Origin: Sphingomonas sp. BT-65
GTDB lineage: Bacteria; Pseudomonadota; Alphaproteobacteria; Sphingomonadales; Sphingomonadaceae
Reading direction: 5' to 3'
DNA length: 64,000 bases
Assembly: GCF_026107375.2 (NCBI RefSeq)
Contig: NZ_JAPCIA010000003.1
Span: forward strand, 186,001-250,000
This document shows, one piece after another, positions 1 through 64,000 of this stretch. The position numbers and the translations under genes were made by a program. Under the pieces are notes generated by a model. It saw nothing but the letters and a program-made list of their open reading frames with translations. It was not told the origin of the DNA and ran no database searches. How positions within the stretch are numbered: position 1 is the stretch's first letter; each line of letters begins with the position of its first letter.

Positions 1-1052
1 CCGACATTGGCTGCGCCGGCCACGCCCAGGAACGCCTTGGTGGCGGCCATGAAGCCGCCCTTGACCGCGCCCACCGCCGATAGCGCGGCGCCCGCCGACG
101 CGATCGTCACCGTGACCGCGACCACGGCGATGAGGACCGCGCCGACCACCCCACACTTGTTGCCCTTAGGCGGTTTGGGGGTGGTGGGCATGGTGTCGCC
201 GATGATGTCGGCGGGGTCGTAGGGCTTGAACGTTTGGGCGTTGTGGGTGGAGCGGATGATGCCGGCGGGGAGGGTGAGCGTCTGGCCCTCGGCGAGCGGG
301 GCGTCGGCGGCGAGGCCGGGATTGGCCTCGGCGAGCGTGTACCACAGCGCCGCATCGCCCCACAGCGCGGCGGCGATGCTCGCCAGCGTCTCGCCGCCGC
401 GCGCGGTGTAGCCGCCATAGGCGCTCGCCTGGCCATAGCTGTTGATCGCATCATAGCTGCCGGTGAAGTCGGCATAAGCGACGCTGGTCGCGGTGCCGTC
501 GCGGAATGGGCCGGTATAGGCCGGCGGGCGGCTCATGCGCTCGGTGATCGAGCTGCCATAGTCCATCTCGCGCGTGCCGTTGTTGCCGGTATAGCCCATC
601 TGGCGCCCGGCGAAGCGGTACCAGATCTCGTGCGGGTCGCCCTGCGCGGTGTTGGTGTCCGCCTCGTCGCGGCGCACCGCCTGGCCGCCCACGTCGTTGG
701 TGAACACGACATCGCGGGTGCGCCCGTCCGCGACATGCACGCTGGCGAGCAGGCCGCGCGTGTCGTAATAATAGGTGGTGACCCCGGGCGCGTTGGAGCC
801 CGAGCCGGTGTCGCCGTCGAACGTGACGCTCGCCTGCACCGCGCCGTCATACCAGCCATAGGCGGTGGTGGTGAGCGTGTCGGGCGCGGCGCCGTCGCTC
901 CCGTCCTTCCAGTTCTGGGTCGCGACGCTCACCGCGCTGCCCAGCGCGTAAGCCGCGCCTGCGCCATAGTTATAGACCGAGCGTGCGCGCAGCAGGTCAG
1001 TCCCTCCGACCGTTCCGGATTCCCAGCGCAGCGTCGCGCTGTCGTGGGCGGA
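1..1052 (-). pseudogene. Orphan Rhs C-terminal fragment, no start codon, continues past left edge
   Basis: Reading the minus strand from about 1050 down to base 1 gives an uninterrupted frame that is clearly paralogous to the C-terminal core of the intact Rhs protein at 1821-12506. It holds a WYDGAVQASVTF-like stretch, the AGRQMGYTGNNGT core motif, a LysM domain (GGETLASIAAALWGD), the FKPYDPADIIGDT linker, and a hydrophobic Gly/Ala-rich segment starting NKCGVVGAVLIAVV. The frame is open only back to an in-frame TGA at 1122-1124, and no ATG, GTG or TTG precedes the Rhs homology, so the 5' part of the gene is missing. By eye the protein is roughly 60 percent identical to its intact relative, so it is not a recent copy. 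Known rhs loci carry such displaced tips downstream of the toxin/immunity pair, where they can recombine with the full gene. The toxin end lies outside the window. Confidence 0.8.
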
Positions 1053-1120
1053 ACGTGGCGAAGGTCGCCCGCGCGTGGGCGGCGGAAGTTGACGGAGTTG
1101 CGCGCAACGGCGCGGATCGT

Positions 1121-1145
1121 GTCAACTTCGGTTGACGAAGTTGAC
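1121..1145. repeat. Inverted repeat GTCAACTTC / GAAGTTGAC
   Basis: Two perfect 9-bp arms (1121-1129 and 1137-1145) flank a 7-nt centre. A further direct copy of GAAGTTGAC lies at 1085-1093. The cluster sits just upstream of the broken end of the orphan Rhs fragment, so it could be a recombination scar or a protein-binding site. The sequence does not show which. Confidence 0.6.
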
Positions 1146-1311
1146 AGAAGTGACGGGTTCTGACGCGCGTGTCAGGCGGTGGGGATCGACGAGATCAAAG
1201 AGCGGCGGAACGCTATGCGGCGCTCCGGTGGTGGGAGTGAAGCAGGCGGAATCCTACATTGCAAGGGTACCAATGTGCACCCGTGAAGATGCGATGTGGC
1301 CGTCACCCAAA

Positions 1312-1347
1312 GTGGGCAATTGAGTGGGCAATTGAGTGCGCAATTGA
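1312..1347. repeat. 12-bp tandem repeat, three units
   Basis: The unit GTGGGCAATTGA occurs at 1312-1323 and 1324-1335, with a one-base variant (GTGCGCAATTGA) at 1336-1347 and a partial fourth unit (GTGC) after it. It lies about 40 bp beyond the stop codon of the putative immunity gene on the minus strand. Confidence 0.85.
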
Positions 1348-1387
1348 GTGCACTGTCACCGTAATCGCAACCTACCTTCTGCGGCAA

Positions 1388-1807
1388 CTAATTCATAAAG
1401 GCTATTCTAGAGCCGGCACCCGCCTTAATATCACCAATGATAGGTACACCATGATTAAGTTCGTAAGGAACATAGCACAAAATCGGACTAGAACTTTTGT
1501 CATCGATAGATATGCTTATCGCATCCACCATATGTCCCGTTTCTTTATCCGTAAGTTCAACATGCGATACAATTGCTACGGTATTGTAGTCGCCTGCGAT
1601 TCCGCCCTCCCTCAGCGAAACTTTCAGAACTTCGCACACGCTATCCGACGTAGGGCGAGGGTCTTCCAGCATAGCCTGAATATGACGAATCTCGCCCTTG
1701 TTCGTCTTAACCACCCCAAAAGGAAAAAACTCCCCGCTCTTCTCGATAAAATGAACAGCAGTGTTAATCCCATCGCTGAGAACCAAATCCATATCTTGAC
1801 GGCTCAT
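1388..1807 (-). CDS. Putative immunity protein for the Rhs toxin tip
   Basis: This 139-residue acidic, soluble protein has no signal peptide. The role is inferred from position: it starts 13 bp after the rhs stop codon on the same strand, as cognate immunity genes do. Within it, a FFPFGVV segment is followed by a Lys/Gly-containing turn, and an SISIDDKSSSP segment by YVPYEL. I do not recognise a named immunity family. I chose ATG at 1807 because an AAGGTG ribosome binding site lies 6 nt upstream at 1819-1814. An in-frame GTG at 1816 is also possible but overlaps that site. Base composition is clearly lower in GC than the flanking Rhs core, matching the toxin-encoding end of rhs, which suggests that toxin and immunity genes arrived together. 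Confidence 0.65.
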   Translation of the reverse strand: MSRQDMDLVLSDGINTAVHFIEKSGEFFPFGVVKTNKGEIRHIQAMLEDPRPTSDSVCEVLKVSLREGGIAGDYNTVAIVSHVELTDKETGHMVDAISISIDDKSSSPILCYVPYELNHGVPIIGDIKAGAGSRIAFMN

Positions 1808-1820
1808 ATGCCTCACCTTG

Positions 1821-2985
1821 TTAACGGCGATTAAGGTCCATAGTTCTAATCTTAATCGGACTTCCTGGATTCAGATGTTCTCGAAGCAACGGCCCACTGA
1901 TGGTTGTTCTGCTATCGATAATCACATCCACTCGACCGGGATACCCGCTTCGATTCACATGCGCCACATCATCCAGAATCTGAGATGTAAGAGTTTGATA
2001 TTTAACGTTCTTTGTTTCCGCAATGTATAGCTGATCCAGAGGCTCCATGTGGTCCGGAATACGATAACCTTTGGCTCCCGAGGCCGATGGAATCCGTAAG
2101 GTATTTTTGGGAAGCCCTGTTACCTCAGCACTTACGACCTCGCCAGCGTGGCCGAGTTCGCCAGGCAACGAATGAGCCGTTACCGCCTCTGCGGCGTTAC
2201 TTACGCGGCCAAGCTTCGTTGCCATTGTTCCGCCAGCGCCAACGACAAATCCTGTAATGTCGGTGGTCTGCTTATCGAACGGTGCGACCCAACCATTTCG
2301 TCCTCGATAGTAGGAGGACGCCAAATCAGATGCACCGGTAGCGGCCGAAGTGAGCCAAGTCGGGACAGCGGCTACGTACCCCAAGCCACCCGCATTCCAA
2401 AGATTGTACGCATCGTGCTGCCTGCCTAACACCGCATTCCTGTAGTCGCTCCACACTGAAGGCGTGTAGGAATTGACGAACTGCGTAGGCGAATATCCTG
2501 AAAGCCTTTGCGCAATACTCTCTGCTACGATCTTACTTGCAAGGCCGGATTCTCCATAGGCAACAGTCAAACTGAGTTGAGTTATATTATCAACCCCCCC
2601 GTGATACACATAGCCATCTCCCCCTTGCCGGAAGACGATCCTGATTGCGCCATCGGCAGGATTCCCCACCCAAACGCTGGAGAACGCGCCGTAGGTGCCG
2701 CCGTCTTCAGCATAGCTGACGAACCCGGACAGGCCTTTGGAGTTCGCCGTTTGCACAGAGGCTGCATGCGTGACATTTTCGACATCATATCCAGAATTAT
2801 AGCCAGCTCCTGATGTGCTAAGCACCTCATTGACGGTCCCCTTGGCGACCCTAATGCGCGCATTGGCTCCTTCGCCTTCGATTGCATACGGAATCCCCAT
2901 AGCATCCAGCTTTGCGGCCTCCGTAGCGATCGCGTCTGCTGTCGATTCTTGAGCTTTTCCACCGGAGAGACGCCCCGTGCCGTCC
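1821..2985 (-). other. Lower-GC C-terminal toxin module of the Rhs protein (Tox-REase-like)
   Basis: From about residue 3174 to the stop, the rhs gene changes from GC-rich, repetitive core to visibly more AT-rich, non-repetitive sequence. The last 98 residues contain a restriction-endonuclease-like core: a YRIPD segment (Asp about residue 3485), then an AETKN segment (Glu 3497, Lys 3499), giving the D-(x)n-E-x-K arrangement, followed by a helix with TSQILDDVAHVNRSG. The order matches the Tox-REase-7 type of polymorphic toxin nuclease, so DNA cleavage in a target cell is the likely activity. Family assignment is from motif memory and is tentative. The nuclease fold is better supported than the exact family. 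Confidence 0.65.
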
Positions 2986-5900
2986 CTTACTCCCGCCATC
3001 CTCCGTGCGATCATCCCGCCGATGGTCTGTCCGATGACATCGGGTAGTGTGGCGATGATGTTGTCGCCGAAGCTGGTGCCGGTGGCGAGGGAGCGGGTGG
3101 CGGCGCTGGCGAGGCTGCGGGCGGTGCCGGCGGCGAGCTGCTGGCCGCTGGCCGCCAGCGCGCTGCGCGCCGGCTTGAACCCGCCGCTGACCGCGCCGGC
3201 GATGCCCGCACCGATCCCGGCCGCGGCGACACCGGCGAAGTCGAACTTGCTCTGCAGGCCTACCAGCCGCGCGACGCCTTGCGTGGCCGCGCTGGTGAGC
3301 GCGCCGCCGACGACATTGCCGAGGAACTGGCTGCCCGCGATGTTGCCGACCGGCACCGGTCCCAGGAATGCGGTGAGCGCTGCCATCCCGACCGCCCCCC
3401 AGTTGAACTTGTCCTGGATGCCCGTGGCGATGCCGACGCCCTGGCTGACCGCCGAGCCGATCGCCGCGCCGGCCGTTACCGCCGCGAGGCCGGTGCCAAA
3501 CCCGACCGAGACGCCGGCCCCTGCCGAGGTGCCGAGCACCGCGCCGATTCCTGCGCCGAACGCCTTGCCCGTGGCGGCCGCCAGGATGCCGCCGGTGGCG
3601 ATCGCCGTCACCGCGATCGCCACCACCGCAATGATGATCTGTCCGACCACACCGCAATTGTTCTTCTTGGGCGGCTTGGGGGTGTTGGGCGACGTATTCC
3701 CGATGGCCTCGGCGGGGTCGTAGGGTTTGAAGGTGTCGGCGTTGTGGTGGTTGCCGATGACGCCGCCGGGGATGGTGAGCGGGGTGCCTGCGGCGAGCGC
3801 GCCGGCGCCGAGGCCGGGGTTGGCCTCCGCCAGCTTATACCACAGCGAAGCATCGCCCCACAGCTGCGCCGCGATCGACTGCAGCGTCTCGCCCGCGCTG
3901 GCGGTGTAGCTTGAGGGGCCCTCGCTGACCGTGCCGCCGTTGAACGCGGTGAAGTTGGCGTCGAAATCGGCGTGGATCGTGCCGGTCGTGGCGCCATTGC
4001 GGAACGCGCCGTTGCCCGGCGTTGCCGTGCGCTCGGCGATCGATGCGGCATAGTCGACATTGCCGGTGCCGTCGTTGCCCACCACGCCCATCTGGCGGCC
4101 GCCGAACATGTAGGTGCGGCTGCGCGGGTCGCTCTGGTTGTAGTTGTAGTCCCACTCGCTGCGGTTGATGATCTGGCCCTGCAGGTTGGTCGAGTAGTTG
4201 ATAATGCGCGGGCGCGTGCCGCCGGTGATATTGACGGACTCAAGTGCCCCGTCGCGATCATAGTCATAGGCCGAGGTGCTGGTGCCGTCCCGATTGACCA
4301 GCGTGACGCTCGTCTGCATCGCCCCGTCGCGCCACTCATAGGACTGGCTGGTGTAGGCGTCCGCAAAATCGAGATCGGCCTGCGAGTAGTTACCGGGCGT
4401 ACCATAGACCGGCGAAGCGCTGCCGTTCTTCCAGTTCTTGGTCTCGCTGTAATAGAGCAGGTTGCCGCTCGCGCTGCCCGTCTGGCCCGACCAGGTGATC
4501 GTCGCATGGCCCGGACCGGAGCCGGTGGCGCTGTAATAGTTGACGGTGTGGGTGTAGATCGTGTCCGATCCCTGCCGGGTTGCCGTCTTCTCCGCCAGCA
4601 CCAGCCCGCGCGGATCGTAGACGATGCCGTGGCGGCTATGCACCGCGACGCCCGAGGCGTTGTACTCCGCATAGCTGGAGACCCGCCCCACTGCGTCATA
4701 GCTGGTCTGCGCGCGGGTCACCCCACTGATCACCACCGAGGTCAGCTGGCCCGTGGCGTTGTAGCCGTAGCTCTCCTGCGCGTTCCAACCAGTCTCCGCG
4801 GTCGCCCGCTGGCCCGCGGCGCCATAGGTGATGTCGGTGCCCGTGCCGCCGCGCTGAATGGTCCCGGATCCCGCGGTGCCGACGAACGTCCCCTTGGTCG
4901 TGACCTGGCGGTTCATGCTGTCATAGCGATACCAATAGGCTTGCGTGGTCGCGGTGCCCGAGATCCCGCCGTTGGCCAGTATCGGCAGATATGTGGTGGT
5001 GATCGAGCGGACGTTGCCGACCGCGTCGTAAGTCCAGTTCTTGTCGACATTGTCGGCGCCGCCATAGGACGCCACGTCGCGATAGCGGGTTATGCGGCCC
5101 AGCGAGTCGTATTCGGCGCGTCCATCCTGCAATGTCTGCGTCTGGACATTGTAACTTTCGGGCACCCAATCCCAATAGCCTGGACCTTCGCCATCGGGCG
5201 TATCGGGCGAGGTGCCGGGATCTCGAATCCAGACATATCTTTCTTCCTGATAGTCTGCGACCTCGCTCACCAACTTCTCGCGCGTCAGCTGGCCGAGCGC
5301 GTCATATTCGTAGCTCGCCACCTTGCGCGACCAGTCGGTGTTCATCACCGGCGTGTCGCCCGAGGCAATCTCACGGATCTGGCCGGTGTTATAGTAGCTG
5401 TAGGTAGTGTTGCGTCCCCACGTGCTCGTTTCAGTGATAGCACGCCCGGCGCGGTCGAACTGATAGCTATAGGCTTGGCCGCCCTTGTCGGTGCGCGCGA
5501 TGGTGTGGCCGAACATGTCGGTGTGCTGGACCGCGGCGTAGATATAGTCGCTGCCCGAGGCACGATCCGCGTCGACGCTGGTGGTTTGGATCCACCCGCC
5601 GAAGGTGCCGAGGCCGGTGGTGGCAAGGCTGTCGTTCCAGACATAGCTGGTGATGGTCGTCTCGCCGCCGAAAGCGGTGGAGGAAACGACGCGGCCTTGG
5701 GCGTCATAGTCGGTCGTCGCCCAGCCCTGAAGGGGGTTGGCGTGGGCAATGAGCTGGCCGAAACCGTCATAGAGGAAAGACTCGGTGAGCGCGCCGCCGC
5801 GGCGGGTGACGTAGATCGCTCGGCCCATGGCGTCGTAGGTGCGCGTTTCGTCCAGCCCGAGCTGGTTGCGCAGGATGCGGGCGTCGCCGAACACATCGTA

Positions 5901-8900
5901 GAAGGTCTTGAAGACGCCGTTATCGTCCGGCAGCGCGTCGCCGTCCGCACTGTCGGCATTGAACGCGTGCGTGACCAGCGCCTCGGTGCCGCCGTGACCG
6001 GTGCCGGCGAGGAGCGCCTGGGCACGCGTGTTGCCATTGGCGTCGACTGTGCCGATCAGGCGGCCGGCGATGTCGTAGCGGTAATGTTCGATCGGGTTGA
6101 CCGTCGAGACGGCGCCGTTCTCGGCGGTGACGCTGACCTGGGGCGAGGTCTTGGTGATCAGCCGGCCGATATTATTGTAAGCGAAGGTGGTGGTGTAGCC
6201 GCGCGCGTCGGTCTCCGAGATCGCTTCGCCGAACGCATTGTAGGCGCGGGCACGGGTGATGGTGACCTCCGCGCCGCCGGCGGAGAGCTGGCGGCCGGGT
6301 TCGCGGGTCTGTGTGATCATGCCGCGCTTGTCGTAGACGGTGAAGGTCGCGGCGATGCCCGGGATGTTGGTGTCGATGCCGTAGGCGACCGAATCGACCA
6401 GATCGGTAAAGTTGATGCCGGTGAGGTTTTCGGTGCCTTCGGAGACCAGCGTCAGCGTCTGGTTGCCGGCCTTGTCGTAGAGGAAGTATTTGTCCACGCC
6501 GTCCCCGGCGTTGCTGCGCCGCAGATGGCCGTCTGAATCGTAGAAATAGGTCTCCTGATAGACTGCGGCGGTGGTGTGTCCGGCGGTGATGCCGCGGCCG
6601 GTGAGCTCGCCATGGGCGTTGTAACGCAGGCGCGTGGCGTCATAGGCCTGGCCCGAGGGTTCGGTGTGGGTCCAGCCGGTGCCGTCGTGGCGGGCATGGG
6701 TCTGGGTGATTACCCGGCCGGCGGCGTCATATTCGTAGAACACCGCCTCGGCGATCGAGCTGCCGTTCGACAGAAGGCGCGCGTAGCGCTCGGCAACAAG
6801 TCGACCGGCGGCGTCGTAGTGGTAATAGCGCGTGGACCCGGCGGCATCGGTCGAGGAGGTGAGCCTGCCATCGGCATAGGTGCTGGACGTGAGGCGGTCG
6901 CCGTTTACGCCGCCCTTGCCGATCTGCCGGGTAGCAGTGAGCTGGTCGAGCCCGTTGTAGTAATAGCGCAGCTCGGGGGTGACGGGGGGCGCGCCGGTGT
7001 GATCGATGTAGGACGCGCGCTGCTCCTTGGTCAGCCGTCCTGCATTGTCATAGGTGTATGTGGTAGTGTCGCCATTGGCCTCGATCTTGGTCTCGACCTG
7101 GCCGAGCGCGTTGTAGGTATAGGTGACGGTGGCGTTGCCATTGGCCGCGGTGAGCACGCCGGTCGCGGGATCGATCGACCAGGCTTCGACCCCGGCACGG
7201 GTCTCGGTGAGGCGGCGGCCAAGCTCGTCATAGGTGAAGCTGGTGATGCGATCGCCCGCAACTGCAGTGGCGCCGATCGCGAATGGCGGCGCACTCGTCG
7301 TGACGCTTCCAGCCTGCGTCACGAAGCGCCGCTCGAGGAGCACATTGCCTTCGGCATCGAGCAGCCAGCTCGTCTGATAGCCTTCCTGGTCGACCTGCGC
7401 GGTCTTGCGGCCGAGCTTGTCGTAATAGGAGAAGACGGTCGCGCCGTTGGGATCGGTCGTCTTGATGACGTTCCCGGCCGCGTTGTACTCGTAATAGGTG
7501 AACGCCGCGCCGGTCTGGGTGACGAACACCGACCCGTCCCAATGACCGGTCGCGCCCACCTCCACGTAGCTCGACGTCAGGCGGTGCAGGTTGTCGTAGA
7601 CATAGTTGGTCTCGCGCCACGTGCCGCCGGGCAGGGCGACGGCCCCGCCCGCCGCGACCGGCAGCGTGACCTGCGTGTCATAGGCGCGGGTGCGCGTGAG
7701 GTTGCCGGCGGCGTCATAGGTGTACGCGATCACCGCCCCAGTTGGGTCGATCTGCGCCACCTTGCGGTCGAGATCGTCATAATAGAACAGCATGCGTGCG
7801 CCGGTCGGATCGACGGTCTCGATCAGGTTGCCGCGATTGTCATAGGCATAGGTCTCGACCGGGATCACGGGCACACCGGAGAGGCCCGTTTCCACTTGCC
7901 CGCCCGACTTGGAGATCAGCCGGTCGGCCTTGTCGTAGGCGAACGCGGTGTCGCGCTGTTCGGGCAGGTTATAACCCTCGATCTGATAAGTTAGATTGCC
8001 ACGCGCGTCGTAGTAATTGACGTAGCGATAGAAGGTCGATGCGGTCTGGTTGCCCGCGCTATCGTAAACCGGGGCGACGACATATTCATGCGTCAGCTCT
8101 CCCCGCCGGCTGTAGCTGTAGTGCACCACGCCGCCGAGCTTGTTCTCACGGCGCACTAGGTTCCCGAACGCATCATATGCGCTGTATTCGGTCTTCTCCT
8201 CGGCATCGGTAGTGCTGGTGACGCGGCCGAGCTTGTCATAAGTGAACGCGGTGGTGGCATCCGCCGTGACCGCGACATAGGTCGGCAGCACATCGACGGA
8301 GGCCGTGTTATTCGCCTTGTTGTAGCGCCGGGTGACCGTGGCGATCTCGCCGAACGCGGTGTAGCTGGTCTCGGTGACATAATCCTCGGCATCGCGCGAA
8401 GCGATCACGCGGCCATAGCTGTCGTAGTAATTGTAGCTTGAGTTGCCGCGCTCGTCGGTGGTGCGCACGACATTGCCGAAGGCGTCATACTGATAGCTGA
8501 CCGTGCCCGATGCGGCATTGATCTGCGTCAGGACGCGGCCGAGCTTGTCGTGGGTGTAGGTGGTGGTGCGGTTGTTGGGATCGGTGACCGAGGTGAGGTT
8601 GCCAAGGCCGTCATAGGCGAACTGAGTGAGCACTTGGTCGGCCGAAAAATAGGCGTCGTAGCGCTGCGACTCCCGTCCCGCAGCGTCATACACGTGGAGG
8701 ACGCGCGCCTCGTCCGCGCCACCATAGTCGATGACCTCCTGGGCGAGCTTGCCGGTCGCCCAGTAGGTGTAGTCTTTCCGCTCGCCCTCGCCGTTATACT
8801 CCTGGATAAGCTGGCCGGCGGAGCTGTAGTAGAAATGACGGATCGAAGCGGAAGTACCGAGCGCGTTGAATACGTCGGCGATCGCCCAGCTATCGGTAGC

Positions 8901-11900
8901 CGACACCGCGGCGTCATAGCGCGCTTGCAACGCAACCCGCCCTTCGGCGTCATAGTCGGTACGGGTGATGTAACCTTCGGCATCGATCGTGAAGCGAAGC
9001 TGGCCGCGCGCGTCGTAATAATAGCGCGTGACCCGGTCGGTAAGCGCCGGGTTGGCGGCCGCCCAGCTGTCCATGTCGGCCTGGGTCGGCAGCGAGCTGG
9101 TCGTGCGGGTGGTCGCATACTGGATCTGCTTGGTGACCTGGCCGAGATTATCGTAGCTGTAGCCGGTGACCGCGCCGCCCGCGTCGATCGCATAGGCGAC
9201 CCGCCCGGCGGTGTCGTAGACCGCCCAGCTCGTGCGGTTGGCGGCGTTGCTGGCGAGGCCCGCTGACGCGATTGCCGCCTTCACATCTGCATAACGAAAG
9301 ACCGAGGCGGTGAGCGGCGCCGCGTAGGTAGTTACCTTGCGAACCAGGCCGATCGAGCCCCAGTCGAGGTCGGATTCATAACCATATTCGGTGACGTAGC
9401 CGAGCCCGTCGATCTCGTAACGCAGCAGGCCCTGGCCGTCATAGACATAGTTGGTCTCGCGATTGGCCGGGTTGGGATTGGGGTTGGTGCTTTCCCTCAG
9501 CTGCTGGAAGGTGCCATTCGCACGCAGCGCGGGATCGGTCGCCTTGGCATAGGCGACCTCCTTCACCTTTTGGCCCGCACGATCATAGGCGATGCGCGTC
9601 AGATAGCCCGCGCCATCGAGCGTGCCGAGCGTGCGCCCATCCTTGTCGTAGAAGATGCGCGAGACGGCGTCCTTCGGATCCGCCGCGGGAAGAACGCCGG
9701 TCGTCGGCGACGCAGCCCGGAACGCCGCGAGCTGCCCGGCCGACAGCTTGTTGAAGTATTCGGTGCTCCGCACCAACTGGCCCGAGGCATCATATTCGTA
9801 GCTGGTGGTTGACCCATCGCCATCGATCGCCTGAAGCACCCGGCCGTCTGCATCGTAGACGTGCCAGGTCCAGATATCGTAGCCGTGGTCGGCCGGTCGG
9901 ATGGCTGCCACGTCGATCGTCGAACTGGTATCGCCGATCAGCGCGATCTGCGCCGTGGTAAGCGTTAGGGCATAGCGCGCGGTGGCGACCAGGCGATTAC
10001 GCGAATCGTAGCGATACTCGATGAGATCGCCAAATTCGTTGACCTCGGCGGTCTTCCGTCCGAGTTGATCGTAGAGATAATAGTGTGTGACGCCGGTGGC
10101 GTCGGTCGCGATGCGCAGGCGGCCATTCTGGTCATAGGCATAGGTCGCCGTGCCGCCGATGGTGTAGGAGCCGCCTTCCTGGAAGCTGATGAGCTCGCCC
10201 GCCTTGTTGTAGGTCGAGGTCTGCACGAGCCCGTTGGCCAGCGTGACGACGGTGGTCTGCCTGAGCTCGTCATAGAAGAGGATGCTGGTCGTGCCGCCGT
10301 TGATGTCGGTCGAGGAGGTGACGCGCCCGAGGCCGTCATAGGCGACAAATTCGCTGTTCTGCGAACCCGTGCGACGGCTCAGCAGCTGTCCGGCCTGATC
10401 ATAGGTGAAATATTCGTCGTGGTAGCCCTCCGCATAGCCCATCGAATCATAGCGGAGATTCTGCGTTGCCTGCCGGAGCGCGGTCAGATTCCCGCGGTTA
10501 TCGAAGGTCATGTAGCTGATCTGGGCGCTTGAGGTGTCGCCGCGCGTGGCGCTCCAATTGTCCAGGGTCGCCTGCGAGATGTCGGTGGCCGGCGACAGCC
10601 CGCTGACATCGTAAAGATGATCGGGGAAGTTGTTGGTCCAATAGAGCTGCCCGCTGCCGTCATACCAGTTGCGGGTGACATGCCCCTCGGCGCTGACCAC
10701 ATAGACGAGGCGGTTGCTGCTGTCATAGACGTAGCGCGTCGTGTGGCTGGCGGCGGCGGAATCCCGGTCCGAGCCGGTGCGCGTCTCGGTCAGCACCTGG
10801 TTGGCGTCGTTATAGGTGCTGGTGACGACGTTGAACGATTCCGCAAGCGAGGTCGGCGTCAGCGAGACATCGGCCATCGCCTCCGGCTGGTAGAAGGCGG
10901 CATCGGCATAGAAGGTGCCCGACACGCCGGAAACCGAACGAAGCGAGCCGGCTGCCTTAGCCGCCTCGAGCGTCGCCCCTTTATAATATTTGATCGTGCT
11001 GCCAGTGCGCACCATCCATAGGTTATCGCCCGGCGCATAGCTGGTCAGTGCCCCGCCGCTGCCATTTTCCCAATAATAGATCTGGCCGTTGCTGGCCGCC
11101 TCAATCGCAAAATCGAGGTTGTTGTAGTGAGTCGAGGCGTTGGGGTTCTGCGATACCCCCGCCATCAGATACTGGTTGGCCTGCAGCGGCCGGATCCGGA
11201 ACACGAAGTCGCCCGAGATGCCCTGTGAGGATTGCACCTGCGCGTCGTAAGAGCCGTAGTTGCCGCCGGTCTTGGTGATGCGGTAGCTGCCGTCGGGCTG
11301 GAGCGTCGCGGTGCCGTTGGTGCCGCTCTGGATCGCCACGCTGACCGCATCGCTGCGGGTGAGCATGTTGCCGGATGCGTCATAGGTGTAGCTGGTGGTC
11401 TTGCCGCCGGCATCGGTGGTGCGGATCAGATCGCCATTGGCGTTGTAGCCGAACTCGACCGTCTGCGCGGGCGCTCCAGCGTTCGCCGGCGGCGCGGTGA
11501 CGCGGATCAACTGGCCGTTGGCGTCATAGTGCAGCGTGACCGTCTGGTTCTGCGGATCGGTGACCGTCGTGATGCCCGAGCCATAGGCGATCGTGGTGGT
11601 GCGCGTGACGCCATCGACCACGGTCTGGGCGATCGAGGTGACGCGGTTCGACCCGTCATAGGTGAACGCGATGCTCGACCCGTCGCTCTGCGTGATCGTC
11701 GCCACCAGCTTCGACGCGCCGTGATAGGTGTAGCTGGTGACATAGCTGTTGCCGTCGGCGATGTCGTTGTCGTTCGGGGACTCGTCCACCGTGACGCTGG
11801 TCAGCCGGTTGTAGCCGTCATAGCCGTAGCGCGTGCGGGTGAGGGTCTTCGCCACGCCGCCGTCGACATAGCCGGTGGCGATCTGGGTGATGTTGCTGCC

Positions 11901-12506
11901 CGACCAGCCATAGTCGGTATATTCCCCGTTCGCGGTGGTCACCCGCGTCAGATTCGCGCCGCTATAGGTGAAGGTCAGGCTGTTGCCGCTGGTGTCGGTC
12001 TGCCCGAGGATGCGGCGCCAGCTGCCGAACGGCGCGAACTCATAGGTCTCGGTGACGCGGCTGTCGCCGTCCCGCCACAGCCACGTCGAGCCATCGAACG
12101 TGATCGTGTCGTAGCCACCCGCGCCGTCGGTCGCGACATAGGCCGAGCCGTTCCAGCTATAGGTGACCTCCGACCCATCCCCGCCGCGACGGACGACCGT
12201 GCCGCCCCAGTCGTTGACCGGCCCGTGCGGGTTGATCGCGCGATCCATGCTCTGGCGCCAGTTGTCGCCATTGTCGTCCGACATGTTGCCGAGACTGTTG
12301 TAGACGCGGTTGATCCCGACATCGGGGCCGCGGCCGGCCAGAAACTCGTCCTGGCGGCTGATCATCAGATTGCCGTTGGCCGCGTTGAGGAAGATGTTGT
12401 CGCCGCCGCGCCCCTGCGCCGCCGCGCCGAGCAGCCCGGCCGCGCCGAGCACGCTCCCCGATCCACGCTCGAAGCCCGTGCCTGCTCCGGTGAAAATCGC
12501 AACCAT
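1821..12506 (-). CDS. Giant Rhs/YD-repeat polymorphic toxin, 3561 aa
   Basis: Most of the protein is tandem YD repeats (Y-D-x-x-G-R/N-L pattern, for example YDALGNLT-like units) forming the Rhs cocoon that encloses a toxin. The N-terminus (MVAIFTGAGTGFERG) has no evident PAAR domain or cleavable signal, so the delivery route is not shown. Around residues 399-552 a non-YD beta-rich insert with YLMAGVSQNP and IYYWENGSGG resembles a lamin-G/concanavalin-like sandwich. A LysM domain lies at about 2865-2911 (AGETLQSIAAQLWGD). A hydrophobic Gly/Ala-rich stretch follows from about 2948, beginning NNCGVVGQIIIAVVAIAV. The variable toxin tip starts near 3174. The reading frame is intact over 10.7 kb. 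The start has a GGGG stretch a few bases upstream. A putative immunity gene follows, and an orphan tip lies further downstream. Confidence 0.9.
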   Translation of the reverse strand: MVAIFTGAGTGFERGSGSVLGAAGLLGAAAQGRGGDNIFLNAANGNLMISRQDEFLAGRGPDVGINRVYNSLGNMSDDNGDNWRQSMDRAINPHGPVNDWGGTVVRRGGDGSEVTYSWNGSAYVATDGAGGYDTITFDGSTWLWRDGDSRVTETYEFAPFGSWRRILGQTDTSGNSLTFTYSGANLTRVTTANGEYTDYGWSGSNITQIATGYVDGGVAKTLTRTRYGYDGYNRLTSVTVDESPNDNDIADGNSYVTSYTYHGASKLVATITQSDGSSIAFTYDGSNRVTSIAQTVVDGVTRTTTIAYGSGITTVTDPQNQTVTLHYDANGQLIRVTAPPANAGAPAQTVEFGYNANGDLIRTTDAGGKTTSYTYDASGNMLTRSDAVSVAIQSGTNGTATLQPDGSYRITKTGGNYGSYDAQVQSSQGISGDFVFRIRPLQANQYLMAGVSQNPNASTHYNNLDFAIEAASNGQIYYWENGSGGALTSYAPGDNLWMVRTGSTIKYYKGATLEAAKAAGSLRSVSGVSGTFYADAAFYQPEAMADVSLTPTSLAESFNVVTSTYNDANQVLTETRTGSDRDSAAASHTTRYVYDSSNRLVYVVSAEGHVTRNWYDGSGQLYWTNNFPDHLYDVSGLSPATDISQATLDNWSATRGDTSSAQISYMTFDNRGNLTALRQATQNLRYDSMGYAEGYHDEYFTYDQAGQLLSRRTGSQNSEFVAYDGLGRVTSSTDINGGTTSILFYDELRQTTVVTLANGLVQTSTYNKAGELISFQEGGSYTIGGTATYAYDQNGRLRIATDATGVTHYYLYDQLGRKTAEVNEFGDLIEYRYDSRNRLVATARYALTLTTAQIALIGDTSSTIDVAAIRPADHGYDIWTWHVYDADGRVLQAIDGDGSTTSYEYDASGQLVRSTEYFNKLSAGQLAAFRAASPTTGVLPAADPKDAVSRIFYDKDGRTLGTLDGAGYLTRIAYDRAGQKVKEVAYAKATDPALRANGTFQQLRESTNPNPNPANRETNYVYDGQGLLRYEIDGLGYVTEYGYESDLDWGSIGLVRKVTTYAAPLTASVFRYADVKAAIASAGLASNAANRTSWAVYDTAGRVAYAIDAGGAVTGYSYDNLGQVTKQIQYATTRTTSSLPTQADMDSWAAANPALTDRVTRYYYDARGQLRFTIDAEGYITRTDYDAEGRVALQARYDAAVSATDSWAIADVFNALGTSASIRHFYYSSAGQLIQEYNGEGERKDYTYWATGKLAQEVIDYGGADEARVLHVYDAAGRESQRYDAYFSADQVLTQFAYDGLGNLTSVTDPNNRTTTYTHDKLGRVLTQINAASGTVSYQYDAFGNVVRTTDERGNSSYNYYDSYGRVIASRDAEDYVTETSYTAFGEIATVTRRYNKANNTASVDVLPTYVAVTADATTAFTYDKLGRVTSTTDAEEKTEYSAYDAFGNLVRRENKLGGVVHYSYSRRGELTHEYVVAPVYDSAGNQTASTFYRYVNYYDARGNLTYQIEGYNLPEQRDTAFAYDKADRLISKSGGQVETGLSGVPVIPVETYAYDNRGNLIETVDPTGARMLFYYDDLDRKVAQIDPTGAVIAYTYDAAGNLTRTRAYDTQVTLPVAAGGAVALPGGTWRETNYVYDNLHRLTSSYVEVGATGHWDGSVFVTQTGAAFTYYEYNAAGNVIKTTDPNGATVFSYYDKLGRKTAQVDQEGYQTSWLLDAEGNVLLERRFVTQAGSVTTSAPPFAIGATAVAGDRITSFTYDELGRRLTETRAGVEAWSIDPATGVLTAANGNATVTYTYNALGQVETKIEANGDTTTYTYDNAGRLTKEQRASYIDHTGAPPVTPELRYYYNGLDQLTATRQIGKGGVNGDRLTSSTYADGRLTSSTDAAGSTRYYHYDAAGRLVAERYARLLSNGSSIAEAVFYEYDAAGRVITQTHARHDGTGWTHTEPSGQAYDATRLRYNAHGELTGRGITAGHTTAAVYQETYFYDSDGHLRRSNAGDGVDKYFLYDKAGNQTLTLVSEGTENLTGINFTDLVDSVAYGIDTNIPGIAATFTVYDKRGMITQTREPGRQLSAGGAEVTITRARAYNAFGEAISETDARGYTTTFAYNNIGRLITKTSPQVSVTAENGAVSTVNPIEHYRYDIAGRLIGTVDANGNTRAQALLAGTGHGGTEALVTHAFNADSADGDALPDDNGVFKTFYDVFGDARILRNQLGLDETRTYDAMGRAIYVTRRGGALTESFLYDGFGQLIAHANPLQGWATTDYDAQGRVVSSTAFGGETTITSYVWNDSLATTGLGTFGGWIQTTSVDADRASGSDYIYAAVQHTDMFGHTIARTDKGGQAYSYQFDRAGRAITETSTWGRNTTYSYYNTGQIREIASGDTPVMNTDWSRKVASYEYDALGQLTREKLVSEVADYQEERYVWIRDPGTSPDTPDGEGPGYWDWVPESYNVQTQTLQDGRAEYDSLGRITRYRDVASYGGADNVDKNWTYDAVGNVRSITTTYLPILANGGISGTATTQAYWYRYDSMNRQVTTKGTFVGTAGSGTIQRGGTGTDITYGAAGQRATAETGWNAQESYGYNATGQLTSVVISGVTRAQTSYDAVGRVSSYAEYNASGVAVHSRHGIVYDPRGLVLAEKTATRQGSDTIYTHTVNYYSATGSGPGHATITWSGQTGSASGNLLYYSETKNWKNGSASPVYGTPGNYSQADLDFADAYTSQSYEWRDGAMQTSVTLVNRDGTSTSAYDYDRDGALESVNITGGTRPRIINYSTNLQGQIINRSEWDYNYNQSDPRSRTYMFGGRQMGVVGNDGTGNVDYAASIAERTATPGNGAFRNGATTGTIHADFDANFTAFNGGTVSEGPSSYTASAGETLQSIAAQLWGDASLWYKLAEANPGLGAGALAAGTPLTIPGGVIGNHHNADTFKPYDPAEAIGNTSPNTPKPPKKNNCGVVGQIIIAVVAIAVTAIATGGILAAATGKAFGAGIGAVLGTSAGAGVSVGFGTGLAAVTAGAAIGSAVSQGVGIATGIQDKFNWGAVGMAALTAFLGPVPVGNIAGSQFLGNVVGGALTSAATQGVARLVGLQSKFDFAGVAAAGIGAGIAGAVSGGFKPARSALAASGQQLAAGTARSLASAATRSLATGTSFGDNIIATLPDVIGQTIGGMIARRMAGVRDGTGRLSGGKAQESTADAIATEAAKLDAMGIPYAIEGEGANARIRVAKGTVNEVLSTSGAGYNSGYDVENVTHAASVQTANSKGLSGFVSYAEDGGTYGAFSSVWVGNPADGAIRIVFRQGGDGYVYHGGVDNITQLSLTVAYGESGLASKIVAESIAQRLSGYSPTQFVNSYTPSVWSDYRNAVLGRQHDAYNLWNAGGLGYVAAVPTWLTSAATGASDLASSYYRGRNGWVAPFDKQTTDITGFVVGAGGTMATKLGRVSNAAEAVTAHSLPGELGHAGEVVSAEVTGLPKNTLRIPSASGAKGYRIPDHMEPLDQLYIAETKNVKYQTLTSQILDDVAHVNRSGYPGRVDVIIDSRTTISGPLLREHLNPGSPIKIRTMDLNRR

Positions 12507-12825
12507 TGGAGATCCCCCATGTCGTCAGGCTGCAACCAGCCGTCTGAGCTAGAGATCGGGGGAATCGGCGAAGTGTTTAGGATTTTTTGCCGGGGCTTCC
12601 GGACCAAGCGCTTGTGGGCCGTCCCTGCGAGCATCAATCTAAGGCGGCCGATCAGCGACGCCAAGCGTCATGTGCCGCGTGAAGACCGTCGCTCACGCCG
12701 CTCGCCATTGACTCGAAGACTCCACTCCGCTTTATCGAAAATCGCTTTATTAAAGCGCTCATCTTTATGGGCTTCAGTCCGTTCACAGTCCTCGGGCATA
12801 TGGACAACTCGGAGAACATCCACCG
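12507..12825. other. Divergent intergenic region between rhs and the ROK regulator
   Basis: No supported gene is present. The segment should carry the rhs promoter (minus strand) and the ROK regulator promoter (plus strand). The only structured element I see is the CGCTTTA palindrome at 12743-12757 and its direct-repeat partner. Confidence 0.5.
12743..12757. promoter_or_regulatory. Candidate operator of the ROK regulator (CGCTTTATTAAAGCG)
   Basis: This is a perfect palindrome with 7-bp arms around one central base. A second copy of its left half, CGCTTTAT, lies at 12729-12736, 14 bp earlier in direct orientation. It is 68 bp upstream of the ROK regulator start, a usual place for autoregulation. 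ROK/NagC-type regulators bind AT-rich palindromes. The link to this protein is inferred. Confidence 0.45.
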
Positions 12826-14067
12826 ATGCCGCCCAATCTTCCAGCTTTTGATCAGCGGCAGACGACAAAGGGTGGAATCGAGGCGCGAGATGCCCGGCTG
12901 ACCCTCAGTCTTTCGGGTACGAATCTCGAACGGGCGGGTGACTATAACCAGCGGATCGTACTCCAGGCCATTCGCCTGACCGACGAGACGACGCGAAGCG
13001 ATCTGGCGCGCGTAACCGGGTTAACGCCGCCGACGATCGTCAACATCACGAAGCGGCTGATCGATCTGGGCCTCGTCAAGCCGGCCGGGCGGCTGCAAGG
13101 CAAGCGGGGCCAGCCGGCGATGCGGATCGTCATCGATCCGGATGGCGCCTTCGCGATCGGGCTCAACATCGACCGCGATCACATCACGCTGGTGACGCTC
13201 GATCTCGCGGGGAAGATCCGCAGCCGCCATACGCGCGAGATCGCCTTCGCGCTGCCGGAAACGGTCGTCGATTATGTGCGAGAGATGCTGCCCGGACTGC
13301 TCGATGAAGGCGGGATCGACCGGGACCGCATCCTCGGTGTCGGGGTCGCGCTCCCTGACGATCTCGGGCGCATTTCGCTGCCGCACCGGCCGAAGGAATA
13401 TGATGCCTGGGACGATATCGACCTTGGCGCGTTGCTCCGCGAAGTGCTCCCCTGGCCGCTTCATGCCGACAATGACGCCGCATCGGCAGCGCTCGGTGAA
13501 GTGCATCTTGGCAATGGCATCGCGCATCCCAGCTTCTTCTACCTGCTGATCAGCGCGGGGCTGGGGGGTGGTCTGGTCATCGATCGAAGCTATGTTCGCG
13601 GCGCGAATTCCCGATCGGGGGAGATCTGGGCAATGCCCGATCCCGAACGGGGCGAAGGCGTGAATGTGCAGGATACGGTTTCGCTATCGGCGCTCTACGC
13701 GCGGCTGGAGGCGCAAGGGTATGAGGTGAACCGGCCCGAAGCGCTGATCGACGGCCCGGCCGGGCAGGAGGCGGTGATCCTCCAATGGCTCGACGATGCG
13801 ACCGATGCGCTCGTTCAGCCGCTGATCGCGGTGAACTGCCTGATCAACCCCGCCGCCATTCTGATTGGCGGGCGGCTGCCGGGCAAATTGGTCGACGGAC
13901 TCGTCGAGCGGCTCAATGCACGGATGGCGGGGCACAAGCTTCCCGTGGTGGCGCCGGTGCAACGTGCGGGCGCATCCGACGATGCGTCGGCGATCGGCGC
14001 GGCGATCATTCCCTTTCTCGACCATGTCCTGCCGTCGGAATCGATCCTGATGCAGGCGGGGCGCTAG
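12826..14067 (+). CDS. ROK-family transcriptional regulator (NagC/XylR type)
   Basis: This 413-residue protein has an N-terminal winged helix-turn-helix (about residues 55-86: RSDLARVTGLTPPTIVNITK) followed by a ROK sugar-binding fold. ROK landmarks include GVGVALPDDLG, HADNDAASAALGE and the LISAGLGGGLVID loop. The usual ROK zinc motif (CxCGxxGCxE) is absent: the equivalent region reads GEIWAMPDPERGEG with no cysteines, so sugar sensing may not use zinc. It most likely represses the adjacent mannoside genes in response to a sugar or sugar phosphate. Its stop codon lies 6 bp from that of the convergent sugar-porter gene. ATG 12826 lacks a strong ribosome binding site, but no better start is evident before the HTH. 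Confidence 0.85.
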   Translation: MPPNLPAFDQRQTTKGGIEARDARLTLSLSGTNLERAGDYNQRIVLQAIRLTDETTRSDLARVTGLTPPTIVNITKRLIDLGLVKPAGRLQGKRGQPAMRIVIDPDGAFAIGLNIDRDHITLVTLDLAGKIRSRHTREIAFALPETVVDYVREMLPGLLDEGGIDRDRILGVGVALPDDLGRISLPHRPKEYDAWDDIDLGALLREVLPWPLHADNDAASAALGEVHLGNGIAHPSFFYLLISAGLGGGLVIDRSYVRGANSRSGEIWAMPDPERGEGVNVQDTVSLSALYARLEAQGYEVNRPEALIDGPAGQEAVILQWLDDATDALVQPLIAVNCLINPAAILIGGRLPGKLVDGLVERLNARMAGHKLPVVAPVQRAGASDDASAIGAAIIPFLDHVLPSESILMQAGR

Positions 14068-14073
14068 GCGCGC

Positions 14074-15438
14074 CTAGCGCTCCTTGATCTGGCGATCCAT
14101 CTCGTCGAGGTCGACGCCCCGCGTTTCGGGGAAGACCGCCGCCACCACGATGAACTGCAGAACCATTGCCCCGGCGAAGATGACGAAGGGCGCTCCGGGC
14201 GACCATGCCACCATGATCGGGAAGATCCCTGCGACCAGCGCGTTCATCAGCCAGTGCGTGCCGGCGCCGAGCGCGCTGCCCCGCGCGCGGACCGGCGTCG
14301 GGAAGATCTCCGAAATATAGACCCAGATGACTGCGCCCTGGCTGGTGGCGAAGAAGGCGATGAAGCCGATCAGCGCCGGCAGCATCAGGCGCGCATCGAC
14401 CGCGCCGAACAGCACGCCCGCCGCGAGGGCGAGGCACAGAGTCATGCCGGCGGCACCGATCAGAAGCAGCGTCTTGCGCCCCAGCCGGTCGATCAGCGCC
14501 ATGCCCACGAGCGTGAAGACCAGATTGGCGGCACCGATCAACACCGCCTGGCGATCGGGCGACAGCGAACCGGCGCGCGCGAAAATGTCGTTCAGATAAT
14601 AAAGGACTGCGTTGATCCCGGCGAGCTGGTTGAACATCGCGACAAGGATCGCGAGCAGGATCGGCCGGCGATGGCGGCGCCACGACAGTTTCTCGCCAGG
14701 CGGATCGCGCTCGAGTGCCTGCTCGATGTGGTGGAGCTCGGCCGCGGGGGACTCGCCGATCCGGGCGAGCGCCTCGCTCGCTTCGCCGCGGCGGCCTTTG
14801 GTCACAAGCCACCTTGGGCTGTTGGGGATCGCGAACAGCAGCCCGAAGAACAGCAGGGCAGGGGCGGCGGTGACGCCGAGCTTCCATCGCCAGGCGGTCT
14901 CGCCGTCAATAAGCCCGGCGATCGCCGCGTTGCTGAGATAGGCGGCGAGGATGCCGGTGACGATCATCAGCTGGAACAGGCCGACGAGGAATCCGCGATG
15001 CTGCGGCGGCGCGATCTCGGCGATATAGACTGGCGCAAGGACCGAGGAGCCGCCGATCGCGAGCCCGCAAATGAACCGGAAGAGGAGGAACGAAGGCCAG
15101 CTCGGCGCCAGTGCGCAGCCGAGGCCCGAGACGAAATAGAGGATGGCGAGCACGCGCAGGCTGTCGCGGCTGCCGAACGCGTCGCCTGGCTTGCCTGCGA
15201 ACAGCGCGCCGGCCAGCGTACCCCACAACGCCGCCGAGACGGTGATACCGAGGGTTTCGGGCGTGAGCGCGAACAGGGCGGTCAGGTCGCCGGTCACGCC
15301 GGCGATGACCGCGGTGTCGAAACCGAACAACAAGCCGGCAAGTGCCGCCGTTCCGATCGCGGCGGCGAGGACGCCGCGGCGTGCGCTGCCGCGCGCCTCG
15401 GCGCCAGAAGAAGCTGCGCGCTCGGGCGTGCCTGTCAT
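14074..15438 (-). CDS. Sugar-porter family MFS transporter
   Basis: This inner-membrane hexose or pentose transporter of the sugar porter family (about 454 aa) has twelve predicted membrane segments. It carries the family signatures: GLLFGFDTAVIAG in helix 1, CGLAIGGSSVLAPVYIAEI (the R-x-x-x-G-x-G/PxYxxE region), DRLGRKTLLLIG after helix 8, WVYISEIFPTPVRARG, and a C-terminal PETRG. I placed the start at ATG 15438, preceded by GGGAGAGGTAGG. The open frame extends 21 codons further upstream, without a ribosome binding site. It is divergent from manA with a 217-bp spacer that contains a weak copy of the shared operator. The likely substrate is a monosaccharide released by the neighbouring glycosidases. 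Mannose or glucose is inferred, not shown. Confidence 0.85.
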   Translation of the reverse strand: MTGTPERAASSGAEARGSARRGVLAAAIGTAALAGLLFGFDTAVIAGVTGDLTALFALTPETLGITVSAALWGTLAGALFAGKPGDAFGSRDSLRVLAILYFVSGLGCALAPSWPSFLLFRFICGLAIGGSSVLAPVYIAEIAPPQHRGFLVGLFQLMIVTGILAAYLSNAAIAGLIDGETAWRWKLGVTAAPALLFFGLLFAIPNSPRWLVTKGRRGEASEALARIGESPAAELHHIEQALERDPPGEKLSWRRHRRPILLAILVAMFNQLAGINAVLYYLNDIFARAGSLSPDRQAVLIGAANLVFTLVGMALIDRLGRKTLLLIGAAGMTLCLALAAGVLFGAVDARLMLPALIGFIAFFATSQGAVIWVYISEIFPTPVRARGSALGAGTHWLMNALVAGIFPIMVAWSPGAPFVIFAGAMVLQFIVVAAVFPETRGVDLDEMDRQIKER

Positions 15439-15508
15439 CCTACCTCTCCCGCGGGATCGAGCATCGGTGCCCGTCCTCGTCTTCCACGGGGCATGCCACA
15501 AACGCGAT

Positions 15509-15523
15509 TTCGATCAAATAAAT
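15509..15523 (-). promoter_or_regulatory. Weak copy (9/12) of the shared ATTnATCnGATnAAT operator
   Basis: On the minus strand the site reads ATTTATTTGATCGAA. It lies 70 bp upstream of the sugar-porter start and about 130 bp upstream of manA, in an AT-rich patch of an otherwise GC-rich spacer. This is one of the weakest of nine sites and could be only a promoter-associated AT patch. Confidence 0.35.
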
Positions 15524-15655
15524 TAATTTTAGTTATTATCTTGACGCCGACGGTGCGGGCGAGGCAGGCTGCAAACATCGGGTGCATCGCGCTGCGCGGG
15601 TGCTTCCGGCATCGCCTGACCCGCAATGGCGGGCGGGAAGCGTAAGGAGGGGCTG

Positions 15656-16489
15656 GTGCCAGCGACATTGCTTGCGACCCATCGCGTCGAAAAACCGTGG
15701 GGGCGGCGGCAATTGCGGGCCCCGTTCGGCGATTCGGCGGCGGATGGCGAGCCGGTCGGCGAGATCTGGTTTCAGGCGCCCGGCGACACGGCGCCCGACC
15801 TCCTCATCAAATATCTGTTCACCAGCGAAAAGCTGTCGGTGCAGGTGCATCCCAATGACGAACACGCGCACGTCCGCGGCCTGCCGCGCGGCAAGGATGA
15901 ATGCTGGCTGATCCTCGATGCCGGACCCGGCGCGACGATCGCGCTCGGTACCAAGACGCCGGTCGACAAGACGGCGCTGCGCGCAGCGGCGCTCGACGGC
16001 AGCATCGAACAGTTGCTCGACTGGAAGCCGGTCAAGGCGGGCGACTTCTTCTACGTCCCCTCGGGCACGGTGCATGCGCTCGGCGCTGGGCTGACACTGA
16101 TCGAGGTGCAGCAGAATAGCGAGACGACCTACCGGCTCTATGACTATGGGCGCCCGCGCGAGCTGCATCTCGACGATGGCGTCGCCGTTGCTGATGCGCG
16201 GCCCTACACGCCCTACCGGTCGCCCGCCCGCGTCGATGACGGCAGCGCGATCCTTGTCGACGGGCCGAAGTTCGCGCTCGAGCGGTTTCCCGGCGGCGAT
16301 TGGACGATTGCGGTCCCCGCTGACGGTACCGCGTGGCTGATCCCGGTCGCGGGCGAGGGGCTGGCCGATGGCGTCGCCTTCAAGGCAGGCGAATGCCTCG
16401 CGCTGACCGGTACCGCGCAGATCGCCGCCGATGCCGATGCGGACCTGCTGCTTGCCTACCCCCTGGAAGGACAATCGAATGACCGATAG
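15656..16489 (+). CDS. manA: Class I mannose-6-phosphate isomerase
   Basis: This 277-residue cytoplasmic enzyme interconverts mannose-6-phosphate and fructose-6-phosphate, feeding mannose into glycolysis. Zinc-site residues are visible: Gln63 and His65 in SVQVHPNDEH, Glu82 in KDECWLIL, and His140 in VPSGTVHALGAG. This is the short form of the family. I chose GTG 15656 because AAGGAGG sits 5-6 nt upstream. An in-frame ATG 30 bp earlier overlaps no ribosome binding site. The last codons overlap the start of the next gene (ATG 16479), implying translational coupling with the transporter. In this locus it would act downstream of the ROK sugar kinase at 32918. Confidence 0.92.
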   Translation: MPATLLATHRVEKPWGRRQLRAPFGDSAADGEPVGEIWFQAPGDTAPDLLIKYLFTSEKLSVQVHPNDEHAHVRGLPRGKDECWLILDAGPGATIALGTKTPVDKTALRAAALDGSIEQLLDWKPVKAGDFFYVPSGTVHALGAGLTLIEVQQNSETTYRLYDYGRPRELHLDDGVAVADARPYTPYRSPARVDDGSAILVDGPKFALERFPGGDWTIAVPADGTAWLIPVAGEGLADGVAFKAGECLALTGTAQIAADADADLLLAYPLEGQSNDR

Positions 16490-17735
16490 CCGATCGGGCA
16501 CTGCCTGGACGTTCGCCTACGTCACGATGCTGTTCTTCGTCTGGGGCGCGGTGACCGCGGTCAACGACATTCTGATCCCCGCGGTGAAGGCGATCTTTGC
16601 GCTCAGCGATACCGAAAGCTTCCTGACCCAGTTCGCCTTCTTCATGGCCTATGGTGTCGTCTCGCTGCCGGCAGCGGCGATCATGGGGCGGGTGGGCGCG
16701 GCCAATTCGATCATCCTCGCGCTGGCGACGATGATCGTCGGCTGCCTGATCATGCCGCTCGCGACCGTGGTGCGCGCCTATCCGATGGTGCTGGTCGGCC
16801 TGTTCGTGATCGCATCGGGCATCACTTTGCTGCAGGTCGCGGCCAATCCGCTGTCGGCGTCGCTCGGGCGCCCCGAGCGGTCGCATTTCCGGCTGGTACT
16901 GAGCCAGGCGTTCAACTCGCTCGGCACGGTCGTCGCGCCGTATCTGGCCGCGCGGACGCTGCTGCAGGGCGGATTGTTCGAAGCAGGGCCGGTGACCGAG
17001 GCGAAGATCGCCTATTCGCTCGGCCGGATCGACGTCGCCTATGTCTTCATCGCGGTGGTGATCGGCGTGCTCGCGATGTTCCTCTATCGCGTCCGCCACG
17101 AGATCACGGCCGCCGCGCCGCCGCCCGAAAAGAGCGCCGGCGTCGCCAGCGCCTTCGCCTCGCCCTGGGCGCTCGCGGGGGCGCTGTCGATCTTCCTCTA
17201 TGTCGGCGCCGAAGTCGCGATCGGCAGCGCGATGGTGAACTTCCTCGAGCAGCCCGACGTGTTCGCGATCAGCGCGGTGGAGGCGGGCAGCCTTGTCAGC
17301 CTCTACTGGCTGGGCGCGATGATCGGCCGGTTCGTGGGGTCGGGCCTGCTCTACCGGCTGCCCGCGGGGCCGCTGCTCGCGGCGGCCGCCATCGCCGCGG
17401 CGCTGCTGTGCCTGACCGTGAGCCAGATCAGCGGGCCGGCGGCGGGGGTGCTCGCGATCTCGGTCGGGCTGTTCAATTCGATCATGTTCCCGGTGATCTT
17501 CTCGCTGACGATCGAGCGCTCGACCGCACCGGCATCGGCGACATCGGGGCTGCTGTGCATGGCGATCGTCGGCGGGGCGTTCGTTCCGCTGCTGTTTGCG
17601 TACGTCGCCGACGCCAGCGGCAGCCGTTTCCTCGCCTTTCTGGTGCCGGTGGCCTGCTACCTCGTCATCGCACTGTTCGGCTGGCGTGCGGCGCGGGTGG
17701 CAGGGGCGGGGGCGCCGGACGTTTCTCCGCACTGA
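16479..17735 (+). CDS. FucP/GluP-type sugar:H+ symporter (MFS)
   Basis: This inner-membrane monosaccharide transporter (418 aa, twelve membrane segments) is of the FucP (fucose/glucose-galactose) family. Typical features are FVWGAVTAVNDILIP in helix 1, LLQVAANPLSASLG, the LSQAFNSLGTVVAPYL segment of helix 5, YVGAEVAIGSAMVNFL, and a C-terminal half ending FGWRAARVAG. The start at ATG 16479 is preceded by GGAAGGA and overlaps the manA stop by 11 bp. Coupling to mannose-6-phosphate isomerase, with GH92 genes following, suggests mannose as the natural cargo. The family also takes glucose, galactose, fucose and GlcNAc, so specificity is inferred. Confidence 0.88.
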   Translation: MTDSRSGTAWTFAYVTMLFFVWGAVTAVNDILIPAVKAIFALSDTESFLTQFAFFMAYGVVSLPAAAIMGRVGAANSIILALATMIVGCLIMPLATVVRAYPMVLVGLFVIASGITLLQVAANPLSASLGRPERSHFRLVLSQAFNSLGTVVAPYLAARTLLQGGLFEAGPVTEAKIAYSLGRIDVAYVFIAVVIGVLAMFLYRVRHEITAAAPPPEKSAGVASAFASPWALAGALSIFLYVGAEVAIGSAMVNFLEQPDVFAISAVEAGSLVSLYWLGAMIGRFVGSGLLYRLPAGPLLAAAAIAAALLCLTVSQISGPAAGVLAISVGLFNSIMFPVIFSLTIERSTAPASATSGLLCMAIVGGAFVPLLFAYVADASGSRFLAFLVPVACYLVIALFGWRAARVAGAGAPDVSPH

Positions 17736-17773
17736 AGCACACGCAACGAAACCCGTTTTCGAGAAGGGGCGCG

Positions 17774-20134
17774 ATGAAAAGGACACATTTGCAACATCGC
17801 TTTCGCACGGTTGGCATCGCGATGGTGTCGTCCGCGACGATCCTGGCTGCTTCCTCCGCGACCGCGCAACAAGCGCCCACCGCGCGCCAGTCGCCGGTCG
17901 ATCTCGCCGACCCGCTCGTCGGCACCGCGCCGCTCGACGATCCGGCGGTGATCGGCAATGCCCCGCCGCCGGGGGAGCCGGTCTATTCGGGGCAGACCTC
18001 GCCCGGCGCGCGGCTGCCGCATGGCGCGGTCGAGGCGGCGCCGGTCAACAACAATATCGAGCTGCTCTACCCCAACGGCGTCCCCGTTCCCTATTATTAC
18101 ACCAACCCGACGATGATCGGCTTCACCGGCGGCGGCGGATCGACCTATGGCGGCGGCGCGAAACCGATCATCATGCCCGTGGTGGGCGACTGGTCGCCGC
18201 CGCCTGCCTACAGCCAGTCCTATTACGACAAGTCGCGCGAGAAGGCATCGCCGGGCTATTACTCGGTCTATCTCGATACCTTCCGCACCCAGGTCGAGCT
18301 GACCGCGACGCGCTGGGCGAGCGTGATGCGCTTCACCTTTCCCAAGAGCGAACGATCGAACGTCATCGTCAACCTGCCGCGCCACGGCGGGACGATCGAG
18401 GTCGTCGGCGACCGCATCGTGCGTGGCCTGTCGAACGACAAGGACAGCACCGACGGTGCCTATTTCGTCGCCGAATTCTCCAAGCCCTTCGCCGCGCTCG
18501 GCACCTTTCGCAAGGCGCCAGGCGACAATATCGGCTGGGGCATCGGCAACAGCGACGTGAAGCCCGGCGGGCGCGACATGACGGGCAGCTACGCCGGCGG
18601 CTACGTAACCTTCAGGACAAATGCCGGCGAGCAGGTGCTGGTGAAGATCGCGCACGGCACCAGCTACGAGCAGGCGGCGCAGCGGCTCGCCGCGGAAATT
18701 CCGGGCTGGAATTTTGATGGGGTCCATGCCGCGGCGCGCGATACCTGGGCGCAGCTCCTCAATCGCGTCCGCGTGTCGGGCGGCACCGAAAAACAGCGCA
18801 AGCTCTTCTACTCGACCTTGTTCCAGTCCTTCGCCTCACCGCGGCTGATCGCGGCGAAGGGCGAGAAATTCGCCGACTTGGGCGGCAGGGTCCAGGTCGC
18901 GACGCACGACCGCTACGGTCCGGTTCCCTTCTGGGATACCGGGCGCAACCAGATCGTGCTGCTCGAACTGATGGAGTCCGAGGCGGTCAAGAACATCATG
19001 GCGTCCGAACTCGCGATGGCGCGCGAGAAGGGCTTCATGAACACCTCGTTCCACGGCGACAATGCGGTGTTCCTGTTCCTCGGCGCGTGGCAGCGCGGCA
19101 TCGAGTTCGATTACGCCGCAGCCTATGAATATCTGCGCAAGAACGCGACCGACCCCAAGGGGCCGCGCGGCTATCTCGCCGAATATATGCAGCAAGGGTG
19201 GATCTCGGACATCGTGCCCGATCACAACCCCAGCCCGCCCTATGCCGGCGGCAAGGCGGGTGCGGACAAGACGCTCGAATATGCGTGGGACGATTATGCG
19301 CTCGCGGTCTACGCGAAGAAGCTCGGCAAGGATGCCGACTATCGGATGTTCCTGAAGCGCGCGAGCAACTATGCCAACGTCTTCGACAAATCGATCGGCT
19401 TCATCCGCGGGCGCACCGCCGACGGCAAGTGGATCGCGCCGTTCGATCCGCAGGAGCCTTATTACAACTTCATGATGAAGGAGGCGTCGGGCTGGTCGAC
19501 GCTGTGGCTGGTGCCGCACGATGTGCAGGGGCTGATCGGTCTGCTCGGCGGGCGCGACGCGTTCAACGCCAAGCTCGATGAATTCTTCACCAAGCCATAT
19601 AATCCCAAGGGCATCTGCCGCGACTGCACCGGCGTGATCGGGCAATATGTCCATGGCAACCAGCCCGACCAGCAGGCGCCCTATTATTACAACTGGAGCG
19701 GCCAGCCTTGGAAAACCCAGGCGCTGGTGCGGCAGATCCTCGAAAGGACCTATGCCAGCGATGCCGCGGGCTATGGCTATCCTGGGATGGACGATCAGGG
19801 CGCGACCTCGTCCTGGTATGCGCTGAGCGCGCTCGGCTTCTACCCGGTCGATCCGTCGAGCCAGGATTACATCATCGGCAGCCCCCTGTTCGACGATGCC
19901 AGCCTCGAGATGGGCAACGGCAAGATGCTGCGCATCGTCGCGCGCAACAATTCGGCCGCGAATGTCTACATCCAGTCGGCGACGCTGAATGGCAGGCCGT
20001 GGAACAAGCCATGGTTTCGCCATGACGATGTGAAGGGCGGCGCGACCTTCATCTTCACCATGGGACCCAGACCGAACAAGCAATGGGGTGCCGCGCCCGC
20101 CGCCGCGCCGCCGTCGATGTCGCCGGGACGCTGA
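17774..20134 (+). CDS. GH92 alpha-mannosidase 1 (divergent type)
   Basis: This exported 786-residue enzyme of the GH92 fold (N-terminal beta-sandwich, C-terminal alpha/alpha-barrel) is a calcium-dependent exo-alpha-mannosidase by family. It has a Sec signal ending in SSATAQQ, the TLEYAWDDYALAVYAKK helix, HGNQPDQQAPYYYNW, and the catalytic loop MDDQGATSSWYALSALGFYP with Asp673 and Asp674. It differs from its three paralogues. The GTGxxGHTFPGA N-terminal motif is missing, replaced by a Tyr/Gly-rich stretch (GFTGGGGSTYGGG), and the loop has GATSSW instead of GQMSAW. This suggests a different linkage specificity. ATG 17774 follows AAGGGG. It lies 38 bp after the FucP-type transporter, in the same operon. 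Confidence 0.9.
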   Translation: MKRTHLQHRFRTVGIAMVSSATILAASSATAQQAPTARQSPVDLADPLVGTAPLDDPAVIGNAPPPGEPVYSGQTSPGARLPHGAVEAAPVNNNIELLYPNGVPVPYYYTNPTMIGFTGGGGSTYGGGAKPIIMPVVGDWSPPPAYSQSYYDKSREKASPGYYSVYLDTFRTQVELTATRWASVMRFTFPKSERSNVIVNLPRHGGTIEVVGDRIVRGLSNDKDSTDGAYFVAEFSKPFAALGTFRKAPGDNIGWGIGNSDVKPGGRDMTGSYAGGYVTFRTNAGEQVLVKIAHGTSYEQAAQRLAAEIPGWNFDGVHAAARDTWAQLLNRVRVSGGTEKQRKLFYSTLFQSFASPRLIAAKGEKFADLGGRVQVATHDRYGPVPFWDTGRNQIVLLELMESEAVKNIMASELAMAREKGFMNTSFHGDNAVFLFLGAWQRGIEFDYAAAYEYLRKNATDPKGPRGYLAEYMQQGWISDIVPDHNPSPPYAGGKAGADKTLEYAWDDYALAVYAKKLGKDADYRMFLKRASNYANVFDKSIGFIRGRTADGKWIAPFDPQEPYYNFMMKEASGWSTLWLVPHDVQGLIGLLGGRDAFNAKLDEFFTKPYNPKGICRDCTGVIGQYVHGNQPDQQAPYYYNWSGQPWKTQALVRQILERTYASDAAGYGYPGMDDQGATSSWYALSALGFYPVDPSSQDYIIGSPLFDDASLEMGNGKMLRIVARNNSAANVYIQSATLNGRPWNKPWFRHDDVKGGATFIFTMGPRPNKQWGAAPAAAPPSMSPGR

Positions 20135-20171
20135 CCGGTGCAATACCCCGGCCCCGCCATTGCGCGGGGCA

Positions 20172-20218
20172 GGAGCCCAGGACCCGTACCCCTCCCCCTC
20201 AGGCGGGTCCTGGGCTCC
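20172..20218. repeat. Perfect 15-bp inverted repeat (REP-like or terminator hairpin)
   Basis: The arms GGAGCCCAGGACCCG (20172-20186) and CGGGTCCTGGGCTCC (20204-20218) are exactly complementary around a 17-nt C/T-rich loop. It sits in the 117-bp gap between the GH92 and GH2 genes. There is no T-tract, so it is more like an intergenic palindromic element or mRNA-stability hairpin than a classical terminator. Confidence 0.75.
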
Positions 20219-20251
20219 ACCATATGAGCCGACCGGAACAGGAGAAGATCC

Positions 20252-22192
20252 GTGCGTAGCCTGATGATCATGACGTCATTTTTGGCCCTCACGCCGATGG
20301 GGGCTCAGGCTCAGGCCCAACCGCGTGACGCCGTCTATACCAGCGACCTGATGACACGCTGGGGCAGGGAGGTGACGCCTGAGAATGCCTGGCGCCTCTA
20401 TCCGCGCCCGCAAATGGTGCGCGAGCGCTGGATCAATCTCAACGGCCTGTGGGATTATGCCATCGCGCCCAAGGCGGCCGAGCGGCCGGCGGCGATGGAC
20501 GGGGAGATCCTCGTGCCGTTCCCTGTGGAGTCGAAGCTCTCACGCGTCGCGCGCAAGGTTACGCCCGACGACCGCATCTGGTATCGCCGCAGCTTCACCG
20601 TTCCCGCCGATTGGCGCGGCGAGCACGTCATGCTCAATTTCGGCGCGGTCGATTACGAGGCGACGGTGCGCGTCAACGGGTCGCTCGTCGGCTCGCACCG
20701 GGGCGGGTTCGACGCCTTCGGGTTCGACATCACGCCCTATCTGAAGCCCGACGCGAACGAGCTTGTCGTCGAAGTGACCGATCCGACCAGCGCCGGCACG
20801 CAACCGCGCGGCAAGCAAATCCTCGACCCCTCGGGCATCTGGTACACCGCGGTCAGCGGCATCTGGCAGACGGTATGGCTCGAGCCAGTGCCCAAGCTCC
20901 ATATCGCCGAGGTCCGCGCGATCCCCGATATCGACCGCGGTACCGTCGACGTGGCGGTCGCGCTGAGCGGCTGGGCGAACGACACCGATGCGGTCCGGCT
21001 GACCGCGAGCGCGGGCGGCAAGACCATCGCCTCGACGATCATCCGCGCCAACCGGCGGGCGACGCTCGTCGTCCCCGGCGCGCGCCTGTGGTCGCCCGAC
21101 GATCCGTATCTCTACGATCTCAAGGCCGAATTGGTGACGGTGCGCGATCCCTATGCCGGCGAGAAGGAGCGCGATCGCAAGGCCTATGATTCGCGCTTCA
21201 CCGGCCATGAACGGCAGGCCTATGCGGGCGCGCAGATCAGCGGCGCGCCGCGCGACAGCGTCGCCGCCTATTTCGCGATGCGCAAGATCTCGATCGGAGC
21301 AGGCCCGGTGCAGGGGCAGCCGGTGATCCTGCTCAACAACAAGCCCGTTTTCCAGAACGGCACGCTCGACCAGGGCTGGTGGCCCGACGGGCTCTACACC
21401 CCGCCGTCGGAAGCGGCGATGAAGAGCGACATCGTCTTCCTCAAGAAGGCGGGCTTCAACATGCTGCGCAAGCACATCAAGGTCGAGCCGGCGCGCTATT
21501 ATTACGACGCCGACCGTCTGGGCATGCTGATCTGGCAGGACATGCCGTCGGGCGGCGGCGAGGATCAGTATCTCGCCGGCACGAGCCGGTATCAGGCGGT
21601 CTTTTCGTCGGAGACGATGGCCGAACAGCAGAAGCAATTGTCCGAGATGATCGGCGAGCTTCGCGCCTTCCCGTCGATCGTGATGTGGGTCGTCAACAAC
21701 GAGGGGTGGGGCCAGTATGACTCGGCCACCCTGTCGCGTTTCGTGAAGGGCCTCGATCCGACGCGGCTGGTGAACGCCAATTCGGGCTGGCTCGACGTCG
21801 CGCCCGATGTATCCGATGTGCTCGACATCCACACCTATGAAGACGTGCCGAAGACGCCGCCGCTTCAAGCGAACCGCGCAATCGTGCTCGGCGAATATGG
21901 CGGCGTCGGCTTTCCGGTCGCAGGGCATATCTGGCGGCCGGGCAAGGGCAATTGGAGCTATCAGGTCGCACGGGACGAGAACGACTATCTCGCGCGGTAC
22001 CGGCGCAAGATGGAAGAGGTAATCCGGCAGGCCAGGGAGGCCGGGCTCAGCGCATCGGTCTATACCCAGACCACCGATGTCGAAGACGAGATCAACGGCC
22101 TTTTGACCTATGATCGGGCGGTGCCGAAAGCGCCTCCAGAGAGCCTGTCGAACATCGCCGCTCCGCTCTGGCGAGTCGAAACGCGGGACTGA
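20252..22192 (+). CDS. GH2 glycoside hydrolase, exported
   Basis: This 646-residue protein has a Sec signal (to about GAQAQAQ), a jelly-roll sugar-binding domain (INLNGLWDYAIAP, WYRRSFTVP, GAVDYEATVRVNG), an Ig-like middle domain, and a TIM barrel. The GH2 acid/base is Glu484 in WVVNNEGWGQY and the nucleophile is Glu548 in LGEYGGVG. The NEGWGQ form is not the LacZ GNESG type, so beta-galactosidase, beta-mannosidase or another beta-glycosidase remains possible. In an alpha-mannosidase locus a role on the core beta-linked residue of the glycan is attractive but inferred. GTG 20252 has AGGAGA 6 nt upstream. It lies between the hairpin at 20172 and the TonB receptor region. Confidence 0.85.
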   Translation: MRSLMIMTSFLALTPMGAQAQAQPRDAVYTSDLMTRWGREVTPENAWRLYPRPQMVRERWINLNGLWDYAIAPKAAERPAAMDGEILVPFPVESKLSRVARKVTPDDRIWYRRSFTVPADWRGEHVMLNFGAVDYEATVRVNGSLVGSHRGGFDAFGFDITPYLKPDANELVVEVTDPTSAGTQPRGKQILDPSGIWYTAVSGIWQTVWLEPVPKLHIAEVRAIPDIDRGTVDVAVALSGWANDTDAVRLTASAGGKTIASTIIRANRRATLVVPGARLWSPDDPYLYDLKAELVTVRDPYAGEKERDRKAYDSRFTGHERQAYAGAQISGAPRDSVAAYFAMRKISIGAGPVQGQPVILLNNKPVFQNGTLDQGWWPDGLYTPPSEAAMKSDIVFLKKAGFNMLRKHIKVEPARYYYDADRLGMLIWQDMPSGGGEDQYLAGTSRYQAVFSSETMAEQQKQLSEMIGELRAFPSIVMWVVNNEGWGQYDSATLSRFVKGLDPTRLVNANSGWLDVAPDVSDVLDIHTYEDVPKTPPLQANRAIVLGEYGGVGFPVAGHIWRPGKGNWSYQVARDENDYLARYRRKMEEVIRQAREAGLSASVYTQTTDVEDEINGLLTYDRAVPKAPPESLSNIAAPLWRVETRD

Positions 22193-22357
22193 CTCGCCGC
22201 AGGCGGAACGCGCCACCGTTTCCAAAGCTCGCCGGCACACGGGCCGTCGCGAGAAGGGTGATTGCGGCTCTCGCCCGAAACCATTCCGATCCTCCAGAAA
22301 CCGCAATTTCATAGCGATTTAGGCTCGTCTCATCGCACCTCCCCGCATGCCGGAAAG

Positions 22358-22372
22358 ATTTATTTGACAAAT
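22358..22372 (+). promoter_or_regulatory. Copy (10/12) of the shared operator upstream of TonB receptor 1
   Basis: The site reads ATTTATTTGACAAAT, itself a near-palindrome, 115 bp before the TonB-receptor start in a 294-bp spacer. The rest of the spacer is GC-rich and holds nothing else I can identify. Confidence 0.45.
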
Positions 22373-22486
22373 TGTTTTTTATATTCTGAATTGAAGCTGC
22401 GTGGACTGGACAGGGTCGGAGCCCGGTTCCTGCGGAGCCGGATAATGAGCGGGGCAAAGAGCCCCTCCAACAGGGAGAGTGATCAC

Positions 22487-25486
22487 ATGAAGGCAGGGCA
22501 AATCCGTTCGCCAGAGGTGCGCGGCCGCGAGCGGCTGGTGCGCGACCTGATGCTGACCGCGGGCGTCGTGGTCGGCCTATCCGTCGTCCCCGCATACGCT
22601 CAGGACCAGCCGCCACCTGCCGGCGCGCAACCTCAGGCGGGCGATGCCGCGCAGGATGACGAAGCAATCGTCGTCACCGGCTATCGCCGGTCGATCGAGG
22701 CGAGCCTCGAGCAGAAGCGCGAAGCAAACGCGTTCGTCGATGTCATCACCGCCGAGGATATCGGCAAGTTCCCTGACAAGAACGTCGCCGACGCGCTGCA
22801 GCGTGTGCCGGGTGTGATCATCTCGCGCGATGGCGGCGAGGGCAGCCGCGTGAGCATTCGCGGCCTGCAGGAAGGGCTCACGCTGACGTTGCTCAACGGC
22901 AACTTCCTTGCGGGCGCGGATAGCGGCGATCCGCAGCGATCGTTCAACTATGTGCTGCTGCCGTCCGACTTCATCGCCAGCACCGAGGTTTACAAGTCGC
23001 CCGAGGCGCGGCTCGAGGAAGGCGGCGTCGGCGGCACGATCATCCTCAACACCCGGCGGCCGCTCGATTTGCCGGCCTGGTCGGGCTTCGCCTCGGTCGA
23101 AGGCACCTATTCGGACACCACCGAGAAGTTCGAACCGCAACTCTCCGGGCAAGTCTCCTGGAAGAACGAGGCCGAGACTTTCGGCATTCTGGTCGGCGGC
23201 GTTTATCAGAAGCGTTCCAACCGCGAGCTACGCGGCACGACCGAAACCTGGCGCTGGTGGAGCGACCGCGACGCGGACGGCAACGTCCTGACGCCCGCGA
23301 CCGACATCAACGGCAATCCCTACGCCAATGACGACGCCATCTCCTATTGGCCGGGCGAGGGAGTCACCGCCCGCGACGGGACGCATTATACGGGATATTG
23401 GGCGCCGCAATCGGTGAACACGGAAGTGTTCAATCAGGAGCGCGAGCGCTGGGGCATCCAGGCGACGGTGCAGGTCAAGCCGTTCGAGAACGTGACTGTG
23501 ACCTCCAATTATTTCCGGTTCGAGTATAGCAGCAATTTCACCAGCAACGTGCTGAAGATTCCCGAATGGGGTTATGGGAATTTCTTCACCGGGCCGACCT
23601 TCGATCCCAGCGGCACCATTTTCCAGTCGGCGCGGTTCGAGGTCCCGGCGGCGGGAACCGAATGCCTCGCCAATACCCCGCCATGTACCATGGAAACGCC
23701 CCAGCTTGCCGGCAGCTACAGCCGTGAAAAGCAGGTCTCCAACACGTTCGAGACCGAGGTCAAATATGAAGGCGACCGCTTCGACGCGGTCGCGAAGTTT
23801 GGCAAGACACGGGCGACTGGCGGCCCGTCGATGCGGTTCAACGTTGCGGCGAAGCCGCGGCTGACCACCACCGGTGCCGAGCGGAACGGCAATTTCCTCA
23901 GCGCCTGGGACTTCACCGGCGGCGATCTCAACATGGAGTTCTCGCCCGAACTGCAGGAGAATCTGAAGAACGGCATCGCGCAGATCGACATCGGGTCGAC
24001 CGGCTCGGGCTTCACCAACAGCGAGATGGAACAGCGTTACGCGCAGCTCGACCTGATCCGGCGCTTCGACGGCTTCCTGAAGTCGATCCAGGTCGGCGCC
24101 AAGTGGCGCGAATTGGACGTCCACCGCGAACGCGGCCGCAACGAATGGTATGCCGATCCGGCAACCGAGCTGCGCTATCAGGATACGCCCGAGGGGGCGA
24201 TTGCGCGTCCGGAATATTTCTATGACAACCCGATCGGCAACATTACCCGAGGGTTCGGTGCGAGCTCCTTCCCGGGCATCGATTTCGAGCGGTATCTCGC
24301 CCATATAAACTCGACCTACGGCCCGTCGGTACGCGTGCTCGAAGAGGAGAACGTGTACAGTCTGACTGAGCGCGTCTGGGCCGGCTATGTGCAGGCGAAT
24401 TTCGAAAGCGGTGGTTTCCGCGGCAATATCGGCTTGCGGGTCGCCAATACCAAGCAATCAGGCGTCAGCACGGACCGGCTGGAGTATCTCGACGACTATT
24501 GCGTCGACGGTCCGGGGGGAGACTTCGACCCCAACAAGCCGCTCGGGCCGGACGGCAATTGCCTGATCATCCCGCTCGAGCAGCGCCGCAGGCTCGTCAA
24601 CACCCCCGTCGACCAGTCCAAGAGCTATACCGACTGGCTTCCGAGCCTGAACGTTTCCTATGAGATCACCAGCAATCTGCTGGTGCGTGGTGCGGTCGCG
24701 AAGGTGATCGCTCGCCCTGCGATCCACGAACTCGGGAGACAGCGCTCGCTCACCTATCGTTCGGCGGCATGGGCCTTTGACCGGGGTCAGTTCGGCGAGT
24801 TCGAAGGCTGGTCGGGCGAAGGCGGCAATGCCGAATTGAAACCGTTCTCCGCGTGGCAATACGACGTCGGTATCGAATGGTATTTCCAGCGCGGTTCGGT
24901 GATCGGCGCGACGCTGTTCCGCAAGGATGTATCCGACTTCATCGTGCCGCTGGTGCTCGACGTGACTCGCGAAGTGGCCGGCGAGCAAGTGCTGATCCAG
25001 CCCTATTCGACGAACGCGAACGGATCGAATGCGGTGTCGCAGGGCATCGAGCTCTATGCCCAGCACACGCTGTCGTTCGGCCTGGGTGCGCAGGTGAACT
25101 TCACCTATAACGACACCTCGGTCGCCCAGATCACGCTCGATGGTCAAGTGGTCGGCGAGTCCCCGCTGGTCGGCAGCGCCAAGACCCAGATCAACGCGTC
25201 GGTGTTCTACGAGAATGACAAGCTGCTGCTGCGCGCATCCTACAACCGCCGCGGGGAGCGGGTGCAGGGGCTCTCTTCGGGGCTGAACATCTATGATGCG
25301 CCCTATCAGCAGATCGACCTCAATGCGTCCTACGAACTGATGGACGGCCTGATGCTGTCCGCCTCGGTCATCAACCTGACCAGGGAGGTTGAGCGCCAGC
25401 ATCTCGGCAACGACACCGACGCCCGCTTCGTCCGGAGCAACTATTTCGGGCGACGTGCTTATGTGGGACTGTCCTACAAATTCTGA
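22487..25486 (+). CDS. TonB-dependent outer-membrane receptor 1
   Basis: This 999-residue outer-membrane active transporter for oligosaccharides is driven by TonB-ExbBD. It has a signal peptide (LMLTAGVVVGLSVVPAYAQ), a TonB-box-like motif DEAIVVTGYRRS, a plug domain (ITAEDIGKFPDKNVADALQ, then VSIRGLQEG and GGTIILNTRRPLD), and a large 22-strand barrel ending in aromatic GLSYKF. I chose ATG 22487 because AGGGAGAG lies 7 nt upstream. An upstream in-frame ATG at 22445 is less well placed. It lies between the two glycosidase blocks of the mannoside locus, so it probably imports mannosylated glycans. A hairpin follows the gene. No SusD partner is present, as expected in Proteobacteria. Confidence 0.92.
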   Translation: MKAGQIRSPEVRGRERLVRDLMLTAGVVVGLSVVPAYAQDQPPPAGAQPQAGDAAQDDEAIVVTGYRRSIEASLEQKREANAFVDVITAEDIGKFPDKNVADALQRVPGVIISRDGGEGSRVSIRGLQEGLTLTLLNGNFLAGADSGDPQRSFNYVLLPSDFIASTEVYKSPEARLEEGGVGGTIILNTRRPLDLPAWSGFASVEGTYSDTTEKFEPQLSGQVSWKNEAETFGILVGGVYQKRSNRELRGTTETWRWWSDRDADGNVLTPATDINGNPYANDDAISYWPGEGVTARDGTHYTGYWAPQSVNTEVFNQERERWGIQATVQVKPFENVTVTSNYFRFEYSSNFTSNVLKIPEWGYGNFFTGPTFDPSGTIFQSARFEVPAAGTECLANTPPCTMETPQLAGSYSREKQVSNTFETEVKYEGDRFDAVAKFGKTRATGGPSMRFNVAAKPRLTTTGAERNGNFLSAWDFTGGDLNMEFSPELQENLKNGIAQIDIGSTGSGFTNSEMEQRYAQLDLIRRFDGFLKSIQVGAKWRELDVHRERGRNEWYADPATELRYQDTPEGAIARPEYFYDNPIGNITRGFGASSFPGIDFERYLAHINSTYGPSVRVLEEENVYSLTERVWAGYVQANFESGGFRGNIGLRVANTKQSGVSTDRLEYLDDYCVDGPGGDFDPNKPLGPDGNCLIIPLEQRRRLVNTPVDQSKSYTDWLPSLNVSYEITSNLLVRGAVAKVIARPAIHELGRQRSLTYRSAAWAFDRGQFGEFEGWSGEGGNAELKPFSAWQYDVGIEWYFQRGSVIGATLFRKDVSDFIVPLVLDVTREVAGEQVLIQPYSTNANGSNAVSQGIELYAQHTLSFGLGAQVNFTYNDTSVAQITLDGQVVGESPLVGSAKTQINASVFYENDKLLLRASYNRRGERVQGLSSGLNIYDAPYQQIDLNASYELMDGLMLSASVINLTREVERQHLGNDTDARFVRSNYFGRRAYVGLSYKF

Positions 25487-25514
25487 TGGGGCACATGCCC
25501 CTGGCTCTCCCCCC

Positions 25515-25538
25515 GGGTGGCTCCGAAAGGAGCCACCC
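25515..25538 (+). terminator. Hairpin terminator after TonB receptor 1
   Basis: A perfect 10-bp stem GGGTGGCTCC/GGAGCCACCC is closed by a GAAA tetraloop, 28 bp after the receptor stop codon. A short CTTT follows but no long T-tract, so termination may be partial, allowing read-through into the GH43 gene. Confidence 0.6.
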
Positions 25539-25618
25539 ACCCCTTTCACCGGGGAAGGGATGCAAATTTCGATGCGGCAAGATGTCCGCGTGATGGGGAA
25601 CAAGGGGAGCGGCGTAGC

Positions 25619-26692
25619 GTGCGGTTCGGTCTGAAATCACTGGCTTTTGGCGTGGCGCTATTGGCGAGCGGCACGGCTTGCGCGCAGAACCCGATCGTTC
25701 CTGGCTGGTATGCCGACCCGGAAATCCGTGTCTTCGGCGATCGCTACTGGATCTATCCGACCTATTCGGACCATGCCGAAACGCCCGATGTCTCGCCGCA
25801 TTTCAGCGAGAAGCAGAAGGAATTGCGGAACCGGAAGGCGGTGCGGCCTTCCTATCATTTCCAGACCTTCTTCAACGCCTTCTCGTCGCCTGACCTCATC
25901 CACTGGACCAGGCACGACCATGTGCTCGATGTCGCGAATGTCGCCTGGGCCGCCTATGCCGTTTGGGCGCCGTCGGCGATCGAGAAGGACGGCAAATATT
26001 ATCTCTTCTTCGGCGCCAACGACATCCAGTCGGACGATCAGCTCGGCGGCATCGGGGTCGCGATCAGCGACCGCCCGGACGGGCCGTTCAAGGATGCGAT
26101 CGGCAAGCCGCTGATCAGTGCGTTCCACAACGGCGCGCAGCCGATCGACCAGTTCGTCTTCCGCGACGACGATGGGCAGCATTACCTCTTTTATGGCGGC
26201 TGGGGCCATTGCAACGTCGTGCGCCTCGGCGACGACCTGACCTCGCTTCAGCCCTTTCCGGACGGTAGCAGGTTCAAGGAAATCACGCCGAAGGGCTATG
26301 TCGAGGGCGCTTTCATGCTGAAGCGCAAGGGCGTCTATTATCTGATGTGGTCGGAGGGCGGCTGGACCGGCCCCGATTATTCGGTCGCCTATGCGATGGG
26401 ATCGTCCCCGACCGGCCCGTTCAAGCCGATGGGCAAGGTTCTTCAGCAGGATTTCAAGATCGCGCGCGGGGCAGGGCATCATTCGGTGGTCAATGTGCCG
26501 GGCACCGACGACTGGTATATCGCCTATCACCGCCGACCACTTGGCGAGACGCGTGGCGAGCGGCGCCAGCTTGCGATCGACCGCATGATCTTCAACGCCG
26601 ACGGGACGATCGCGCCGGTGAGAATGACCAATAAGGGCGTTGAAGCGCGCCCGCTGCCGGCGCGTCCGGAAAAGGGGGGAAGGGCGAAGTGA
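25619..26692 (+). CDS. GH43-family glycosidase A, exported
   Basis: This 357-residue five-bladed beta-propeller has a signal peptide ending TACAQ. The three GH43 acidic residues are placeable: Asp in GWYADPEI (base), Asp in IDQFVFRDDDG (pKa modulator) and Glu in GYVEGAFM (acid). Family activities are mainly arabinofuranosidase, xylosidase or galactosidase, and the substrate here is unknown. GTG 25619 follows AAGGGGAG. The stop overlaps the start of the next GH92 gene by four bases (GTGA at 26689-26692), so the two are translationally coupled. A GH43 inside an alpha-mannosidase operon suggests a decorated mannan or mixed plant/fungal glycan target. Confidence 0.87.
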   Translation: MRFGLKSLAFGVALLASGTACAQNPIVPGWYADPEIRVFGDRYWIYPTYSDHAETPDVSPHFSEKQKELRNRKAVRPSYHFQTFFNAFSSPDLIHWTRHDHVLDVANVAWAAYAVWAPSAIEKDGKYYLFFGANDIQSDDQLGGIGVAISDRPDGPFKDAIGKPLISAFHNGAQPIDQFVFRDDDGQHYLFYGGWGHCNVVRLGDDLTSLQPFPDGSRFKEITPKGYVEGAFMLKRKGVYYLMWSEGGWTGPDYSVAYAMGSSPTGPFKPMGKVLQQDFKIARGAGHHSVVNVPGTDDWYIAYHRRPLGETRGERRQLAIDRMIFNADGTIAPVRMTNKGVEARPLPARPEKGGRAK

Positions 26693-29037
26693 AGACAATC
26701 CGGAAAGCGGCGCTGGCCGCGGCCGCGAACGCGCTCGTGCTGACCAGCCTGGGCACGCCGGCAGCGCTCGCACAGTCCTCGCAAGGAAGCGGGCAGGTTG
26801 CCCTCGCCGATCTGGTCAATCCGCTGATGGGTACCGATTCAAGCTTTCGCCTCTCCTACGGCAACACCTATCCCGCGGTCGCGGTGCCGTTCGGCATGAA
26901 CAGCTGGACCCCGGTGACGGGCGAGCCGGGGAATGGCTGGGGCTATACCTATGACGGCGAGAAGATCAGCGGCATCAAGCAGACCCACCAGCCGAGCCCG
27001 TGGATGAACGACTATGCCGCCTTCGCGCTGATGGCGGAAACCGGACCGGTCAAGGTCAAGCAGCAGGAGCGCGGCAGCTGGTTCAGCCACAAGGCCGAGG
27101 TGGCGCGTCCCTACTCCTACAAGGTCTATCTCGCCGACTATGACGTGACCGCGGAGGTTACCCCCACCACGCGCGCCGCGCAGTTCCGCTTCACCTTTCC
27201 CGAGAGCGACGCCGCGCACATCCTGCTCGACGGTCTCGCAGGCGGGTCGATGGTCAAGGTCGATGCGCAGAACCGCCGGGTCACCGGCTATGTCCGCAAC
27301 AATCGCGGCGGTGTGCCCGACAATTTCCACAGCTATTTCGTCGCCGAGTTCGACCGCGATTTCGAGGTCGCACGCACCTGGGCGGGCGACAACCAGCCGA
27401 CGAACGAACTGGCGCGCGAGGGCGACCACGTCGGCGCAGTGCTGAGCTTCAAGACCAAGAAGGGCGACAAGGTTCATGTCCGCGTCGCCTCGTCGTTCAT
27501 CAGCCCCGAGCAGGCGCTGCGCAACCTGCGCACCGAGATCGGGAACGACAGCTTCGACACCACGCAGGCCAAGGCGAAGGCCGCATGGGAAAAGGAATTG
27601 TCGCGCATCCGCGTGACCGATCCCGACCCTGAAAAGGTCCGCACCTTCTATTCGGCGCTGTACCGGATGCTGCAATTCCCGCGCATCTTCTGCGAGAAGG
27701 ACGCGGCCGGAAAGATCGTCCACTACAGCCCGTATGACGGCAAGATGCATGACGGCTACATGTTCACCGACAACGGCTTCTGGGACACGTGGCGCGCGGT
27801 CTTCCCCTTCTTCGCGCTGATGTATCCCGAGCTCGACAGCCAGATCATGCAGGGGCTGGTCAACACCTACAAGCAGGGCGGCTGGCTGCCCGAATGGGCG
27901 AGCCCCGGCTATCGCGACGTGATGATCGGGTCGAACTCGGCGAACCTGATCGCCGACGCATATTTCAACGGCGTGCGCGGCTTCGATGTCGAGACGCTGT
28001 ACGAAGCGATGATCAAGAATGCGACGACCAGCCAGGGCCGGCCGAAAGACAAGGCGGGCAAGGTCATCGGCGCGGTCGGGCGCGAGGGTGTCGAATATTA
28101 TAACCGGCTCGGCTACGTCCCCTATGACGTGGGCATCAACGAGAATGCCGCGCGCACGCTCGAATATGCGACCGCCGACTTCTCGATTGCTCAGCTTGCC
28201 AAGGCGCTCGGCAAGGAGGCCGATGCGAAGAAATATGGCACGCAGGCGCTGAATTACCGCAAGCTCTATGACAAGGAGAGCGGCTGGATCCGCGGCCGCA
28301 ATCAGGACGGAAGCTGGGCGACGCCGTTCAACCCCTACAAATGGGGCGATGCGTTCACCGAGGGCAATGCGCTCCACTATAGCTGGGCGGTGATGCAGGA
28401 CGTCCACGGGCTGATGGAGCTGATGGGCGGACGGCAGAAATTCGTCGAGCGGCTCGACGCGATCTTCACCACGCCGCCGATCTTCGACGAAAGCTATTAC
28501 GGGCAGGTGATCCACGAGATCCGCGAAATGCAGATCGTCGACATGGGGCAATATGCCCATGGCAACCAGCCGATTCAGCACATGCCCTATCTCTATAATT
28601 GGGCGGGTGCGCCGTGGAAGACGCAGCATCATGTGCGCGACATTATGGCCAAGCTCTATTCGTCGGCGCCCGACGGCTATCCGGGCGACGAGGACAATGG
28701 CCAGACCTCGGCCTGGTATGTTTTCTCGGCGCTCGGCTTCTATCCGGTGACGTCGGCGACGGGCGAATATGCGATCGGCAGCCCGCTGTTCCGGAAGGCG
28801 GTGCTGACGCTGCCCAACGACAAGACGCTGACGATCAACGCCGCGAACAACAGCGCCGCGAACGTCTACCTCCAATCGGTGACGCTCGGCGGGAAGCCGC
28901 ATGCGAAGACCTATTTCACGCATCGCGCGCTGTCGCAGGGAGGAACGGTCGATTTCGTGATGGGCGCCAAGCCCAACAGGCAATGGGGCAGCGCGCCCGC
29001 CGATGCGCCCTTCTCGATCAGCGTGCCATCGAAGTGA
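26689..29037 (+). CDS. GH92 alpha-mannosidase 2
   Basis: This exported 782-residue GH92 enzyme has a Sec signal (to LGTPAALAQ) and the N-terminal motif VNPLMGTDSSFRLSYGNTYP. It has SGIKQTHQPSPWMNDY in place of the GFSHTH motif of paralogues 3 and 4, TLEYATADFSIAQLAKA, HGNQPIQHMPYLYNW, and the catalytic loop GDEDNGQTSAWYVFSALGFYP (Asp667 and Asp669). The different substrate-facing motifs place it in another GH92 subgroup than 1, 3 and 4, so it probably cuts a different alpha-mannosidic linkage. Its GTG start at 26689 lies inside the GH43 stop and is preceded by GGGGGAAGGG. GH125 follows 14 bp after the stop. Confidence 0.93.
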   Translation: MKTIRKAALAAAANALVLTSLGTPAALAQSSQGSGQVALADLVNPLMGTDSSFRLSYGNTYPAVAVPFGMNSWTPVTGEPGNGWGYTYDGEKISGIKQTHQPSPWMNDYAAFALMAETGPVKVKQQERGSWFSHKAEVARPYSYKVYLADYDVTAEVTPTTRAAQFRFTFPESDAAHILLDGLAGGSMVKVDAQNRRVTGYVRNNRGGVPDNFHSYFVAEFDRDFEVARTWAGDNQPTNELAREGDHVGAVLSFKTKKGDKVHVRVASSFISPEQALRNLRTEIGNDSFDTTQAKAKAAWEKELSRIRVTDPDPEKVRTFYSALYRMLQFPRIFCEKDAAGKIVHYSPYDGKMHDGYMFTDNGFWDTWRAVFPFFALMYPELDSQIMQGLVNTYKQGGWLPEWASPGYRDVMIGSNSANLIADAYFNGVRGFDVETLYEAMIKNATTSQGRPKDKAGKVIGAVGREGVEYYNRLGYVPYDVGINENAARTLEYATADFSIAQLAKALGKEADAKKYGTQALNYRKLYDKESGWIRGRNQDGSWATPFNPYKWGDAFTEGNALHYSWAVMQDVHGLMELMGGRQKFVERLDAIFTTPPIFDESYYGQVIHEIREMQIVDMGQYAHGNQPIQHMPYLYNWAGAPWKTQHHVRDIMAKLYSSAPDGYPGDEDNGQTSAWYVFSALGFYPVTSATGEYAIGSPLFRKAVLTLPNDKTLTINAANNSAANVYLQSVTLGGKPHAKTYFTHRALSQGGTVDFVMGAKPNRQWGSAPADAPFSISVPSK

Positions 29038-29051
29038 TCCGGGAGATGCGC

Positions 29052-30476
29052 ATGAATCGCCGCGAGATCATGGCCAGCGCCGGCGCGCTCACGCTGGCCG
29101 CTGCCTTGCCTGCCGCCGCGCGTGCCGCCTTCGCCAGCAAGCGGCCCGCACCCGCGCAGCGCGCCTTCACCAGCCCGGCGATCGAGGCGGAGATTACGCG
29201 GGTCAAGGCGAAGATCGCAGATCCCGAGCTCGCCTGGCTGTTCGAGAATTGCTACCCGAACACGCTCGACACGACGGTGCAGACCGGGACGCTCAATGGC
29301 CGCCCCGACACCTTCGTCATCACCGGCGACATCGAGGCGATGTGGCTGCGCGACAGCTCGGCGCAGGTGCAGCCCTATATCCATCTCGTCGCCAAGGACG
29401 CGAAGCTCAAGCGGCTGTTCCAGGGGCTGATCCAGCGGCAGGCGCGCTACATCCTGATCGACCCGTACGCCAATGCGTTCGACAAGGATCCGACCGCGCC
29501 GTCGAAGCTCGAATGGTCGAAGACCGACAAGACCGAGATGAAGCCCGGTGTCGCCGAGCGGAAATGGGAGATCGACTCGCTCTGCTATCCGATGCGGCTC
29601 AGCCACGAATATTGGACGCGCACGCGCGACAAGGCGCCGTTCGACGAGACTTGGTCGCGCGCGATGAAGCTCGCGGTCGACACCTTCCGCGTCCAGCAGC
29701 GTAAGGACGGGCCGGGGCCCTATCGTTTCCAGCGACCGGCACTCCAGCCCACCGACAGCGTGATGCTGAGCGGCTATGGTTCGCCGACGAAGAAGATCGG
29801 GCTGATCCACTCAATGTTCCGTCCGTCGGACGATGCGTGCCTCTATCCCTTCCTGATCCCGTCGAACCTGTTCGCGGTGTCGGTGCTGCGCAAGATCGCG
29901 GTCGTCCACCGTGAGGCGCGCGGCGACACGGCGGCGGCGAGCGATGCCGAGGCGTTGGCGAATGAGGTCGAGGCCGCGCTCAAGGCGCATGCGCTGGTTC
30001 CCGACGGCAAGGGCGGCCAAGTCTGGGCCTATGAGATCGACGGCTTCGGCAATTGGGTGTTCATGGACGACGCCAATGTGCCGAGCCTGTCGGGCCTGCC
30101 GCTGATCGATGTGGTCGACCGCAACGATCCGCTCTTCCGCCGTACCGAGGCGCTCGCCTGGTCGGAGCGCAACCCCTATTTCTTCAAGGGCAGGGCAGCC
30201 GAGGGGATCGGCGGTCCGCATATCGGCCTCGACATGATCTGGCCGATGTCGATCATTACGCGAGCAATGAATGCCGACGATGATGCGACGATCCTCCAGT
30301 GCCTGCGCTGGCTGAAGACGACGCATGGCGGCACCGGCTTCATGCATGAGAGCTTCCACAAGGACGATCCGGCCAACTTCACGCGCAGTTGGTTTGCCTG
30401 GGCCAATGCGCTGTTCGGCCAGTTGATCGTCGAGATTGCCGACAAGCGCCCGGCATTGCTGGCGCGGCCGCTGTGA
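29052..30476 (+). CDS. GH125 exo-alpha-1,6-mannosidase
   Basis: This 474-residue metal-independent inverting exo-alpha-1,6-mannosidase belongs to family GH125, which in other bacteria works with GH92 on N-glycans. Family motifs are GDIEAMWLRDSSAQVQPY, the KWEIDSLCYPMRLSHEYW segment with the catalytic Asp, and GFMHESFHKDDPANFTRSW with Glu433 as the probable base, then WFAWANALFGQLI. The N-terminus (NRREIMASAGALTLAA) resembles a Tat signal, implying folded export. I chose ATG 29052 over 29046 because GGGAG is then 6 nt upstream. The stop overlaps a GTG (GTGA at 30473) and the next GH92 follows at once. Confidence 0.92.
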   Translation: MNRREIMASAGALTLAAALPAAARAAFASKRPAPAQRAFTSPAIEAEITRVKAKIADPELAWLFENCYPNTLDTTVQTGTLNGRPDTFVITGDIEAMWLRDSSAQVQPYIHLVAKDAKLKRLFQGLIQRQARYILIDPYANAFDKDPTAPSKLEWSKTDKTEMKPGVAERKWEIDSLCYPMRLSHEYWTRTRDKAPFDETWSRAMKLAVDTFRVQQRKDGPGPYRFQRPALQPTDSVMLSGYGSPTKKIGLIHSMFRPSDDACLYPFLIPSNLFAVSVLRKIAVVHREARGDTAAASDAEALANEVEAALKAHALVPDGKGGQVWAYEIDGFGNWVFMDDANVPSLSGLPLIDVVDRNDPLFRRTEALAWSERNPYFFKGRAAEGIGGPHIGLDMIWPMSIITRAMNADDDATILQCLRWLKTTHGGTGFMHESFHKDDPANFTRSWFAWANALFGQLIVEIADKRPALLARPL

Positions 30477-30487
30477 AGAGGGATTCG

Positions 30488-32815
30488 ATGATCAGGACCG
30501 GCCGCCGCCAGCTTCTCGCGACCACCGGCCTGCTCGCGCTCTCCGGTACGTTTCCGGCCAGCTCTGCGCGATCGGCGGGCAGGACTGTGGCCGCCCGGCC
30601 CAACCTCTTCATCGGCACCGGGGGGCACGGTCATACCTTCCCCGGCGCGTCGCTGCCGTTCGGGATGGCGCAGCTCAGCCCCGACACGAACACCCATGGC
30701 TGGGATGCCTGCTCGGGCTATCACCAGAAGGATGGCTCGATCATGGGGTTCAGCCATACGCATTTGTCGGGCACCGGCATCGGCGACATGCTCGACATAT
30801 TGGTGGTGCCGACCCGGCGCGAGCTGAAGCTTCAGCCCGGAACGATCGAGAAGCCGGAGGAGGGCTATCGCCAGCGTTACTCGGACGAGCATGCCGAGCC
30901 CGGCTATTACCGTGTGAAGCTCGAGACCGGGGTGCTTGCCGAGCTGACCGTCACCGAACGCTGCGGGCTGCACCGCTACCGCTTCGGGGAGGGGCCGGGG
31001 CATATCCTGATCGATTTCGCGCACGCGATCGAGGATGACTGGGACAAGGGCATCGTCGTCGAGAATGCGTCACTCGATCTGGGTGGCGACGGCACGCTGA
31101 CCGGCAGCCGCCAGGTCAACCGCTGGGCCAAAGGGCGGCATATCCATTTCGCGATGCAGCTGTCGCGGCGGCCCGACCGCGTGCAATTCTTCGGCGACGA
31201 CGGCAAGCCCGCGCCTGATGGCGCGACATCGATCAAGGGCAACCGGCTGAAGGCCGCGTTCTTCTTCGATGACGCCGGTGGCGATCCCATTCTCATCAAG
31301 ACCGGACTCTCGGCGGTCGATGTCCAGGGCGCGCGCGACGCGCTGGCGCAGGAGGCGAAGGGCTGGGACTTCGACGCCGTAGTCAAGGCCGCGCGCGGCA
31401 CATGGGCAAAGGCGCTCGGCGGCATCCGCGTGTCGGGCGGAACCGAGGCGCAGCGCGTGATCATGGCGAGCGCGCTCTATCATGCGCAACTCGCGCCGAC
31501 GCTCTTCACCGATCGCGACGGCCGCTATGTCGGGCTGGACCGGCAGGTGCACCATGCCGCGAAGGGCGAGGAGGCGTTCAGCACCTATTCGCTGTGGGAC
31601 ACTTACCGTGCCCTCCACCCGCTGCTGACGCTGATCGATCCCGACCGCGCGGCGCTGCTGACGCGCGACCTCTGCCGCCAGACCGCGCAAAGCCCCGCCG
31701 GCCCGCTGGTCTGGCCGCTGCAGGGCGTCGAGACCGCATGCATGATCGGCTGGCACGCCGTTTCGGTGCTGGCCGAGGCGCACGCCAAGGGGATCAAGGC
31801 CGATTATGCCGCCGCCTGGCCCAATATCCGCCGCCGCGCTTTCGACCGCGATTTCAAGGATATCGACAGCACGCTTGGCCGCGGCTTCTACTACGACCTC
31901 GGCTACATCCCGTGCGACGAAGTGTGGGAGTCGGTCAGCCGGACGCAGGAATATGCCTATGACGACTGGGCGATGGCGCACCTCGCCGACGCGGTCGGCG
32001 CGAAGGACGATGCCGCAGCCTTGCGCAAGCGTGCGCAGAACTATCGCGGCGTCATCGATCCCGAAACGCGCTTCGCCCGCCCGCGCTTCAAGGACGGCAG
32101 TTGGTGGAAGGACTATGATCCGATCCAGATCGGCCACAACGTCAAGAAATGGCGCGACTATACCGAGGCGAATGGCTGGCAGGCGACCTTCCTCAACCAG
32201 CACGACATCTATGGCCTGATCGAGCATTTCGGCGGCGATGCGGCGTTCGAGAAACAGCTCGACGCGTTGTTCAATGCCCCGTCGACGCTGCCCGCCAATG
32301 CGCCGCCCGACATTTCGGGGCTGGTCGGGCAATATGCGCATGGCAACGAGCCCAACCACCACGTCGCCTATCTGTACGCCTATTGCGGCGCACCGGCGAA
32401 GACGCAGGCGATGGTCCGGCGCCTGCTCACCGAGATGTACAAGAACGAACCCGACGGCGTGATCGGCAATGACGATTGCGGCCAGATGAGCGCGTGGTTC
32501 ATCCTCTCGGCGCTCGGCTTCTACCCGGTCGATCCGGTGAGCGCCGTCTATGTCTTGGGATCGCCGCTGTTCGATTTGGCCGAGGTGACGGTGGGGAAGG
32601 GCAGGACCCTCACCATCCGCGCCGAAGGCAATGGCCCCGACCGGCCCTATGTCCAGTCGGTGCGCTGGAACGGCAAGCCATGGAGCCGCAACTGGATTGC
32701 CCATGCCGACCTGATCCGCGGCGGCGAGCTCGTCTTCGAGATGGGGTCCAACCCGTCGCCGTTCGGCACCGCAAAGGCCGATCGGCCGCCCTCGTTCGGC
32801 ATAACGCCCCGCTAG
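30488..32815 (+). CDS. GH92 alpha-mannosidase 3
   Basis: This 775-residue GH92 enzyme has canonical motifs: FIGTGGHGHTFPGASLPFG, MGFSHTHLSGTG, YSLWDTYRALHPLLTL, RTQEYAYDDWAMAHLAD, HGNEPNHHVAYLYAY, and GNDDCGQMSAWFILSALGFYP with Asp662 and Asp663. The GRRQLLATTG start of the signal is twin-arginine-like, so Tat export is possible. ATG 30488 is preceded by AGAGGGA. An in-frame GTG at 30473 overlapping the GH125 stop is an alternative start. The signature resembles the GH92 group active on alpha-1,2 and alpha-1,3 linkages, but specificity cannot be read from sequence alone. Confidence 0.93.
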   Translation: MIRTGRRQLLATTGLLALSGTFPASSARSAGRTVAARPNLFIGTGGHGHTFPGASLPFGMAQLSPDTNTHGWDACSGYHQKDGSIMGFSHTHLSGTGIGDMLDILVVPTRRELKLQPGTIEKPEEGYRQRYSDEHAEPGYYRVKLETGVLAELTVTERCGLHRYRFGEGPGHILIDFAHAIEDDWDKGIVVENASLDLGGDGTLTGSRQVNRWAKGRHIHFAMQLSRRPDRVQFFGDDGKPAPDGATSIKGNRLKAAFFFDDAGGDPILIKTGLSAVDVQGARDALAQEAKGWDFDAVVKAARGTWAKALGGIRVSGGTEAQRVIMASALYHAQLAPTLFTDRDGRYVGLDRQVHHAAKGEEAFSTYSLWDTYRALHPLLTLIDPDRAALLTRDLCRQTAQSPAGPLVWPLQGVETACMIGWHAVSVLAEAHAKGIKADYAAAWPNIRRRAFDRDFKDIDSTLGRGFYYDLGYIPCDEVWESVSRTQEYAYDDWAMAHLADAVGAKDDAAALRKRAQNYRGVIDPETRFARPRFKDGSWWKDYDPIQIGHNVKKWRDYTEANGWQATFLNQHDIYGLIEHFGGDAAFEKQLDALFNAPSTLPANAPPDISGLVGQYAHGNEPNHHVAYLYAYCGAPAKTQAMVRRLLTEMYKNEPDGVIGNDDCGQMSAWFILSALGFYPVDPVSAVYVLGSPLFDLAEVTVGKGRTLTIRAEGNGPDRPYVQSVRWNGKPWSRNWIAHADLIRGGELVFEMGSNPSPFGTAKADRPPSFGITPR

Positions 32816-32917
32816 AGCCGTCAACAGTGTCAGAAAAGATTGGATGCCCCTCGTGAATCGTCGCGTACCAACGCCGCCTTGCCGATCCCGTCTCCGTTCC
32901 TCGCGGGGACGGTCCTG

Positions 32918-33826
32918 ATGGCTGACTATCGTGGCGCGCCGCGCCTGTTCGCCGGCGTCGAACTCGGCGGCACCAAATGTGTTTGTATCCTTGCGACGGG
33001 CCCGGACGATATCCGCGACCGGGAAGTCATCCCCACGACCACACCGTGGGAAACACTGCCGGCGATCCAGCGGGTGCTCGAAGACTGGACCAGGGCGCAT
33101 GGGTTCCGCGGTCTCGGCATCGCATCCTTCGGCCCGATCACGGTCGATCCCCGCGCAGCCGACTATGGCCGGGTCGGCGCGACGAACAAATCCGACTGGG
33201 AGGGCGCCGATCTGCTCGGCCCGCTGAAATCGGCATTCCCGGTGCCGACCGGTTTCGACACCGACGTCAACGGCGCGGCGCTTGCCGAAATTCGCTGGGG
33301 CAGCGGCCGCGGCCTCGACGATTTCGCTTATGTCACCGTAGGCACCGGCGTCGGTGTCGGGCTGATCGTCCATGGCAGACCGACCCGCGGCTTCAGCCAT
33401 AGCGAGATCGGCCATATCCTGGTGCCACGCCTGGCGGGCGACGGCACGCCGAGTGTCTGCCGGTTCCATGAGGATTGCGTCGAGGGGCTGGCGTCAGGCA
33501 CGGCGCTCAACGCGCGACTCAATGGCCGGCCCCTGGCGGACGTCGCGACCGACGATCCCGTCTGGGAGCCGATCGTGCACACGCTGGCGTCGATGGTTCA
33601 CGCGCTCGCCTGCACCACCGGGCCGATGCGCGTCGCGATGGGCGGTGGCGTGCTTGCGGGCCAGCCGCAACTGCTGCCGCGCATCAACGCCAAGCTCGAG
33701 GCCAGTCTTGCCGGCTATATGCGGGTTCCCGGCGACGGCGCCTATGTCATCGCGCCGGAACTCGGGACGATGGCGGGGCCGCTTGGTGCAATCGCGCTGG
33801 CGATGGATTGCGTCGACGCTGCTTGA
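32918..33826 (+). CDS. ROK-family sugar kinase (fructokinase/mannokinase type)
   Basis: This 302-residue cytoplasmic ATP-dependent hexokinase has the phosphate-binding loop FAGVELGGTKCVC, catalytic DTDVNGAALAE (Asp116 region), and VGTGVGVGLI. The zinc site is the fructokinase/mannokinase variant: His166 in GHILVPR, then C-x-F-H-x-x-C (Cys181, His184, Cys187) followed by EGLASG, not the CxCGxxGC of glucokinases. With manA at the head of the locus it completes mannose to mannose-6-phosphate to fructose-6-phosphate. I chose ATG 32918 with GGGGACGG upstream. The open frame extends to 32840. GH92 number 4 follows at 33903. Confidence 0.88.
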   Translation: MADYRGAPRLFAGVELGGTKCVCILATGPDDIRDREVIPTTTPWETLPAIQRVLEDWTRAHGFRGLGIASFGPITVDPRAADYGRVGATNKSDWEGADLLGPLKSAFPVPTGFDTDVNGAALAEIRWGSGRGLDDFAYVTVGTGVGVGLIVHGRPTRGFSHSEIGHILVPRLAGDGTPSVCRFHEDCVEGLASGTALNARLNGRPLADVATDDPVWEPIVHTLASMVHALACTTGPMRVAMGGGVLAGQPQLLPRINAKLEASLAGYMRVPGDGAYVIAPELGTMAGPLGAIALAMDCVDAA

Positions 33827-33902
33827 AAGGGACATGCCGCTGATGCCGAAGCCCTTCCCATCGCCGTTGGACAGCGTCGGCACCGGACGGCACAAGGATG
33901 CG

Positions 33903-36236
33903 ATGAAACGCCTGACCGCCGCTGCGCTGCTCGCGCTCCTGCCGGTTCAGTCGCTTGCCCAGTCATCGGCACCGGACCCGTTGCGCTTCGTCGATCCGAT
34001 GATCGGGACCGGTCCGGAAGGTCATACCTTCCCCGGCGCCACGGCGCCGTTCGGCATGGTGCAGCTATCGCCCGACACCGATGCGACCTGCCAGATCCGC
34101 GAATGCTACGACCATGCCGCAGGCTACAGCTATCACGACCCGACGATCCAGGGGTTCAGCCACACGCATTTCTCGGGCGCCGGCCATTCGGACCTCGGCG
34201 ACATCCTCGTCATGCCGCAGGTGGGTGAGGTGAAGCTCGATCCGGGCGATCCCAAGCAGCCCGGTTCGGGGTATCGCCAGCGCTTCGATCACGCGACCGA
34301 AAAGGCGAGCCCCGGCTATTATGCCGTCACGCTGGCGGACAGCGGCGTCCGCGCCGAGCTCACCGCGGGCACGCGCGTCGGTGTTCATCGCTACACCTTC
34401 CCTGCGGGCAAGGAGGCGCATCTGCTGCTCGACCTCCGCTCGTCGCTCTACGACTATCCGGGCAAGATCCTGTGGTCGGGGTTGCACCTGCGCCCCGACG
34501 GCACGCTCACCGGCTTTCGCGAGACGCGCGGCTGGGCACCGGGGCGCAAGCTCTTCTTCGCGATGCGCTTCTCGGCGCCGCTCAAGAGCCATGCCTTTCT
34601 CGATCGCGATGACAAGGTCGCCTATAAGGGTTTCCAGGCGCCCGGCCGCGGCAGCGATGCGCTCGCCGAAAAGCTCGGCAAGGCGCTCGAGGCGCGGCTC
34701 GATTTCGGTGCGTTGGGCGGCCCGCTCGAAGTTCGTCTCGCGCTGTCGGGCGTCGACGAGGCGGGGGCGATCGCCAATCTCGATGCCGAAAGCGCTGACT
34801 TCGACAGCGTTCGCGCGCGTACCGAGGGTGAATGGCGCAAGGCGCTCGGCGCGCTCGAAATCGAGGCGCCCGCCCCGATGCGCAGGAACCTCTACACCGC
34901 GCTCTACCACAGCCTGCTCGCGCCGAGCGTATGGAGCGATGTCGACGGGCGCTATCGCGGGCCCGACGATCAGGTGCACACCGCGAAGGACTTCACCTTC
35001 CGCTCGACCTTTTCGCTATGGGATACGTTCCGTGCGCAGCACCCGTTGCTGACGCTCGTTCAGCCGGACAAGACCAACACCGATATCGTCAAATCGCTTC
35101 TTGCGAGCCGCAGGCACAGCCCGCATGGCATCCTGCCCGTGTGGCAATTCCACGGCCGCGAGACCTGGACGATGATCGGCTATCATGCGGTTCCGGTGAT
35201 CGCGGATGCTTATCTCAAGGGCGTGGGCGATTTCGATGCCGAAGAGGCGTTGGAGGCAATGGTCGCGAGCGCCGAATATGCCCCCTATGGTGGGCTCGGC
35301 GACTATATGAAGCTCGGCTATGTCGCGATCGACCGCGAGCCCGAAGCGGCGTCGAAAACCGTCGAATACGCCTATGACGACTGGACCATCGCGCGGATGG
35401 CCGAGAAGATGGGGCGCAAGGACGTCGCCGCCCGCTTCTACAAGCGCGCCGGTTACTGGCGGAACAGCTTCGACGCCAAGACCGGCTGGCTGCGTGCGCG
35501 CAAGGCGGACGGCAGCTTCCGCACGCCGTTCGACCCCACCGCGATCAACTATGGCTCGGACTATACCGAGGGCAATGCCTGGCAATATAGCTGGTTCGTG
35601 CCGCAGGATCAGGCTGCGCTCTTCCGCATCCTCGGCGGCGATGCGAAGGCGATCGCCAAGCTCGACGCGATGTTCGACTATGACATCTCGAAACTCGATT
35701 ACAGCCATGCCGAGGATATCGCCGGGCTCATTGGCCAATATATCCACGGCAACGAGCCGAGCCATCACGTCGCCTATCTCTACGTTTATGCCGGCGCGCC
35801 GTGGCGCACACAGGAGCGGCTGAAGCAGATCGTCGACAGCCAGTACAAGCCGACCCCCGATGGCCTTTCGGGCAATGACGATCTGGGGCAGATGTCGGCG
35901 TGGCTCGTCTTCACCGGGCTTGGCTTCTACCCGGTCGCGCCGGGATCGAACCAATATGTGATCGGCCGGCCGTTCGTCGATCGCGCGGTGCTCAAGCTGC
36001 CCGGCGGAAAGCGCTTCACGATCGAGACGGCGGGCCTTTCCGATGCCAACCCCTATGTCGGCAAGGTCGAGCTGAACGGCAGGCCGCTGGCCCGTAGTTG
36101 GATATCGGACGCCGAGATCCGCAGCGGCGGCACGCTGCGCTTTACCATGCAGGCAAAACCTGACGCCGCTTGGGGCAAGGCGCCGGTCGCGCGCCCCTAT
36201 TCACGCTCGGCAGCGACACCGCACCTCACACCTTAG
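33903..36236 (+). CDS. GH92 alpha-mannosidase 4
   Basis: This 777-residue exported GH92 enzyme has a Sec signal (MKRLTAAALLALLPVQSLAQ), which fixes the start at ATG 33903 with AAGGA just upstream. Motifs are DPMIGTGPEGHTFPGATAPF, QGFSHTHFSGAGHSDLGD, TFSLWDTFRAQHPLLTL, KTVEYAYDDWTIARMAEK, HGNEPSHHVAYLYVY, and GNDDLGQMSAWLVFTGLGFYP with Asp659 and Asp660. It is the closest of the four to GH92 number 3 by these motifs. It is the last gene of the plus-strand mannoside block. A perfect hairpin follows and then the convergent TonB receptor 2. Confidence 0.94.
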   Translation: MKRLTAAALLALLPVQSLAQSSAPDPLRFVDPMIGTGPEGHTFPGATAPFGMVQLSPDTDATCQIRECYDHAAGYSYHDPTIQGFSHTHFSGAGHSDLGDILVMPQVGEVKLDPGDPKQPGSGYRQRFDHATEKASPGYYAVTLADSGVRAELTAGTRVGVHRYTFPAGKEAHLLLDLRSSLYDYPGKILWSGLHLRPDGTLTGFRETRGWAPGRKLFFAMRFSAPLKSHAFLDRDDKVAYKGFQAPGRGSDALAEKLGKALEARLDFGALGGPLEVRLALSGVDEAGAIANLDAESADFDSVRARTEGEWRKALGALEIEAPAPMRRNLYTALYHSLLAPSVWSDVDGRYRGPDDQVHTAKDFTFRSTFSLWDTFRAQHPLLTLVQPDKTNTDIVKSLLASRRHSPHGILPVWQFHGRETWTMIGYHAVPVIADAYLKGVGDFDAEEALEAMVASAEYAPYGGLGDYMKLGYVAIDREPEAASKTVEYAYDDWTIARMAEKMGRKDVAARFYKRAGYWRNSFDAKTGWLRARKADGSFRTPFDPTAINYGSDYTEGNAWQYSWFVPQDQAALFRILGGDAKAIAKLDAMFDYDISKLDYSHAEDIAGLIGQYIHGNEPSHHVAYLYVYAGAPWRTQERLKQIVDSQYKPTPDGLSGNDDLGQMSAWLVFTGLGFYPVAPGSNQYVIGRPFVDRAVLKLPGGKRFTIETAGLSDANPYVGKVELNGRPLARSWISDAEIRSGGTLRFTMQAKPDAAWGKAPVARPYSRSAATPHLTP

Positions 36237-36295
36237 CCGTTCTTGCGCGTCTCGAAATCGAAACGACGGCCGCGCATCGGCCATTCGAATCCGTC

Positions 36296-36326
36296 GGGCC
36301 CGCGATCATGCGATGATCGCGGGCCC
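36296..36326. terminator. Perfect 14-bp hairpin between convergent genes
   Basis: Arms GGGCCCGCGATCAT (36296-36309) and ATGATCGCGGGCCC (36313-36326) flank a GCG loop. It lies between the end of GH92 number 4 and the end of TonB receptor 2, so it could stop transcription from both sides. There is no T-tract on either strand, and it may equally be a REP-type element. Confidence 0.6.
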
Positions 36327-36369
36327 GGAATGACGGGGAAGCGGAGTCAGCCCGCTCCCGAACCTCGTG

Positions 36370-39096
36370 TCAGAAGCGGAAACGCACGCCGAGGCGGTAG
36401 ATGGTCTCGAGGAAGCGTGTCTGCCAGGGATAGATCTGACCTTCGGCATTGAACTGGCGATGATTGGTCGCCGCCGAGCCGAGCAGGTTGTTGACGCTGA
36501 ACGAGAGCGTGATGTTCTCGGTCGGATCGATCGTCCCGTTGAGATCGATCGTGCCGCGGCCGTCTTCGACCACTGGCAGCGTCGGACCCAGCACGTTGGT
36601 GCCGAGCGCCGGATCGGCCACGCGGTTATACTCGACCACGAACTCCGACCGGTAGTTGTACGAGAGGCGGGTGGAAAACCAGCGGCTGTCGTAGAAGATC
36701 GATGCGTTGGCGATGTGGCTCGATACGCCGGCAATCCGTTGCTTGCCCGGCAAGGTCGCCGCCAGCGCCTCGGGCAGTTCGGACTCGTGATCGATATAGG
36801 TGTAGTTCGCCAGCACGCCGAAGTTGCGCGCCCAGCCCGGAATCCCCGGGAAGTGCAGGAAGGTACGGAAGGCGGCTTCGAAACCCTGCAGGCGCCCTGC
36901 GCCGCCATTGAACGGGCGGGTCACGCGCAGGCGGCCGAATTCGGCATCCTCGACATCCTGGGTGAAGTCGGAGATGAAGCCCGTGACGTCGCGGTTGAAC
37001 GCACCGAAGGTCAGCGATCCGCTACGCGAGAAATACCATTCGAGCGACGCGTCGTAATTCTGCGACCGGATCGGTTCGAGATCGGCATTGCCGCCCGAGG
37101 ATACCCGCACGCACTCGGGATCGTTCGGATCGGTGCTGCAGGTCGTCGAGGGTGCGCCGATCGTCAGCGATGGATTGAGATCGCCGAAGCCGGGACGCGT
37201 ACGCGTCTCGGTATAGGCCAGGCGCAGCTGCAGCTTTGGCGTCAGGTGCAGGCGGGCGCTGAAATTGGGCAGGACATCGGTATAGCTGTTGGTTTGCGTC
37301 ACAGGGGTCACGGTGGTGACGCCGCCGGTTGTTACCCGATTGAAGCCATTGATCTGGTTCTCGGTCCGCACCGCGCGGACGCCGACAAGACCGTCGATCA
37401 GCATGCCGCCCAAGTCGATGGCGTAGCGGCCCTGGAGATAGCCGGCATAGGCTTTCTCGTTCCCGAAATAGACCCGCTGCGAAGGCGTGCGTTCGCCAGG
37501 GTTGGCGAAGCCGACCAAGGTGCGCAGCGCCACGACATTGTCCGTGAGGCTGTCGACCGTCGGCGTCAGGAAGACGCGAGTCAGCGGCACGGTGTCACCG
37601 CGGAAGCCGGGCGCAACGCTAGAATATTGGAGCGGAAGCAGCGTGTAGAGCTGACCGGCCGGTGCGTTACCGCTGACCGAGTAGTTTTCGAAGTCGAAAT
37701 CGCGGGTGTTGAACCGGACACCTGTCTGCAGGTTCGTGAGGCCGCGCTGACCGAAGCGATAGTCGAGATCGAGCCGGGCCTGGACGTCGCGGCCATGGCT
37801 GCGATCGCCATTCTCGCCGAGCCCGGTCATGCGGTAGCGCGCCGGATCGTTGAGGTTGATGTCCGACACGACGACCGAGCCGCCGCCCGGCCCCTCGTCG
37901 GTGACGAAATCATAGACGCGCGTGGGCTGGGGGGCCGTGGTGCTGTAGTTGAACACCAGCGTGTCGCGCGTGAAGGTCGAATCCGTGAGCGCGATATCGC
38001 CGGTGATGCGCAGCCCGTCGCGCTTCCAGATGAAGCCGCCGCCGCCCTGATAGGTGTCGGTCTTGCCCTCGACGACATTCTGACCGCCGGTCACGAAGCC
38101 GCCCGCGCGGGCGGTGGCCGTGTCGATCTGGTTGGTCCCCGGAATCAGCGTGATGTCCGTCAGCGTCGACGCCTGCCCGGAATTGACCTGGAAGTTGCGG
38201 CCGTTACCCGTGCTGCGATATCCCTGGAACAGAAAATCGGCATAAAGCTCGAGTTCGGTGCTCGGGCGCCATTGCAGCGCGGTTGCGACCGAGGGCCGGA
38301 ACCGGTCCGCCGAATTGTAGTTGACGTTGACGAACGACGGGTAGCGGAGCGCCGTCCCGACATAGCCTGGAACATCGGTGCGGCGGAGGATCGATTGGGC
38401 GACGTTGCGCGCGGAATCGATGAACTTGATGTCGGTGTAGGAGCCCTCGATGAGGAAGCCGATGTCGCCAATGCCAGTGTCCCAGCGCTTGCTGACCAGC
38501 AGATTGGCGTCGACGCCCAGCTTTTGCGACTGGCGCCAGTGCACGCCGCTGACGCCGCCGGCGATGCGATCGCCCTTGAAGTCGAGCGGCTTGCGCGCGC
38601 GGACGTCAATCAGGCCGGCGATGCCGGGCTCGAGCAGGTTGGCGCTGCCCGACTTGTAGACGTCCAGCCGGGCGATGCTGCTCGACGGGAAATCCTGGAG
38701 CGCGACGGCGCGGCCCTGGCCGGTGAAGAGCTGACGACCGTTATAGGTGGTTGTGATGTCGGGAAGCCCGCGAACGCGCGTTCCCGCCGCGGTGCCGTTC
38801 GCGAATTCCACTTGCACGCCGGTGATGCGGGCGAGCGATTCAGTCGCCGTCACGTCGGGCAGCTTGCCGATGTCCTCCGCGACGATCGAGTCGACGATCT
38901 GATCGGAATCCTGCTTGATTGCTTGCGAGGTTTCCAGGCTGCGCTGGATGGCCGTGACGACGATCTCCTCCTGGACGGCGGGATCTTCTGGCGCACTCTC
39001 GACGGTTACGGGCGCGTCCTGCGCCAAGGCGACCGACGGCATCGCAATCAGTCCCAGCGCGGGCGTCGTGCACGCCAGGATCGCTCGATTTCGCAT
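36370..39096 (-). CDS. TonB-dependent outer-membrane receptor 2
   Basis: This 908-residue TonB receptor has a signal peptide (to AMPSVALAQ), a TonB-box-like EEIVVTAIQRSLE, and a plug with IVAEDIGKLPDVTATESLAR, RVRGLPDITTTYNGRQLF and EPGIAGLIDVRARKPLDF. The barrel ends with RLGVRFRF. I chose ATG 39096 with GGAGGA 8-10 nt upstream. The open frame extends further but without a ribosome binding site. A strong copy of the shared operator lies 43 bp upstream. It follows the symporter-dgoK-dgoA-FGE operon on the same strand, pointing to a galactose- or arabinose-containing oligosaccharide as substrate. That is inferred from position only. Confidence 0.92.
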   Translation of the reverse strand: MRNRAILACTTPALGLIAMPSVALAQDAPVTVESAPEDPAVQEEIVVTAIQRSLETSQAIKQDSDQIVDSIVAEDIGKLPDVTATESLARITGVQVEFANGTAAGTRVRGLPDITTTYNGRQLFTGQGRAVALQDFPSSSIARLDVYKSGSANLLEPGIAGLIDVRARKPLDFKGDRIAGGVSGVHWRQSQKLGVDANLLVSKRWDTGIGDIGFLIEGSYTDIKFIDSARNVAQSILRRTDVPGYVGTALRYPSFVNVNYNSADRFRPSVATALQWRPSTELELYADFLFQGYRSTGNGRNFQVNSGQASTLTDITLIPGTNQIDTATARAGGFVTGGQNVVEGKTDTYQGGGGFIWKRDGLRITGDIALTDSTFTRDTLVFNYSTTAPQPTRVYDFVTDEGPGGGSVVVSDINLNDPARYRMTGLGENGDRSHGRDVQARLDLDYRFGQRGLTNLQTGVRFNTRDFDFENYSVSGNAPAGQLYTLLPLQYSSVAPGFRGDTVPLTRVFLTPTVDSLTDNVVALRTLVGFANPGERTPSQRVYFGNEKAYAGYLQGRYAIDLGGMLIDGLVGVRAVRTENQINGFNRVTTGGVTTVTPVTQTNSYTDVLPNFSARLHLTPKLQLRLAYTETRTRPGFGDLNPSLTIGAPSTTCSTDPNDPECVRVSSGGNADLEPIRSQNYDASLEWYFSRSGSLTFGAFNRDVTGFISDFTQDVEDAEFGRLRVTRPFNGGAGRLQGFEAAFRTFLHFPGIPGWARNFGVLANYTYIDHESELPEALAATLPGKQRIAGVSSHIANASIFYDSRWFSTRLSYNYRSEFVVEYNRVADPALGTNVLGPTLPVVEDGRGTIDLNGTIDPTENITLSFSVNNLLGSAATNHRQFNAEGQIYPWQTRFLETIYRLGVRFRF

Positions 39097-39138
39097 TATG
39101 ATTTTCCTCCCCCATTTATCGCTTGAGAGATATATAAG

Positions 39139-39153
39139 AATTATCAGATGAAT
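39139..39153 (+). promoter_or_regulatory. Copy (11/12) of the shared operator upstream of TonB receptor 2
   Basis: The site reads AATTATCAGATGAAT, 43 bp upstream of the receptor start, in the 171-bp gap after the FGE gene. It keeps the ATC-n-GAT core and the right AAT arm exactly. Confidence 0.55.
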
Positions 39154-39267
39154 CAAGCGATGGCGGAGAGAGGGCGGTCCCGGGAGGGGACGCGCGCGAT
39201 GCGTGGACGACGCATCACAGCTGCGGCGCGATCCTGTTGTTGCTCGTTGTGCGCGCCTTCGGACGCG

Positions 39268-40224
39268 TCACCCGCCCCGGACGATGCAGCGGAAGCCGAT
39301 ATGACTCGTCGCGGTGTCGACCGGCTGCGGGTGCCGCGCCGCCGGTCGATAGCGCTGGCAATAATTGACCGCGCAAAGATGTGACCCACCCTTGAGCACC
39401 TTGCGTCCGATCGGCACTTCGAGCGCTGCCGGGTCGAGGCTTTCGCGCAGCGTCGCGCCGCGCGGGTTGGCGGCGACGCAGCAGCTGCCCTTGGGCTTGG
39501 CCGGCGTGCCGGTGCCATACCAGTCGCGAGTCCATTCCCACACATTGCCGATCATGTCGGACAGCCCGTAGCCATTGGGCGGGAAGGCGCCGACCGCGGT
39601 GGTGCGATAATTGCCGTCCGCCTTGGTCGAGGCGAAGGGAAACAGGCCGTGCCAATGGTTGGCGAGGATCGCGCCGCCCGGCGCCAGCTCGTCCCCCCAG
39701 GCATATTCGCTGCCCTCCAGCCCGCCGCGCGCGGCAAATTCCCACTCCGCCTCGGTCGGCAGCGCCTTGCCGGCCCATTTCGCATAGGCCTCCGCGTCCT
39801 CGAACGCGACATGGACCACGGGGTGGTCCATCAGACCGTCGATCGTGCTGTCCGGTCCGGTCGGGTGCCGCCAGTCGGCACCGGGCACGAACGCCCACCA
39901 ATTGGTGTGATCGTCGAGCGGGACGGGCATGGTGGGCTTGGTGAAGACCGATGATCCGGCCATGGCGAGCGCCGGATCGAGCCCGGGGTACAGCCGCGGA
40001 TCCGGCGCGATCTCGGCCAGCGTGCGATAGCCGGTGGCGGCGATGAACGCCGCAAACTGCGCGTTGGTCACCGGCGTCGCGTCGATGCGGAACGGGTCGA
40101 CCTTGACCCGGCGCAGCGGGCGTTCCTCGGGATAGAATTGCTCCGATCCCATGGTGAAGGTGCCGCCGGGAATCTGCACCATAGCCCCGGGCGACATGTC
40201 GGATGCTGCAAGCGCTGTATTCAT
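39268..40224 (-). CDS. Formylglycine-generating enzyme (sulfatase maturase, SUMF1/FGE type)
   Basis: This enzyme oxidises the active-site cysteine of type I sulfatases (C-x-P-x-R) to formylglycine. The 318-residue protein has the FGE-sulfatase fold: IPGGTFTMGSEQFYPEE, VTNAQFAAFIAATGY, PVVHVAFEDAEAYAKWAG, LPTEAEWEFAARGG, MIGNVWEWTRDWYG. It also has the true FGE active site, Cys284 and Cys289 in GGSHLCAVNYCQRYRP, followed by the SHIGFRC end. Many family members lack these cysteines, so this one is likely active. No signal peptide is visible, so it acts in the cytoplasm before sulfatase export. It is the last gene after dgoA (24-bp gap) in a galactose-catabolic operon. Three substrate sulfatases lie at 53959, 57818 and 59482. 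Confidence 0.92.
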   Translation of the reverse strand: MNTALAASDMSPGAMVQIPGGTFTMGSEQFYPEERPLRRVKVDPFRIDATPVTNAQFAAFIAATGYRTLAEIAPDPRLYPGLDPALAMAGSSVFTKPTMPVPLDDHTNWWAFVPGADWRHPTGPDSTIDGLMDHPVVHVAFEDAEAYAKWAGKALPTEAEWEFAARGGLEGSEYAWGDELAPGGAILANHWHGLFPFASTKADGNYRTTAVGAFPPNGYGLSDMIGNVWEWTRDWYGTGTPAKPKGSCCVAANPRGATLRESLDPAALEVPIGRKVLKGGSHLCAVNYCQRYRPAARHPQPVDTATSHIGFRCIVRGG

Positions 40225-40248
40225 GCGGCCGGGTCTAGCAGAGTCACG

Positions 40249-40884
40249 CTAGACTTGCAGGGCGCTGACGAACGCCATGGCGCGTTCGGCGACCTGCTCC
40301 GCGCTGAAGCCCGGCTTGTAGAGCGCGGAACCCAACCCGAAGCCCGCGGCGCCGGCATCGCGCCAGGGCTGCATGTTGTCGGGCGCGATCCCGCCGACGG
40401 GCAGCACGCGGACCGCCGGCGGCAGCACCGCGCGCATCGCCTTGAGCACGACAGGCGACGCGGCCTCGGCGGGGAAGAGCTTGAGCGCGGTCGCGCCGGC
40501 GTCGAGTGCGGCGAACGCCTCGGTCGGCGTGGCGATCCCGGGTAGCGAGACGAGGCCGCGCGCGGCGCTGGCGGCGATGACGCGGGAGTTGGCGTTGGGC
40601 GAGATGATCAGCGTGCCGTCCATGTCCGCCACGGCGGCGACATCGGCTTCGCGCAGCACGGTTCCCGCGCCGACCATCGCGCGATCGCGCAGCCGTTTCG
40701 TCAGCCGTCCGATGCTCTCCAGCGGATTCGGCGAGTTCAGCGGCACCTCGATCAGCGTGAAGCCGGCATCGACCAGTGCATCGCCGATCGCCTCGACCTC
40801 GTCCGGCTTCACGCCGCGCAGGATCGCGATCAGCGGGCATTTTGCGAAGGCGGCGTCGAAGGCGGCGAGGTGGCTCATGAACAT
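40249..40884 (-). CDS. dgoA: 2-dehydro-3-deoxy-6-phosphogalactonate aldolase
   Basis: This 211-residue class I aldolase splits 2-keto-3-deoxy-6-phosphogalactonate into pyruvate and glyceraldehyde-3-phosphate, the last step of the De Ley-Doudoroff pathway. Motifs are PLIAILRGVKPDE, IEVPLNSPNPLESI (the PLNSP form is typical of DgoA and not of the KDPG aldolase Eda), GAGTVL, and the Schiff-base Lys135 in ATALKLFPAE, then PVGGI. The start codon overlaps the end of dgoK (ATG at 40884 or 40878). It sits in the operon symporter-dgoK-dgoA-FGE. Confidence 0.93.
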   Translation of the reverse strand: MFMSHLAAFDAAFAKCPLIAILRGVKPDEVEAIGDALVDAGFTLIEVPLNSPNPLESIGRLTKRLRDRAMVGAGTVLREADVAAVADMDGTLIISPNANSRVIAASAARGLVSLPGIATPTEAFAALDAGATALKLFPAEAASPVVLKAMRAVLPPAVRVLPVGGIAPDNMQPWRDAGAAGFGLGSALYKPGFSAEQVAERAMAFVSALQV

Positions 40885-41753
40885 GCGTTCCCGATTGCGA
40901 GGATGCCGGCGACGAAGGCGGCGTGACTGTCGATCAGGCGCGCGGCGCGGCCGTTCGTCTCGATCGCGGCGATGTAGAGGTTGCCGAGTTCCGGACCCGA
41001 CAGGATGAAGATTTCGGCGTGGAGCGACTCCGCGAGCCGTGCGGCGACGTCGCTGCCGATCAGCAGGCCGCTGGCGAAGGCGGCGGCGTCGGCATCGTCG
41101 CGTGTGCCGAGCATCTTGGCGGCGCGGATGCCGAATAGCGATGCGGCGAGGTCACGGCGCTTGCCCTCTTCGACGCCGTCACGGAACGCAGCGTTGGCGG
41201 TCACCTCGCCATGAAGCTGCGCGGCGAGCAGGCCGTGACCGCGCAGCAAGGCAAAGAGTTCGCCGGTCATCGCGGTGGTGAATCCGGCGACGCGGCCGCC
41301 CTGCATCTCGGCCCATTTGCAATGCGTGCCGGGCTGGGCGAGCAGCGCGTCGGGCGGGACCAGCCCGGCGGCGACCGCGCCGAGCAGCTGCACTTCCTCG
41401 CCGCGCATCACATCGGGACGGCCGTTCGCCAGGGTGGAGACACCGGGAACGATCGCGGTGCGTTCGTCGATGCGCAGCAGATTCGCTGCCAGCTCGGCGA
41501 TCCCGGCGGGGGCCGGGACGTAGGGCGCCGTCTGCCAGCCGATATTCGATCCGACCATTCCGGCGAGCAGCATCGGCAGATCGCCGAACCGCTCGCGGAT
41601 CGCCACCGCCTCGCCGGCGAAGTCGGAGACGGCGGTGACGCCGCGGTCGTCGCGCTCGGTGCGCACGACCACGCCGTTCTCGAGCCTGTACACTCGGCGG
41701 TTGGTGGTACCCCAGTCGACCGCGAGGAAGGGCTGGCCTTGCCTCACCACCAT
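40875..41753 (-). CDS. dgoK: 2-dehydro-3-deoxygalactonokinase
   Basis: This 292-residue cytoplasmic kinase phosphorylates 2-keto-3-deoxygalactonate to the substrate of DgoA. Family features are an actin-like fold with FLAVDWGTTNRRVYRL at the N-terminus, LAGMVGSNIGWQTAPYVPAP, PDVMRGEEVQLLGA, LAQPGTHCKWAEMQGG and FTTAMTGELFALL. It overlaps the symporter stop by 10 bp and the aldolase start by 4-10 bp, so the three are translationally coupled. A kinase/aldolase pair of this type points to a C6 sugar acid and not to pentonate. Confidence 0.93.
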   Translation of the reverse strand: MVVRQGQPFLAVDWGTTNRRVYRLENGVVVRTERDDRGVTAVSDFAGEAVAIRERFGDLPMLLAGMVGSNIGWQTAPYVPAPAGIAELAANLLRIDERTAIVPGVSTLANGRPDVMRGEEVQLLGAVAAGLVPPDALLAQPGTHCKWAEMQGGRVAGFTTAMTGELFALLRGHGLLAAQLHGEVTANAAFRDGVEEGKRRDLAASLFGIRAAKMLGTRDDADAAAFASGLLIGSDVAARLAESLHAEIFILSGPELGNLYIAAIETNGRAARLIDSHAAFVAGILAIGNACS

Positions 41754-43378
41754 GTCGCGTAGAGCGCGATCAGGATCAGGATGACGATCACGCCGGCGAC
41801 GTTGAAGCCGGTGGTCGTGCCGAACGACACGCCTTGCATCGTGATGCGGTTGCTGTCGGCGCGCGCCGGGCGGGCGAGCGAGACGACCACCGCGAGGGCG
41901 AGGCTGATGAAGAACACGATCAGCATGCGGTTCATGAACGGCACGGCGTTGAGCGCGGCGATGCCGCCCTGGTCGGCAGGGAACCAGAACAGGAAGCTCA
42001 GCAGCACCGATGCGACCGCGCCGGTCAGCGCGCCCGCCTCGGTCGCGCGCGGCCAGAACAGGCCGAGCAGGAAGATGACGGTGATGCCTGGGGTCACGAA
42101 GCCCGAGAATTCCTGGATATACTGGAATGCCTGGTCGAGGCTGCCGAGCAGCGGGCGCGCGGTGAAGATCGCGAGCAGGGTCGCGACGACGGCGGTGATG
42201 CGGCCGACCAGCACCAGCTGCTTTTCATGCGCCGTGGTGAGATCGGCGTTGCCGCCGGCGTCTTGCGCGCGGCTCTGCACGCCCATCGCCTTGGCGTAGA
42301 GATCGAGCGTGAAGATCGTTGCGATCGAATTGATCTTCGATGCGGTCGAGGCGATGATCGCCGCGACCAGCGCCGCGAAGACAAGGCCGAGCAGGCCGAC
42401 CGGCAACAGCCCCATCATCGTCGGATAGGCCTGGTCGGGCTTGGCGAGATCGGGCGCCAGGATCACCGCGGCGATGCCCGGCAGCACGATGATCACCGGC
42501 ATCAGCAGCTTGAGGAAGGCGGCGAACACCACGCCCTTCTGCGCCTCGGACAGGCTCTTCGCGGCGAGCGCGCGCTGGATGATGTACTGGTTGAAGCCCC
42601 AATAGCTGAGATTGGCGATCCACATGCCGCCGATCAGCACCGACAGGCCCGGCAGGTCCTTGTAGAAGGGATTGTCGGGCGAGAGGATCATGTCGAACTT
42701 CTCGGGCAATTCGGTGGTGAGGCGCGAGAAGCCGCCGATCACGCCCGCATCGCCGCCGATCTTGCTCAGCGTCAGGTAGGAGATGACGAGTCCGCCGAGC
42801 ACCAGCAGGGTTACCTGGACGATGTCGGTCAGCGCGACTGCCTTGAGCCCGCCACGCAGCTGATAGATCAGCGCGAAAGCGCCGAGCCCGAACAGCGCGA
42901 CGTCCTGGTTGATGCCGGCGACTTGAGTCACCGCGATCGAGCCGAGCCACAGGATCGAGGTCAGGTTGACGAAGATGTAGAGCGCCAGCCAGAACACCGC
43001 CATCACGGTGCGGATGGTCGGCCCGAACCGCTGCTCCAGGAACTGCGGCATCGTGTAGATTTCGTTCTTGAGGAAGATCGGCAGGAAATATTTGCCGACA
43101 ATCAGCAGCGTGAGCGCCGCCATCCATTCATAAGAGGCAATGGCGAGGCCGATCGCATAGCCCGAGCCCGACATGCCGACGATCTGCTCGGCCGAGATGT
43201 TCGCGGCGATGAGCGACGCGCCGATCGCCCACCAGGGAAGCGATTTCGACGCGAGGAAGTAGTCGGAGGTGTCCTTGGCGTGCCCGGCCTTCTCGCGGCT
43301 GACCCATTGCGCCAGGCCGAAAATGCCGATGGCGTAGACGATCACCACGATCAGATCGATTTGCGATAGACTCGTCAC
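41744..43378 (-). CDS. Sodium/sugar symporter (SSS family, SglT-like)
   Basis: This 544-residue inner-membrane Na+-coupled transporter has about 14 membrane segments. It has SSS landmarks: YFLASKSLPWWAIGASLIAANISAEQIVGMSG (first broken-helix region), EWMAALTLLIVGKYFLPIF, LAYWGFNQYIIQRALAAKS-like text (LSYWGFNQYIIQRALA), and ALVAAIIASTASKINSIATIF. The combination WGFNQYIIQR and STASKINS is typical of galactose/glucose-type SSS sugar symporters. The start is GTG 43378, since AAGGAGGGG lies 7 nt upstream. It is the first gene of the dgoK-dgoA-FGE operon and is divergent from the GntR regulator, with the best operator copy 47 bp upstream. Confidence 0.9.
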   Translation of the reverse strand: MTSLSQIDLIVVIVYAIGIFGLAQWVSREKAGHAKDTSDYFLASKSLPWWAIGASLIAANISAEQIVGMSGSGYAIGLAIASYEWMAALTLLIVGKYFLPIFLKNEIYTMPQFLEQRFGPTIRTVMAVFWLALYIFVNLTSILWLGSIAVTQVAGINQDVALFGLGAFALIYQLRGGLKAVALTDIVQVTLLVLGGLVISYLTLSKIGGDAGVIGGFSRLTTELPEKFDMILSPDNPFYKDLPGLSVLIGGMWIANLSYWGFNQYIIQRALAAKSLSEAQKGVVFAAFLKLLMPVIIVLPGIAAVILAPDLAKPDQAYPTMMGLLPVGLLGLVFAALVAAIIASTASKINSIATIFTLDLYAKAMGVQSRAQDAGGNADLTTAHEKQLVLVGRITAVVATLLAIFTARPLLGSLDQAFQYIQEFSGFVTPGITVIFLLGLFWPRATEAGALTGAVASVLLSFLFWFPADQGGIAALNAVPFMNRMLIVFFISLALAVVVSLARPARADSNRITMQGVSFGTTTGFNVAGVIVILILIALYATWW

Positions 43379-43424
43379 GCGATATCCCCTCCTTGCGCAG
43401 CCAGTTGCTGCGGCATCGTGGTAC

Positions 43425-43439
43425 ATTTATCTGATTAAT
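43425..43439. promoter_or_regulatory. Best copy (12/12) of the shared operator, between symporter and gntR
   Basis: ATTTATCTGATTAAT is a near-perfect 15-bp palindrome (six of seven base pairs) matching ATTnATCnGATnAAT throughout. It lies 47 bp upstream of the symporter start and 78 bp upstream of the DgoR-like regulator, so that protein is the natural candidate to bind it and to control both directions. The binding is inferred. Confidence 0.65.
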
Positions 43440-43517
43440 TGGGCTTGTCTAGCGCCTCGTTCGGCGTAAACATATCCATCGTCCAATCGCGGACGACGAC
43501 GGGGAAGGCGGGTTCTT

Positions 43518-44264
43518 TTGGCTACGGAGCTATCATCGCTGACGCGTGGCGAGGAGCGGCCCGAACTCGGCCGCAACCTGACCTATGGTCTGCTCGACAA
43601 TCTCGGCCGCGCGATCGTCACCGGGCGGTTCGAGCAGGAGGCGTTCCCGACCGAGGCGGAACTGGCCAAGCAGCATGGCGTCAGCCGTTCGGTCACGCGC
43701 GAGGCGGTCAAGATGCTCACCGCCAAGGGCCTGCTCAGCGCGCGTCCGCGCCAGGGCACGGTGGTGCAGCCGACCACGTCATGGAATCTCTTCGACACCG
43801 ACGTGCTGCGCTGGCTGCTCGAACGGCAATTCTCGGTCGAGCTGCTGAAGCAGTTCAACCAGTTGCGCGTCGCGATCGAGCCCGAGGCGGCGGCGCTTGC
43901 CGCGCGGTTCGCGGACGAGAACGACGTGCAACGAATCAGCGAGGGCCTGGAACGCATGAAGGCGGCCGAGCGTGGGCTCGACGATACGCTCGAGGCCGAT
44001 ATCGCCTTTCACGTCGCGATCCTGCGCGGATCGGGCAATCCGTTCTATGCGCAGTTCCGCGATGTCGTGACCACCGCGCTGCGCACGTCGATCCGCTTCA
44101 CCAACCGGATCAAGGGCCGCACCGCAAGCGTGACGGACCACGCCGCGGTGCGCGACGCGATCGTAGCGCGTGATCCGGACAGGGCGCGGATCGCGATGCG
44201 CGATCTGATCGGCGACGTGCTCGAACTGATCGACAAGGCCGAGGGCAAGGCGCTGCCGGGCTGA
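43518..44264 (+). CDS. GntR-family regulator, FadR/DgoR-like
   Basis: This 248-residue repressor has an N-terminal winged HTH (FPTEAELAKQHGVSRSVTRE, about residues 43-62) and a helical FCD ligand-binding domain. The linker SWNLFDTDVLRWLLE and QLRVAIEPEAAALAA closely resemble E. coli DgoR, the galactonate repressor. Metal/ligand residues of FCD domains are present in EADIAFHVAIL and DHAAVRDAI. It probably senses galactonate, KDGal or a related sugar acid and controls the divergent symporter-dgoK-dgoA-FGE operon. It is also the best candidate for the nine shared operator sites in the window. The start is TTG 43518 with AAGGCGGG upstream, and it is not certain. The stop lies 6 bp from the convergent GH43 stop. 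Confidence 0.88.
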   Translation: MATELSSLTRGEERPELGRNLTYGLLDNLGRAIVTGRFEQEAFPTEAELAKQHGVSRSVTREAVKMLTAKGLLSARPRQGTVVQPTTSWNLFDTDVLRWLLERQFSVELLKQFNQLRVAIEPEAAALAARFADENDVQRISEGLERMKAAERGLDDTLEADIAFHVAILRGSGNPFYAQFRDVVTTALRTSIRFTNRIKGRTASVTDHAAVRDAIVARDPDRARIAMRDLIGDVLELIDKAEGKALPG

Positions 44265-44270
44265 CCCGCT

Positions 44271-45206
44271 TCAGCCCATCGTGACCGGCGCGATCCTGTG
44301 GTCGCGCCCGTAGGTGATCGGCTGCACGACGGTCCTGCGCTGCCCGCGATAGGGCCCGTTGCCGCTCTGCCCCTCCCAGCGATGATAGGCGATGTACCAG
44401 CGGCCGTTGGCATCGTGCAGGAACGCGTGATGCCCGGGTCCCTTGAAGCGCGCGTCGCTCGTCAGGATCGCGCCGTGGTAGCGCCAGGGGCCGGTGGGCG
44501 AGGGGGCGGTCGCATAATGGACCGAATAGGATGCGTGGCGCCAGGAGCCGTGCGAGTAGGACAGATAATAAACGCCGTCGCGCTCATGCATGAAAGCGCC
44601 TTCAGTGAACTGCGGCGGCGTCTTGACCGGGATCTCGCGGTCGATCGTCACCATGTCCGGCTTGAGCAGCCATAGCCGCAGCGTCGCGCCCGCGCTGCCG
44701 CCGGCATAGAGATAGCGTTTGCCGCTGCGGCGATCGATGAACACGGCCGGGTCGATCGCCTCGAAGCCGTCGCCCCCGGTCACGAGCGGCTCGCCGCTGT
44801 CGACGCAGGGACCGCCTGGCCCCGCGCAGACGGCGACGCCGATCCGGCTCGGCGTCGGGTTCTGCGGCCCGACCGAATAGAAGAGATAGTGGCGCCCATT
44901 GGCCGCGACCATGTCGGGCGCCCACAGCGAATGGCTTGGCGCGCCATCGTCGCCGATCCAGCGGATCGCGTCGAGGCGCAGCAATTCGGGGCCGCGCTGC
45001 CAGCTTTTCAGATCATCGCTGGTCCAGGCGTAGAGACGTGTTGCACCCCCATCGCCGCTGTTGGTCGGATAGATCCAGTAGCGCCCGCCGGCCGCCTCGA
45101 TATCGGGATCGGCACCGGCGAACGACCGCGCCTGCTCGGGCGCCGCCGCCGCGCCGGCGAGCAGCGCGGCGGCGGTGAGTGCGAAGACGGTCCGCTTGAC
45201 CGTCAT
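44271..45206 (-). CDS. GH43-family glycosidase B, exported
   Basis: This 311-residue five-bladed propeller has a Sec signal (TVFALTAAALLAGAAAA). Catalytic residues by family pattern are Asp in FAGADPDIEAA, Asp in FEAIDPAVFID and Glu in FTEGAFMHERDG. Propeller signatures include HSLWAPDMVAANGRHYLFYS and YYLSYSHGSW. Likely activities are arabinofuranosidase or exo-beta-galactosidase type, and the substrate is not determinable here. It starts 7 bp after the mutarotase stop and is the last gene of the dehydratase-mutarotase-GH43 operon, so it probably supplies the sugar that the pathway consumes. Confidence 0.87.
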   Translation of the reverse strand: MTVKRTVFALTAAALLAGAAAAPEQARSFAGADPDIEAAGGRYWIYPTNSGDGGATRLYAWTSDDLKSWQRGPELLRLDAIRWIGDDGAPSHSLWAPDMVAANGRHYLFYSVGPQNPTPSRIGVAVCAGPGGPCVDSGEPLVTGGDGFEAIDPAVFIDRRSGKRYLYAGGSAGATLRLWLLKPDMVTIDREIPVKTPPQFTEGAFMHERDGVYYLSYSHGSWRHASYSVHYATAPSPTGPWRYHGAILTSDARFKGPGHHAFLHDANGRWYIAYHRWEGQSGNGPYRGQRRTVVQPITYGRDHRIAPVTMG

Positions 45207-45213
45207 GACCGGA

Positions 45214-46374
45214 TCAGCGCTTGCGGCCGGGCGTGGCGCCCGAGCTGAAACGATAGGTCATGACGTTGCGATAGGTCTGGCCCGGATCCAGCCGCGCGCT
45301 CGGGAAGCCCTTCTGGTTGGGAGCGTCGGGGAAATTCTGCGGCTCGAGCACGATAGCGTCGCCCATCCGGTAGATTTTCCTCGACTTGCCGTAGCTGGTC
45401 GCGTCGAAGAAATTGCCCGAATAGAACTGGATGCCCGGCTGGTTCGACCAAAGCTCGAACCCCCGGCCGGACGCCGGGTCATGGACCTTCGCCATCAGCT
45501 GCTGGCCGGGGATCACCTTGCGGCCGACCACCCAGTTGTGATCGTAACCGCGGCCGAACACGATCTGCTGGTCGCGCGCGTCGCGCACGCGATCGCCGAC
45601 CGCGCGGGGCGTGCGGAAGTCGAACACGGTACCCGCCACCGAACGGAACTCGCCGGTCGGGATCGCGCCGTCATCGGTAGGCAGATAGGTCTGGGCGGGG
45701 ATGGTCAGCAGATGCCCCATCGCACCGTTCGACGCGCCCTCGCCCGACAGATTCCAATAGGCGTGGTTGGTCAGGTTGACGACGGTCGACTTGTCGGTGG
45801 TCGCGACATATTCGATCGTCAGCTGGTTCTTCTCGTCGAGCGAGTGGATCGCGTCGACGGTCAGCGTGCCGGGATAGCCCATCTCGCCGTCGCGGCTGAC
45901 ATAACGGAAGGTCACCGACGCGGTCGGGCCGCTCTTCACCGAGACGACATCCCACAGCACCTTGTCGAAACCCTGGGTTCCGCCGTGCAGGGCATTCTTC
46001 CCGTTGTTGACGGGAGTCTGATAGGTCTTGCCGTCGATCTTGAAGCGGCCTTCGGCAAGGCGGTTGCCGAACCGGCCGACGATCCCGCCGAAATATTGCG
46101 GCTTCGTCTCGTAGAGACCGATATTGTCATAGCCGAGCGCGACATCGGCCTTCTTGCCGTTGCGGTCGGGCAGCACCACCGACTGGATCGTAGCACCATA
46201 GGCGATCAGCGTCACCGAGACGCCGCGTCCGTTGGTGAGCGTGACCGAAGCGACGTCGCGCCCATCGGCCAGCTTGCCGAAGGTGCCGCGCTTGGCCGTC
46301 GCGGCCTCGGCGCTGCCCGCCGCGAGGCAAGCCGTCGCCGCGGCGGCGAGAAGAAGTGCGCTTTTGCGTGCCAT
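45214..46374 (-). CDS. galM: Aldose 1-epimerase (galactose mutarotase), exported
   Basis: This enzyme interconverts alpha and beta anomers of galactose or related aldoses. The 386-residue protein has a signal peptide (MARKSALLLAAAATACLAAG) and is therefore periplasmic. Active-site residues are visible: His204 in NLTNHAYWNLSG and Glu344 in LEPQNFPDAPNQKGFP. Other motifs are YGATIQSVVLPDR, GIVGRFGNRLAEG, NALHGGTQGFDK and GYDHNW. ATG 46374 is 11 nt after AGGAG. An in-frame ATG at 46383 sits too close to it. It is followed by the GH43 at 7 bp and preceded by the sugar-acid dehydratase. It would deliver the anomer needed by the symporter or by the 1-dehydrogenase. Confidence 0.92.
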   Translation of the reverse strand: MARKSALLLAAAATACLAAGSAEAATAKRGTFGKLADGRDVASVTLTNGRGVSVTLIAYGATIQSVVLPDRNGKKADVALGYDNIGLYETKPQYFGGIVGRFGNRLAEGRFKIDGKTYQTPVNNGKNALHGGTQGFDKVLWDVVSVKSGPTASVTFRYVSRDGEMGYPGTLTVDAIHSLDEKNQLTIEYVATTDKSTVVNLTNHAYWNLSGEGASNGAMGHLLTIPAQTYLPTDDGAIPTGEFRSVAGTVFDFRTPRAVGDRVRDARDQQIVFGRGYDHNWVVGRKVIPGQQLMAKVHDPASGRGFELWSNQPGIQFYSGNFFDATSYGKSRKIYRMGDAIVLEPQNFPDAPNQKGFPSARLDPGQTYRNVMTYRFSSGATPGRKR

Positions 46375-46454
46375 GTCGAACATCTCTCCTGTTATCCGCG
46401 ATACCTTTCCAGCGCCCGGCCGCGGCAGCCGGGATCGATGATGCGCGTCCGTCA

Positions 46455-48263
46455 TCAATGGCTGTCGCGCGGCAGGCCGCGGGTCTGCGCGATCCGCTGA
46501 TATTTGACCGCGAGCTCGATCACCGCGCCGCCCTCGAACTGGCCGGTGACGTTGCGATGGATTTCCTGCCACGGCGTCTGCGACGGCGGCACATAGTCCG
46601 GCGTGTCGGCGAGCGCGGCGCGGCGGCGATCGAGTTCCTCCATATCGACGAGCATGTCGGCGGTGCGCTTGCCGAGATCGATGCGGATGCGGTCGCCGGT
46701 CCGCACCAGCGCGAGGCCGCCGCCGACCGCCGCCTCGGGCGCGGCGTTGAGGATCGACGGGCTGCCGCTCGTCCCCGACTGGCGCCCGTCGCCAAGGCAG
46801 GGCAGGGCGTTGACGCCGGCGCGGATCAGGGTCGCGGGCGGACGCATGTTCACCACCTCCGCGCCGCCCGGATAGCCGATCGGCCCGGCACCGCGCATGA
46901 TCAGGATCGAGCGGTCGTCCGCGCCGAGCGCGGGATCGTCGATCCGCGCATGATAATCCTCCGGCCCGTCGAACACGATCGCGGTGCCCTCGAACGCCTC
47001 CGGATCGTCCGGATTGGAGAGATAGCGCGCGCGGAATTCGGGCGAGATCACGCTGAGCTTCATCACCGCATGATCGAACAGGTTGCCCGACAGTACGGTG
47101 AGGCCGGCGGCGGGCTTCAGCGGATCGGCGAGTGGACGGATCACGTCGGCGTCGAGCGTGTCGGCGGCGCCAATATTCTCGGCCAGGGTCCGCCCATTGG
47201 CGCTCGGCGCGTCGCCGTCGATGAGGCCGGCGCGGTAGAGTTGGCCCATCACCGCGGGCACGCCGCCGGCGCGGTAGAAATCCTCGCCAAGATAACTGCC
47301 GGCGGGCTGGAGGTTGACGATCAGCGGCACCTCGGCGCCGTGCGACTCCCAATCCTCCAGGGTCAGCTCGACGCCGATATGGCGGGCGATCGCATTGAGA
47401 TGGATCGGCGCGTTGGTCGATCCGCCGATCGCCGAATTGACGCGGATCGCGTTGAGGAAGGCTTCCCGCGTCATGATGTCCGACGGCTTGCGATCGGCAT
47501 TGACCATCTCGACGATCTGCAGGCCGGTGCGATAGGCGTTTTCCTGCCGGTCGCGATAGGGCGCGGGGATCGCGGCCGAGCCGGGCAGCGACATGCCGAG
47601 CGCTTCGCACAGCGAATTCATCGTCGTCGCGGTGCCCATCGTGTTGCACCAGCCAGTCGAGGGGGCGGAGGACGCCACCAGCTCGACGAAGCCCTTATAG
47701 TCGATCTCGCCCGCCGCGAGCATCTCGCGCGCCTTCCAAACGATCGTGCCGGATCCAGTGCGCTCCCCCTTGAACCAGCCATTGAGCATTGGGCCGACCG
47801 ACAGCGCGATCGCCGGGATGTTCACCGTGGCGGCGGCCATCAGACAGGCCGGCGTCGTCTTGTCGCAGCCGATCGTCAGCACAACGCCGTCCATCGGGTA
47901 GCCGTAGATCGATTCGACCAGGCTCAAATAGGAGAGGTTGCGGTCGAGCCCTGCGGTGGGGCGCTTGCCGGTCTCCTGGATGGGATGCACCGGAAATTCG
48001 ATCGCGATGCCGCCCGCCTCGCGAATGCCCTCGCGCACGCGCTTGGCCAGTTCGAGATGGTGGCGGTTGCACGGCACGAGATCGCTGCCGGTCTGCGCGA
48101 TGCCGATGATCGGGCGATTGGACTGCAACTCTTCCAGGCTGATGCCGTAATTCAGGTAACGCTCGACATACAGCGCTGTCATGTCCGGATTGTCCGGATT
48201 GTCGAACCATGCGCGCGAGCGCAAATTACGCGGTTCGTTCTTGCCGTGCCCCAACGTCGTCAC
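46455..48263 (-). CDS. IlvD/EDD-family sugar-acid dehydratase (galactonate/arabinonate/xylonate type)
   Basis: This enzyme removes water from an aldonic acid to give a 2-keto-3-deoxy acid, the substrate of DgoK. The sequence follows the Caulobacter xylonate dehydratase (XylD) type: [92 protein letters not shown], and a C-terminal AVKYQ. The Fe-S cysteines are Cys65, Cys133 and Cys206. The frame is open to a TTG at 48335 with no ribosome binding site. I prefer GTG 48263 (602 aa), which matches the family N-terminus and has GGAAG upstream. With DgoA and DgoK nearby, D-galactonate is the most likely substrate, but the family also uses arabinonate, fuconate and xylonate. Confidence 0.88.
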
Positions 48264-48351
48264 CTCTTCGCTTCCGGCCGACCATTCGAGCCGTCGGCGC
48301 TTGCCGCTACCAAGCGCGTTGATATCGTGGTTCAACGAGGATAGGAAGCAT

Positions 48352-48366
48352 ATATATCGTATAAAA
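48352..48366. promoter_or_regulatory. Copy (10/12) of the shared operator between dehydratase and dehydrogenase
   Basis: ATATATCGTATAAAA lies 10 bp upstream of the 1-dehydrogenase start and 88 bp upstream of the preferred dehydratase start. The AT-rich run could also be a -10 element. Either reading fits a divergent promoter for two enzymes of the same pathway. Confidence 0.4.
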
Positions 48367-48376
48367 GAGGTAGCGT

Positions 48377-49300
48377 GTGGACAGGATCAGGATTGGGCTC
48401 GTCGGAATCGGAAAGATCGCGCGCGATCAGCATCTGCCGGCGCTAGCCGCGTTGCCGGATTTCGAGCTTGCCGCTACGGCGAGTCGGCATGGCCGCGTCG
48501 ATGGCGTGCGCGGCTATTCGTCGATCGCCGAGATGCTGGCGGGCGAACCGGAGATTACGGCGGTATCGCTGTGCACGCCACCCGAGGGACGTTTCGAGCA
48601 GGCGGTCACCGCGATCCGCGCCGGCAAGCACCTGATGCTCGAGAAGCCGCCCACGGCAACCGTGTCGGAAGCGGAAGCGCTCGCCGCTCTGGCGCGGGAA
48701 CAGGGCGTGACGTTGTTCGCGACCTGGCATTCGCGCGAAGCGGCCGAGGTGGATGCCGCGCGCGACTGGCTGGCGGACAAGCGAATCGGGGCGGTGCGCA
48801 TCCGCTGGATGGAGAATATCCGCCAATGGCATCCGGGGCAGGACTGGATCCTGGCGCCCGGCGGTTTCGGCGTGTTCGATCCGGGGATCAACGCGCTGTC
48901 GATCGCGACGCGCATCCTGCCGCAGCCGCTGACGGTGCTGAGCGCGACGATGGACGTGCCGGCCAATCGCGCCTGTCCGATCGCGTCGGCGATCAGGTTC
49001 CGCAGCGGGGACGCCGAGGTCGATGCGCAGTTCGACTTCCTCCAGACCGGTCTGCAGACCTGGCATATCGAGGTGGAGACCGATGGCGGGCTGCTTCGTC
49101 TGACCGACGGTGGGTGCAAGCTCGAACTGCCCGGCCGGGAACCGATCAGCGGGCCGAACGAGGAGTATCCGCGCCTCTATGCCGGCTTTGCCAAGCTGGT
49201 GCGTGACGGCCGCAGCGATGTCGACTTGCGGCCGATCCAGCTCGTCGCGGACGCGTTCCTGGTGGCGGATCGGCGGACGACCGAAGCGTTCGAGTTCTGA
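48377..49300 (+). CDS. D-galactose / L-arabinose 1-dehydrogenase (Gfo/Idh/MocA family)
   Basis: This enzyme oxidises C1 of the free sugar with NAD(P)+ to the lactone, the first step of the oxidative pathway. The 307-residue sequence closely follows the Azospirillum L-arabinose 1-dehydrogenase: [53 protein letters not shown] with catalytic Lys90, [37 protein letters not shown]. Those enzymes accept both L-arabinose and D-galactose. GTG 48377 has AGAGG 6 nt upstream. It is divergent from the dehydratase. No lactonase gene was found in the window. Confidence 0.9.
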
Positions 49301-49319
49301 ACCGGGCGCCGGCCGGCGC

Positions 49320-49481
49320 TCAGTCGGTGTCGCCGCGCAATTCGCGTGCGCAGATGTGCTCGAATTGGCGCTGCAAGCGTGCGGCTTCCGCAGCTTCGGT
49401 TCGGTGCCGGTCGCCGTGCGCCAGCTGGCGGCGCGATACGGTACAGTGCGGGGCGATCGTCGATCGGGCGGTGTCGCGCAT
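49320..49481 (-). CDS. Possible small protein, 53 aa, unknown
   Basis: In the 242-bp gap between the convergent dehydrogenase and GH5 genes, the minus strand has an ATG at 49481 with AGGA 5 nt upstream, opening a 53-codon frame. The C-terminal half (EAAEAARLQRQFEHICARE) could form an amphipathic helix. I recognise no family, and GC-rich DNA produces such frames by chance. Confidence 0.25.
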   Translation of the reverse strand: MRDTARSTIAPHCTVSRRQLAHGDRHRTEAAEAARLQRQFEHICARELRGDTD

Positions 49482-49542
49482 GGGCGTCCTGTCGGGATGA
49501 TTGGCCGCCGCGACCCGGGATGCGGGCCGCGGCGGCAAGCGG

Positions 49543-50679
49543 TCAGCGGCGCGGGCCGTTGGCTTCGGTGGTGAGCTTCTTGATCAGGTCGACTTCGGCC
49601 TGGCGATAGGGCTTGCCGTTGGCGCGCAGCACTTCGTGGAACCAGATCGTCGGCTCGTCCATCGTGTAGGGCTTCTTCCAGCTGTCCCACGGCAGACGGG
49701 TCTGCGACTTGCCGTCGACGAAGCCCCAGTTGATCATCGCGATCTTGTATTTCTTGCCGAGCGGGAGCGAGCCGTCGAAAGTCGAGCCGTTGCCGCGCGC
49801 CATATATTCGGTGGCGAGCACCGGGCGGCCATAGCCCAGCATCTGCTTGGCCCGCTCCTCGAACTTCTCCGGCCAGTTATAGTCGTGGAAGCTCATCACG
49901 TCGGACTGTGCGACCTGGATCTTCTCGACCGCGTCGAGCTTGTCCGCCTGATCCCAATGATTGCCGATCCACAGGCCGCTGGTCAGCGGCTGGGATGGGT
50001 CGGCGCTGCGCGCCCATTCGAACACCGGGCCGAGCAGGCTAGCGACCAGCGCGACCTTGTTCGGCGTCGCCTTGTAGGCGCCGCCGCCGCCGCCCTGGTT
50101 GTTGGGCTCGTTCCACACGTCCCACACGACGATGCGCTTGTCGTTGGCGAAGTGGCCGACCACGTCCTTCACATAGGCTTCGAGCTTGTTGTACTGGCTC
50201 TTGTCGGCGAGGCGCGCGGCGCCCGGCGCCTGCATCCAGCCCGAATTGTGGACGCCCGGAATCGGCGGGCGCTGACGCCCCGACACCGGATCGGGATCCC
50301 AGCAGCTGTCGAACAGCACGAACATGATGCGGATCTTGTGCTTGTCCGCGATCTGCAGGAACGTCTCCATCCGCTGCTTGAGGCCGGCGGCATCCTCCTC
50401 CCACAGCAGGTTGTGGAGGTAGACGCGCATCACGTTCATGCCCATCGCCGAGGCCCAGCCGAGTTCCTCGTCGATCTCCTTGGGGTTGAAGGTGTCGGCC
50501 TGCCACATCTCGAACTGGTTGATTGCGCTGCGGTTGTTGTAGTTGGCGCCGACCATCCAGGGCTGCTTGGCGTACCAGCCATTCGCCTGTTCCTTCGACC
50601 ACATCTCCCGCGCATCAGCGGGGAGGGCGGCGCAGACGGCCAGGGCGGCGGCGCCTGCGAGCAGCAGCAGATTCTTCAT
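49543..50679 (-). CDS. GH5-like (clan GH-A) glycoside hydrolase, exported
   Basis: This 378-residue TIM-barrel protein has a Sec signal (MKNLLLLAGAAALAVCAALPADA). Clan GH-A catalytic residues are clear: acid/base Glu191 in VVWDVWNEPNNQ and nucleophile Glu291 in VLATEYMARGNGS. Supporting motifs are MGANYNNR-like MVGANYNNRSAINQ, GMNVMRVYLHNLLWE, MFVLFDSCWDPDP and MSFHDYNWPEKF. Subfamily and substrate are not clear, since cellulase, mannanase and xylanase annotations all occur for such sequences. ATG 50679 has AGGA 8 nt upstream. It is divergent from TonB receptor 3, with an operator copy in front of each. Confidence 0.75.
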   Translation of the reverse strand: MKNLLLLAGAAALAVCAALPADAREMWSKEQANGWYAKQPWMVGANYNNRSAINQFEMWQADTFNPKEIDEELGWASAMGMNVMRVYLHNLLWEEDAAGLKQRMETFLQIADKHKIRIMFVLFDSCWDPDPVSGRQRPPIPGVHNSGWMQAPGAARLADKSQYNKLEAYVKDVVGHFANDKRIVVWDVWNEPNNQGGGGGAYKATPNKVALVASLLGPVFEWARSADPSQPLTSGLWIGNHWDQADKLDAVEKIQVAQSDVMSFHDYNWPEKFEERAKQMLGYGRPVLATEYMARGNGSTFDGSLPLGKKYKIAMINWGFVDGKSQTRLPWDSWKKPYTMDEPTIWFHEVLRANGKPYRQAEVDLIKKLTTEANGPRR

Positions 50680-50848
50680 GCGGGATTGTCCTGATCCAGA
50701 GTTGAGCTTGGGCTGCCGGGGAGCGCGCCGGGATGTGGCGGCGGGCAAGTTTCGCGAGATCGCATTGCTTCGCTTCCCTGGGCATCGGGCGCCTTCGAGC
50801 GAGCGCCCCGAACGGCAGCCTAACGGACTCAGTGCGAAGTTGGAAGTA

Positions 50849-50863
50849 AATTATCTGATTTAT
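50849..50863 (+). promoter_or_regulatory. Copy (10/12) of the shared operator on the GH5 side
   Basis: AATTATCTGATTTAT keeps the ATC-T-GAT core of the perfect site exactly. It lies 170 bp upstream of the GH5 start. Confidence 0.5.
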
Positions 50864-51023
50864 CCTTTTACGAGACGCCGAATTTAAATCATATCTAAAC
50901 AGTGGGAGTGGAAACCTTTGTCGCTTAATCCCGCTGAAACAATGGATGTCGGGCGGGCCGCAGGGCGGTGAGGTCGGGTCGAGTCCAAGCTTCAGCCAAG
51001 CGGCAAGAGCACAGCTTTATTCG

Positions 51024-51038
51024 ATTTATATGATTGAT
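51024..51038 (+). promoter_or_regulatory. Copy (10/12) of the shared operator upstream of TonB receptor 3
   Basis: ATTTATATGATTGAT lies 91 bp upstream of the receptor start. It keeps the left ATT arm and the GAT half of the core. Confidence 0.45.
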
Positions 51039-51128
51039 CTCTTATTACACCTTTGATAGCCCAAACGAACCCAGAGAGGTGCCGCGCAAACGGCCCCGGA
51101 TTCGTTCGGATCAAAGGGGGAGGAACAC

Positions 51129-53924
51129 ATGCGACTGGAATTTCTGCTGACGGCATCGCTTGCCGCGCTCGTCACCGCTACGCCCGCAACCGCGCAGGAT
51201 GCGGCTGCTCAAGACAATGCCGCATCAACGCAGGCTCAGCCCGCCGAGGGGGATGGCGAGGCGATCGTTATCACCGGCGTGCGCCAGTCGCTCGAGCGCG
51301 CCGCCGAGGTGAAGCGCAATGCCGTGCAGGTGGTCGACTCGATCGTCGCCACCGATATCGGCAAGCTGCCCGATCCCACCGTGGCCGCCGCGCTGCAGCG
51401 CGTGCCCGGCATCCAGGTGCAGAACGACCGCAACAACGAATTGACGAGCGTGCGCATTCGCGGCCTCACGGACATCCTGACCACGGTGAACGGGCGGGAG
51501 GTCATCACCACGACGGGGCGCGGCTTCGACCTCCAGGACGTGCCGGCCGAAGCGCTGGCGCGAATCGATGCCTTCAAGTCGCAGACCGCAGACCAGATCG
51601 AGGGCGGCGTCGCCGGCGCGCTCGACCTGCGCCTCAACCGTCCCTTCAACTTTCGCAAGCCGACGCTGGTGCTGACGGCGCGCCAGAACTACGCGACCAT
51701 CGGCGATACGAGCAATCCGCAGTTCGGCGTGCTCGCCGCAGGCAAGACGGATAGCCCGATCGGCGAGATCGGCGCACTGGTCAACGCGACCTATTCGCAT
51801 GCCAAGAACATCCGCAGCGTCACCAACCTGAGCGAGCGCCGCTATGGCGGTGGCGCGCCGCTCAACGCGCCCGGGCTGCTCGTGCCGCAGGTGCTGCGCA
51901 ACATGCCCGATGTCGGCGAGATCGATCGCGCGCAGGTCAACGCGGCGGTGCAATGGCAGGCGACGCCGTCGCTTCAGGTCTATGCCGACGGCCTCTACAC
52001 CTATTTCCGCAGCACCACCGGTTTTGCCGGGTTCAATCCGCAGCCCTTCACCAACAATTCGCGGATCTCGGAGATCACGGCCAGCGACTATTGCTTCGAT
52101 GCACGGGTCAATGCGGGCGGCACCAATCCCCAGCTGATCAACAATGCCGACGGCACGGTCTCACTCCAGCCTTTCACCGTTCAGCGCGTGTGCGAGCTCA
52201 AAAGCGCGCGCTTCGACAATGTCGTGATCAACCAGAACTCCTCGTCCGAGCAGATCACCCAGCGCAACAAGATGATCGCCGGCGGCCTCAACTTCGAGCA
52301 GGATCGGGCCAAGCTGGTGCTCGACGTCGCCTACCAGACCTCGCGCTCCTTCAACGAGAATTTCAACGCCGAAGTCGGCCAGCGCATCCCGACGATCTTC
52401 GTCGTGCTGGACGACGACAATGGCCCGTCCTTCACGGTCGATCCGTCGATTCCGCTGCGCGCGACCAACCTGTCGCTGCGCAACTCGATCAACCAGAATT
52501 TCACGCTGGGGCAGGGCGAGCTGTTCCAGGCACGGCTCGACGGCGAGTATGAGGTCGGTGGCATCCTGCCCAAGGTGAAGGCTGGCCTGCGCTACGCCAA
52601 GCGCGAGGCGCGCTTCCAGGAAGTGCGGCAGACCAACACGGTGCAGTCGATCGGGTTCGGCAATATCGGCACCCCCACCGAGGCCAATGCGCGGCTGATC
52701 TCGAGCCTGCCGCTGTCGCCCGACTTTCTCGGCGTGATCGGGGTGGCACCGCGACTCAACGGCGGCGTGCCGTTCCTCGGCGTCAATCCCGAATATCTGC
52801 GGTCGGAGCAGGGCCGCAACGAGCTGCGCGCGCTGTTCAACCTTCCGCTGCGGCAGCCCGATTACGACCCGACCAAGGAATTCAACGCCGACGAGACGAC
52901 CTATGCCGCCTATGTCGAGGGCAGCTACGAGATTCCGCTGGGATCGCTCACGCTCGACGGCGTGGTCGGCGCGCGGGTCGTCAAGACCGAGCGCTCGATC
53001 GCGGGCTTCCAGCGGACCGGCGGCACCATAAGCCCGGTGGCGGCCGAGACTTCGGATACCGACTTCCTGCCCGCCGCGACCGCGCGGCTCAAGATCCCGG
53101 GCGGCTTCCAGACGCGTCTCACCTATTCACGCTCGATGCGGCGGCCCGATTTCGCGTCGCTCAACCCGGCGGAGTCGCTGACGCTGGTGGGCAACGTGTT
53201 CCTGCTCAACACCGGCACGCGCGGGAACCCCGATCTGCGGCCGCAAAAGTCCGACAGCATCGACCTGACCGCAGAATATTATTTCGGCAGCGGCTATATC
53301 GCGGTGACCGGCTACTACCGCTCGATCAAGGATCGCGTCGTCACTTCCAACGCCCAGGAGACGATCGACGGGCTCGACTATCTGATCTCCACCCCGCGCA
53401 ACGTCGGCTCGGTGACTCTCAAGGGAATCGAGGCCAGCGCGCAATATTTCTTCGATTTCCTGCCGGGCGCGCTGTCCGGGTTCGGCGTCCAGGGCGCGTT
53501 CACCCTCGCGGATTCGGAGATTGGGGGCGACGATACGCTGGCCGGCACTCCGCTGGTGGGCGTATCGAAATACAATTACACGGCCGGTCTGCTCTATGAC
53601 AAAGGCGGTCTCAGCGGCCGCCTGATCTGGACCTATCGCTCCAAATATCTCAACGCCGACAATACTGGCGGCGTGGCACTGCGGCCGTTCGATCCGGATC
53701 GGGTGAACGAAGCCTATGTGCCGGTATTCCTGTCCTATGTCCGGCCCGCCGGGCGTCTGGACTTCAGTATCGGCTATGACGTGACCGAGGCGCTGCGCAT
53801 CGATATCGGCGGCACCAACATCCTGCGCAACAAGACCTCGACCTATTGGGGTGACGAGCGAGTGGTGCTGGGGCTGCAGGGGGACGAGACGGTCTATACG
53901 GTCGGCGCGCGGATCAAGTTCTGA
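51129..53924 (+). CDS. TonB-dependent outer-membrane receptor 3
   Basis: This 931-residue receptor has a signal peptide (MRLEFLLTASLAALVTATPA to TAQ), a TonB-box-like EAIVITGVRQSLE, and a plug containing IVATDIGKLPDPTVAAALQR, SVRIRGLTDILTTVNGRE and GGVAGALDLRLNRPFNF. The barrel ends TVGARIKF. ATG 51129 is preceded by GGGGGAGGA. A sulfatase starts 35 bp after its stop, so the two probably form one transcript. Together with two further sulfatases downstream this makes a sulfated oligosaccharide the likely cargo, an inference from context. Confidence 0.93.
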   Translation: MRLEFLLTASLAALVTATPATAQDAAAQDNAASTQAQPAEGDGEAIVITGVRQSLERAAEVKRNAVQVVDSIVATDIGKLPDPTVAAALQRVPGIQVQNDRNNELTSVRIRGLTDILTTVNGREVITTTGRGFDLQDVPAEALARIDAFKSQTADQIEGGVAGALDLRLNRPFNFRKPTLVLTARQNYATIGDTSNPQFGVLAAGKTDSPIGEIGALVNATYSHAKNIRSVTNLSERRYGGGAPLNAPGLLVPQVLRNMPDVGEIDRAQVNAAVQWQATPSLQVYADGLYTYFRSTTGFAGFNPQPFTNNSRISEITASDYCFDARVNAGGTNPQLINNADGTVSLQPFTVQRVCELKSARFDNVVINQNSSSEQITQRNKMIAGGLNFEQDRAKLVLDVAYQTSRSFNENFNAEVGQRIPTIFVVLDDDNGPSFTVDPSIPLRATNLSLRNSINQNFTLGQGELFQARLDGEYEVGGILPKVKAGLRYAKREARFQEVRQTNTVQSIGFGNIGTPTEANARLISSLPLSPDFLGVIGVAPRLNGGVPFLGVNPEYLRSEQGRNELRALFNLPLRQPDYDPTKEFNADETTYAAYVEGSYEIPLGSLTLDGVVGARVVKTERSIAGFQRTGGTISPVAAETSDTDFLPAATARLKIPGGFQTRLTYSRSMRRPDFASLNPAESLTLVGNVFLLNTGTRGNPDLRPQKSDSIDLTAEYYFGSGYIAVTGYYRSIKDRVVTSNAQETIDGLDYLISTPRNVGSVTLKGIEASAQYFFDFLPGALSGFGVQGAFTLADSEIGGDDTLAGTPLVGVSKYNYTAGLLYDKGGLSGRLIWTYRSKYLNADNTGGVALRPFDPDRVNEAYVPVFLSYVRPAGRLDFSIGYDVTEALRIDIGGTNILRNKTSTYWGDERVVLGLQGDETVYTVGARIKF

Positions 53925-53958
53925 CGAGCACCGGCTGCTAGCGAGCGGGGAAGGCGAG

Positions 53959-55368
53959 ATGACGATGAAGCGGGTATTCAGGGCGGCGGTGATCGCTGCC
54001 GCCTCAGCGGGGGCGCTGTCGGTCGCCTCGGCGCAGCAGGCCGAGGCCCAGGCGCGGCCGAACATCGTCGTCTTTCTAGCCGACGACATGGGCTATCAGG
54101 ATTTCGGCGCGGCGGGCGACCGCAATGTCCGCACGCCCAATCTCGACAAGCTGGCGGCAGAGGGGCTGAGCTTCGATCGCGCCTTCGTCGCATCGCCGAG
54201 CTGCGCGCCGAGCCGCGCGGCGCTGCTCACCGGCTACATGCCCTCGCGCAACGGCGCCGAGGGCAATCACGAGATTCCGACCACGGGCGTGCCCAAGCTG
54301 CCCGCATATCTGCGCTCGCTCGGCTATCAGGTCGTCGCGTTCGGCAAGGTCGCGCACTACCAGACCACCGGCATGTACGGCTTCGACCGGTTCGAGCACG
54401 ACACGTTCCACGATCCCGACGCGGTGACCTCGGCACTCAAATGGCTGAAGGGTCGCACCGACAAGCGGCCGCTGGCGATCTTCGTCGGCAGCAACTGGCC
54501 GCACGTCCCGTGGCCCGAGACCAGCGAAGGCTATGCGCCCGACAAGGTGACCCTCCCGGCCAAGTCGGTCGACCTGCCGATCACCCGCGACGCGCGCACG
54601 CGTTACTATGCGGCGGTCTCACGGATGGACAAGGAACTGGGCGAGACGCTCGACCTGGTCGACCGCAAGCTCGGCAAGAACAGCTTCGTGCTGTTCTCCG
54701 CGGATCACGGCGCGCAATGGCCGTTCGGCAAGTGGAACCTCTACGACACCGGCACGCGCGTGCCGATGGTGGTGCGCTGGGCGGGCAAGGTGCGGCCGGG
54801 CACGAAGACCGGTACGATGGTGAGCTGGGTGGACATCCTGCCCACGCTGGTCGAGGTCGGCGGCGGCGAGGCGCCGATGGAGATTGACGGGCGCTCGTTC
54901 GCGGGCGCGTTCGGACCCGATGCGGCATCGTTCAAGGGGCGTTCTGAAATCTACACGACGCACAACAGCGACCTGAAGATGAACGTCTATCCGATGCGCA
55001 GCGTGCGCACGGCGAAGTGGAAATATATCGCGAACCTCCACCCCGAATATGTCTTCACCACGCATATCGACCTGCAGCCGCGCAAGGATGCGGGCGGCTA
55101 TTTCCCGGCGTGGCGGCGCGCGGCGCAGACCGACCCGAAGGCGCGCAAGATCGTCGACCAATATTATCACCGGCCGGCCGAAGAGCTCTATGACCTCGAG
55201 TCCGATCCCGGCGAGACGCGTAACCTCGCCGCCGATCCCAAATATCGTTCGGTGATCAGCGAGCTGCGCCTCAAGCTGGCGGGCTGGCGCGAGTCGCAGA
55301 AGGATGACCGGCCGCACAAGCACACGCCGCACCGCACCGAAGGACCGATCGACGGCCTGAAGGAATAG
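53959..55368 (+). CDS. Type I (formylglycine) sulfatase 1
   Basis: This 469-residue alkaline-phosphatase-superfamily sulfatase hydrolyses sulfate esters. It has a signal peptide ending around AQQAEAQA, the metal site NIVVFLADDMGYQDFG, and the signature SPSCAPSRAALLTG with Cys82 as the formylglycine precursor. Next comes GKVAHYQTTG, then the second metal cluster VLFSADHGAQWPFGKW and LYDTGTRVPMVV. The C-terminal DLESDPGETRNLAADP region is typical of S1 sulfatases. ATG 53959 has GGAAGG upstream. An ATG at 53965 is an alternative. It follows TonB receptor 3 closely and requires a maturase, supplied by the FGE gene at 39268. Substrate position and sugar are unknown. Confidence 0.92.
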   Translation: MTMKRVFRAAVIAAASAGALSVASAQQAEAQARPNIVVFLADDMGYQDFGAAGDRNVRTPNLDKLAAEGLSFDRAFVASPSCAPSRAALLTGYMPSRNGAEGNHEIPTTGVPKLPAYLRSLGYQVVAFGKVAHYQTTGMYGFDRFEHDTFHDPDAVTSALKWLKGRTDKRPLAIFVGSNWPHVPWPETSEGYAPDKVTLPAKSVDLPITRDARTRYYAAVSRMDKELGETLDLVDRKLGKNSFVLFSADHGAQWPFGKWNLYDTGTRVPMVVRWAGKVRPGTKTGTMVSWVDILPTLVEVGGGEAPMEIDGRSFAGAFGPDAASFKGRSEIYTTHNSDLKMNVYPMRSVRTAKWKYIANLHPEYVFTTHIDLQPRKDAGGYFPAWRRAAQTDPKARKIVDQYYHRPAEELYDLESDPGETRNLAADPKYRSVISELRLKLAGWRESQKDDRPHKHTPHRTEGPIDGLKE

Positions 55369-55379
55369 AGCGCAGCCGG

Positions 55380-56660
55380 CTACGCGGCATCGGTGCGGGG
55401 CAGCAGGCGGTCGATCGCCAGCACGCCGAGCGCCGATGCGGTGATGCACAGCGCGAGGAACAGCATCGGTGCGAGCGCGCTGCCGGTGGCCTCGCCGATC
55501 CGCGGCACGATCGTCTGGGCGACGAAGCCGCCGAGATTGCCGACCGAGTTGATCGCCGCGAAGCCGGCCGCCGCCCCGGCGCCGGTCAATACCCGCGACG
55601 GAAGCGTCCAGAAGATCGGCTGCCCGGCGAAGATCGCCGCCGCGGCGATGCACAGGGCGGCGAACTTGAGCGGCGCCCCGGGCAACAGCGTGGCCGCGAC
55701 CAGGGCGGCGGCGGCCACGAGCGCGGGGATCGCAATATACCAGCGTTGTCCCGGTTTCCCTGCGGCCCGGCGCGGCAGCCACCACAAGGCAGCGGCGACG
55801 CAGATCCACGGAATGACGTTGAGCAGCCCGTTCGCGCCGTTGCTCACCCCGAAGCCGCGCACGATCGTAGGCAGCCAGTAGCTCAACCCGTAAGCGGCCA
55901 GCGGGAACCCGGCGAATGCGGCGCAGAGCGCGAGCACGCGCGGATCGCGCAGTGCGCGCAGCGGATTGGCGTGCAGGTCGGGCCGCTGCTCGCTGGCGAG
56001 CTCGCGCGCCAGCCATTGCTTCCCGGCATCGGGGAGCCAGCGCGCGGCCGCCGGCCCGTCGGGCAGCCAGCGCAGCACGGCGGGAACGAGGGCGACCGCG
56101 GGGATGCCGGTGACGATGAACACCCATTGCCAGCCGCGCAGGCCGCCAAGCCCGTCGAGCTCGAGCAGCAGCCCGCCGATCGCCGCGCCGACCGCGTTGG
56201 CGAACGCGCTGGCGATCAGGAAGATGCCGATCGCCCGGGCGCGGTGCCGCTGCGGGAACCACAGGGTCAGCGCATAGAGCACGCCGGGAAAGAACCCGGC
56301 CTCGGCCACGCCGAGCAGGAAGCGCAGGACGTAGAAGCTCTCCAGCGACCAGGCGAAGCCGAGCGCGATCGTCACCAGGCCCCAGGCGCCGATGATGCGC
56401 GCGAACCACAGCCGCACGCCGACGCGCGCGAGGATCAGGTTGCTCGGTATTTCGAACAGGCAATAGCCGATGAAGAACAGCCCGGCGCCGAGCCCATAGG
56501 CCGCCTCGCTCATGCCGAGGTCGCCGACCATTTGCAGCTTGGCGAAAGAGACGTTCTGCCGGTCGATATAGGCGACCATGTAGAGCAGGCAGAGGAACGG
56601 CATCAGCCGCCAGAAAATGCGGCGGATCGTCGCCGTCTCCAGCATGACGTCAGGGTTCAC
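55380..56660 (-). CDS. ACS-family MFS transporter (sugar acid type)
   Basis: This twelve-segment inner-membrane symporter of about 426 aa belongs to the anion:cation symporter family, which includes galactonate, hexuronate and phthalate transporters. Motifs are LCLLYMVAYIDRQNVSFAKLQM in the first helix (YxDRxNxxFA type), GYCLFEIPSNLILARVG and RFLLGVAEAGFFPGVLYALT. The start is probably GTG 56660, overlapping the stop of the upstream GH43 (GTGA). An internal ATG lies at 56645. Being coupled to a GH43, it likely imports the product or an oxidised sugar. Specificity is unknown. Confidence 0.85.
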   Translation of the reverse strand: MNPDVMLETATIRRIFWRLMPFLCLLYMVAYIDRQNVSFAKLQMVGDLGMSEAAYGLGAGLFFIGYCLFEIPSNLILARVGVRLWFARIIGAWGLVTIALGFAWSLESFYVLRFLLGVAEAGFFPGVLYALTLWFPQRHRARAIGIFLIASAFANAVGAAIGGLLLELDGLGGLRGWQWVFIVTGIPAVALVPAVLRWLPDGPAAARWLPDAGKQWLARELASEQRPDLHANPLRALRDPRVLALCAAFAGFPLAAYGLSYWLPTIVRGFGVSNGANGLLNVIPWICVAAALWWLPRRAAGKPGQRWYIAIPALVAAAALVAATLLPGAPLKFAALCIAAAAIFAGQPIFWTLPSRVLTGAGAAAGFAAINSVGNLGGFVAQTIVPRIGEATGSALAPMLFLALCITASALGVLAIDRLLPRTDAA

Positions 56661-57721
56661 GGGCGGGTTCCGGAGGGCTTGCGCAGTCGTTGCGTCATCG
56701 GCGCCGGCGGCCCGATGCGCGGCTCGCCCGCGGCGGTCCACTCGATCCGCTGCATGTGCGGCGCGCGCCTGGCGGTGCAGCCCATGCCGGCACGCGGGTT
56801 GGCGTGATAGACGATCCACTGCTCGCGCCGGTCGGGCGAGGTGAAGAAGCCGTTATGGCCGGTCGCGAAGACGCCGTTGCCGCTGCGCAGCACGGGCTGC
56901 GGATGCTTGGTCCAGGTCGCCGGATCGAGCAGGTCGCCCCCGCGTTTCGCCGCGAGCAGGCCGAGCGCGTAATCGTCCGACCAGCAGGCGCCCGCCGAAT
57001 AGCTCATGAAGAGGCGGCCGGTTGCGCTCTCGAGGAATTGGGGGCCTTCGAGAATCTTGCGGCCGCCGCGGTCTTCCCACGGCTTGTCGGGCCGGGCGAT
57101 CACGCGCTCGGGGCCAGTCAGGGTCCACGGGTTCGCCATGCGGGCGATGGCGAGGCCGCTGACCTTGCCGATATAGGGGGAGTAGGCGAAATACCATGTG
57201 CCGTCCCGCTCGAAGACGGTGCCGTCAATCCCGGCGCGTGCGGTGTTGACCCGGCCGCGGTCAACCCATTCGCCTTCGAGCGGGTTGGCCATGTCATTCT
57301 CCAGCACGAAGATCGCGCGATGGGCATCGTCCTTGAAGCCCGCGGCGGTCGCTGAATAGTAGAGATACCATTTGCCGTCGATGCGGTGCAGCTCGGGCGC
57401 CCAGATCGAATGGGCATTGGGCCCGGAGGCAGGGGGCGTCCACACCACGCGATGCTCGGCATCAGCGAGGTTCGTGATGTCGGCGGTGCGCCACAGCGCG
57501 ATGCGGTTCCCGAGCGTGTGGGTGTAATAATAGATGCCGTCATGCGCGATCACCCAGGGGTCGGGGCCTGATTGCAGGATCGGATTGGTGAAGGTCGCGT
57601 CCGCGGCCTGCGGGTCACGGGCAACGGCTGGCGGTGTGGAGAGCGCGAGCAGGGCGAATGCGGCGGCGATGCGAGCGGCGGTGCGCCTGATGTTGGAACC
57701 CGAGCGGCCTTCAGCGTGCAT
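56657..57721 (-). CDS. GH43-family glycosidase C, exported
   Basis: This 354-residue propeller has a signal peptide (RIAAAFALLALSTPPAVA). Catalytic residues by family pattern are Asp in QSGPDPWVIAHDG, Asp in ARAGIDGTVFERDG and Glu in KILEGPQFLESATG. HSIWAPELHRIDGKWYLYYS and FMSYSAGACWSDDYALG are typical of GH43 arabinofuranosidase-like enzymes. ATG 57721 is preceded by GGAGAGG at 6 nt. It is coupled to the ACS transporter downstream by a GTGA overlap and is divergent from sulfatase 2, with an operator-like site between them. Confidence 0.88.
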   Translation of the reverse strand: MHAEGRSGSNIRRTAARIAAAFALLALSTPPAVARDPQAADATFTNPILQSGPDPWVIAHDGIYYYTHTLGNRIALWRTADITNLADAEHRVVWTPPASGPNAHSIWAPELHRIDGKWYLYYSATAAGFKDDAHRAIFVLENDMANPLEGEWVDRGRVNTARAGIDGTVFERDGTWYFAYSPYIGKVSGLAIARMANPWTLTGPERVIARPDKPWEDRGGRKILEGPQFLESATGRLFMSYSAGACWSDDYALGLLAAKRGGDLLDPATWTKHPQPVLRSGNGVFATGHNGFFTSPDRREQWIVYHANPRAGMGCTARRAPHMQRIEWTAAGEPRIGPPAPMTQRLRKPSGTRP

Positions 57722-57787
57722 GCCAATCCTCTCCAAAATCGATTGCGGAACATCGTGCGCCGGTGCATGGAGTGTATGACTTGTATT

Positions 57788-57802
57788 TATTATCATATCA
57801 AT
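57788..57802 (+). promoter_or_regulatory. Copy (9/12) of the shared operator between GH43-C and sulfatase 2
   Basis: TATTATCATATCAAT lies 66 bp upstream of the GH43 start and 15 bp upstream of the sulfatase start. The right AAT arm and ATC half are kept. It is a weaker match within a short AT-rich divergent promoter region. Confidence 0.35.
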
Positions 57803-57817
57803 GATGAGGGGGCGGTT

Positions 57818-59389
57818 GTGACGGGTGGGATGACGCGGCGCTTCGTTCTTCTCGCGGGTACCGCCATACTCGCGGCGCCCGCGCTGGCCGCCGCGCCCTC
57901 GCGCAAGCCCAATGTCATCGTGATCTATGCCGACGATCTCGGTTACGGCGATCTCAGCTGCTACGGATCCAAAACGATCCGTACGCCGCATCTCGACCGC
58001 TTGGCGGCGCGCGGCACGCGCTTCGTCAACGCGCATTCGCCCTCGGCGACCTGCACGCCCTCGCGCTACGCCTTGCTGACCGGCGATTATGCGTGGCGCG
58101 CCTCGGGCACGCAGATCCTGCCGGGCGACGCGCCTGCGATCATCCGGCCCGGCCGGTTCACGCTGTCCGCGATGCTCAAGCAGGCGGGCTATGCGACGGG
58201 CGTGGTCGGCAAATGGCATCTGGGCCTCGGCGACGGCAAGGTCGACTGGAACGGCGAGATCGCGCCGGGCCCGCTCGATATCGGCTTCGACTATGGCTTC
58301 TTCATGCCCGCGACGCTCGATCGCGTGCCGACGGTGCTGATCGAGAATCGCCGCGTCATGAACCTCGATCCGGCCGACCCGATCAAGGTCGACTACAAGG
58401 CCAAGGTCGGCGACGAGCCGATCGGCGCCGAGCATCCGGACCAACTCAAGTTCGGCGCCGATCCCGAACATTCGAACACGATCGTCAACGGCATCAGCCG
58501 CATCGGCTATATGGCCGGGGGCAATGCGGCGCGCTGGAAGGACGAGGAGCTGACCGATTTGCTGCTCGGCAAGGCGGTCGAGTACGTGACGGCGCGCAAG
58601 GACGGTCCGTTCTTCCTCTATTTCGCGATGAACGAGCCGCATGTGCCGCGCGCGCCGCATCCGCGCTTCGCGGGCAAGTCCGGCATGGGGCCGCGCGGCG
58701 ACACCATCCTCCAGCTCGACTGGACGGTGGGCGAGCTGATGCGCCGGCTCGAGGAGCTGGGCATCGCGGACGATACGCTGGTCGTGTTCAGCAGCGACAA
58801 CGGCCCGATCCTGTTCGATGGCTATGCGGACCGGGCGGTCGAGCTGGCCGGCGATCACCGCATGTCGGGGCCGTATCGCAGCGGCAAGTACAGCATCTTC
58901 GAGGGCGGCACGCGCGTACCGATGATCGTCAGCTGGCCGGGGCAGGTCCGCGCGGGGCATGTGTCGCGCGCGGTGATCAGCCATGTCGATCTGATCGCCA
59001 CGCTTGCGGCGCTGGTCGGACAGTCGTTGCCGGCCGATCAGGCGGTGGACAGCTTCGACCTGTTGCCCGCGCTGCTCGGGCAGAGCGAGCGCGGGCGCGA
59101 CCATGTCGTGCAGGACACCAAGCTGATGGTCACGAGCGGCACGACGGTCGCGAGCAGCGGCGCGCGCATTCTCGCGCTTCGCGCCGGAGACTGGAAATTC
59201 ATCCGCGGCAGCGTGGCGCCGCACGAATTCCACGGCAACCCGATCGGCACCGTGCTGCGGCATCAGCTCTACGACCTGGCGAATGACCCCGGCGAGCGCA
59301 GCGATCTCGCGGCCAGGCTGCCCGACCGGACCAAGGCGATGGCCGCCCGGCTCGACAAGATCGAACGCGACGGCCGCAGCCGGCCCTAA
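57818..59389 (+). CDS. Type I (formylglycine) sulfatase 2
   Basis: This 523-residue S1 sulfatase has the metal site NVIVIYADDLGYGDLSCYG, the signature SATCTPSRYALLTG with Cys79, GVVGKWHLGLGDGKVDW, FLYFAMNEPHVPRAPH, VVFSSDNGP and FEGGTRVPMIVSWPG. The KWHLGLG and NEPHVP motifs resemble galactose- or GlcNAc-6-sulfatase-like members, but specificity cannot be fixed. The N-terminus TRRFVLLAGTAILAAPALAA is twin-arginine-like. GTG 57818 has GAGGGGG 5-6 nt upstream. ATG 57830 is an alternative. It is followed by sulfatase 3 after 92 bp. Confidence 0.92.
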   Translation: MTGGMTRRFVLLAGTAILAAPALAAAPSRKPNVIVIYADDLGYGDLSCYGSKTIRTPHLDRLAARGTRFVNAHSPSATCTPSRYALLTGDYAWRASGTQILPGDAPAIIRPGRFTLSAMLKQAGYATGVVGKWHLGLGDGKVDWNGEIAPGPLDIGFDYGFFMPATLDRVPTVLIENRRVMNLDPADPIKVDYKAKVGDEPIGAEHPDQLKFGADPEHSNTIVNGISRIGYMAGGNAARWKDEELTDLLLGKAVEYVTARKDGPFFLYFAMNEPHVPRAPHPRFAGKSGMGPRGDTILQLDWTVGELMRRLEELGIADDTLVVFSSDNGPILFDGYADRAVELAGDHRMSGPYRSGKYSIFEGGTRVPMIVSWPGQVRAGHVSRAVISHVDLIATLAALVGQSLPADQAVDSFDLLPALLGQSERGRDHVVQDTKLMVTSGTTVASSGARILALRAGDWKFIRGSVAPHEFHGNPIGTVLRHQLYDLANDPGERSDLAARLPDRTKAMAARLDKIERDGRSRP

Positions 59390-59438
59390 TGTACAAATGC
59401 CGGGCGGTGCGCAACTAGCGCTTGCCTTCGCTCACGAT

Positions 59439-59453
59439 AATTATAAGATTTAT
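59439..59453 (+). promoter_or_regulatory. Copy (9/12) of the shared operator upstream of sulfatase 3
   Basis: AATTATAAGATTTAT lies 28 bp before the sulfatase start in a 92-bp gap. It is a weak match that could instead be an internal promoter. Confidence 0.35.
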
Positions 59454-59481
59454 AGGAAAAGAAGTGGGGGGGATTGTTTCG

Positions 59482-61074
59482 ATGCGTTTGTCCCGGATCG
59501 CCAAGCGGGCGCTGGCCCTGATGGCCGCAACGGCGGTGGCCGGATGCGCGCAGACCGGCGGTATCGATGCGCCGCGCCAGGCGGCGGCGCCCAAATCGGC
59601 ATCCGTGCCCACCGCCCAGCGCCCCAACGTCCTGCTGATCCTGGTCGACGACCTCAAGCCGACGCTGCGCTCGTTCGGCGACCGCACCGCGATCAGTCCC
59701 AATATCGACCGGCTGGTGGCGCGCGGCACGCGGTTCGAGCATGCCTATGCCAATCAGGCGGTGTGCGCGCCGAGCCGTATCAACCTGATGACCAGCCGGC
59801 GCTCGACCTCGACCGGCATCTATAATTTCGGCCAGAACCTGCGCGACTACATGCCCGACGCGGTGACCCTGCCGCAGGCGTTCATGCGCGCCGGCTATCA
59901 GGCGGAGAGCATGGGCAAGGTGTACCATGTCGGCCATGGCACGCAGGGCGATGACGCGAGCTGGTCGGCGCCGCCGATCAAGGACTATGTGATCGAATAT
60001 GTCGATCCCGCGAACGCCGGCAAATCGACGCGCGAAGAGGCGCTGTTCAACGAGATCCCGGTGCCGGCCGACCAGGATATCTTCAAATACGCCTCGACGC
60101 TGACGCGCGGCGCAGCGTGGGAAAGCCCCGACGTCGCCGACGACGCCTATGCCGACGGGCGCACCGCGAACCGCGCCGCCAAACGGCTGGCCGAACTCAA
60201 ATCGTCGGCGTCGCCCTTCTTCCTCGCGGTCGGCTTCGCGCGGCCGCATCTGCCCTTCTCGGTGCCCAAGCGCTATTGGGACCTGTACGATCCCGCGAAG
60301 CTGCCGATGCCGAAGTTCGAGCAGCTGCCCGAGGGCGCGCCGGTCTTTGCCGGCAAGGTCGGCGGCGAGATCATCGCCTATGAGCCGGTGCCCGAGAAGG
60401 TGGCCGGCAAGGACTATCCCGAGGCGCTCAAGCGCAAGCTGATCCACGGCTATTACGCCGGCGTCAGCTATGTCGACGCGCAGATCGGCAAGGTGCTCGA
60501 CGCGCTGGAGCGCGAGGGCCTGGCGGACAACACGATCGTGGTGCTGTGGGGCGATCACGGCTTCCATCTCGGCGACCACGGCATCTGGACCAAGCACACC
60601 AATTTCGAGCAGGCGGTGCATCTGCCGCTGATCTTCGCCGGGCCCGGCACAGGGCGCCCGGGAAGCGCGCCGGGGCAAATCGCCGAGACGGTGGACGTCT
60701 ATCCAACGCTGGTGAAGCTCGCGGGGATCACGCTGCCGGCGAGGACTCAGCCGATCGACGGCGCGGACCTGACGCCGGTGCTGCACGATCCGGCGAAGCG
60801 GGTGCGGCCCTATGCCTATCACGCCTTCAACCGCCCGGGCCGCATCGGCCAGGCGATCCGCACCGAACGCTACCGGCTCGTCCGCTGGACGCAGGAGGCG
60901 AGCGGCGCGCGCGCCTATGAGCTCTACGACATGCAGGCCGATCCGGGCGAGACGCGCAACATGGCCGATGCGCTGCCCAAGGTGCGTGCCGAACTCGAAG
61001 CCTATCTCGACGCGCAGCCCAAGCCCGTCCCGGTCGCGCTGAAGGCGCAACGCGCGGCGCAGGGGCGCAACTAG
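59482..61074 (+). CDS. Type I sulfatase 3, iduronate-2-sulfatase-like lipoprotein
   Basis: This 530-residue S1 sulfatase has the metal site NVLLILVDDLKPTLRSFGD, the signature NQAVCAPSRINLMTSRR with Cys95, GKVYHVGHGTQGDD, GFARPHLPFSVPKRYWDLY, and WGDHGFHLGDHGIWTKHTNF. VDDLKP, FARPHLPF and GDHGFHLG are hallmarks of the iduronate-2-sulfatase-like subgroup. A lipobox (AVAGC, Cys22) predicts a lipoprotein, so it is membrane-anchored unlike the other two. ATG 59482 follows a G-rich stretch. It heads a tight operon with the unassigned hydrolase (27-bp gap) and the double-propeller protein. Confidence 0.92.
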   Translation: MRLSRIAKRALALMAATAVAGCAQTGGIDAPRQAAAPKSASVPTAQRPNVLLILVDDLKPTLRSFGDRTAISPNIDRLVARGTRFEHAYANQAVCAPSRINLMTSRRSTSTGIYNFGQNLRDYMPDAVTLPQAFMRAGYQAESMGKVYHVGHGTQGDDASWSAPPIKDYVIEYVDPANAGKSTREEALFNEIPVPADQDIFKYASTLTRGAAWESPDVADDAYADGRTANRAAKRLAELKSSASPFFLAVGFARPHLPFSVPKRYWDLYDPAKLPMPKFEQLPEGAPVFAGKVGGEIIAYEPVPEKVAGKDYPEALKRKLIHGYYAGVSYVDAQIGKVLDALEREGLADNTIVVLWGDHGFHLGDHGIWTKHTNFEQAVHLPLIFAGPGTGRPGSAPGQIAETVDVYPTLVKLAGITLPARTQPIDGADLTPVLHDPAKRVRPYAYHAFNRPGRIGQAIRTERYRLVRWTQEASGARAYELYDMQADPGETRNMADALPKVRAELEAYLDAQPKPVPVALKAQRAAQGRN

Positions 61075-61100
61075 ACCAACGATCTCACAGGGGAGAGACG

Positions 61101-62222
61101 ATGCGCATATTTCTGGCGGCGGCTGCCGCGATGATCTGCACGAGCGGTTCGGCGCTCGCGCAAGGCGCGCTCGGCGCGAACTACAACGAGCATTTCGAGG
61201 ATGTCGACTATCGAGACCTTGAGAAGGCCGGGACTAAATGGGTCCGCATCTTCCTGCCGATGCCGCAGCTCGACCGCGGCCCCGCCGCGGAGCATGGCGC
61301 GGTGAAGAAGATCCTCGAGGTCGGCGAGCGTGGCTACCAGACGATCCTGACGCTCAAATATCCCTATAACCGCGTGCCCTTTCCCAAGGCCGACAGCGCC
61401 GAGATGGAGCGCCAGCTCGCGCGGACCGACGCGGTGCTGCCGCTAGTGATGGGCAAGGTCGACATCCTGATGATCGGCAACGAGCCTTTCATCGAGAGCC
61501 GCAAGCAGGACTGGAATCCCAATTTCAACGCCTTCTACGAGAAGCTGGCGAAGCGTGTGATCGCCTATCGCGCGAAGCATTGCGGCCCGAACTGCAAGAC
61601 GCGGCTCTACATGGGCGCGATGAACCAGCTGGAGAACCCGGTGTGGCGCAATGCCACGACCGACCGCTGGATGGCGTTCGTCAAGGAAACGCCCGAGCTG
61701 GACGGCGTGACCATCCACCCGCACATCCGTGCGATCGAGCAGTCCAAGGCGTTCGTCGGCTATATCCTGCCGCGCATGCGCCCCGAGCAGAAGTTCCTCG
61801 TCACCGAATTCTCGCTGATCTGGTGGTGGAAGGCGCAGATGACGCAGCCGGTGAACCCGGCCTTCGCTGACAAATATCAGGCGCCGCGTACCGCGCAGAA
61901 CTGGCAGATCGTGAAAGCGGCGCTGGAGATCCCGTTTCCCAAGGAACAATGGGACGATTTCCTGCGCATGAGTCCGTGGTTCGAGGGCCGGAAACATTAC
62001 CTGGCCAACCAGATGAAGATCTTCCGCGACACCGGCCGGCTGGCGGTGGCGACCTATGGCTTCAAGCAGGGCAGCTCGATGTCCGCGAAATGGGGGCCGG
62101 AGAAGACGCCGTGGCTGTTCAACAGCGTCTTCGCGGGCGCGACGATCCGCAAGAATCCGGATGGCAGCGCGGCGTTCAACTATGCCTGGATCGATGATTT
62201 CAAGCGGCTGCAGAAGAACTGA
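61101..62222 (+). CDS. Unassigned exported protein, putative clan GH-A glycosidase
   Basis: This 373-residue protein has a Sec signal (to SGSALAQ). I cannot place it in a named family. It looks like a TIM barrel with two candidate catalytic glutamates at the ends of strands 4 and 7: Glu128 in VDILMIGNEPFIE and Glu236 in KFLVTEFSLIWWW. Between them lie TRLYMGAMNQLENP and VTIHPHIRA, as in retaining GH-A enzymes. ATG 61101 has GGGGAGAG upstream. It lies in the sulfatase 3 operon and overlaps the next gene by one base (TGATG), so it probably acts on the same sulfated glycan. It could represent a new family or a distant GH5/GH39-type member. Confidence 0.6.
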   Translation: MRIFLAAAAAMICTSGSALAQGALGANYNEHFEDVDYRDLEKAGTKWVRIFLPMPQLDRGPAAEHGAVKKILEVGERGYQTILTLKYPYNRVPFPKADSAEMERQLARTDAVLPLVMGKVDILMIGNEPFIESRKQDWNPNFNAFYEKLAKRVIAYRAKHCGPNCKTRLYMGAMNQLENPVWRNATTDRWMAFVKETPELDGVTIHPHIRAIEQSKAFVGYILPRMRPEQKFLVTEFSLIWWWKAQMTQPVNPAFADKYQAPRTAQNWQIVKAALEIPFPKEQWDDFLRMSPWFEGRKHYLANQMKIFRDTGRLAVATYGFKQGSSMSAKWGPEKTPWLFNSVFAGATIRKNPDGSAAFNYAWIDDFKRLQKN

Positions 62223-64000
62223 TGGCCATGAAGACCCAGATCCTGATCGCGCTGGCGGCACTCGGCGCTGTCCCCGCGGCGGCGCAGGTGCAGCCGCTCA
62301 AGAAGGCGGTGGCCGACGATATCTTTGCCGACCACCCGTCGATGGACAAGAATGCGACGGTGATGCCTGCGGCGGACGCAAAGCCGGTGGCGGCGATCTT
62401 CTCCGAGCGTCCGATCGGCGACGCATCGGTCGCGCGGCTGCCCGGTGGAGGCTGGGTCCTGACCGGGACCACGTTGCGCAACGGTCCGCGCCACGGGGTC
62501 GAGCTGTGGACGTCGCCGGATGCGAAGAAATGGACTCGGGTCGGTCCGGCGAAGATTTCCGGCAATGGGATCGCGGCGGGCGACGTGTCCGAACGCTATC
62601 TCGCGCCGTCGGTGACGGTGGCGGGCGAGCGGCTCTTTCTCGCCTTTTCCGACAAGACTGGTTGCGCGCGGATCGCGACCGGCAGCGCAGCGGCCCCCGG
62701 CGGCGCGTTTGCGGCCTCGCCCTGCTTGGTCGAGGATGCGGCGGACGTCTCGCTGTTCGTCGATGCGGATGGCAAGGGCTATCTGGTCTGGAGCGGCGGG
62801 ATGATCGCTCGGCTGGAGGACGAGTTCCAGAAGCTGGCCGAGGCACCGCGCTTCCTCAAGCCCGACCAGAAGCTGTTCGCCAAGCATCCGCCGGTGGGCA
62901 AGGACTGGCCGGTGCGGACCCGCGTCGGCACGCGCGGCGCCACGCTGGCGCGCGACGGCGGCAAGTACATCCTCGCCGCGAGCGAGGTGACCGGGCGGAT
63001 GCGTACTGCGACCGAGGATCTGTTCGTCGCGGAGGCGCCGACGCCTTATGGCCCCTTCAGCATGCGCGCGCTGGCCGTGCCGCATGCCGGGCGCGGATCG
63101 CTGGTGCGGCTCGACGACGGCAAGCTGGCAGCGGGTTACAACCCCAAATGCGATGATGGTTTCGCACTGTTCTGCGAGCAGGTCGGTCTCGTCCCGCTCG
63201 AGCGCGCACCCGACGGGCGGCTGCGCCAGGCAGCATCGGTGATCACCGAGGACAGCGCGGTCGCCGGGCGCAAGGCGCTGGTCGTCACCGAATCGATGCG
63301 CGACCCCTCGGTCACGCTCGGCGGCGACGGCTATTACTATCTGGTCGGGACGCTCGACGGCTATGGCTATCACCGGCCCGAGGGCGGGGTGAAATTGTGG
63401 CGCTCGGCGGATCTGGAGAAGTGGGACGAGGTCGGCTTCATCTGGCGCTGGGAAGGGCTGGGCTACGATTTCGGCACGAACATCGCCGAATTATGGGCGC
63501 CCGAGATCATGTGGTCGGCACGCGACAAGACCTATTACCTCGCCTTTTCGGTGATGGAGCGCGGGGTCGGGGGCAAGACCTGGCTCTACCGTTCGACCAG
63601 CGGCAGGGCCGGCGGCCCCTATGAGAACGTCACCAAGAGCTTCTTCGTGAACGGCATCGACGGTTTCCCGTTCGAGGATGACGACGGGCTCTATTTCCTG
63701 TGGGGCGGCGGGAGCATCGCCAAGCTCAATGCCAGGCGCGGCGGGTTCGAGGGGCCGGTGCGCCAGCTTGGCGACGTCGATGGCGACCATGTCGGCTATG
63801 AGGGCAACGGCCTGATCAAGGTGAACGGCGTCTATTTCCTGACCGGCGCCGAATGGCACGGACCGCTGCGCACGCACGGCACCTATGACATGATGTACGG
63901 CACCTCGAAGTCGCTGTTCGGGCCCTACACGCAGCGCCGCATGGGCGCGCCGCATGGCGGCCACGGCACCGCGTTCAAGGACAAGCAGGGCCGCTATTGG
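62222..64000 (+). CDS. Double-propeller GH43-like protein, truncated by window edge
   Basis: The frame runs without a stop from ATG 62222 to the right edge (593 codons seen). After a signal peptide (LIALAALGAVPAAAQ) come two related beta-propeller halves. The first has GDASVARLPGG and VELWTSPDAKKWTRVG. The second starts near residue 357 with the parallel RDPSVTLGGDGYYYLVGT and VKLWRSADLEKWDEVG. The second half has a full GH43-type triad: Asp361 (RDPS), Asp480 (NGIDGFPFEDDDG) and Glu527 (GYEGNGLIK). The first half lacks an obvious acid at the equivalent point (TRGATLARDGG) and may be structural or sugar-binding. It overlaps the previous stop by one base. Likely an exported glycosidase of unknown specificity. 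Confidence 0.75.
   Translation, partial: MAMKTQILIALAALGAVPAAAQVQPLKKAVADDIFADHPSMDKNATVMPAADAKPVAAIFSERPIGDASVARLPGGGWVLTGTTLRNGPRHGVELWTSPDAKKWTRVGPAKISGNGIAAGDVSERYLAPSVTVAGERLFLAFSDKTGCARIATGSAAAPGGAFAASPCLVEDAADVSLFVDADGKGYLVWSGGMIARLEDEFQKLAEAPRFLKPDQKLFAKHPPVGKDWPVRTRVGTRGATLARDGGKYILAASEVTGRMRTATEDLFVAEAPTPYGPFSMRALAVPHAGRGSLVRLDDGKLAAGYNPKCDDGFALFCEQVGLVPLERAPDGRLRQAASVITEDSAVAGRKALVVTESMRDPSVTLGGDGYYYLVGTLDGYGYHRPEGGVKLWRSADLEKWDEVGFIWRWEGLGYDFGTNIAELWAPEIMWSARDKTYYLAFSVMERGVGGKTWLYRSTSGRAGGPYENVTKSFFVNGIDGFPFEDDDGLYFLWGGGSIAKLNARRGGFEGPVRQLGDVDGDHVGYEGNGLIKVNGVYFLTGAEWHGPLRTHGTYDMMYGTSKSLFGPYTQRRMGAPHGGHGTAFKDKQGRYW

Follow-up and report, generated by a model that had tools for sequence, protein, structure and literature searches.

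Seven palindromic sites in the galactose/sulfatase half of a genomic island in Sphingomonas sp. BT-65 likely form the operator set of a DgoR-like GntR regulator encoded in the same half, judging from sequence. The window, that is the whole stretch analysed, spans 64 kb. We consider it very probable that the GntR protein (43518-44264) binds ATTTATmnkATAAAT, controls genes of the island and represses them until a galactose-derived sugar acid releases it. The motif itself is enriched in the window, placed outside genes and conserved in relatives; we infer GntR as its binder, repression as its action and a sugar acid as its ligand. GntR would control itself, the symporter/DgoK/DgoA operon and the dehydratase and dehydrogenase pair, as well as two TonB receptors, a glycoside hydrolase, a GH43 gene and sulfatases. 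It would most likely repress these promoters and leave them when the sugar acid accumulates, one intracellular catabolite thereby opening the route for galactan uptake and desulfation.

Seven predicted operators in the galactose/sulfatase half

The motif ATTTATCnGATAAAT was derived de novo from the promoters of gntR orthologues at 32 other loci, the window being excluded as well as L056, which has no gntR gene call. It is nearly identical to the consensus of a first-pass annotation of this DNA, and its recovery from orthologue promoters bears out the proposal of one palindromic operator family. Its log-likelihood was 130 versus 38-42 for shuffled sets (n=6), and a site scored above 8 in 20 of the 32 training loci; no figure rests on a matrix made with window sites. 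The operator form, ATTTAT-n3-ATAAAT, is a palindrome with half-sites 3 nt apart as in the FadR subfamily, the palindrome having been imposed by the search itself.

All nine 15-mers of the first-pass annotation are present at their positions, and its match counts hold except at 48352, which agrees at 9 and not 10 of the 12 fixed bases. With the independent matrix, the eight best positions in the window were eight of these nine sites (scores 25.6 to 18.3), the seven operators taking ranks 1-7. All eight lie outside genes, intergenic DNA making up 3.8 kb of the 64 kb by our own gene calls, and for 57788 this depends on a manually shifted sulfatase-2 start, downstream of the one called at 57776, with which the site would fall inside the gene; the signal peptide begins later. 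Gene starts came from a simple codon-based caller, those of the GH43 gene at 56657 and of sulfatase 2 being set by hand. At a cut-off of at least 12, there were 16 intergenic matches in the window versus a mean of 0.59 (maximum 5) in 300 dinucleotide shuffles and of 3.5 (maximum 14) with about 300 column-permuted matrices; at a cut-off of 8, two permuted matrices equalled the real one.

The best predicted operator of the window, ATTTATCTGATTAAT (43425..43439, score 25.6), is the perfect copy noticed in the first pass. It sits in the divergent promoter of gntR and of an SSS-family sodium/solute symporter (41744..43378, minus strand; Pfam PF00474; start from our own gene calls), and orthologues have a site at the same position. 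Also on the minus strand are 2-keto-3-deoxygalactonokinase (DgoK, 40875..41753; Pfam PF05035), 2-dehydro-3-deoxy-6-phosphogalactonate aldolase (DgoA, 40249..40884; NCBIfam NF006600, above cut-off), a formylglycine-generating-type sulfatase-modifying protein (39268..40182; Pfam PF03781) and TonB receptor 2 (36370..39096; TIGR01782, above cut-off). The predicted operator AATTATCAGATGAAT (39139..39153, score 20.3) is centred 50 bp 5' of this receptor and is overlapped by a copy at 39130, 9 bp off, which scores 16.9.

A GH43 protein (44271..45206; Pfam PF04616), an aldose 1-epimerase (GalM, 45214..46374; Pfam PF01263) and an IlvD/Edd-family dehydratase (46455..48254; Pfam PF00920) are encoded on the minus strand, and a Gfo/Idh/MocA dehydrogenase (48377..49300; Pfam PF01408) on the plus strand; gene context makes the last two a likely galactonate dehydratase and a likely galactose dehydrogenase. 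The gap between them holds predicted operator ATATATCGTATAAAA (48352..48366, score 22.4), whose centre is 18 bp away from the dehydrogenase's GTG start, and this pair has a site also in relatives L035, L039, L042, L045, L050 and L058. Predicted operator AATTATCTGATTTAT (50849..50863, score 21.9) lies on the side of a glycoside hydrolase (49543..50679, minus strand), 177 bp from its start; Pfam makes this enzyme a low-scoring GH10 (PF00331, 29.2 bits, cut-off 22.1), where the first pass had GH5. Predicted operator ATTTATATGATTGAT (51024..51038, score 21.5) is 5' of TonB receptor 3 (51129..53924, plus strand; PF00593, PF07715), with sulfatase 1 (53959..55368, plus strand; PF00884) 3' of that gene; genes resembling this receptor (38-39% identity) have a site in L035-L037 and L039. 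The last two predicted operators are TATTATCATATCAAT (57788..57802, score 20.2), in the gap between a hand-added GH43 gene missed by the caller (56657..57723, minus strand, start approximate; PF04616 in frame) and sulfatase 2 (57818..59389, plus strand; PF00884; start approximate, GTG 57818 or ATG 57830), and AATTATAAGATTTAT (59439..59453, score 22.3), 5' of sulfatase 3 (59482..61074, plus strand; PF00884). The independent matrix gives 48352, 57788 and 59439, each with 9 of the 12 fixed bases, scores of 20 to 22, so AT-rich noise, suspected for the weaker copies in the first pass, does not account for them.

At 39130, 51015 (score 13.7) and 59448, a weak third half-site accompanies the palindrome at a distance of 9 bp. 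In a profile of 69 sites, half-site scores have a mean of -6.4 at offset -9 and of about -10.5 at greater distances; at offsets -9 and -10, scores above 4 are reached by 7-14% of the sites. The idea that the operator regularly includes a third half-site was set aside, being weakly supported and true of a minority of these sites.

The distance from site centre to start codon is 18, about 24, 36 and 50 bp for some sites, which fits repression, and 86 to 177 bp for others. GntR could instead bind the sites and act as an activator at some, as the more distant ones and, in several relatives, a site just 5' of CTTGTC, a possible -35 box, might suggest; we regard this as unlikely, given that at 18 to 36 bp from a start codon there is scarcely space for activation from upstream and that E. 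coli DgoR is described as a repressor acting via two inverted repeats over its own promoter (PMC12288454).

Promoters of the mannan half

The first-pass annotation had extended the regulon over the whole island, with sites before all three TonB receptors. Seven of its nine sites can be kept as one operator family. The mannan half contains the remaining two, near manA/sugar porter (15.5 kb) and before the TonB receptor at 22487; they probably belong to a different promoter element, so that the regulon is not island-wide. The 15-mer at 22358..22372 is probably not a GntR operator and forms part of the TonB-receptor-1 promoter element TTGACAAATTGnTTTTTATATTCTGAA, which extends past the 15-mer in orthologous promoters; no GntR-type score of at least 17 was found in these promoters. 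The same probably holds for the 15509..15523 site (score 12.8, rank 17 in the window), which in the sugar-porter promoter overlaps CAAATAAATTAATTTT; the close relative L139 has CAAATAAATTAATTTT conserved, while GATC reads GAAC.

That all nine sites form the GntR regulon nevertheless has some points in its favour: 22358 is the eighth-best position of the window (18.3), and L139, the closest relative, has ATTCAT as half-site there, compatible with ATTnAT, which slightly raises the odds of this reading. However, the equivalent half reads TTACAA, ATCCAA and ATTTAA in L141, L155 and L157, while TTGACAAATTG and the subsequent T-run are conserved. Moreover, the TonB-receptor-1, porter and ROK promoters share a separate motif (log-likelihood 197 versus 76-81 in 4 shuffles), which overlaps the two sites at 22367-22385 and, on the minus strand, at 15513-15531, and 19 ROK loci of relatives (380 kb) contain no GntR-type site at 18 or above. 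On the relatives' promoters and this motif, we hold a regulon including 15509 and 22358 to be decidedly unlikely, and the seven-site set is retained. The candidate binder of the mannan-half element would be the ROK-family regulator at 12826..14067 (plus strand; PF00480, with a MarR_2 match just below cut-off).

Relatives and the rest of the genome

Eighty named orthologue loci were fetched by protein similarity, and a site was found at most 330 bp upstream of gntR in 68 of them; 12 had no site upstream of gntR and 9 had none at all. Among 150 matches in the named loci, 141 were intergenic, and the 139 intergenic 15-mers compare with a mean of 4.2 (maximum 53) for 200 permuted matrices. In the gntR loci of the family, counting training sites, there were 63 matches at 18 or above, spread over 26 of 33 loci. 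Among the seven with no such site over 20 kb is L038, which belongs to the same genus and has a GntR 74% identical; a further gntR locus in that genome, L064, carries two sites outside genes. The upstream stretch of L048 is wrong because its gene call is too long. The first-pass annotation had proposed asking whether matrix hits cluster upstream of orthologous genes in related genomes, and they do, the recurrent targets being SSS/gntR, dehydratase/dehydrogenase, TonB receptors, GalM and DgoK. The regulator group is present in Sphingomonas, Sphingopyxis, Novosphingobium, Sphingobium, Altererythrobacter and Pelagerythrobacter.

A scan of the genome had also been suggested in the first pass. The window has 8 matches at 18 or above versus none in 40 same-genome background stretches (773 kb), two of which were chosen to cover pattern matches; this count leaves out seven own-genome stretches (L068-L074: pattern matches, paralogue or window neighbours), five of which have such a position. 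Two genome-wide pattern searches listed 14 sites at 18 or above outside the window, several of them in the island's continuation or near a GntR paralogue. Four reach at least 20: C3:255603 in the continuation, one within the paralogue gene and two in surroundings with 47% and 54% GC.

This paralogue (C1:2059839, 48% identity) has its own De Ley-Doudoroff cluster with related sites of the type TTAAATnnkATTTAT, which TTAAATCATATCTAA at 50884-50898 in the window resembles, and it could bind some of the same DNA. It is, however, very unlikely that the paralogue or an unlinked factor is the binder and the nearness of the sites to gntR coincidental, as the motif stands in gntR's own promoter across genera and strict matches are commoner in genomes that have a close orthologue (14 of 33 versus 26 of 265 others, Fisher p 9e-6; a reversed-pattern control, 3 of 33 versus 37 of 265, showed no difference). 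The linked GntR, as proposed earlier, is thus the likely binder.

By plain consensus with up to 3 mismatches, the nine-site set hardly exceeds what chance would give (15 matches in the window versus 9.3 +/- 3.5, 15 being reached in 9 of 100 shuffles). That the sites are AT-rich promoter cores in a genome of 65% GC and share no regulator draws on this weakness and on the coincidence of several sites with AT-rich stretches; possible for 15509, it is largely refuted for the seven operators, and as a general account extremely improbable, by the lack of matches at 18 or above in a 91-kb sample of the genome's other intergenic DNA, by permuted matrices performing worse (at cut-offs of at least 10 in the window, and in the named loci) and by recurrence 5' of orthologous genes.

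The regulator and known systems

GntR (43518..44264, plus strand) carries a GntR wHTH domain (Pfam PF00392, 47.5 bits) and an FCD domain (PF07729, 86.5 bits), both above cut-off, which is the FadR-subfamily layout. Its gene is linked to dgoK and dgoA (40249-41753), and the 80 named loci hold 63 DgoK-like and 64 DgoA-like genes; from domain family and gene context, the earlier DgoR-like label within the FadR subfamily is reasonable, and galactonate and KDGal, named in the first pass, would be candidate effectors. Among solved structures, 7c7e is the closest to GntR in sequence (E 2.3e-28), and we take it to be E. coli DgoR. The residues of 7c7e are consistent with the numbering in PMC7674646, and among the pocket positions listed there, R102, D146, H150 and H195 are identical in GntR (alignment, hand count), whereas Q173, R179, D184 and T191 are not, the alignment being gapped there. 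None of the NCBIfam models for NanR, LldR, PdhR, GlcC, UxuR and ExuR exceeded its curated cut-off (best NanR, 87.5 bits versus 260).

Over 81 GntR sequences, the recognition helix and wing are nearly invariant, so no residue covarying with GT versus AT half-sites could be singled out. Ala47, presumably at the position of FadR Arg35, is found in 80 of the 81, window included. The best gntR-upstream sites (n=81, window included), picked with an AT-favouring matrix, were AT/AT in 63 cases, mixed GT/AT in 15 and GT/GT in 1, with 2 stretches lacking a site. These 81 stretches depart from the TKGT/ACMA core boxes given in PMC4494728 as common FadR-subfamily consensus; BioR-like exceptions are listed in the same source, so that this is no bar to FadR-subfamily membership.

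We lean towards a picture in which a sphingomonad DgoR-type sensor of a sugar acid in the cytoplasm, with an AT-AT variant of the FadR-family operator, would have come to run the whole sulfated-galactan island, outer-membrane receptors and sulfatases alike, the mannan island being independent and the paralogue, with its slightly shifted operator, running a second galactose cluster within the cell. The sphingomonad regulator group has an operator supported by comparative genomics; among the literature matches listed, titles and abstracts contained no description of it in Sphingomonadales. Genes for galactose/galactan uptake, including TonB receptors without an assigned substrate, could be assigned by site, two adjacent polysaccharide programmes are separated, and orthologues with GT/AT and AT/AT sites offer a natural set for studying GntR operator drift.

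Like E. coli DgoR, a GntR/FadR-family D-galactonate repressor, the protein combines GntR wHTH and FCD domains and is encoded beside dgoK and dgoA. Here, however, most operator half-sites are AT and not GT, scattered promoters including those of TonB receptors, glycoside hydrolases and sulfatases replace a single operon, the transporter is an SSS symporter, and the ligand-pocket residues are conserved in part. De Ley-Doudoroff genes with an SSS-family transporter also make up the predicted Halomonas DgoR regulon, whose outline in PMC5507952, unlike the island here, mentions no TonB receptors or sulfatases. BioR, an alphaproteobacterial GntR regulator with operator TTATMKATAA (cited in PMC4494728), likewise has TTAT...ATAA and not TKGT...ACMA half-sites, but with two central bases versus three here and biotin genes as targets (PMC5343134). 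Extra half-sites are described for some GntR-family operators (PMC4494728), as at 39130, 51015 and 59448, here in a minority of 69 sites. Finally, sulfatases, TonB uptake and galactose-derived sugars are regulated jointly in the carrageenan regulon of Zobellia galactanivorans as well, although the regulator described there is of the AraC family and acts positively (PMC5698469).

Recovery of the motif from relatives

In the window (C3:186001-250000 of a 4.08-Mb genome; window GC 65%), gene content suggests that the part from 12.8 to 36 kb is a mannan half, with a ROK regulator (12826-14067, plus strand), a sugar porter, four GH92 genes, one each of GH125, GH2 and GH43, and TonB receptor 1. The galactose half, from 36 kb on, carries the GntR gene (43518-44264, plus strand), TonB receptors 2 and 3, DgoA, DgoK, GalM, an SSS symporter, a Gfo/Idh dehydrogenase and an IlvD/Edd dehydratase, along with GH43 proteins, sulfatases and a sulfatase-modifying protein. 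The island edge encodes an RHS-repeat protein of 3561 residues (1821-12506, minus strand) that has Tox-REase-7 as its C-terminal domain.

The first-pass annotation had proposed that one 15-bp near-palindrome, recurring in nine intergenic regions, marks an island-wide regulon. All nine 15-mers are present (at 15509, 22358, 39139, 43425, 48352, 50849, 51024, 57788 and 59439) and their reported match counts were generally correct, except that 9 rather than 10 fixed bases match at 48352. The plain consensus with up to three mismatches gave 15 window matches against 9.3 ± 3.5 expected, and 9 of 100 shuffles reached 15; since such counting is unimpressive, an independent test was needed. Close GntR orthologues were sought in 298 family genomes and 33 loci of about 20 kb were taken around them. 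Palindromic expectation-maximisation was run on 280 bp at the gntR start (260 upstream, 20 inside) in 32 loci, the window being excluded and L056, which has no gntR gene call, left out. The same motif was recovered de novo as ATTTATCnGATAAAT, with a log-likelihood of 130, where six dinucleotide-shuffled sets gave 38 to 42, and a site scoring above 8 in 20 of the 32 promoters, which are not independent (L035-L037 are one genus; L038 and L064 are one genome).

Scored with the resulting GntR matrix, the eight best window positions (25.6 to 18.3) are eight of the nine proposed sites; 15509, at 12.8, ranks only 17th. All eight lie outside genes, 57788 counting as intergenic only with the sulfatase-2 start shifted by hand from 57776 to a later start preceding a signal peptide. 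Intergenic window matches at 12 or above numbered 16, against a mean of 0.59 (maximum 5) in 300 shuffles and of 3.5 (maximum 14) with about 300 column-permuted matrices; when the cut-off was lowered to 8, two permuted matrices equalled the real one.

Conservation and genomic background

The sites recur before orthologous genes: in the family loci, those at 17 or above face SSS/gntR, dehydratase/dehydrogenase, TonB receptor, GalM and DgoK genes. A set of 80 named loci was fetched by similarity to the regulator protein alone. Most come from Sphingomonas, Sphingopyxis and their relatives, and five records are of Steroidobacter, Peristeroidobacter or Povalibacter. A site lies within 330 bp upstream of gntR in 68 of the 80 at 18 or above (74 at 15 or above). 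Of 150 matches, 141 fall between genes, and 139 intergenic 15-mers score 18 or above, against a mean of 4.2 and a maximum of 53 for 200 permuted matrices. No site at 18 or above was found in 7/33 family and 9/80 named loci. Among the 298 genomes, the strict motif occurs in 14/33 with a close orthologue against 26/265 without (p 9e-6); a reversed-pattern control showed no such difference (3/33 against 37/265). The five non-sphingomonad loci (L215, L217, L248, L252, L254) encode orthologues of 72-77% identity, and four have a site at 18 or above upstream of gntR; regulator and operator may thus have been transferred jointly.

Forty stretches of the own genome, 773 kb in all, of which simple gene calls leave 91 kb between genes, contained no position at 18 or above, and two reached 16. 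Seven further stretches, chosen for pattern matches, the paralogue or adjoining the window, were kept out of this count, and five of them contain such a position. In 19 ROK-regulator loci of relatives (380 kb), none reached 18 and two reached 17. Two genome-wide pattern searches found at least 14 sites at 18 or above outside the window (about 4.0 Mb), a lower bound since the patterns may overlook others, against 8 inside 64 kb. Four of the 14 reach 20; one sits within a paralogous GntR gene and two in stretches of 47% and 54% GC. The strongest, C3:255603 (L073:6604; 26.2), lies 5.6 kb past the window end upstream of a sulfatase-like gene, indicating that the regulon or island continues there.

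A second element in the mannan half

The sites 22358 and 15509 probably do not belong to the GntR set, because another promoter element overlaps both and the left half-site of 22358 is mostly lost in relatives; seven sites remain as proposed operators. TonB-receptor-1 promoters of L139, L141, L155 and L157 retain TTGACAAATTGCTTTTT(A/G)TATT, and L153 and L154 (receptors 81-82% identical) have a variant. The left half-site equivalent is ATTCAT in L139, still fitting ATTnAT, and TTACAA, ATCCAA and ATTTAA in L141, L155 and L157. With the GntR matrix, every position in these loci scores below 17. For 15509 the case is thinner, coming from the porter promoter of the one close relative (L139, 81%), where CAAATAAATTAATTTT is kept and GATC has become GAAC. 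A search of 30 TonB-receptor-1, porter and ROK promoters, the window included, gave CAAATTGATTTTTTTATT at a log-likelihood of 197, where four shuffled sets gave 76 to 81, with window sites at 22367-22385 (plus), 15513-15531 (minus) and 12737-12755 (plus) and none in 10 of the 30 promoters. This element is perhaps read by the ROK regulator, and may in part be core promoter.

The regulator and related systems

The regulator is a FadR-subfamily GntR by domains and falls below the cut-off of every named NCBIfam equivalog. Among proteins of solved structure, 7c7e is the closest to it in sequence; we regard this as E. coli DgoR. In the window, the distance between site centre and the nearest start codon faced is 18, about 24, 36, 50, 54, 98 and 177 bp (median 62 bp for 63 sites in relatives), and the shortest distances fit repression better than activation from upstream. 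In the 43425 region, and at L035:8715, L059:9181 and L061:9476, a CTTGTC element that may be a -35 box lies within a few bases of the operator, towards gntR. Of the DgoR pocket residues named in PMC7674646, R102, D146, H150 and H195 are identical in the island GntR and others are not. DgoR represses via two inverted repeats across its own promoter and responds to D-galactonate, according to PMC12288454. Given this likeness and the start-proximal sites, we propose that GntR would repress the island promoters via the putative operators and that a galactose-derived sugar acid would relieve repression.

A second De Ley-Doudoroff cluster (G000:C1:2040000-2079999; L172, L173) includes a separate GntR paralogue of 48% identity, a dehydratase of 78% and a symporter of 71%. 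Its sites follow the pattern TTAAATnnkATTTAT, a variation on the half-site of the window operator. In the 50.7-51.1 kb region, TTAAATCATATCTAA (50884-50898) lies between the two operators and resembles these sites, so that cross-regulation is possible.

The usual FadR-subfamily consensus, as given in PMC4494728, is TKGT-n3-ACMA, whereas the core here and in relatives is TTAT-n3-ATAA. Among 81 gntR-upstream stretches, with sites picked by an AT-favouring matrix, 15 sites are of mixed type and one, TATTGTACGACAAAT in L224, is GT/GT. In the same source, BioR has a similar half-site but a two-base centre, and some GntR-family operators carry extra half-sites, to which weak third half-sites 9 bp from the putative operators can be likened. 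With its AT-type core, BioR-like half-site and such extra half-sites, the regulon thus varies a known kind rather than representing a new one.
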